A DNA stretch of 21,700 nucleotides from a virus, in IMG/VR virus record IMGVR_UViG_3300027963_000378, positions 1 to 21,700 of that record; one strand, 5' to 3'. The notes under the pieces are model-generated. The model did not search any database. It worked only from the letters and a program-made list of their open reading frames with translations, and had not been told where the DNA came from. A program made the translations under genes and the position numbers. The stretch's first letter is position 1. Every line of letters begins with the position of its first letter. This document shows positions 1-21,700 of this stretch, piece by piece.

Positions 1-1255
1 CTTCCATCCATTGATCGAGATCTAGATCGAAGAATTTCATTACCTTTGCAGAAGGGGGGCATAGTAAAATATTTCTTCCAGATGTAAATTTCTTAGCTTT
101 CCATCCAGTTGCAGTTAATCGGTCTCTTGATCTGTGTATAACTGGACCAGTTGCTTGTAATGCATTTTTTGCAACTCGGTGATAGAGTTTTCGTCGTCCA
201 TTGCCGAAATATCCAGTATCAATATAATAGAAATCTCTTCCATTCTCCAGACATGAAAATATCTGCTTCCTCTTGGCAATTCCTCTGAGTATCACGGGTG
301 TTTTTAAATTCTGTACCATATCCCATGTAGTGATCTGGCCACCGCTACCTAAAATAAAATTCTCTAAAATTGGATCAAAAACCATGGATTTTCTCTCATA
401 TCTAAACTCCGAATCAATCGCGCAAAGTTGTTCTACTTTTGCTAAACTTGTAACATTTCTACCAATTTCTTTAGCAGTATAGGGGTAGTATTCGTTTTTA
501 GAATCAACCCTATACTTCAATATTTTATCAATGACTGAATTTATTTCGTCGGGTAATCTGTCATACTTGTGGACGATTGGAGTTTTTTTTTGATAATCGT
601 TCTTTTCTCGTTCCCAGTATGCACCGTACTCGCAATTCATATAATTTTCAAACCAAGGACCACCTTCGGTATAGTGTATAGCCTTAGGTTTACCGTCGTT
701 TGGTTCTTTATATACACCAACTAACCAGTTCCATTCGTGTGATATTTCGCCCACTTCGCTGTCGTCTAACCAGCTAAATCTATGGAGATATTTTCCAGTT
801 TCAATGTTTACTAATTCTCGAGTTAATGCTTTATTGCTAGTATGTCCGCAGTTGATTAAAAATACACTGCTCCAATTTTTGCGAGGATAGACGTGTTGTA
901 CTTTTCCGTCCATCTTCATTCCTTCTTCGACTTTGTAGTCGTGATGTACACACATCACAGCATATTTGTCATCGGCTTGATCGAACAATTTTTTTATATC
1001 ATCTAAAAAGATAATATCGCAATCACAGAATAAAGCCCAACCCTCGTAATTCATTATTTCAGGTATTAGAAATCTAGTAAAAGTAAATTCAGTACTTGAT
1101 AATGGATCAATATCTCTTGTATATAATCCAACTTTTCTTAAATCATCTTGTACTAAAGGAACAACATCTGCTCCATTTGACCGTGCTAAAATGCTGTGTT
1201 TACAAACCTGGTAAGCTATATCTTCTCTAGAATCCCAACCGACAAAAATTTTCAT
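1..1255 (-). CDS. Family 8-type glycosyltransferase fused to a second domain, 3' end off window
   Basis: The frame is open from ATG at 1255 to the left edge (418 codons, no stop), so the C-terminus is missing. The N-terminal part (about residues 1-215) resembles family 8-type glycosyltransferases of alphaproteobacteria: it starts MKIFVGWDSRE, has STEFTFTRFLIP (54-65), a DCD metal/nucleotide-sugar motif (78-80) followed by IIFLDD, and an HYTEGGPW segment (194-201) typical of the acceptor side. It probably transfers a sugar from a nucleotide donor in the cytoplasm. Residues from about 240 form a second domain I cannot name; it contains YYIDTGYFG and ILLCPPS, motifs I associate with phage-encoded polysaccharide-type proteins. 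The start overlaps the stop of the cupin gene as ATGA (1252-1255), so the two are probably translationally coupled and act together. The glycosyltransferase call is firm; the second domain and the acceptor are unknown. Confidence 0.82.
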   Translation of the reverse strand, partial: MKIFVGWDSREDIAYQVCKHSILARSNGADVVPLVQDDLRKVGLYTRDIDPLSSTEFTFTRFLIPEIMNYEGWALFCDCDIIFLDDIKKLFDQADDKYAVMCVHHDYKVEEGMKMDGKVQHVYPRKNWSSVFLINCGHTSNKALTRELVNIETGKYLHRFSWLDDSEVGEISHEWNWLVGVYKEPNDGKPKAIHYTEGGPWFENYMNCEYGAYWEREKNDYQKKTPIVHKYDRLPDEINSVIDKILKYRVDSKNEYYPYTAKEIGRNVTSLAKVEQLCAIDSEFRYERKSMVFDPILENFILGSGGQITTWDMVQNLKTPVILRGIAKRKQIFSCLENGRDFYYIDTGYFGNGRRKLYHRVAKNALQATGPVIHRSRDRLTATGWKAKKFTSGRNILLCPPSAKVMKFFDLDLDQWME

Positions 1256-1584
1256 ATTATCCTCTCAATGTCTTCTTCATCACAATGGTCGCCCCATTGT
1301 ATCTCTACTATTTTAAGTACAGTGTCGCCTTTATTTTCTAGCTGATGCCACTCGTTTATTTGTATCCAAGTGTGATGAAATTGTGGTATTTCTATTGATG
1401 TAACATCGGTACTTGCATTGATAGTATTAATAGTAGCAGTGCCTTCGGCTACAAACCAAAATTCATTTCTATGTTTGTGTCTTTGCATACTCAATCGTTG
1501 ACCTGGATCAACACTTAGTTCTTTTACTTTAACATTGGGATAATTTTTTAATACTTCCCAATATCCATATGTACGTTTTTCCAT
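1252..1584 (-). CDS. Mannose-6-phosphate isomerase type II-like cupin
   Basis: A 110-aa single-domain cupin resembling the C-terminal isomerase domain of bifunctional ManC/GMP-PMI enzymes, which interconvert fructose-6-P and mannose-6-P on the way to GDP-mannose. The segment PGQRLSMQRHKHRNEFWFV (27-45) matches the family pattern PGxxLSxQxHxHRxEhW and supplies the likely metal ligands H36, H38 and E41, with H80 as the fourth. The end, GDHCDEEDIERI, matches the family's GxYLGEDDIxR terminus. The nucleotidyltransferase half is absent, so this is a stand-alone isomerase or sugar-binding cupin. A GATAAATA late box ends 4 nt before the ATG and no Shine-Dalgarno is visible. It overlaps the downstream glycosyltransferase gene by 4 nt, which suggests sugar-precursor supply for that enzyme. 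The exact substrate is inferred. Confidence 0.85.
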   Translation of the reverse strand: MEKRTYGYWEVLKNYPNVKVKELSVDPGQRLSMQRHKHRNEFWFVAEGTATINTINASTDVTSIEIPQFHHTWIQINEWHQLENKGDTVLKIVEIQWGDHCDEEDIERII

Positions 1585-1588
1585 GGAA

Positions 1589-1596
1589 TATTTATC
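1589..1596 (-). promoter_or_regulatory. T4-type late promoter box GATAAATA before the cupin gene
   Basis: GATAAATA on the minus strand lies in the 33-nt gap between uvsY and the cupin gene and ends 4 nt before the cupin ATG. It matches the T4 late consensus TATAAATA at 7 of 8 positions. Initiation 5-7 nt downstream would fall on the start codon itself. Confidence 0.6.
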
Positions 1597-1617
1597 TACG
1601 TATATTATTCATAGGTG

Positions 1618-2073
1618 TCATAAAGAAGCATCTTCCATTCCAGCTACTCGTAGCTTAATAACATTGCTAAGTTGCCACTGTTTGATGTCGAGTGCTTTGA
1701 TAATGCCTAACCATTTATTTCTTAGCAGAGCAAACTCGTTAATAATTTTTTCATAATCAACGACATCGCTCTCGCCGTCTACGTATTTTTCCACGTCTCT
1801 GCTACTGAGAGCTCTTTGATAATTCTCAAGATATTTCTTGAAGAACTGGCTACGTAGACGGCGGAGTTCGATGTTCAAGTATTCTAATATCGCTTCAATT
1901 TCTTGAAGTTGGTTGTAACGATGTTCAACGATGCCTGGCATACTTGCCGCAGCTTTCTCGATATTTCCAGTAATCTTTACCTCCTTGCGAGCATCATTTA
2001 GCTCACTTTCAAAGAAAAGAATCGCATCTGGAATATTTGATAGATCTTGGCTTACGGATGTGTACCAGGTCAT
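1618..2073 (-). CDS. uvsY: UvsY recombination mediator
   Basis: A 151-aa protein (T4 UvsY has 137) recognised by its helical core: HRYNQLQEIEAILEYLNIEL followed by RRLRSQFFKKYLE and ALSSRDVEKYVDGESDVVD, the strongly conserved block of marine T4-like UvsY. In T4, UvsY forms a ring that loads UvsX recombinase onto gp32-covered ssDNA in recombination-dependent replication and repair. It follows uvsX and the 78-aa acidic gene in one tight unit: its ATG lies 3 nt past the upstream stop, so it is almost certainly cotranscribed with uvsX. No own promoter is seen. The identification rests on these motifs and on the gp32-uvsX-uvsY context. Confidence 0.93.
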   Translation of the reverse strand: MTWYTSVSQDLSNIPDAILFFESELNDARKEVKITGNIEKAAASMPGIVEHRYNQLQEIEAILEYLNIELRRLRSQFFKKYLENYQRALSSRDVEKYVDGESDVVDYEKIINEFALLRNKWLGIIKALDIKQWQLSNVIKLRVAGMEDASL

Positions 2074-2076
2074 GTT

Positions 2077-2313
2077 TTACTCGTCATCATAATCGTAATC
2101 GTCGTCTTCGTCTTCCCCTTCATCGAGGTCGAGGAAAACACGGATAGCATCATCTAAGTGATCATCATGCCCGAGGGCCTCTGTTAGATTCTGCTCTGTA
2201 GCACCGTGATCGCTGAGAAGATCCACAAATCTTTCAGCTACTACAGTTACTTGTTTCTTATCTGTATATTCTCTGAGAAGGTCCCACATCTCAACAATCA
2301 GTGCTTCATTCAT
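2077..2313 (-). CDS. Small acidic hypothetical protein between uvsX and uvsY
   Basis: A 78-aa protein I do not recognise by name. The first 60 residues look helical (MWDLLREYTDKKQVTVVAER, then LSDHGATEQNLTEAL and HLDDAIRVFLD) and resemble a hypothetical found beside uvsX in marine T4-like phages. The last 17 residues are almost all acidic (GEDEDDDYDYDDE). No membrane segment or Cys cluster is present. Its ATG overlaps the uvsX stop (ATGA, 2310-2313) and its stop is 3 nt from the uvsY start, so it is made in fixed ratio with both recombination proteins. A role tuning UvsX/UvsY/gp32 assembly, for example by contacting basic DNA-binding surfaces, is inference only. Confidence 0.8.
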   Translation of the reverse strand: MNEALIVEMWDLLREYTDKKQVTVVAERFVDLLSDHGATEQNLTEALGHDDHLDDAIRVFLDLDEGEDEDDDYDYDDE

Positions 2314-3374
2314 GCTAAAATTTCTCCAGTTTCTTCATCTATGACATCTACAACCACTTCTGGCTTCTTATATATATGATCTTCCATAACCATATTTAAT
2401 AATTCACCTGACCATTGTTTACGATATTCGATAAATTCTTTTCCTTTAGAATCAATATATTTTAACCGATTACCTTGCTGTGTAATCAAACCTTTCTTTT
2501 CAAAAAGTTCAAGCAAGCCACTATACGGATTCATACCTGTTTCATAAGGAATTTTAATCTGGAGTGTTTCAAATGGTTTAGAATAACGTGTTTTCATGAT
2601 CTTACAAGCAGCACGAATACCGTTAACTTCACTAACCTTATTACCATCTTCATCTTCTTTTAGTTTTAGTTTCTTCATAGCGACTACGATTGAGCTTGCA
2701 TAAACGAAACCTTGCCCGCCACTAATCTTATCATCCGGGTCAAACATGTCTTGACTCGCGTAAGTATGATTTGTACAAACCATGCCAACATTGTAAGATC
2801 CAAACATATTAACACAGTTTCTTACAAGTGCTGTTAGTGCTTTAGGTTTACGACCCATGTCACCTTTTAGATCTCCTGCCTCAAACTGATTAATGTCAGT
2901 TGGAGTGAGCAACATGCCTAAACTATCAATTACAAACAATACTTTCGGACGATCTTCTGCCGCAAGCAGTTTATATTCTTTCATGAATTCATGGATAGTT
3001 CTAGCAACATCGTCAATCATTGCCATGTTTAGTTTTAGTAGTTTGTCTTCGCCTGTATCAACACCAAGAGCATGTAGCCATTTTTCATCAAGTGCGTTCT
3101 CACTGTCAACGAGCACTACGAAAATACCTTGCTCTTGTGCGTTCTTGACAATGTTGCCTGAACAGATATAACTCTTACCTGCACCCGATTCTCCAGCAAA
3201 GACGGTCACTTTACCTAGCGGAATGCCTCTTTGGAAGTCTCCGCTGATGAGATAATTGAGAGCGTAGTTGCCCGTGCCAACCCAATCGGTTGGATCATTG
3301 AAACCGACACCTAGGCCGTCGATACTCTTAGTTAATGTTTTACGAAATTTAGTTATGTCGAATGTCTTAGCCAT
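2310..3374 (-). CDS. uvsX: UvsX RecA-like recombinase
   Basis: A 354-aa protein, a little shorter than T4 UvsX. It has Walker A GESGAGKS (61-68), the DSENALD strand carrying the presumed catalytic Glu (E92), Walker B LFVID (146-150) and the loop region around DPDDKISGGQGF (212-223) that corresponds to DNA-binding loops of RecA proteins. UvsX forms the ATP-dependent presynaptic filament for strand exchange and recombination-dependent replication. A strong Shine-Dalgarno (AAGGGG) stands before the ATG at 3374. It lies downstream of gp32, separated by an 80-nt gap holding a large hairpin, and overlaps the next gene by 4 nt. The C-terminal 30 residues are acidic, as is common in RecA-family proteins. 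Confidence 0.96.
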   Translation of the reverse strand: MAKTFDITKFRKTLTKSIDGLGVGFNDPTDWVGTGNYALNYLISGDFQRGIPLGKVTVFAGESGAGKSYICSGNIVKNAQEQGIFVVLVDSENALDEKWLHALGVDTGEDKLLKLNMAMIDDVARTIHEFMKEYKLLAAEDRPKVLFVIDSLGMLLTPTDINQFEAGDLKGDMGRKPKALTALVRNCVNMFGSYNVGMVCTNHTYASQDMFDPDDKISGGQGFVYASSIVVAMKKLKLKEDEDGNKVSEVNGIRAACKIMKTRYSKPFETLQIKIPYETGMNPYSGLLELFEKKGLITQQGNRLKYIDSKGKEFIEYRKQWSGELLNMVMEDHIYKKPEVVVDVIDEETGEILA

Positions 3375-3396
3375 TTCTGCCCCTTAAAATAATTAT

Positions 3397-3459
3397 GGAA
3401 TATTCGGTGAATTTCGGGGGATTTTCATGGAAAATATCCCCCGAATTATTCGAATTATT
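3397..3459 (-). repeat. Long imperfect hairpin with tandem 9-mer between gp32 and uvsX
   Basis: The core arms TTCGGGGG (3413-3420) and CCCCCGAA (3438-3445) pair perfectly; inside them ATTTTC pairs with GAAAAT around an ATG loop, leaving a 2-nt bulge. Outside, AATAATTCG occurs twice in tandem on the minus strand (3442-3459) and overlaps the gp32 stop codon; a related GAATATTCG lies on the far side (3398-3406). No U-run follows on the minus strand, so it is not a standard intrinsic terminator. It may set the gp32:uvsX ratio by processing or attenuation, or be a protein-binding site. Confidence 0.7.
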
Positions 3460-4432
3460 TAGACTGCCTTGCGCGGATCATGCTAAGGATATCATTAGCA
3501 TTACTCTGACCTGCTGGCTTAGATTCGGCAGTAGCAGCGGGTGCTGCTGTCTTTGTGACTACAGGATCCGGATCAAACGGAATGTTGTCCTCATCTGCTA
3601 CAACAACTTTTGCTGTTGTTCTAGTGTTCGGATCACCAGTTGCAGCACTCATACCGCTCGGGCGGTAATATTGTCCCCAACGCTCTGAGTCAAATGCGTC
3701 ACCGTCAACAGATGCTTCAAACATTTCCTTAATAACTTTAAGCTCAACATCAGTTGGCTTCTTAGGGAGGAAGTCCTTAAGGCTGAACAATCCGTTTTTA
3801 TTGACTGCTTCGACGTCTGAATTGCTTAGAGCACGTTCACGACGTCCCCACTTACTTGTGCTGTAGTCTGCGTATCCGCCTTTGCTAGTCTTAGCGATGC
3901 GGAAATCAAGACCATGTGCATAGTCGGTTGGCAAATCTTCAATCTCAGGATCAAGCAATGCTGCACGAACGATCTGGAAAATCTGTGGACCAATGATAAA
4001 CCTGCGGATCGGATTTTCTGGAGTTGCATCTTCTTTAATAGGATCTTCAACTACAAGTCCTTGGAAAAGATAACTCTTCTTTTTCCAATACTTACGACCC
4101 ATATCTTCGAGGCTTTTGTCCTTAAACCAGCCGCGAACTTCGCTCAACACTGGACAAGTTTCCCCCCACATTTCTACGCAAGGTACTTGTATTTGTACTT
4201 GGCGACTGTCTGTTTCGCCCTTAACGCCATTGAATGGAAGTTTAATCATCGCACGTTCGACCCAGAAGAACGTGTTGTTTGCGTCACCGTCTGGAAGGAA
4301 GCGAACTACTGCTTCTTGGCCTTCTTTGAGATTCCAGAACGGATAAATTCCGTTATCTCCGCCGCCTTGATTTCCAGATGAACGTGTTTCTTGCTCGCGT
4401 AATTTAGCGCGAATTTCTGCTAATGATGCCAT
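3455..4432 (-). CDS. 32: gp32 single-stranded DNA-binding protein
   Basis: A 325-aa protein (T4 gp32 has 301). The N-terminus (MASLAEIRAKLREQE) is the basic LAST-like cooperativity region. The core has YPFWNLKEGQEAVVRFLPDG (30-49), FFWVER, VPCVEMWGETCPVL (83-96) and YWKKKSYLFQGLV, the OB-fold elements of marine T4-like gp32. Only two Cys (C85, C93) are seen in the region where T4 has a His-Cys3 zinc site, so the zinc ligand set differs or is lost. The C-terminal third is low-complexity (Ala, Thr, Asp, Pro) and ends with NDILSMIRARQ, basic rather than acidic at the tip. gp32 coats ssDNA during replication and recombination. A sigma70-like promoter lies 67-96 nt upstream; AGGAG precedes the ATG. 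Confidence 0.95.
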   Translation of the reverse strand: MASLAEIRAKLREQETRSSGNQGGGDNGIYPFWNLKEGQEAVVRFLPDGDANNTFFWVERAMIKLPFNGVKGETDSRQVQIQVPCVEMWGETCPVLSEVRGWFKDKSLEDMGRKYWKKKSYLFQGLVVEDPIKEDATPENPIRRFIIGPQIFQIVRAALLDPEIEDLPTDYAHGLDFRIAKTSKGGYADYSTSKWGRRERALSNSDVEAVNKNGLFSLKDFLPKKPTDVELKVIKEMFEASVDGDAFDSERWGQYYRPSGMSAATGDPNTRTTAKVVVADEDNIPFDPDPVVTKTAAPAATAESKPAGQSNANDILSMIRARQSK

Positions 4433-4455
4433 GTTGCCTATCTCCTATGTTGCCT
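4431..4455 (-). promoter_or_regulatory. gp32 ribosome-binding region with a direct repeat
   Basis: On the minus strand the 9-mer AGGCAACAT occurs twice with a 16-nt period (4447-4455 and 4431-4439), flanking the Shine-Dalgarno AGGAGAT. The second copy supplies AT of the start codon. T4 gp32 represses its own translation by binding its leader; a repeat framing the initiation site fits such an operator, but that is inference. Confidence 0.5.
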
Positions 4456-4478
4456 TGGCTTTTACTTTTTTGTGCCTA

Positions 4479-4514
4479 ATAAAAAACTGCACTATATTAC
4501 TATAGCGCAGTTTT
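4479..4514 (-). terminator. Hairpin terminator after the 942-aa gene, overlapping the gp32 promoter
   Basis: AAAACTGC (4483-4490) pairs with GCAGTTTT (4507-4514); after one A-C mismatch CTATA (4492-4496) pairs with TATAG (4501-4505) around a 4-nt loop. On the minus strand the stem is followed by TTTTTT, giving a typical intrinsic terminator 31 nt past the stop of the upstream gene. RNA started at the embedded promoter would lack the 5' arm and so should not terminate here. Confidence 0.75.
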
Positions 4515-4528
4515 ATTTATCATGTCAA
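4499..4528 (-). promoter_or_regulatory. sigma70-like promoter for gp32
   Basis: TTGACA (minus strand, 4523-4528; 6/6) and TATAGT (4499-4504; 5/6) are separated by 18 nt. This is the best host-type promoter I found and lies upstream of the gp32-uvsX-uvsY set, as expected for early or middle replication genes. A GATAAATA late-type box (4514-4521) lies in the spacer. Confidence 0.7.
4514..4521 (-). promoter_or_regulatory. GATAAATA late-type box inside the gp32 promoter spacer
   Basis: GATAAATA on the minus strand matches the T4 late consensus at 7 of 8 positions and overlaps the spacer of the TTGACA/TATAGT promoter by all 8 nt. It is 81 nt from the gp32 ATG. It could allow late transcription of gp32 or be fortuitous. 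Confidence 0.4.
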
Positions 4529-4544
4529 TCTTTATTTTAGTTTT

Positions 4545-7373
4545 TTATAGGCCTGCTAGCTCTCTAATTCTGCCTAGTTCATAAACTTCTGAATCCTGAT
4601 GAGGAGCAATTTCACGTACTAACTTTTCTGCTAACTGTGCTGCTACTGGGCCATATTTCTTTTCTACTTTAATAACTACGCCTTCTGGACCTGGAGGAAA
4701 TGTTCCCTTTTCTCTATCATAGAATGAGCCTATAAATTCTGCAAGTTCTTTTAGATCAAATGGTTCTTGTCCTGGGCCTGTCATCTGTGGAGGATTTAAT
4801 CTATCTTCATCCTCATCTTCTGCTGCTGCTGGTTCTTCTTCGGGAGGAACCTCGCCTGTTGGTTGTGCTGCTGCGTCTGTTGGTGCTGCTGGATCAACAG
4901 CTGGTTCTTCTTCGGGCTCTGCTGCAGGCTCTGCTGCTGTCTGGTCTTGTTCTAAGTCGCCTACTTCAATTTGATTTTCAATTTCTGGAGCGTTTTCTTT
5001 GATCCATTCCATTACTAACGGCCTTACACAAGCATCAGCACCGTCGCTTGATGATTTAGCCAATTCTTCTATTTGCTTATTGAGCTGAGGGTCATCTATG
5101 ATGCCTTTAAGGCTCTCAATGGCATTTAATCCGTTTGTGCCTGCTGAGAAATGTTCTGGCATTAGCTTGTTCAATTCAGCAACGGCTTGATTTTTTACAT
5201 CTTCGTCTTTGCTTAATACGCCCGACTCTTCATAGATCATGCTGTCGAGTATGTCTTCGAATTCTTTTAGTAAATCAAACTTACTTTCTTGTTTTGTATT
5301 TTGATTTTCTTCATCAACCTGTAATAAATTTTCTAAATCTTCAAATGCGATACCTTCTTTTGAAGCTTCTTTATTTCCATAAAAAATAGGTAGAATTTCG
5401 GCATTTGACATCATCTTTTTAATTAAATTAATTGCTTCTTTTTTCTGTTCCGAATCTATTAACGGTGTTCCTCTAGTTGATCTAGTATCCCAATCGTCTG
5501 CTAGATTCGCCAAAGGACGAGCAACGGGGTTGTCGATTCCGTATAAACTGTTCACAAGATGTTGGATGTAACCCGGCCATGTAGTTGCCTTATTTGCACT
5601 ATCATACCTTACTTTCATCAACTTTAAACGTGCTTCAACTTTTTCTACAGAGTACTTTGCGTTTTTATCTTTAGGATTTTCTTGAGCTGCTTGTATCATA
5701 GTTTTATGCTGTTTCATGGTATGAACTAGCATGTCTCTAATCTTATCCTTATGGAATTCTTCTATCTGTATTTTAGGATGTTGGTCTAGGACCATCTTAA
5801 GTTCATAAGCTGGATCACGTTCTTTGCCTTTATAATCGGACACAGGTTCGTCAGCAGCATCGCTAGCATCATAAGGATCAGCCTTCTTAGGACCTTCCTC
5901 TAACTCGTCGGAATTTGTATGTTCAGACTTAGCATGTTCGATCCACTCGCCTAATTTATTCAATGCTGCTTGTATTGGTCCAGTCAACTTTGCTACTTCT
6001 CTCATATCAGCAAAATCGGTTAAACTCCACTCAACAGTGCGCTCTAGCTCTCTTGAAGTCTGTTCTACCCATTCTTCTACAGCATCTAATGCAGCTTCTG
6101 GTGTTGAGTGCATACTCTGTGCCTCATCAATGCCAGACCCAGATAGTTCTTGTTCAAATCTTTGAGAAACCCAATCCATTGGATCACCTTCTCGGCCTTT
6201 TTGCACACCATATGGCATGTCGCCCGATGCAGCATAGTAGCTGTATAGGGCATCAAAAAGTTCTTCACTCATGTCACCGCCAGCTTTAAAATCTGCAACA
6301 TCTTGTCTAAAGTTATTAATAATACTATCGAGATCGTTCCCGCTTTCGTACATATCGGCCGACATACTGTTCTCCCTAAGATCCCCGTTTAATTCTATTT
6401 CACCACTTTCACCTAAAAGGTCTGTAATATATGGAAATAATTCAGTTAATTCTTCATTAAATTGATGTAGAGTAAATCTATCTTTTAATTGCTCGAGCAT
6501 ATCAGAGTCGATCTCTTTTTTCTGTATCGATTGAAAACTTTCCTTCATCGCTACATAATTCTTTTGTTTCTGTATACTTTCAAGAGTCTTCTTTAGACTT
6601 ACACTTTTATTTTTTGCAGCTCGAGCTATGCCTGATACATCTGTGTTCTCTAAAAATGCTGCACGATTTACGAGATGATTAAATCTACGTAGGCTGTAAA
6701 TGTTTTCACTTAGACTTACTACATATTGACCAAAATCATCGTAAGGGCTACCACCATTTGACACATGACGTTGCATCGCACGAGCACCTGCTAGGTGTAC
6801 GAAAGGATATTTAAAGCGTTCTCCATTTTCACTTTCAATGAAGAGAGCATCTATATTTCTAGTTCTACTGTTTGGACTGTCTTCTTCGATACGCTTCGAA
6901 TGTCTGATGATCAATTTAGTGTTCTCGAGCTTCTGATAGCTTGATCTTGTTGATCCATATAGTGATGATTCGCTCATAGTTAGATCCTTAGTTTTTTCTT
7001 GTGTCTTCGAAAGGAATTCATAATCCCTCTTGTCTAAGTTCTTTTTGATAATATCTTTTGGTTCAAAATTTAAAAGTTTACTTTTAGCAAAGCGTCTCAT
7101 TTCTTTTAAGAAATTAAACCATCTTTTCTTAGACATAGGGTCGTCTGACTCTAAAATGTCAGTGCTGTAAAATATTTTCATCGACTCTTGGTCTGCTATA
7201 CTAATACTAACATTTGCGAGTTTCTCGCCGTTCGGTGCAAAGTCAAAGTCAAAAAATACTGCTTCATTAGGATCTACAGTGCTCATCCCTTGCTCGTTGC
7301 CGAGGCGCACTTGAGGGAAGTGTCCTTTAAGTTTTAGAAACAGGTCGTTGCTGATCGTATTGTTTATTGACAT
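4545..7373 (-). CDS. Large putative virion structural protein (942 aa), function unknown
   Basis: I do not recognise a named family, though the opening (LFLKLKGHFPQVRLGNEQG, then DPNEAVFFDFDF) and the last domain (LAEFIGSFYDREKGTFPPGP, about 880-900) resemble a large hypothetical structural protein of marine T4-like phages. Residues 1-300 look globular; 330-780 are mainly helical and charged. About residues 805-860 form a low-complexity Ala/Pro/Glu linker, and a compact 75-residue C-terminal domain follows. There are no membrane segments or catalytic motifs that I can see. It lies between terminase and gp32, is preceded by GATAAATA ending 7 nt before the ATG and is followed by a terminator, so it forms its own late unit. 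A head, neck or internal virion protein is plausible. Confidence 0.75.
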   Translation of the reverse strand: MSINNTISNDLFLKLKGHFPQVRLGNEQGMSTVDPNEAVFFDFDFAPNGEKLANVSISIADQESMKIFYSTDILESDDPMSKKRWFNFLKEMRRFAKSKLLNFEPKDIIKKNLDKRDYEFLSKTQEKTKDLTMSESSLYGSTRSSYQKLENTKLIIRHSKRIEEDSPNSRTRNIDALFIESENGERFKYPFVHLAGARAMQRHVSNGGSPYDDFGQYVVSLSENIYSLRRFNHLVNRAAFLENTDVSGIARAAKNKSVSLKKTLESIQKQKNYVAMKESFQSIQKKEIDSDMLEQLKDRFTLHQFNEELTELFPYITDLLGESGEIELNGDLRENSMSADMYESGNDLDSIINNFRQDVADFKAGGDMSEELFDALYSYYAASGDMPYGVQKGREGDPMDWVSQRFEQELSGSGIDEAQSMHSTPEAALDAVEEWVEQTSRELERTVEWSLTDFADMREVAKLTGPIQAALNKLGEWIEHAKSEHTNSDELEEGPKKADPYDASDAADEPVSDYKGKERDPAYELKMVLDQHPKIQIEEFHKDKIRDMLVHTMKQHKTMIQAAQENPKDKNAKYSVEKVEARLKLMKVRYDSANKATTWPGYIQHLVNSLYGIDNPVARPLANLADDWDTRSTRGTPLIDSEQKKEAINLIKKMMSNAEILPIFYGNKEASKEGIAFEDLENLLQVDEENQNTKQESKFDLLKEFEDILDSMIYEESGVLSKDEDVKNQAVAELNKLMPEHFSAGTNGLNAIESLKGIIDDPQLNKQIEELAKSSSDGADACVRPLVMEWIKENAPEIENQIEVGDLEQDQTAAEPAAEPEEEPAVDPAAPTDAAAQPTGEVPPEEEPAAAEDEDEDRLNPPQMTGPGQEPFDLKELAEFIGSFYDREKGTFPPGPEGVVIKVEKKYGPVAAQLAEKLVREIAPHQDSEVYELGRIRELAGL

Positions 7374-7380
7374 AGTTGAT

Positions 7381-7388
7381 TATTTATC
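7381..7388 (-). promoter_or_regulatory. Late promoter box GATAAATA before the 942-aa gene
   Basis: GATAAATA in the 32-nt gap after terminase ends 7 nt before the ATG at 7373. An AGGA overlaps the box but is 13 nt from the ATG, far for a Shine-Dalgarno. Transcription would start at or within two bases of the ATG. Confidence 0.6.
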
Positions 7389-7405
7389 CTATATAGATTG
7401 TAATA

Positions 7406-8977
7406 TTATCCAATAAAACTGGAAATAAATATTGGCATTGGTAATTGTTCTTCCTCAGTTCTATCGGAAATAGTGTCGTAAATCTCCGGATCCCAATCAG
7501 CCAATACCTGCGCCATGCGACAGATCAACAAACAGGCCGAGACTAGGTCGTCCGTTTCCCCTGTCTTGGCCTTAAATCCTACTCCGCTAGCTATGTAAGT
7601 TTTCAATTCTGACACTAACGGTTTACTGTTAACTGTCATTCTTTTAGTTTCAATAAGAGATTTTAATTTAACAGCAGCAGTCATTTTTGCTCTATGTGTA
7701 GTATTAAATCCTTTGCGGAATGTTCTAACATGTCCTTTGCGTACAGGCTCACTTAGAAATAGTCCTGGTATATTATCTTCTCCAATGTCTTTGATCACTA
7801 ATAGAGCCGCTTCACCAATGGTGTTATTTTCTATACTCCAATATAACATAGGATCACCTTGTGACTTTATGTAATGTATTATCTCTTTTAGTATTCTAAT
7901 CTGTCCAACCATCGGAGTAGTATTATGATGCCATTCGCCTACTTGTATAAATTTTGGAAGTTCAAATATCTGTATAGCAGCATTATCTCCTCCTGTTCCT
8001 AGGCTAGGATCGAGAGATATCAGATAGGTACAACGATGATCGATCTTCTTATACATCCTAACTTGACCTAATTTTTCCATAGGTTCACGTCCAGACAATT
8101 CTGCTAATGCTAAACTGCTAATCAGTGTTTCGTCAAATACTAAGAACTCGCAACCGTACTCACGACGGAATCGTTCTTCACCGATACGTCCCATTTCCTG
8201 TTGCATCCATTCCTCGTCACGATCGGGGTGTTCCGACCAATGTGCTTTGAAGGGAGCAAACCCATTAACACCAGTTGCTGATTCGTTTCCATACTCGTCA
8301 AATTTTTTATTTGCTTCTGCCCATATGAGAGCAAATGTATCTTCGTCACTGTTTGGTGTACTTGTAATAATAGCTCTACCACCCGTTGCTAGTGTAGGTG
8401 AAATTGAAGTCCAGAATTCAGTAGCAATATTAGGAGCAACGAATGCAAACTCATCACAATATAATAATGAAATACTCATACCACGTCCGGTATTTCCTGT
8501 AGTAGTAGATGAAACTATACGACTACCATTATCGAAATCTATATTTCCTTTATTATAACTAACCACACCACAGCGTATATGATTTGGACATAGTTCATAA
8601 GCATAGCGCACACGCTGCATAATTTCCTGGGCACCGGTGTATTTGTGTGCGGCGATTAGTACAGTGACATCGGGATTAAACATCGCGTACCAAAGTAAGT
8701 AACCAGCAGCACAGGTAGTTTTGCCGCTCTGTCTCGGAAGCATGTTTACATTAAATCGATGATCATGATAACTAGAAACCAATCTAGTTTGATAATCATA
8801 TGGTTCAAATAAAAGCTTACCCTTTACTGGATGTTGTATAAAAAAGAAATTGTTCATGAAAAAATAAGGACCAGTTTCCGGGTCTAAACATGATCTTATT
8901 TCTTCTATTTGTTTCTCGGTAAATCGTTCTTGCTTGTTTGCTTTTTTGACAAGAACGCCTTCTAATGATCTACTCAT
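7406..8977 (-). CDS. 17: Terminase large subunit (gp17)
   Basis: A 523-aa packaging motor protein, shorter than T4 gp17 (610). The ATPase domain has Walker A PRQSGKTT (81-88), Walker B SLLYCDEF (170-177) with catalytic E176, and the coupling motif TST (205-207). The nuclease domain shows the RNase H-like acidic residues: D323 in SLDPSLGTGGD, E383 in YWSIENNT and D477 in TDDLVSA. Together they translocate DNA into the prohead at the portal and cut the concatemer. TATAAATA, an exact T4 late box, ends 5 nt before the ATG and no Shine-Dalgarno is visible. It is separated from its partner gp16 by two hypothetical genes, unlike T4 where 16 and 17 adjoin. Confidence 0.97.
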   Translation of the reverse strand: MSRSLEGVLVKKANKQERFTEKQIEEIRSCLDPETGPYFFMNNFFFIQHPVKGKLLFEPYDYQTRLVSSYHDHRFNVNMLPRQSGKTTCAAGYLLWYAMFNPDVTVLIAAHKYTGAQEIMQRVRYAYELCPNHIRCGVVSYNKGNIDFDNGSRIVSSTTTGNTGRGMSISLLYCDEFAFVAPNIATEFWTSISPTLATGGRAIITSTPNSDEDTFALIWAEANKKFDEYGNESATGVNGFAPFKAHWSEHPDRDEEWMQQEMGRIGEERFRREYGCEFLVFDETLISSLALAELSGREPMEKLGQVRMYKKIDHRCTYLISLDPSLGTGGDNAAIQIFELPKFIQVGEWHHNTTPMVGQIRILKEIIHYIKSQGDPMLYWSIENNTIGEAALLVIKDIGEDNIPGLFLSEPVRKGHVRTFRKGFNTTHRAKMTAAVKLKSLIETKRMTVNSKPLVSELKTYIASGVGFKAKTGETDDLVSACLLICRMAQVLADWDPEIYDTISDRTEEEQLPMPIFISSFIG

Positions 8978-8982
8978 ACGAA

Positions 8983-8990
8983 TATTTATA
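8983..8990 (-). promoter_or_regulatory. Late promoter box TATAAATA before terminase large subunit
   Basis: Exact T4 late consensus on the minus strand, in the 21-nt gap between two genes, ending 5 nt before the gp17 ATG. No purine-rich Shine-Dalgarno lies between the box and the start. Confidence 0.7.
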
Positions 8991-8998
8991 GATAAAAA

Positions 8999-9487
8999 TT
9001 ATGATTGTTTAATTTGATTCCACTCTTCCATCATCTTCTGTGATAGAGTTTCGGACATTGGATTATCACCGGGATATTCTTTTCTAAATTGTTTATGTGG
9101 GGCATTCATACCACCAGCAGTCGCCATTGTAACGTCATCGATATCGCCGTGATTATCTGTTACTTCGTGGTCGAGCTCAGTGGTCGCATGATTATAGCCT
9201 CCTGAAAGTTCTTCACCGACTTCGTCTGCATATGTTGAAGCTGCCTCATCTGCATATCCATTAACATCTCTTATAGCCTGTACCATTGGCATTGGAGGGG
9301 TTTTTTGTTGTATCATGTCGGGTGTTACTGTTTTCATGCCGGACAAATTTAATACCTTCGACATCATATCTATTACGTCACCGGAGCTATCACCTGTTGC
9401 GTTAATGCTAAGTGAAACTGATTCGTTGATTGCTACCGGTTTTTCAACCTTATCGATTATTTTTAATAGATTAAACATGTTGTTCAT
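8999..9487 (-). CDS. Hypothetical protein upstream of terminase (162 aa)
   Basis: I do not recognise a named family. The N-terminus is helical (MFNLLKIIDKVEKPVAINES), and the middle is rich in Met, Asp and Ser. The C-terminus has GGMNAPHKQFRKEYPGDNPM followed by a final helix; a GG[LM]N-P-KQ…GDNPM block recurs in hypothetical virion proteins of marine T4-like phages. There is no catalytic motif, membrane segment or signal peptide. Its ATG shares one base with the stop of the upstream gene (TAATG), so translation is coupled. The position between gp16 and gp17 points to head assembly or packaging, but only by context. Confidence 0.75.
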   Translation of the reverse strand: MNNMFNLLKIIDKVEKPVAINESVSLSINATGDSSGDVIDMMSKVLNLSGMKTVTPDMIQQKTPPMPMVQAIRDVNGYADEAASTYADEVGEELSGGYNHATTELDHEVTDNHGDIDDVTMATAGGMNAPHKQFRKEYPGDNPMSETLSQKMMEEWNQIKQS

Positions 9488-10062
9488 TATATTGTTCCTT
9501 TTGCAGGTGGCATCTTTTTACTTCCAATTACGCTATCTACTTTTTCAGACTTGTGAGGTTCTATTTTCAAAGGAGATTGCTTAGAATCTTTTTCTTCTTT
9601 TCTCATAGCAGACAGTTCTTTAAATAGATTAAAGACTCTTTTCTCACCTACAAGTTCATGATTATTTTCTTCTTTATCATACTCGCTAGTTAGCTTTGCT
9701 GCATATTTCTTGTCAGTACCGTCGTACATTTGATATTCTTCTTCGGGCTCATGTGCTCCACGAACTATAATCATTGCTTCAATAACTGATGTTTTTTCAG
9801 AGATATATTCTCTCAGTATAGGTGGTATTACTGGATAGTTCAAACAAATTTCAAATATGTGTACTTCCTGATTTTCTAACTTTGGAAAATCTAAAGGATT
9901 CTTTTGTACAGGTGTTTTGGATTTTTTAAAACTGTCGACACTGAATTTTTCTAAAGCTGTCTTTAAAACAGATTCAAATTTTGCAGGTAGCTCGCCAGCG
10001 ACTTTAATTTTAAAATCGTAGGTTTTCTTTTTTCCAGTTATATAATCTTTAAAATTCTTCAT
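9487..10062 (-). CDS. Hypothetical protein (191 aa), putative virion or packaging role
   Basis: No named family recognised. The first 110 residues look like a compact alpha/beta domain: YDFKIKVAGELP (15-26), a helix, TPVQKNPLDFPKLENQEVHI (50-69), FEICLNYPVIPPILREYI and EAMIIVRG, with the form of a ferredoxin-like beta-alpha-beta repeat. A similar IAG…PLDFP…YPV pattern occurs in hypotheticals of marine T4-like phages. The C-terminal 80 residues are charged and probably disordered. AGGA stands 9 nt before the ATG, and GATAAATA ends 19 nt before it, overlapping the gp16 stop codon. It lies between the two terminase genes, which suggests a late packaging or head role. Confidence 0.75.
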   Translation of the reverse strand: MKNFKDYITGKKKTYDFKIKVAGELPAKFESVLKTALEKFSVDSFKKSKTPVQKNPLDFPKLENQEVHIFEICLNYPVIPPILREYISEKTSVIEAMIIVRGAHEPEEEYQMYDGTDKKYAAKLTSEYDKEENNHELVGEKRVFNLFKELSAMRKEEKDSKQSPLKIEPHKSEKVDSVIGSKKMPPAKGTI

Positions 10063-10080
10063 TGATATAGGTCCTATGAC

Positions 10081-10578
10081 TTATTTATCTATCTTTTTTA
10101 GTTTTTCTAGCAGACTGTTTCTATCTGTAACAACGTAGTCTGTAACATCAAATGGTTCATCGGAACTTTTCTTTGTTGATTCTTGATCTATCTTTTGTTT
10201 CTTCAGTTGTAGATCTACTATACGTAATTTTTTATCAATCTTAGCGTTCTTTGCATCTATCGCATTTTTAAGCATATTAGCTGCAGTTTCAAATATCTTA
10301 CTGCTATATCGGACTTCTACATTCATACCCAAGTCCATTAAATCTTCATATGCTTTAGTTGCTTTTTCTGCTAGATCATCAAATTCACGATCGCTTGTAG
10401 ATCCCAATCCGTCAACTGCAGGTAACGCAAATGCTATTTTATCAAATTCTTTTAATGTGTATTCAATTTCTTCTTGTTTAGCGATTTCTTTCGCTTGAGA
10501 TTTTATCTCTTTTTCTAAGTCTTTAACTGTTTCCTTGTATTCAGGAAGGTTTAACAATTCTTCTAATTTTTGGGTCAT
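10081..10578 (-). CDS. 16: Terminase small subunit (gp16)
   Basis: A 165-aa all-helical protein, nearly the length of T4 gp16 (164). The central block, DDLAEKATKAYEDLMDLGMN then SKIFETAANMLKNAIDAK and DKKLRIVDLQLKKQK, follows the gp16 pattern of two long antiparallel helices that form the oligomeric ring. gp16 recognises phage DNA and stimulates the gp17 ATPase and nuclease. Residues 14-45 form a further charged helix, and the C-terminus (DVTDYVVTDRNSLLEKLKKI) is a likely contact segment. It starts 10 nt after gp4. A clear Shine-Dalgarno is lacking. Its last codons, GATAGATAAATAA, double as a late promoter box for the next gene. Confidence 0.85.
   Translation of the reverse strand: MTQKLEELLNLPEYKETVKDLEKEIKSQAKEIAKQEEIEYTLKEFDKIAFALPAVDGLGSTSDREFDDLAEKATKAYEDLMDLGMNVEVRYSSKIFETAANMLKNAIDAKNAKIDKKLRIVDLQLKKQKIDQESTKKSSDEPFDVTDYVVTDRNSLLEKLKKIDK
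10082..10089 (-). promoter_or_regulatory. Late promoter box GATAAATA embedded in the gp16 stop codon
   Basis: GATAAATA includes the last codons and most of the TAA stop of gp16. It ends 19 nt before the next ATG, leaving room for the AGGA Shine-Dalgarno at 10072-10075. Confidence 0.55.
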
Positions 10579-10588
10579 ATTTTACTTA

Positions 10589-11026
10589 TTATCTTTTACC
10601 ACCTTGGTGAAACAAATCATTCTCATTTATCACTCTAAAGATTAATCCTTTTTGTTTGCACCAAGCTCTAGCAGCTTCCCATTTTGCCATGTTCTTTACG
10701 TACTGTAATTGTTTCCCGCGATTCTTTCCAACTTTTTCTAAAAGCTGTTGGTCGCTAGGTTTTATCTCTATTAGCTCTGCGTGTTTTTTACCGTTCTTAT
10801 CATTATAAACTATTAAGAAATCTGGTACATATACTGTACCTCTCCCTGTTGTTGGATCTCTATAGGGTATCTTTATCGCTTCGCTCGCCCATTGTTCTAT
10901 ACCAGGATTCTCATCGCAAGTTTTCATAAAAACAAACTCCCAACTAGATCTATAGATAGGAGTTCTTGTTCCGACATATTTTTCTGGGTTCTTAGGTATA
11001 AATCTACCTTGAGCAAATCGACCCAT
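10589..11026 (-). CDS. 4: gp4 head completion protein, TnsA-type nuclease fold
   Basis: A 145-aa protein (T4 gp4 has 150). The segments YVGTRTPIYRSSWEFVFMK (17-35), WASEAIKIPYRDP, TVYVPDFLIVY (64-74) and ELIEIKPSDQ (84-93) are the conserved gp4 blocks. They give a TnsA/PD-(D/E)xK-like set E30, D69, E87, K89. In T4, gp4 (with gp50/65) is needed to finish filled heads so that tails can join; why a nuclease-like fold is kept is not settled. The ATG overlaps the stop of the upstream gene by one base and gp16 follows 10 nt later, so completion and packaging genes are cotranscribed. All four presumed active-site residues are present, so it could be catalytically competent. Confidence 0.93.
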   Translation of the reverse strand: MGRFAQGRFIPKNPEKYVGTRTPIYRSSWEFVFMKTCDENPGIEQWASEAIKIPYRDPTTGRGTVYVPDFLIVYNDKNGKKHAELIEIKPSDQQLLEKVGKNRGKQLQYVKNMAKWEAARAWCKQKGLIFRVINENDLFHQGGKR

Positions 11027-11397
11027 TAGGCTATTATGTTCCGTATTTCAAATTGATTGATAGTATTATCAGTAACTTTATAACCTAATGTACTAATTCT
11101 TAATCTATTGTAATTTAATATCTCAGATACAACTCTACTTAATTGTATTTGATTTAGGTTACGCATAGTATCGATTAATTGAAAAACGTTTACATTTTCA
11201 ACTCTTGATTGTTTTAACAATGTACCGCCGATAGTTTCTGCAGCAGTTTGACTAAATCCATTGTTTAAAAAAAATCCAATTACAGCATCGATCGTTTCGG
11301 CGGGAAAACTCATACCTTTACTATAATAGGTATCAAAGAATTGTCTTGTACCCGATGTGCTGTCAGTATTTGTGTTTGATGGTAAATTTGTTGCCAT
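11026..11397 (-). CDS. Small putative structural protein (123 aa)
   Basis: No named family recognised. After a polar, Thr/Ser-rich N-terminus, the sequence is helical: FFDTYYSKGMSFPAETIDAV (20-39), IGFFLNNGFSQTAAETIGGTL, LLKQSRVENVNVFQLIDTM and a final NYNRLRISTLGYKV. A very similar arrangement (FD-YY, GFF-GF, LLKQA, LNYNR…STLGY) is familiar from hypothetical virion proteins of marine T4-like phages next to tail or baseplate genes. AAGGGA lies 8-13 nt before the ATG. It sits between the tube-like 848-aa protein and gp4 and overlaps gp4 by one base, which points to a tail, baseplate or neck role. The function is unknown. Confidence 0.78.
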   Translation of the reverse strand: MATNLPSNTNTDSTSGTRQFFDTYYSKGMSFPAETIDAVIGFFLNNGFSQTAAETIGGTLLKQSRVENVNVFQLIDTMRNLNQIQLSRVVSEILNYNRLRISTLGYKVTDNTINQFEIRNIIA

Positions 11398-11411
11398 TTT
11401 AATTTCCCTTA

Positions 11412-13958
11412 TTATTCTTCATACGAATAATTGTCTTCATATGCTGAACTAGATGATGAGTCGTCCGATGATGAGCTTTCGTATGGGTAATTAGCTTCAT
11501 AAGATTGATCATCTGATGGATAGTTTGATTCGTATTCTTGATAATCCGGTACATCGCTATTATTATTATCGTATCCAGCTTCATTTCCGCCCCCAACGCT
11601 ACTTTGTGAGTCGTCGATAGTACCAACTGGTGCGTCTGGGTTAGGATCAAATTCGCTTTTTGATAGATTAGCAGTATCTTGTTCTATTTCTTGATTTATG
11701 ATCGTTTCTTTTTGTTGTTCTGCTTGTGCTACTTGGGAATCTATCATATCTTTTTCTTTGGATAATTCTTCATTTTCACTTGCTAAAGAATTAGCTTCAC
11801 GTTCTAACTTAACCGCTTGATTACCCAATGATTGATTTTGGGCATTAAGTGCGCTTGTTTGGCTCTTATATTCAGCAGCACTTATTTGACCATTGTCATA
11901 TTTTTCCTGCACTGTTTGCTGTTGTGCCCGCACATCGGCTTGTTGACTACGTAAATCTTGTGCTTGTGATTTATTATCATCGATTATTTCTTTGTTTTTA
12001 TTAATCAACTGGCCTTGGATTTCGCTGATTTCCTTACCTACTGTGATGCGCTGATCTGCTGCTGCAATTCTGTCAGCTACAGCAGGAGTTCTAGCAGGAT
12101 CAAGTGTAGCACCTTCTCCGGAATTTCTTAAATTTGGTGTTTCAACTCCTGGATGATAATTACCCGAATCGTCTGTAAATCCTTGATTACTTGAAGAGCC
12201 CGATCCTCGAGTATCATCTCCGGCCCTAGATTCCTTGTCTAGATCCCTGTTAAAATTATTATCAACTGCACTTACATTTTCTTGTAGCGTTTTTTCTTGG
12301 GACTGTAATGTGCCTATTCTTTGATCAGATGCTTGTATCTGTTCCTGTGAATCTAGAATTTTAGCTTCTTGCAGGGTTAGATCTGATTGTGCTTGATTTC
12401 TTTCAGTTATCGCTTGTGATTTTTCGAGATTTGCTTTATCTAAACCATCGGCATAATCTTGATCGCTTATTAATCCTAGATCGTGCTTTTCTTTTAGATT
12501 AATCATTTCAGCATCGGCTAGTTTTATATTTTGATCAGCATCTGCTACATTCTTAGCTGCAGCATCTTTATCAGCAGTTGCTTGATCTAAGTTTTTCTGG
12601 GCCGACTGTTTATCTTCTTGTGCTTGTAATTGTTGGTTCTGATTAGCAGCAATCTGTTCTTGGGCTTTTTTTATTGATCCACCTTGCGGATCTTTATTAA
12701 GAAGTTGATCTTGTGCTCTTCGACCTTTTTCAGTCTCTGTAGATTCTGATCTCATACCATTTAATGTTTTTGTTTCGTTGTTATTTTTTGAATCGCCTTT
12801 TTGGTCATAAGCATCTCTTGTATTTCTAGGATTGTCAGTCCCGACAGCATCGCTTCGATTTGCATCGTTCTTTTGATTACTACCGTTCATAAAGTTGTTT
12901 AAAAGGTTACCTGCAAATCTGCCTGCTAATCCTATACCTGCGCCAATCAATGCATTTTTCATCGAATATGGGCTTCCGCCTCCGAAATTATACCCCAGCA
13001 ATCCGCCAGCATTACTGTATGGGTTTCCTCCTATCGGAATACCATAGCCGCCGCTAAGACCGTAATTTCTTCCGTTGCCCCATCCTGTACCTAAGAATCT
13101 ATTGTTTAATAAACTGTTTCCGCTAGCAAATGTGTTGAGTGAGAATGAATCGCCGAATATTCCACCCATTCCGTTTTGCCATAATTCTTCGTTAATTATT
13201 GGGCTCGGTGTAGTATCATAATGCAGTACAGCAAATCCTGTAGGATCATCAACATCGACTGCACCAGAATTATATATCACAGCATCATATGCTATCGTCA
13301 TCGAGTTTTGTACTATACCATTACCTTCAGATTGATCCATAGTATCATGGTCCCATTTAGTAATCTTAGGATTACACAAAAGGTAACTGAAAAATCTCTG
13401 TCTTGAAAGCGTAAAGAGTTGTATACTATCGAAAAACGGCTCATCCGATCCGTTATCTAATCCATAGCGAAATGGCATTCGATTTTTAGATTCGTATGTG
13501 TTACGTGCATATGCTGCCGGAGCGATTCCATCGTCCATCGCGTTCATTCTATCTGCAAAATAATATGAATAATACAATGCCCACATCATGTTAGTAATTC
13601 CATTATTATCATCATGGAATTTCATGTTTATTGGGTCATATATTATGTTAGTATATACATTGGTTTTTCTATTGTATTGATTTAATGTTTCTGTTTTTAT
13701 GGTATATTTAGGTAAATCGGTACTTTTAACTAGATAATTTAATTCTAAATTATGTCTGTCTTCAAAGCTAATATCTTGTGTTGCGTTTGGGTTAATATTG
13801 AACACTACATAATATAAAAATTTAGTTTTGGGTGCGAGTCTAAAGTTGTCCTCGACATACAACCTTGAAGCGTGTTGATAGTCGGCTAGATTACGATCTT
13901 CTCCTCCATAGAGCATCGAACCTATACCTTTTAACCATGCATTGAATTTATTAGCCAT
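11412..13958 (-). CDS. Tail tube/baseplate tube-like protein with long coiled-coil extension (848 aa)
   Basis: Residues 25-250 match a marine T4-like protein of the tail-tube fold (gp19/gp54-like baseplate tube initiator type): DYQHASRLYV, LAPKTKFLYYVVFNIN (41-56), TDLPKYTIKTETLNQYNRKT (80-99), FHDDNN, WDHDTMDQSEGNGI and HYDTTPSPI. A Gly/Asn-rich stretch (260-330) and a hydrophobic Gly-rich helix (332-356) follow. Two long Gln/Ala/Lys coiled-coil regions (about 428-560 and 625-765) are separated by a Gly/Ser linker. The last 60 residues are Ser/Asp/Tyr-rich and very acidic. Each coil carries a similar K-[HY]-D-x-G-x-IS…Y turn. The tube-like part probably lies at the tail-baseplate junction; the extension has no clear counterpart that I know. 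GATAAATA ends 5 nt before the ATG, right after a terminator. Confidence 0.8.
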   Translation of the reverse strand: MANKFNAWLKGIGSMLYGGEDRNLADYQHASRLYVEDNFRLAPKTKFLYYVVFNINPNATQDISFEDRHNLELNYLVKSTDLPKYTIKTETLNQYNRKTNVYTNIIYDPINMKFHDDNNGITNMMWALYYSYYFADRMNAMDDGIAPAAYARNTYESKNRMPFRYGLDNGSDEPFFDSIQLFTLSRQRFFSYLLCNPKITKWDHDTMDQSEGNGIVQNSMTIAYDAVIYNSGAVDVDDPTGFAVLHYDTTPSPIINEELWQNGMGGIFGDSFSLNTFASGNSLLNNRFLGTGWGNGRNYGLSGGYGIPIGGNPYSNAGGLLGYNFGGGSPYSMKNALIGAGIGLAGRFAGNLLNNFMNGSNQKNDANRSDAVGTDNPRNTRDAYDQKGDSKNNNETKTLNGMRSESTETEKGRRAQDQLLNKDPQGGSIKKAQEQIAANQNQQLQAQEDKQSAQKNLDQATADKDAAAKNVADADQNIKLADAEMINLKEKHDLGLISDQDYADGLDKANLEKSQAITERNQAQSDLTLQEAKILDSQEQIQASDQRIGTLQSQEKTLQENVSAVDNNFNRDLDKESRAGDDTRGSGSSSNQGFTDDSGNYHPGVETPNLRNSGEGATLDPARTPAVADRIAAADQRITVGKEISEIQGQLINKNKEIIDDNKSQAQDLRSQQADVRAQQQTVQEKYDNGQISAAEYKSQTSALNAQNQSLGNQAVKLEREANSLASENEELSKEKDMIDSQVAQAEQQKETIINQEIEQDTANLSKSEFDPNPDAPVGTIDDSQSSVGGGNEAGYDNNNSDVPDYQEYESNYPSDDQSYEANYPYESSSSDDSSSSSAYEDNYSYEE

Positions 13959-13963
13959 GTAAT

Positions 13964-13971
13964 TATTTATC
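13964..13971 (-). promoter_or_regulatory. Late promoter box GATAAATA before the 848-aa gene
   Basis: GATAAATA on the minus strand begins four nt after the U-run of the upstream terminator and ends 5 nt before the ATG at 13958. There is no Shine-Dalgarno. Confidence 0.65.
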
Positions 13972-13975
13972 TGAT

Positions 13976-14009
13976 AAAAAAAGACCAGTTTTTAGGCTGG
14001 TCTTTTTTT
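13976..14009 (-). terminator. Intrinsic terminator after tail tube gene
   Basis: GACCAG (13983-13988) pairs with CTGGTC (13997-14002) around an 8-nt loop, extended by A7/T7 flanks, giving a U-run on either strand. It lies 21 nt past the gp19 stop and ends the sheath-tube transcript. Confidence 0.88.
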
Positions 14010-14030
14010 TAATTGTTATGAGGAATAGTC

Positions 14031-14657
14031 TTAGAGACCGCCACCAGTTGCCATTGTTCCTAGTGTGCGTGTTACAGCAGCACCAATACCGTTTCCTTGT
14101 GGAGACTGTATAGCATTGTCATAACGTATGCTTAGTGTTATACTAACAGGTGCGTTTTCCTGATAGTTTAAGCTATTATAATTTGCGCCCTGTACGAAGC
14201 AACCGTATAGTTCAAAAGTTTCTAATACCTGTGGAGTATTTGTTCCATTACCGCCGTCTAGTATTTCGATAACAGTTGTAAACTTATAATCCATACCGCT
14301 AGCTGCTGAACTTTGTTCGTAGAAATCAAACTGTTTCTGCATCTGTTCGCCAACAAGCTTTTGAACATTACCATTAACATCTTCACGCAAGTTGAGAGTA
14401 ATCGCTTCCCAGTTATGCTTGCCTGCTAGATATACTTTACTGTTGTAAACATCTAGAGTAATTTCTTCGAATGTTAAGTTTGGACGGGTAACATCCATAA
14501 CCTGCTTTGTTAGTTCAGTAGTTGGTGTTGATACACCAAAGTTCTGTAACGTAACTCTAAAACGATACTGTAGTTTAGGCATCAGGAGCGATTGAGAACC
14601 GCTGCTTTGATTTGATGCCAACGGCACAGATAACTTTGATAATGTTGAGATTGCCAT
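14031..14657 (-). CDS. 19: gp19 tail tube protein
   Basis: A 208-aa protein (T4 gp19 has 163) that stacks as hexameric rings to form the inner tail tube. Recognised by YRFRVTLQNFG (31-41), LTKQVMDVTRPNLTFEEITL (49-68), the strand SKVYLAGKHNWEAITLNLRED and VLETFELYGCFVQGANYNSL, the standard tube-fold elements of T4-like gp19. The Gly-rich C-terminus (MATGGGL) is short and probably flexible. It lies directly after the sheath gene, in the usual gp18-gp19 order, and is followed by a strong terminator. TATAAATA (exact) and AGGAGT give it its own late promoter and ribosome site, which suits the high copy number of tube subunits. Confidence 0.95.
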   Translation of the reverse strand: MAISTLSKLSVPLASNQSSGSQSLLMPKLQYRFRVTLQNFGVSTPTTELTKQVMDVTRPNLTFEEITLDVYNSKVYLAGKHNWEAITLNLREDVNGNVQKLVGEQMQKQFDFYEQSSAASGMDYKFTTVIEILDGGNGTNTPQVLETFELYGCFVQGANYNSLNYQENAPVSITLSIRYDNAIQSPQGNGIGAAVTRTLGTMATGGGL

Positions 14658-14680
14658 ACTAGACTCCTAATTCCTTCATA

Positions 14681-14688
14681 TATTTATA
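14681..14688 (-). promoter_or_regulatory. Late promoter box TATAAATA before tail tube gene
   Basis: Exact T4 late consensus in the 58-nt gap between gp18 and gp19, ending 23 nt before the gp19 ATG. A good Shine-Dalgarno AGGAGT (14663-14668) lies in between. Confidence 0.75.
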
Positions 14689-14709
14689 TCTATTTAAACC
14701 TGTGTATTA

Positions 14710-14735
14710 CTGGCATCATTTACTACCGATGCCAG
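14710..14735 (-). repeat. Hairpin over the gp18 stop codon
   Basis: CTGGCATC (14710-14717) and GATGCCAG (14728-14735) form a perfect 8-bp stem with a 10-nt loop that contains part of the final gp18 codons; the stop codon (14716-14718) lies at the stem-loop edge. No U-run follows on the minus strand. It may protect or process the 3' end of the sheath mRNA, or be a weak terminator. Confidence 0.55.
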
Positions 14736-17700
14736 CAATTTCTCCTGTATTCTTCAATCTTAGTGGAACGTAGATAAATTCAACTGCCTTGACTGGCTCA
14801 ATAGCAACGTCTAAGTATAGTTCGTTACGGTCGATTCTGCTTGGAGTATTATTCGACTCATCGCAAACTACTAGATAATCATATATCGCACGTTGACCCA
14901 CTAATTCAAGCAATAGACTCTCTGTTGCTGCTTTAATTTCATCACGTGTAATCTTATCATTTGGTTCAAATACATATGGTTTTGCTAGTTTGTCTAGCTG
15001 GCCACGTAAGTAAACAATCAATCTAGCCACGTTAACACGATCAAGCGCACTTGCATTTCGTGCTCTTGTCTTTTGTCCGTATATAACTAAACCCGATCCT
15101 GTTAAGAATGTTAATGGGTTAAGATTTACAGCATATAGTGTATCGCGTTGACCTTCATTAAGTGATATAGACTTCCATTCGCCTTCTACCGAATCAACAT
15201 ATCCGATCGATGTTGCGTTTGTAATACCACCGCGGCGTGTACCAGCTGGTGCAAACCAAGGATAGCTAACTCCGTCACTTAGTGCTATGGTACGTAATAC
15301 CATGTGACTTGCAGGAACTACGATTTCGTTACCATAGTTGTCTGTAGTATAACCACTTGGATAATAAACACCTAAGTATTCGTCGTATGTTACTAAACCA
15401 TCTTCGCCGTTATCTACTGCAAGCATAGCATTTGATCCCCATTCATTGAGGGTTGTTGCATCGCTTGTTAAACGGAATGGTGTATCACCAATAACAAATG
15501 CTGTCTGCTTACGATCAATATTGAGGCCAACCATGTTAGCGATCAATTCAGTATATCCTGGGCAAGCAATGATATTGAATGTACGTATTTCTCTTTCACG
15601 TAGATCTTGATTAGTATCAACTAGTGATTTCATGTGCTTAACAACAACTTTACGCTGTGCTTTGCGTCCAAATAGACCACGTCCGTCAGCAGCATTGCCG
15701 CTTTCGTTAACCCAACGATGTGGATAATAAGTTGTTTGGCGTTCTCCGCTATTAAATCTGATATTGTCTGCTTCGATATCGATGTAATTTTGAACGAATC
15801 TTTTTACAGAGAATCCGCTACGACGTTTGTTGAATAATAACATACCACGTGGATAAAGTGCAGGATCTGGTGCATCAAAATCGATGAAATTGCTGTATAG
15901 TAGATCAGCTATATCACCTGGAGTATTACTATTAGTTCCGTTTGTGTTATAGCGAGCATCAGCAAATACAATACCATCTTCAGTTGATTGATCACTAGTA
16001 TCAACGGATATCCATTTTAGATTATAACCATCCCACTTATAAAGTGCAGGGTAGTTTTCGATATCACCTGAATCAATCCATAGATCACCATTTCTCAATG
16101 TAGTTCCGTCACTCTGTGTTTTTGGCTTAGTCGCACTTACAATCGGACCTGCAGAATCTGTTTGGAAATCTACATTTGAATCATAATATGGACTTGCTAG
16201 CAATGAATTTGGAACACCGTTATATGTACCGTCAAATAAGTATCCAACCCAAGTACGACCATTATGTATCATTATGTCAACACTGTCAATTACTGAGCTA
16301 TACCATAATTTACCGTCATCTGGTATAGTATTTGGTGGACTAAACGCTGCTGTATATTTTAATGGTTTCCAGTTAGTTGCTATATAGTCATGCAATTCGT
16401 CACCAACTGGTGCAGTGTAGAAGTTAGGTGAACCTGAATTAGTTACAACATTAAATGGTGTAAACAGTAATCCCAACGGGCTGAAAGTACCGTCTTTTAG
16501 TCTTATTTCTCCACCCTTTAGGTGTTCGATTATTAGTCTATTACGAGAATCAACACTTGCTTCAACATCTGCTATGCCAGCAGCATTAATTGCAGCAGCC
16601 ATGTCGCTTGCATCACTTACTGCATGATGTGCTTGAAAAGATACCGTAACATCTGTTGATAAACCAGGGTATCCAACGACTGATGCTGCTAGATTAAATG
16701 TGTAAGTTCTTAGATTTACAAATGTGCTAGCTGTAATCGGAACACTAGTAATAGTAGTTGGATCTGGCTGTTCTCTGCGGAAAACTTTAAATGTAGCTGC
16801 TTCCATGAAATACTCAGGTGAAAGACCACTATAGTTGTCGGTTTTCGTTGCTTCAGTTAAATTGAACTGTACGTACAAATTACCTCTTGCTATGTTTTTA
16901 CCACCACCGGTTCTATCTAAGTAATATGTAGCATCATGGTTGTTAGAATAAACCGGAGCTTCAACTAGATCCCATGTTAGTGTTTGTGCGTTCCAAATCT
17001 TAATTCTCCAACGAGCACCAAGATTAACGTCTGTTGTTTTAATCCATACAGACCCACTCGGACGAGGAGCAGGATCTCTTGTCTTAAAGCGAGGAACTGA
17101 AGTGTGTGGACCAATCTGTAGAGCAGGACCGTAATATGTTCCAGTAGCAATACCAGTTGAACTAGTTGCCGTGCTAGACGCTACAAGTGTACCTGTACCG
17201 GCTTCAATAACGATAGCGTTTGATAGTGAGCTGTCAAGTTGTGGACTATCAGCTGCACCGTTGCAGTATAGTTCTAAACGTGAATTAACCACGGCTGCAC
17301 TTACTCCGCGCAATGTATCGTTATTAAATAGAACGTTAATGTCACTTGCAAGTGCATTTACAGTAGTTCCCGATGTAAGTGTTACTTCGACACCGTTGAT
17401 GATTATGCTGTGTCCTGCAGTTAATGTAGGATTACTTTTGTTACCTGCAACAAGCGGCCAGCTGTTATTCCAATCATCTGAACCTACTAGAACCCAATCA
17501 CCCATTCTATTTTTGAAGTAAATCTTGTTAAGTGTAGTGATAGCTACTACTGCGTAATCACCTACTTTACCTACTGAGCCTAAAGGAGCACCAGTTAATT
17601 GATCTATCTTAGTGCTGTCTACGATTACAGTAGGAACTCTATTTGTGAACTGCTGTCCACCTCTTACTGTGGCTGCAGCGCCATTCCATTCAAATATACC

Positions 17701-18132
17701 AAATCTCGAATCTTTAACATCAAACCAATATGTTCCATCTTCTGGATTTGCACTTGGTCCAACTGCAAGAGGTGCTAGTTGTGCTACATCAAGATTTGAT
17801 CTAACAACATAAGCACTGTTGCTTACTGCTAGATAGCTGTATGCTGCTTGTAATCCGTATTCGTTAAGTTCACCACCATGAACTGGGTTCTGGCTAGCAT
17901 CCTTATAAAACAATGGCGTACCAAATGTTTCGGTCAAATCTCTCTGGCTAGTAATCAAATATGGCTTACCAGCGTTTGCTTTTAATGTACCAACTGCGAT
18001 ACCAGTGCCGGAACCGTTGGTTTTATTTTCTTGTGATGACACTATTATAAGTGGGCGTGTTCCTGGTGCGGCTGTGACATAAAAGCTTTCATCAATTACT
18101 TGTACTTCTACGCCGGGTGAATTTAACGTCAT
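14716..18132 (-). CDS. 18: gp18 tail sheath protein, with about 600-aa insertion
   Basis: A 1138-aa contractile sheath subunit, far longer than T4 gp18 (659). The N-terminus (SPGVEVQVIDESFYV, GTRPLIIVSSQ, LTETFGTPLFY, YSYLAVSNSAYVVRSN to about 113) and C-terminal part (from about 750: RGMLLFNKRRSGFSVKRFV, FNIIACPGYTELIANMVGLN, RDTLYAVNLNPLTFLTGSG, IYGQKTRARNASALDRVNVA, LYLDVAIEPVKAVEFIYVPL) are typical sheath core blocks. Residues about 125-715 are an insertion with five short GxLW…WNGxxW-like units and two Flagellin-IN-like beta modules (about 236-315 and 478-558). Sheath insertions point outward, so these probably decorate the tail surface. ACTAAATA and AGGAG stand upstream. The high Ala/Val/Thr content fits a beta-rich exterior. 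Confidence 0.96.
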   Translation of the reverse strand: MTLNSPGVEVQVIDESFYVTAAPGTRPLIIVSSQENKTNGSGTGIAVGTLKANAGKPYLITSQRDLTETFGTPLFYKDASQNPVHGGELNEYGLQAAYSYLAVSNSAYVVRSNLDVAQLAPLAVGPSANPEDGTYWFDVKDSRFGIFEWNGAAATVRGGQQFTNRVPTVIVDSTKIDQLTGAPLGSVGKVGDYAVVAITTLNKIYFKNRMGDWVLVGSDDWNNSWPLVAGNKSNPTLTAGHSIIINGVEVTLTSGTTVNALASDINVLFNNDTLRGVSAAVVNSRLELYCNGAADSPQLDSSLSNAIVIEAGTGTLVASSTATSSTGIATGTYYGPALQIGPHTSVPRFKTRDPAPRPSGSVWIKTTDVNLGARWRIKIWNAQTLTWDLVEAPVYSNNHDATYYLDRTGGGKNIARGNLYVQFNLTEATKTDNYSGLSPEYFMEAATFKVFRREQPDPTTITSVPITASTFVNLRTYTFNLAASVVGYPGLSTDVTVSFQAHHAVSDASDMAAAINAAGIADVEASVDSRNRLIIEHLKGGEIRLKDGTFSPLGLLFTPFNVVTNSGSPNFYTAPVGDELHDYIATNWKPLKYTAAFSPPNTIPDDGKLWYSSVIDSVDIMIHNGRTWVGYLFDGTYNGVPNSLLASPYYDSNVDFQTDSAGPIVSATKPKTQSDGTTLRNGDLWIDSGDIENYPALYKWDGYNLKWISVDTSDQSTEDGIVFADARYNTNGTNSNTPGDIADLLYSNFIDFDAPDPALYPRGMLLFNKRRSGFSVKRFVQNYIDIEADNIRFNSGERQTTYYPHRWVNESGNAADGRGLFGRKAQRKVVVKHMKSLVDTNQDLREREIRTFNIIACPGYTELIANMVGLNIDRKQTAFVIGDTPFRLTSDATTLNEWGSNAMLAVDNGEDGLVTYDEYLGVYYPSGYTTDNYGNEIVVPASHMVLRTIALSDGVSYPWFAPAGTRRGGITNATSIGYVDSVEGEWKSISLNEGQRDTLYAVNLNPLTFLTGSGLVIYGQKTRARNASALDRVNVARLIVYLRGQLDKLAKPYVFEPNDKITRDEIKAATESLLLELVGQRAIYDYLVVCDESNNTPSRIDRNELYLDVAIEPVKAVEFIYVPLRLKNTGEIAGIGSK

Positions 18133-18139
18133 ATCCGAT

Positions 18140-18144
18140 CTCCT
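18140..18144 (-). promoter_or_regulatory. Shine-Dalgarno of tail sheath gene
   Basis: AGGAG on the minus strand, 7 nt before the ATG at 18132, fixes the sheath start. Confidence 0.75.
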
Positions 18145-18164
18145 GTTATTGCAGACTTCAGTAA

Positions 18165-18172
18165 TATTTAGT
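18165..18172 (-). promoter_or_regulatory. Late promoter-like box ACTAAATA before tail sheath gene
   Basis: ACTAAATA on the minus strand, 32 nt before the gp18 ATG, is a variant of the T4 late box; CTAAATA-type forms are reported for marine T4-like phages. It is the only candidate in the divergent gap. Confidence 0.5.
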
Positions 18173-18216
18173 ATTATATCTAGAAAATCATGTCTATATA
18201 ACCGTGAAAAGGTGGA

Positions 18217-18258
18217 ATAAAGGTAATATATAATTTAGATAAAGGTAAATAAAGGTAA
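18217..18258 (+). repeat. Three direct copies of ATAAAGGTAA
   Basis: ATAAAGGTAA occurs at 18217-18226, 18239-18248 and 18249-18258, the last two exactly adjacent, all within the 137-nt divergent gap. It could be an operator or a repeated ribosome-binding motif: the last copy gives AAAGG about 14 nt before the plus-strand ATG. Confidence 0.7.
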
Positions 18259-18264
18259 TAAATA
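18229..18264 (+). promoter_or_regulatory. Promoter elements for the plus-strand zinc protein
   Basis: A perfect TATAAT (18229-18234) lies 36 nt before the ATG with only a weak -35 (GTGAAA, 18204-18209, 19-nt spacer). Separately, AATAAATA (18257-18264) ends 5 nt before the ATG and matches the late box at 7 of 8 positions. Either or both may be used. Confidence 0.45.
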
Positions 18265-18269
18265 TTTCT

Positions 18270-18590
18270 ATGATTGAAAATATATGCCCTAAGTGTAATA
18301 ATAGAGCAAGAGCTATAAATTACAAGAAAAACGATAAGACTTATTATCGCAGATTGTGCGACCCCTGTAATGCTGACGAAAAGAAGAAGAAGAAACCCAA
18401 ATGGCTAACACAAGGTTATAAGAAAAAAACAAAATGCGAAGCTTGTGGATTTTCAGCTGATTATACAGAACAGCTAACTGTATACGAATCTAACAACAGT
18501 TTTAAAACTATCTGCTTGAACTGCGATGCTGCGGTTAAGATAACAAATAAATTAGAGAAGAAAAAAAGCGATCTTAAACCAGACTTTTAA
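18270..18590 (+). CDS. Small zinc-ribbon protein, degenerate HNH-like
   Basis: A 106-aa basic protein with four CxxC knuckles: C6/C9, C30/C33, C56/C59 and C82/C85, enough for two zinc ribbons. A Lys-rich linker (38-55) joins them. The second half, KCEACGF…ICLNC, follows the layout of HNH-type phage proteins of the family CxxCGF…LDVHHIDGN…CxxC, but the His residues are absent (LTVYESNNSFKTICLNC), so no nuclease activity is expected. DNA or RNA binding is likely. It is the only plus-strand gene in the window, is divergent from gp18, and its last 17 nt overlap the 3' end of the convergent dNMP kinase gene. I know similar small zinc proteins from marine T4-like phages but no assigned function. 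Confidence 0.82.
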   Translation: MIENICPKCNNRARAINYKKNDKTYYRRLCDPCNADEKKKKKPKWLTQGYKKKTKCEACGFSADYTEQLTVYESNNSFKTICLNCDAAVKITNKLEKKKSDLKPDF

Positions 18591-19158
18591 TACGTTCTTT
18601 TAGATCTCCTAATGTATCGTTATTTTGTATGATTTTATCAAATTCTGCCAATGCCCATTGCCATTCACTAGCGTGTATATCTTTTGGTACTATACGACGT
18701 GATTGATACTTTTGAAACCAGGCAGGATCTTTACCTCGTTTGATACACCATACGTTACCATCCATGCGCTTGATCATATCAATTTCATTAACAAATCTAG
18801 TATCCGGTATGACATAGTTTTTACTATGATCTTGTAATTTCTTTTCCATGCTAGCAATCCAGATGTCTTTGTGAAATCCTTCACGACACACTTCTGTACC
18901 CCACATCTGCAATACCCAGCGTGGCGTAAGATCAGCATAGTTTAATCTGTCTGCCCACCAAGGGTCGCGCTTTTCTCTCCAAGCGCGACTCTCGTCAGTA
19001 TCACCTTCTAATAATGCTCGATCCCACCCAAATACTACTGATACAGCATCTTTCAAACTATCAGCAAAACTAATCTTAACAAATCCGTGATCTTTTTCTA
19101 ATATATCAGCAACAGTACCTTTACCGCTGCCGATTAGACCACATACTCCTATGATCAT
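18574..19158 (-). CDS. 1: Deoxynucleoside monophosphate kinase (gp1-like)
   Basis: A 194-aa P-loop kinase, shorter than T4 gp1 (241). Walker A is GLIGSGKGT (7-15). KISFADSLKDAVSVVFGW (32-49), RDPWWADRL, LTPRWVLQMWGTEVCREGFH (77-96) and VIPDTRFVNEIDMIKRMDG are the characteristic dNMP kinase blocks. T4 gp1 phosphorylates dGMP, dTMP and 5-hydroxymethyl-dCMP to diphosphates for phage DNA synthesis. The ATG overlaps the stop of the upstream glycosyltransferase gene (ATGA, 19155-19158), making it the third gene of that operon; this pairing of nucleotide kinase and glycosyltransferases is odd. Substrates here are inferred from the family. Confidence 0.92.
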   Translation of the reverse strand: MIIGVCGLIGSGKGTVADILEKDHGFVKISFADSLKDAVSVVFGWDRALLEGDTDESRAWREKRDPWWADRLNYADLTPRWVLQMWGTEVCREGFHKDIWIASMEKKLQDHSKNYVIPDTRFVNEIDMIKRMDGNVWCIKRGKDPAWFQKYQSRRIVPKDIHASEWQWALAEFDKIIQNNDTLGDLKERIKSLV

Positions 19159-20261
19159 TTATTGAGATCCTCTTCAGTTAACCCCATTAATAAACAGTTG
19201 TTCTTTAATCGTGCATCTGTCGGATTCATCTTATGTGCGATTATAGCATGTTTTTTAGAATCATCAATTAACCCCGAATACCAACCACCCAATGCTGCGA
19301 GATCGTGTGGCTCTGACCCCCAACATTCGCTATCGGTTATATAGCTCATACCTTTGTTAGCTATCGACAAACATTTTGTAGCAGCCCAATGACAGGTATT
19401 CCAGTCTTTTAATGCATATGCTGCTCTCGCCAATTCCAACCAAGGTTCTCTAGTATGTGGCCATTCTAACATACCTTTAAATGCCCAATCCATACTTTCG
19501 GAATTCTTGCCCATATTACGGTAGCAACGACTCATATAACGCATACTCGCAGAACGTTCTTCTGCCCACGTAGCATTGGGTAATTTTATGTGGGTTTCAA
19601 ACTCTTTAATAGCTTCTTCATTTTGTGCAAAGAAAAAAAGCTCACGTGCGTAGTAGTGACGCATACGATCGTTCTCGGGATCTTCTTTTACTGCCTGTGA
19701 TAACAGTGGCAGATATTGTGATCTGCTCTTTGAGTTATCTGCACGATGATGTAGCAAAATATCAGGTACAGTTACTCTATTCTCATATGTTGAATTCTGC
19801 CAATATAGCGTTTCATGGCATGGATGACGCCAACGATAGCCGTGCCTGTGATGCATCTTATCTGCATAGAACACTTTATCAGGACTTCCGTCCGGTTTCC
19901 AGTTCCAAGTATAGCTGTATGCCATCCTCTGTATGTTACCGTTATGCTCATCCCAGGCTTTTTGCATAGCTTCTAACCAACCAGGTTGTAAGTATTCGTC
20001 AATATCGATACTTAGACACATATCGATATCCGGTGGAATTAATGCTAATGCAGTATTTCTAGGGATATCAAAACGCCACGGTTTTACTTTTATATTATAA
20101 ACAACTGCACCGAGTTCTCGCAGTCGTTCTACGGTACCGTCTGTACTACCGGTATCACAAACCAGTATAAGATCAGCATCTTTTGAAGCTTCCATAAAAT
20201 TGTCAACTTGAGCAATTTCGTTTAAACTGATAGCATATACGCAAGTTTTAATCTTACTCAC
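19155..20261 (-). CDS. GT-A glycosyltransferase with TPR-like C-terminus, paralogue B
   Basis: A 368-aa protein with a family 2-like nucleotide-sugar binding domain: TCVYAISLNE (6-15), VCDTGSTDGTVERL (34-47), PWRFDIPRN (61-69) and the metal-binding DIDE (86-89) in a SIDIDEYLQPGW context. A conserved H-x-RHGYRWRHPCHETL (137-152) is a probable acceptor or catalytic region. From about residue 190 to the end the sequence is helical with TPR-like repeats (MRHYYARELFFFAQNEEAIK, SRCYRNMGKNSESMDWAFKG, ELARAAYALKDWNTCHWAAT). It probably transfers a sugar in the cytoplasm, with the TPR part choosing the partner. It is closely related to the upstream gene (tandem duplication) and overlaps both neighbours by 4 nt. 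Donor and acceptor are unknown. Confidence 0.88.
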   Translation of the reverse strand: MSKIKTCVYAISLNEIAQVDNFMEASKDADLILVCDTGSTDGTVERLRELGAVVYNIKVKPWRFDIPRNTALALIPPDIDMCLSIDIDEYLQPGWLEAMQKAWDEHNGNIQRMAYSYTWNWKPDGSPDKVFYADKMHHRHGYRWRHPCHETLYWQNSTYENRVTVPDILLHHRADNSKSRSQYLPLLSQAVKEDPENDRMRHYYARELFFFAQNEEAIKEFETHIKLPNATWAEERSASMRYMSRCYRNMGKNSESMDWAFKGMLEWPHTREPWLELARAAYALKDWNTCHWAATKCLSIANKGMSYITDSECWGSEPHDLAALGGWYSGLIDDSKKHAIIAHKMNPTDARLKNNCLLMGLTEEDLNK

Positions 20262-21331
20262 TGTGCTGCCTCCTTATAGTAATTTAAATTATTAATCAAT
20301 CTACCATCCTCTGGTGCCATGTTATGTGCTTGTTCACCATATTCTACTGCTTTCTTGTATAGGCCTATTTTATAACAAGCTAATGCTGCTGTGTCATATC
20401 CGTTCTCACCCCAAGCCTGTGGATCTTGTGTAAATCCATCTCGACGAGCAGTAACTTCTAGGCATTTTTTCATAGTTATGAAACAGCTTTCCCAATCTTC
20501 ACGGGTCATATAAGACTTGCCCCAATGAAATAGTGTTTCTCTTTCGGGGCTATCTTGTACTGCTTTTTGATACCAAAGATCTGCAGTACTCCAATCGTTT
20601 TTATCGCCGTATAACTGTGCGATTAATCGACCAATATATGACTTTACTATTCCACCATCTTCACAAAGCTCATAGCTTTTTAAACGTGCTTCGATAGCTT
20701 TGTCTGTTTCGCCTCTCATCTGATATTCACCAGCTAAGAACGCATAGGTTTTCCAGTAACGATCGCCTTCTTGTATTTTTAGTTCTAATAGGTTTACGTA
20801 GCTACCGCGACCTTCTTTTGCATCTTGATACTCATCGAGATAAAACTCTGGAATCCAAATATCTCTAGTAGGAATAGTCCAGTCTAATCGTTCGTGTACT
20901 GGCCAGCACCAGAAGCAATTATGTCTAGCATGTATCTTATAATGCCATTGCCAGGGGCCTTGATTATGTCTGTATCTGTGATTGGCTGTAGTTACATCAT
21001 CTTCCCAGGCATTTTCGATAGCCTGGCGCCATCCTGGTAAAAGCACTTCATCTAGATCTTGCCAAATACAAACATCAACGTCTGCAGGTAAAAGATTTAA
21101 ACTGGTATTACGTGCTACATCAAATCGCCAGGGACTTACTGCTATCGAATAAACATCAACCCCTCGTGCTTTTAATTTTTCTACAGTACCGTCAGTGCTA
21201 CCAGTATCGCAGATTAATCTTACATCTGCTTCTTGGTTGCTATCTGCCCAACGATCTATGTTTTTTTCTTCGTTCTTACATATAGTATAAATGGCTATTT
21301 TTAATTTTTTCTTCTCAGATATTTCAGTCAT
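20258..21331 (-). CDS. GT-A glycosyltransferase with TPR-like C-terminus, paralogue A
   Basis: A 357-aa paralogue of the next gene. The N-domain has IAIYTICKNEEKNIDRW (12-28), ICDTGSTDGTVEKL (40-53), PWRFDVARN (67-75) and the DLDE metal motif (92-95) in WQDLDEVLLPGW. KIHARHNCFWCWPVHERLDW (132-151) aligns with the H-RH…W-P-HE-L block of its partner. TPR-like helices fill residues about 190-350 (AFLAGEYQMRGETDKAIEA, LWYQKAVQDSPERETLFHWG, ALACYKIGLYKKAVEYGEQA). It is the first gene of a three-gene operon; a TTGACA-type promoter and GAGGG ribosome site precede the ATG. The likely product is a sugar modification of a phage or host structure. The target is not shown by the sequence. Confidence 0.88.
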   Translation of the reverse strand: MTEISEKKKLKIAIYTICKNEEKNIDRWADSNQEADVRLICDTGSTDGTVEKLKARGVDVYSIAVSPWRFDVARNTSLNLLPADVDVCIWQDLDEVLLPGWRQAIENAWEDDVTTANHRYRHNQGPWQWHYKIHARHNCFWCWPVHERLDWTIPTRDIWIPEFYLDEYQDAKEGRGSYVNLLELKIQEGDRYWKTYAFLAGEYQMRGETDKAIEARLKSYELCEDGGIVKSYIGRLIAQLYGDKNDWSTADLWYQKAVQDSPERETLFHWGKSYMTREDWESCFITMKKCLEVTARRDGFTQDPQAWGENGYDTAALACYKIGLYKKAVEYGEQAHNMAPEDGRLINNLNYYKEAAQ

Positions 21332-21351
21332 GATTTTTTACCCTCATGATT

Positions 21352-21380
21352 AGTTTATCTGATATTGTCTTGAATGTCAA
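21352..21380 (-). promoter_or_regulatory. sigma70-like promoter for the glycosyltransferase operon
   Basis: TTGACA (21375-21380, 6/6) and TAAACT (21352-21357, 4/6) with a 17-nt spacer on the minus strand, 20 nt before the ATG. No late box is present, so this operon is probably expressed before the structural genes that flank it. Confidence 0.55.
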
Positions 21381-21391
21381 GGTTTTTTGGC

Positions 21392-21700
21392 TTAACCAAT
21401 AATAAAAGTATAGCCCTGACCGCCAGTTACCTGTTGCATTAATTCTGCTTCAAGCTGTGTGATCATTTCTTTAGCTTCTGCTTTCATAGCAGTACCATTT
21501 AGCGCACTTCCACCTTGTGGTCCTGCGATCTGTGTGAATTTTTCACGTGCTTCGCCCATCATCATTTTACAATCTGCTAGCGTGTAATCTTTAATCCACT
21601 GATTGGCATATATGTCCTGTAGTATAACAAAATCTGGGCGATAATTGTAAGTCCAAATCAGTACTTGTTCGTTACCTCTGGGACGCTGCATTATAGTTAA
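21392..21700 (-). CDS. C-terminal end of a neck/virion structural protein (gp13-like), 5' end off window
   Basis: The reading frame is open to the right edge (three sense codons precede the first internal ATG at 21691), so this is the 102-codon tail of a longer gene, not a complete 99-aa protein. VLIWTYNYRPDFVILQDIYA is followed by WIKDYTLADCKMMMGEAREK, FTQIAGPQGGSALNG and KAEAKEMITQLEAELMQQV, ending in FIIG. The pattern (helix, KF-x-x-x-GPxGG-x-x-LNG, helix, short hydrophobic end) resembles the C-terminus of T4 gp13 neck proteins and relatives in marine T4-like phages. A role at the head-tail connector is likely; whether it is gp13 itself or a related larger protein cannot be decided from this fragment. 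Confidence 0.65.
   Translation of the reverse strand, partial: LTIMQRPRGNEQVLIWTYNYRPDFVILQDIYANQWIKDYTLADCKMMMGEAREKFTQIAGPQGGSALNGTAMKAEAKEMITQLEAELMQQVTGGQGYTFIIG

Follow-up and report, generated by a model that had tools for sequence, protein, structure and literature searches.

Start-codon-abutting late promoter boxes and probable leaderless late mRNAs in T4-like phages

Results

Boxes of the T4 late-promoter type abut the start codons of a set of genes in a clade of uncultured T4-like jumbo phages, and very probably these are gp55-type late promoters that give leaderless or near-leaderless late mRNAs. The initial annotation had read five genes in this way, and its reading is supported by the pyrimidine preceding the start codon, the exclusive use of ATG, the conservation of the class among relatives, the terminators upstream of the boxes, and the geometry of T4 late promoters. 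The evidence is that of sequence alone, and no data on transcript ends, ribosome occupancy, or the N-termini of the proteins stand behind it.

The window and its relatives

The DNA analyzed here (the window) is a 21.7-kb virus fragment, IMG/VR record IMGVR_UViG_3300027963_000378. It encodes UvsY, UvsX, a gp32-type SSB, a virion protein, the gp17 terminase, a head closure protein, two tail-tube-like proteins, a tail sheath, a dNMP kinase, and glycosyltransferases. Judged by gp17, its closest named relative is the Pseudomonas jumbo phage PA5oct (Arenbergviridae; 54% identity), whose gene order around the terminase, tail tube, and sheath matches that of the window. Closer gp17 proteins (66–80% identity to that of the window) are carried by 80 IMG/VR contigs, which are likewise fragments. 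Genes were called with a simple longest-ORF caller in the window, the 80 contigs, and seven long contigs at full length; spacer statistics were taken from 1,071 distinct ATG genes in the window and the 80 related contigs.

The tail sheath (14716–18132) is 1,138 amino acids in length and exceeds the 915-position PHROG profile that it matches end to end. Two adjacent glycosyltransferase genes (19155–21331) both match PHROG 13126, and one of them has a GTG start after a strong AAGGAGG. Jumbo T4-like gp17 genes also occur in GTDB MAG contigs from Euryarchaeota (L199), Pelagibacter (L200), and Methylophilaceae (L201) bins. These three are probably stray phage contigs; the host hints are weak, and no firm host is indicated. 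The abutting-box class is absent from the Methylophilaceae contig.

Five abutting boxes in the window

The initial annotation placed ATAAATA 4, 7, 5, 5, and 5 nt before the ATG of the cupin, 942-aa, gp17, 848-aa, and zinc genes, respectively, and all five distances were confirmed (Table 1; the ATAAATA core of the gp17 box is at 8983–8989(-)). ATAAATA is no more frequent in the window than chance predicts (9 found versus 10.4 expected), but its placement does exceed chance: a box lies 4–7 nt upstream of 5 of the 19 gene starts, and none of 20,000 simulations based on upstream base composition yielded more than 3.

Table 1. Predicted promoter boxes, genes, and associated elements, in window coordinates
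Feature	Position	Strand	Profile match	Remarks
Late box ATAAATA	1589..1595	-		4 nt before cupin ATG
Cupin, mannose-6-phosphate isomerase C-terminal type	1252..1584	-	PF01050, E 1.5e-23	No SD
Late box ATAAATA	7381..7387	-		7 nt before 942-aa ATG; predicted 2-nt leader
942-aa virion structural protein	4545..7373	-	PHROG 13484, E 5e-20	
Late box TATAAATA	8983..8990	-		5 nt before gp17 ATG; predicted +1 is A of ATG (8977)
gp17 terminase large subunit	7406..8977	-	PHROG 36964, E 2e-123	Predicted leaderless
191-aa gene box	10082..10088	-		19 nt before ATG, with AGGA
Late box ATAAATA	13964..13970	-		5 nt before 848-aa ATG; predicted +1 is 13958
848-aa second tail-tube-like protein	11412..13958	-	PHROG 4542 (tail tube), E 1.4e-9	Predicted leaderless
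Putative intrinsic terminator, AAGACCAG-loop-CTGGTCTT and T run	13976..14004	-		Just upstream of 848-aa gene box
gp19 late box TATAAATA	14681..14688	-		23 nt before ATG, with SD
Tandem AAAGG repeats, 10 nt apart	18241..18255	+		Precede zinc-gene box
Late-type box ATAAATA	18258..18264	+		5 nt before zinc/HNH-like gene ATG
Small HNH-endonuclease-like (zinc) protein	18270..18590	+	PHROG 2255, E 1.1e-4 (weak)	

The accompanying claim that none of the five genes has a well-placed Shine-Dalgarno (SD) site holds for the cupin, gp17, and 848-aa genes, which lack one entirely, but not fully for the other two, which have marginal SD-like words: an AGGA that overlaps the box of the 942-aa gene and an AAGG just before the box of the zinc gene, both at marginal spacing. 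The leaderless reading is weakest for the 942-aa gene, with its 2-nt predicted leader, and for the zinc gene. No orthologue of the cupin was found among the relatives, and its case rests on the window only.

Tandem AAAAGG(G) repeats, ~10–12 nt apart, are kept in the zinc-gene family (L012, L015, L044, L054, L115, and others). Such repeats before a box were seen at the HNH-like gene only, and they are perhaps a regulator site or an SD-like element. Many zinc-gene orthologues also carry GAGG ~10 nt before the ATG, which could act as an SD. Because of the conserved repeats and this possible SD, the zinc gene may be controlled differently.

Other genes have distant boxes and, as the initial annotation had noted, SD sites: the box lies 19 nt before the 191-aa gene and 32 nt before gp18, where it is CTAAATA, and AGGA, AAGGA, or AGGAG is found at each of these genes and at gp19. 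The gp19 gene (14031–14698) has TAAATA twice upstream of its ATG, at distances of 23 and 33 nt.

Predicted position of transcription start

The first base of the 8-bp T4 late box is at -13, and the box spans -13 to -6 (PMC2988020). Position +1 is then the sixth base downstream of the box, and with a 5-nt spacer this base is the A of the ATG. The proposal that T4 geometry would put +1 on or next to the ATG thus fits the published numbering. It also fits a pyrimidine-purine step that peaks at box+6 in SD-led genes with distant boxes, as observed in the relatives, PA5oct, T4, and cyanophages. Pyrimidine-purine is the usual dinucleotide at start sites, and 153 of 154 genes with a 5-nt spacer have C or T just before the ATG, as compared with 119 of 272 SD starts (p 2e-38). 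Geometry and the -1 pyrimidine support a transcription start at or near the AUG, but the real 5' end is inferred, as no 5' ends have been mapped.

In the proposed mechanism, a gp55-type promoter with a 5-nt spacer would start transcription on the A of the ATG, and one with a 4- or 7-nt spacer within ~2 nt of it. Ribosomes would start on these leaderless late mRNAs without an SD, by recognizing the 5'-terminal AUG. A second late class in the same phages, with the box 15–35 nt upstream, would produce a leader of ~10–30 nt with an SD, and each late gene retains its class in relatives. Leaderless translation is itself an inference, and neither the host of the jumbo clade nor that host's capacity for leaderless initiation is known.

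Box spacing, start codons, and SD sites among relatives

The distance from TAAATA to ATG is sharply bimodal in the 1,071 genes. The spacer is 4 nt in 35 genes, 5 nt in 142, 6 nt in 2, and 7 nt in 9; spacers of 9–14 nt are nearly empty, and a broad hump of 161 genes with SD sites follows at 15–35 nt. TAAATA occurs at a spacer of 4–5 nt 177 times in the relatives, whereas permuted hexamers do so a median of 3 times, and the two permutations that score high are one-base shifts of the same box. With relatedness removed by counting protein families, TAAATA is found at 4–5 nt in 39 of 425 families, versus 0–6 for unrelated permutations. The gp17 ATG of the 80 contigs is most often preceded, in order, by a hairpin, a T run, TAAATA, and a 4–6-nt spacer, with no SD.

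All 189 starts at spacers of 4–5 nt are ATG, while the 331 starts with an SD of at least 5 nt comprise 272 ATG and 59 GTG or TTG (Fisher p 4e-13). AUG is thus strictly preferred over GUG and UUG in the abutting class. The restriction to ATG is as expected if, as in leaderless translation, a 5'-terminal AUG is required. The -1 pyrimidine, the ATG-only starts, and the step at box+6 are three independent signs that agree with the predicted start position.

An SD (a match of at least 4 nt) was detected at 78% of genes with a distant box and 56% of those with no box, but at 13% of those with an abutting box. This comparison of box distance with SD strength over the relatives favors the leaderless reading. 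The initial annotation saw design in the inverse link between the two; the link is real in the relatives but partly geometric, because a box that ends 5 nt before the ATG fills the position of the SD and so forces part of the SD absence. For the putative promoters, what carries information is the exact placement at 5 nt, which geometry does not force, together with the nearly empty interval at 9–14 nt.

Conservation of the promoter class and upstream terminators

The putative promoter class follows the gene across orthologues. An abutting box is present in 43 of 44 orthologues of the 942-aa protein (family 2, whose representative also matches PHROG 13484; mostly with a 5-nt spacer), 36 of 38 orthologues of the 848-aa protein (family 7), all 16 zinc/HNH-like orthologues, and 37 of 56 gp17 family members. 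The gp19 orthologues have a distant box and an SD in 34 of 34 cases and an abutting box in none, and a distant box is found for 19 of 23 sheath orthologues and 42 of 45 orthologues of the 191-aa protein.

In the 100 nt that precede the gene, 39% of abutting genes have a terminator-like hairpin, versus 6–7% of others. With terminators before the abutting boxes, much upstream mRNA would be expected to stop short of these genes. An upstream terminator was not detected for the remaining 61% of abutting boxes, and read-through from upstream promoters could also yield leadered mRNA, for example at the 942-aa gene, which lies 32 nt after gp17.

Alternative explanations

AT-rich start regions can substitute for an SD in general, and an abutting box might accordingly be a translation element (A/U-rich, S1-type, non-SD) on leadered mRNAs instead of a promoter. 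The lack of SD sites at abutting genes would suit such a role, as would the location of some of them close behind another gene, such as the 942-aa gene after gp17. We consider this quite improbable, because the exact hexamer matters, with same-letter permutations rare at that spacing, and the spacing is fixed to 1 nt. TAAATA also occurs 15–35 nt upstream of SD genes, too far away to assist initiation; abutting boxes often have an intrinsic terminator shortly before them, which would cut off read-through mRNA; and the -1 pyrimidine fits a transcription start. Alternatively, the boxes could be true start sites whose leaderless transcript is minor or regulatory, most of the protein being made from longer, leadered mRNAs. 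The tight packing of late operons and the many abutting boxes without a detected upstream terminator leave room for this, but at these genes the longer mRNAs would have no SD either, and a terminator often stands between an abutting gene and what lies upstream. It remains an unlikely account.

Miscalled starts would place the boxes at an ordinary late-promoter distance from true downstream starts with SD sites. Candidates for such starts exist in the 942-aa gene (GTG at codon 22, with AAGGA) and the 848-aa gene (ATG at codon 15, with AAGG). The start of gp17, however, is evidently called correctly, since its N-termini are conserved across relatives from codons 1–5 of the ATG, and the next in-frame start in the window is only at codon 41. 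The proteins of families 2 and 7, too, are conserved close to their N-termini, and the abutting starts of Pelagibacter phage HTVC008M coincide with those in GenBank. Miscalling was rejected on the gp17 start codons and the conserved N-termini, and we give it very little weight. Least credible of all is chance placement of TAAATA near ATG by AT-rich upstream sequence. The phage does have a GC content of ~38%, and the window has no more boxes than chance predicts, but the position of the boxes, their conservation over 80 contigs, and the absence of the class from AT-rich T4 speak against it, and the spacer histogram already refutes it. Leaderless or near-leaderless late transcription thus remains the preferred reading.

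Comparison with other T4-like phages

T4 late transcription is a textbook system in which boxes lie well upstream, with room for a leader and an SD. The clade shares with T4 (gp55/gp33/gp45, TATAAATA promoters) the same box and, as far as the pyrimidine-purine step at box+6 indicates, the same box-to-start geometry. Homologues of gp55, the phage late sigma, are found in PA5oct and in three long relatives (G001, G002, and G008); the gene is absent from the window's own 21.7 kb, and use of the boxes by gp55 is inferred. The putative promoters of the clade take the form [GA]ATAAATA or TTAAATA, and the sequence upstream is only T-rich, with no -35-like motif. The kind of promoter is not new, and the novelty is a variation on T4 late transcription: a large class in the clade is predicted to be leaderless by placement, whereas none of 191 T4 genes has a box 4–5 nt before the ATG, and T4 boxes lie ~12–35 nt upstream.

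In the gp17 tree, the abutting class is present in every IMG/VR contig of the clade. T4, Syn9, S-PM2, and 121Q are without it, and PA5oct has one gene. The late promoters of the cyanophages S-PM2 and Syn9 are NATAAATA (PMC2984593), the same motif as in the clade, and these phages have a g55 homologue. Nonetheless, no gene of S-PM2 or Syn9 has a spacer of 4–5 nt, and their boxes are mostly 20–38 nt upstream. The same spacer occurs at no gene of 121Q and at 1 of 298 genes of PA5oct, which has distant boxes instead.

A second lineage with the class is that of the pelagimyophages. In the SAR11 phage HTVC008M, 11 of 154 genes have a spacer of 4–5 nt, at starts that GenBank annotates independently for gp2, gp4, a baseplate wedge protein, the tape measure, and CsgF, among others. 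The gp2 and gp4 genes are divergent, and the 26 bp between them (L210, 18917–18942) hold two late boxes that overlap, each set against the ATG of one of the two genes, so that there is no room for leaders. Among the IMG/VR relatives of HTVC008M, 29 of 166 genes have a 5-nt spacer and 7 a 6-nt spacer, and only 2 have a distant box. Like the jumbo clade, the HTVC008M group has the 5-nt class on structural genes and has gp55; gp33 and gp45 are annotated in HTVC008M as well. Unlike the jumbo clade, HTVC008M falls on the Kyanoviridae (cyanophage) side of the gp17 tree, its box is TATAAATAGTARY, and distant boxes are almost lacking. A metagenomic study did not find late promoters in pelagimyophages (PMC7029224), which may be because the boxes sit against the ORF.

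Phage-encoded bS21 or IF3 was considered as a cause of the leaderless preference and ruled out, as their presence does not track the class: bS21 is present in HTVC008M, PA5oct, and Phosso, and IF3 in Phosso, CBB, and 121Q, while neither was found in the longest (partial) contigs of the clade.

Discussion

Searches of the literature, confined to open-licence papers, turned up no description of leaderless late mRNAs in T4-like phages. The classical leaderless phage mRNAs include those of lambda cI from PRM and of P2 gene V, which begin at the AUG and are translated without an SD. These are isolated genes with host-sigma or activator promoters and not a large gp55-type late class. Jumbo phage AR9 was ruled out as a precedent, as its leaders are 26–491 nt.

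It is possible, though we advance it only tentatively and hold it to be doubtful, that two T4-like lineages separately moved much of the late program to leaderless mRNAs, and that translation is thereby switched throughout the phage in step with the gp55 late sigma. If this were true, late infection would depend on a mode of ribosome initiation other than that of early infection. The leaderless question is testable in a cultured pair, HTVC008M on Pelagibacter, and TAAATA-N5-ATG provides a concrete start signal for gene finders. If a conserved class of late promoters does abut the ATG, leaderless translation would be one of the main ways in which aquatic phages make their virion proteins.
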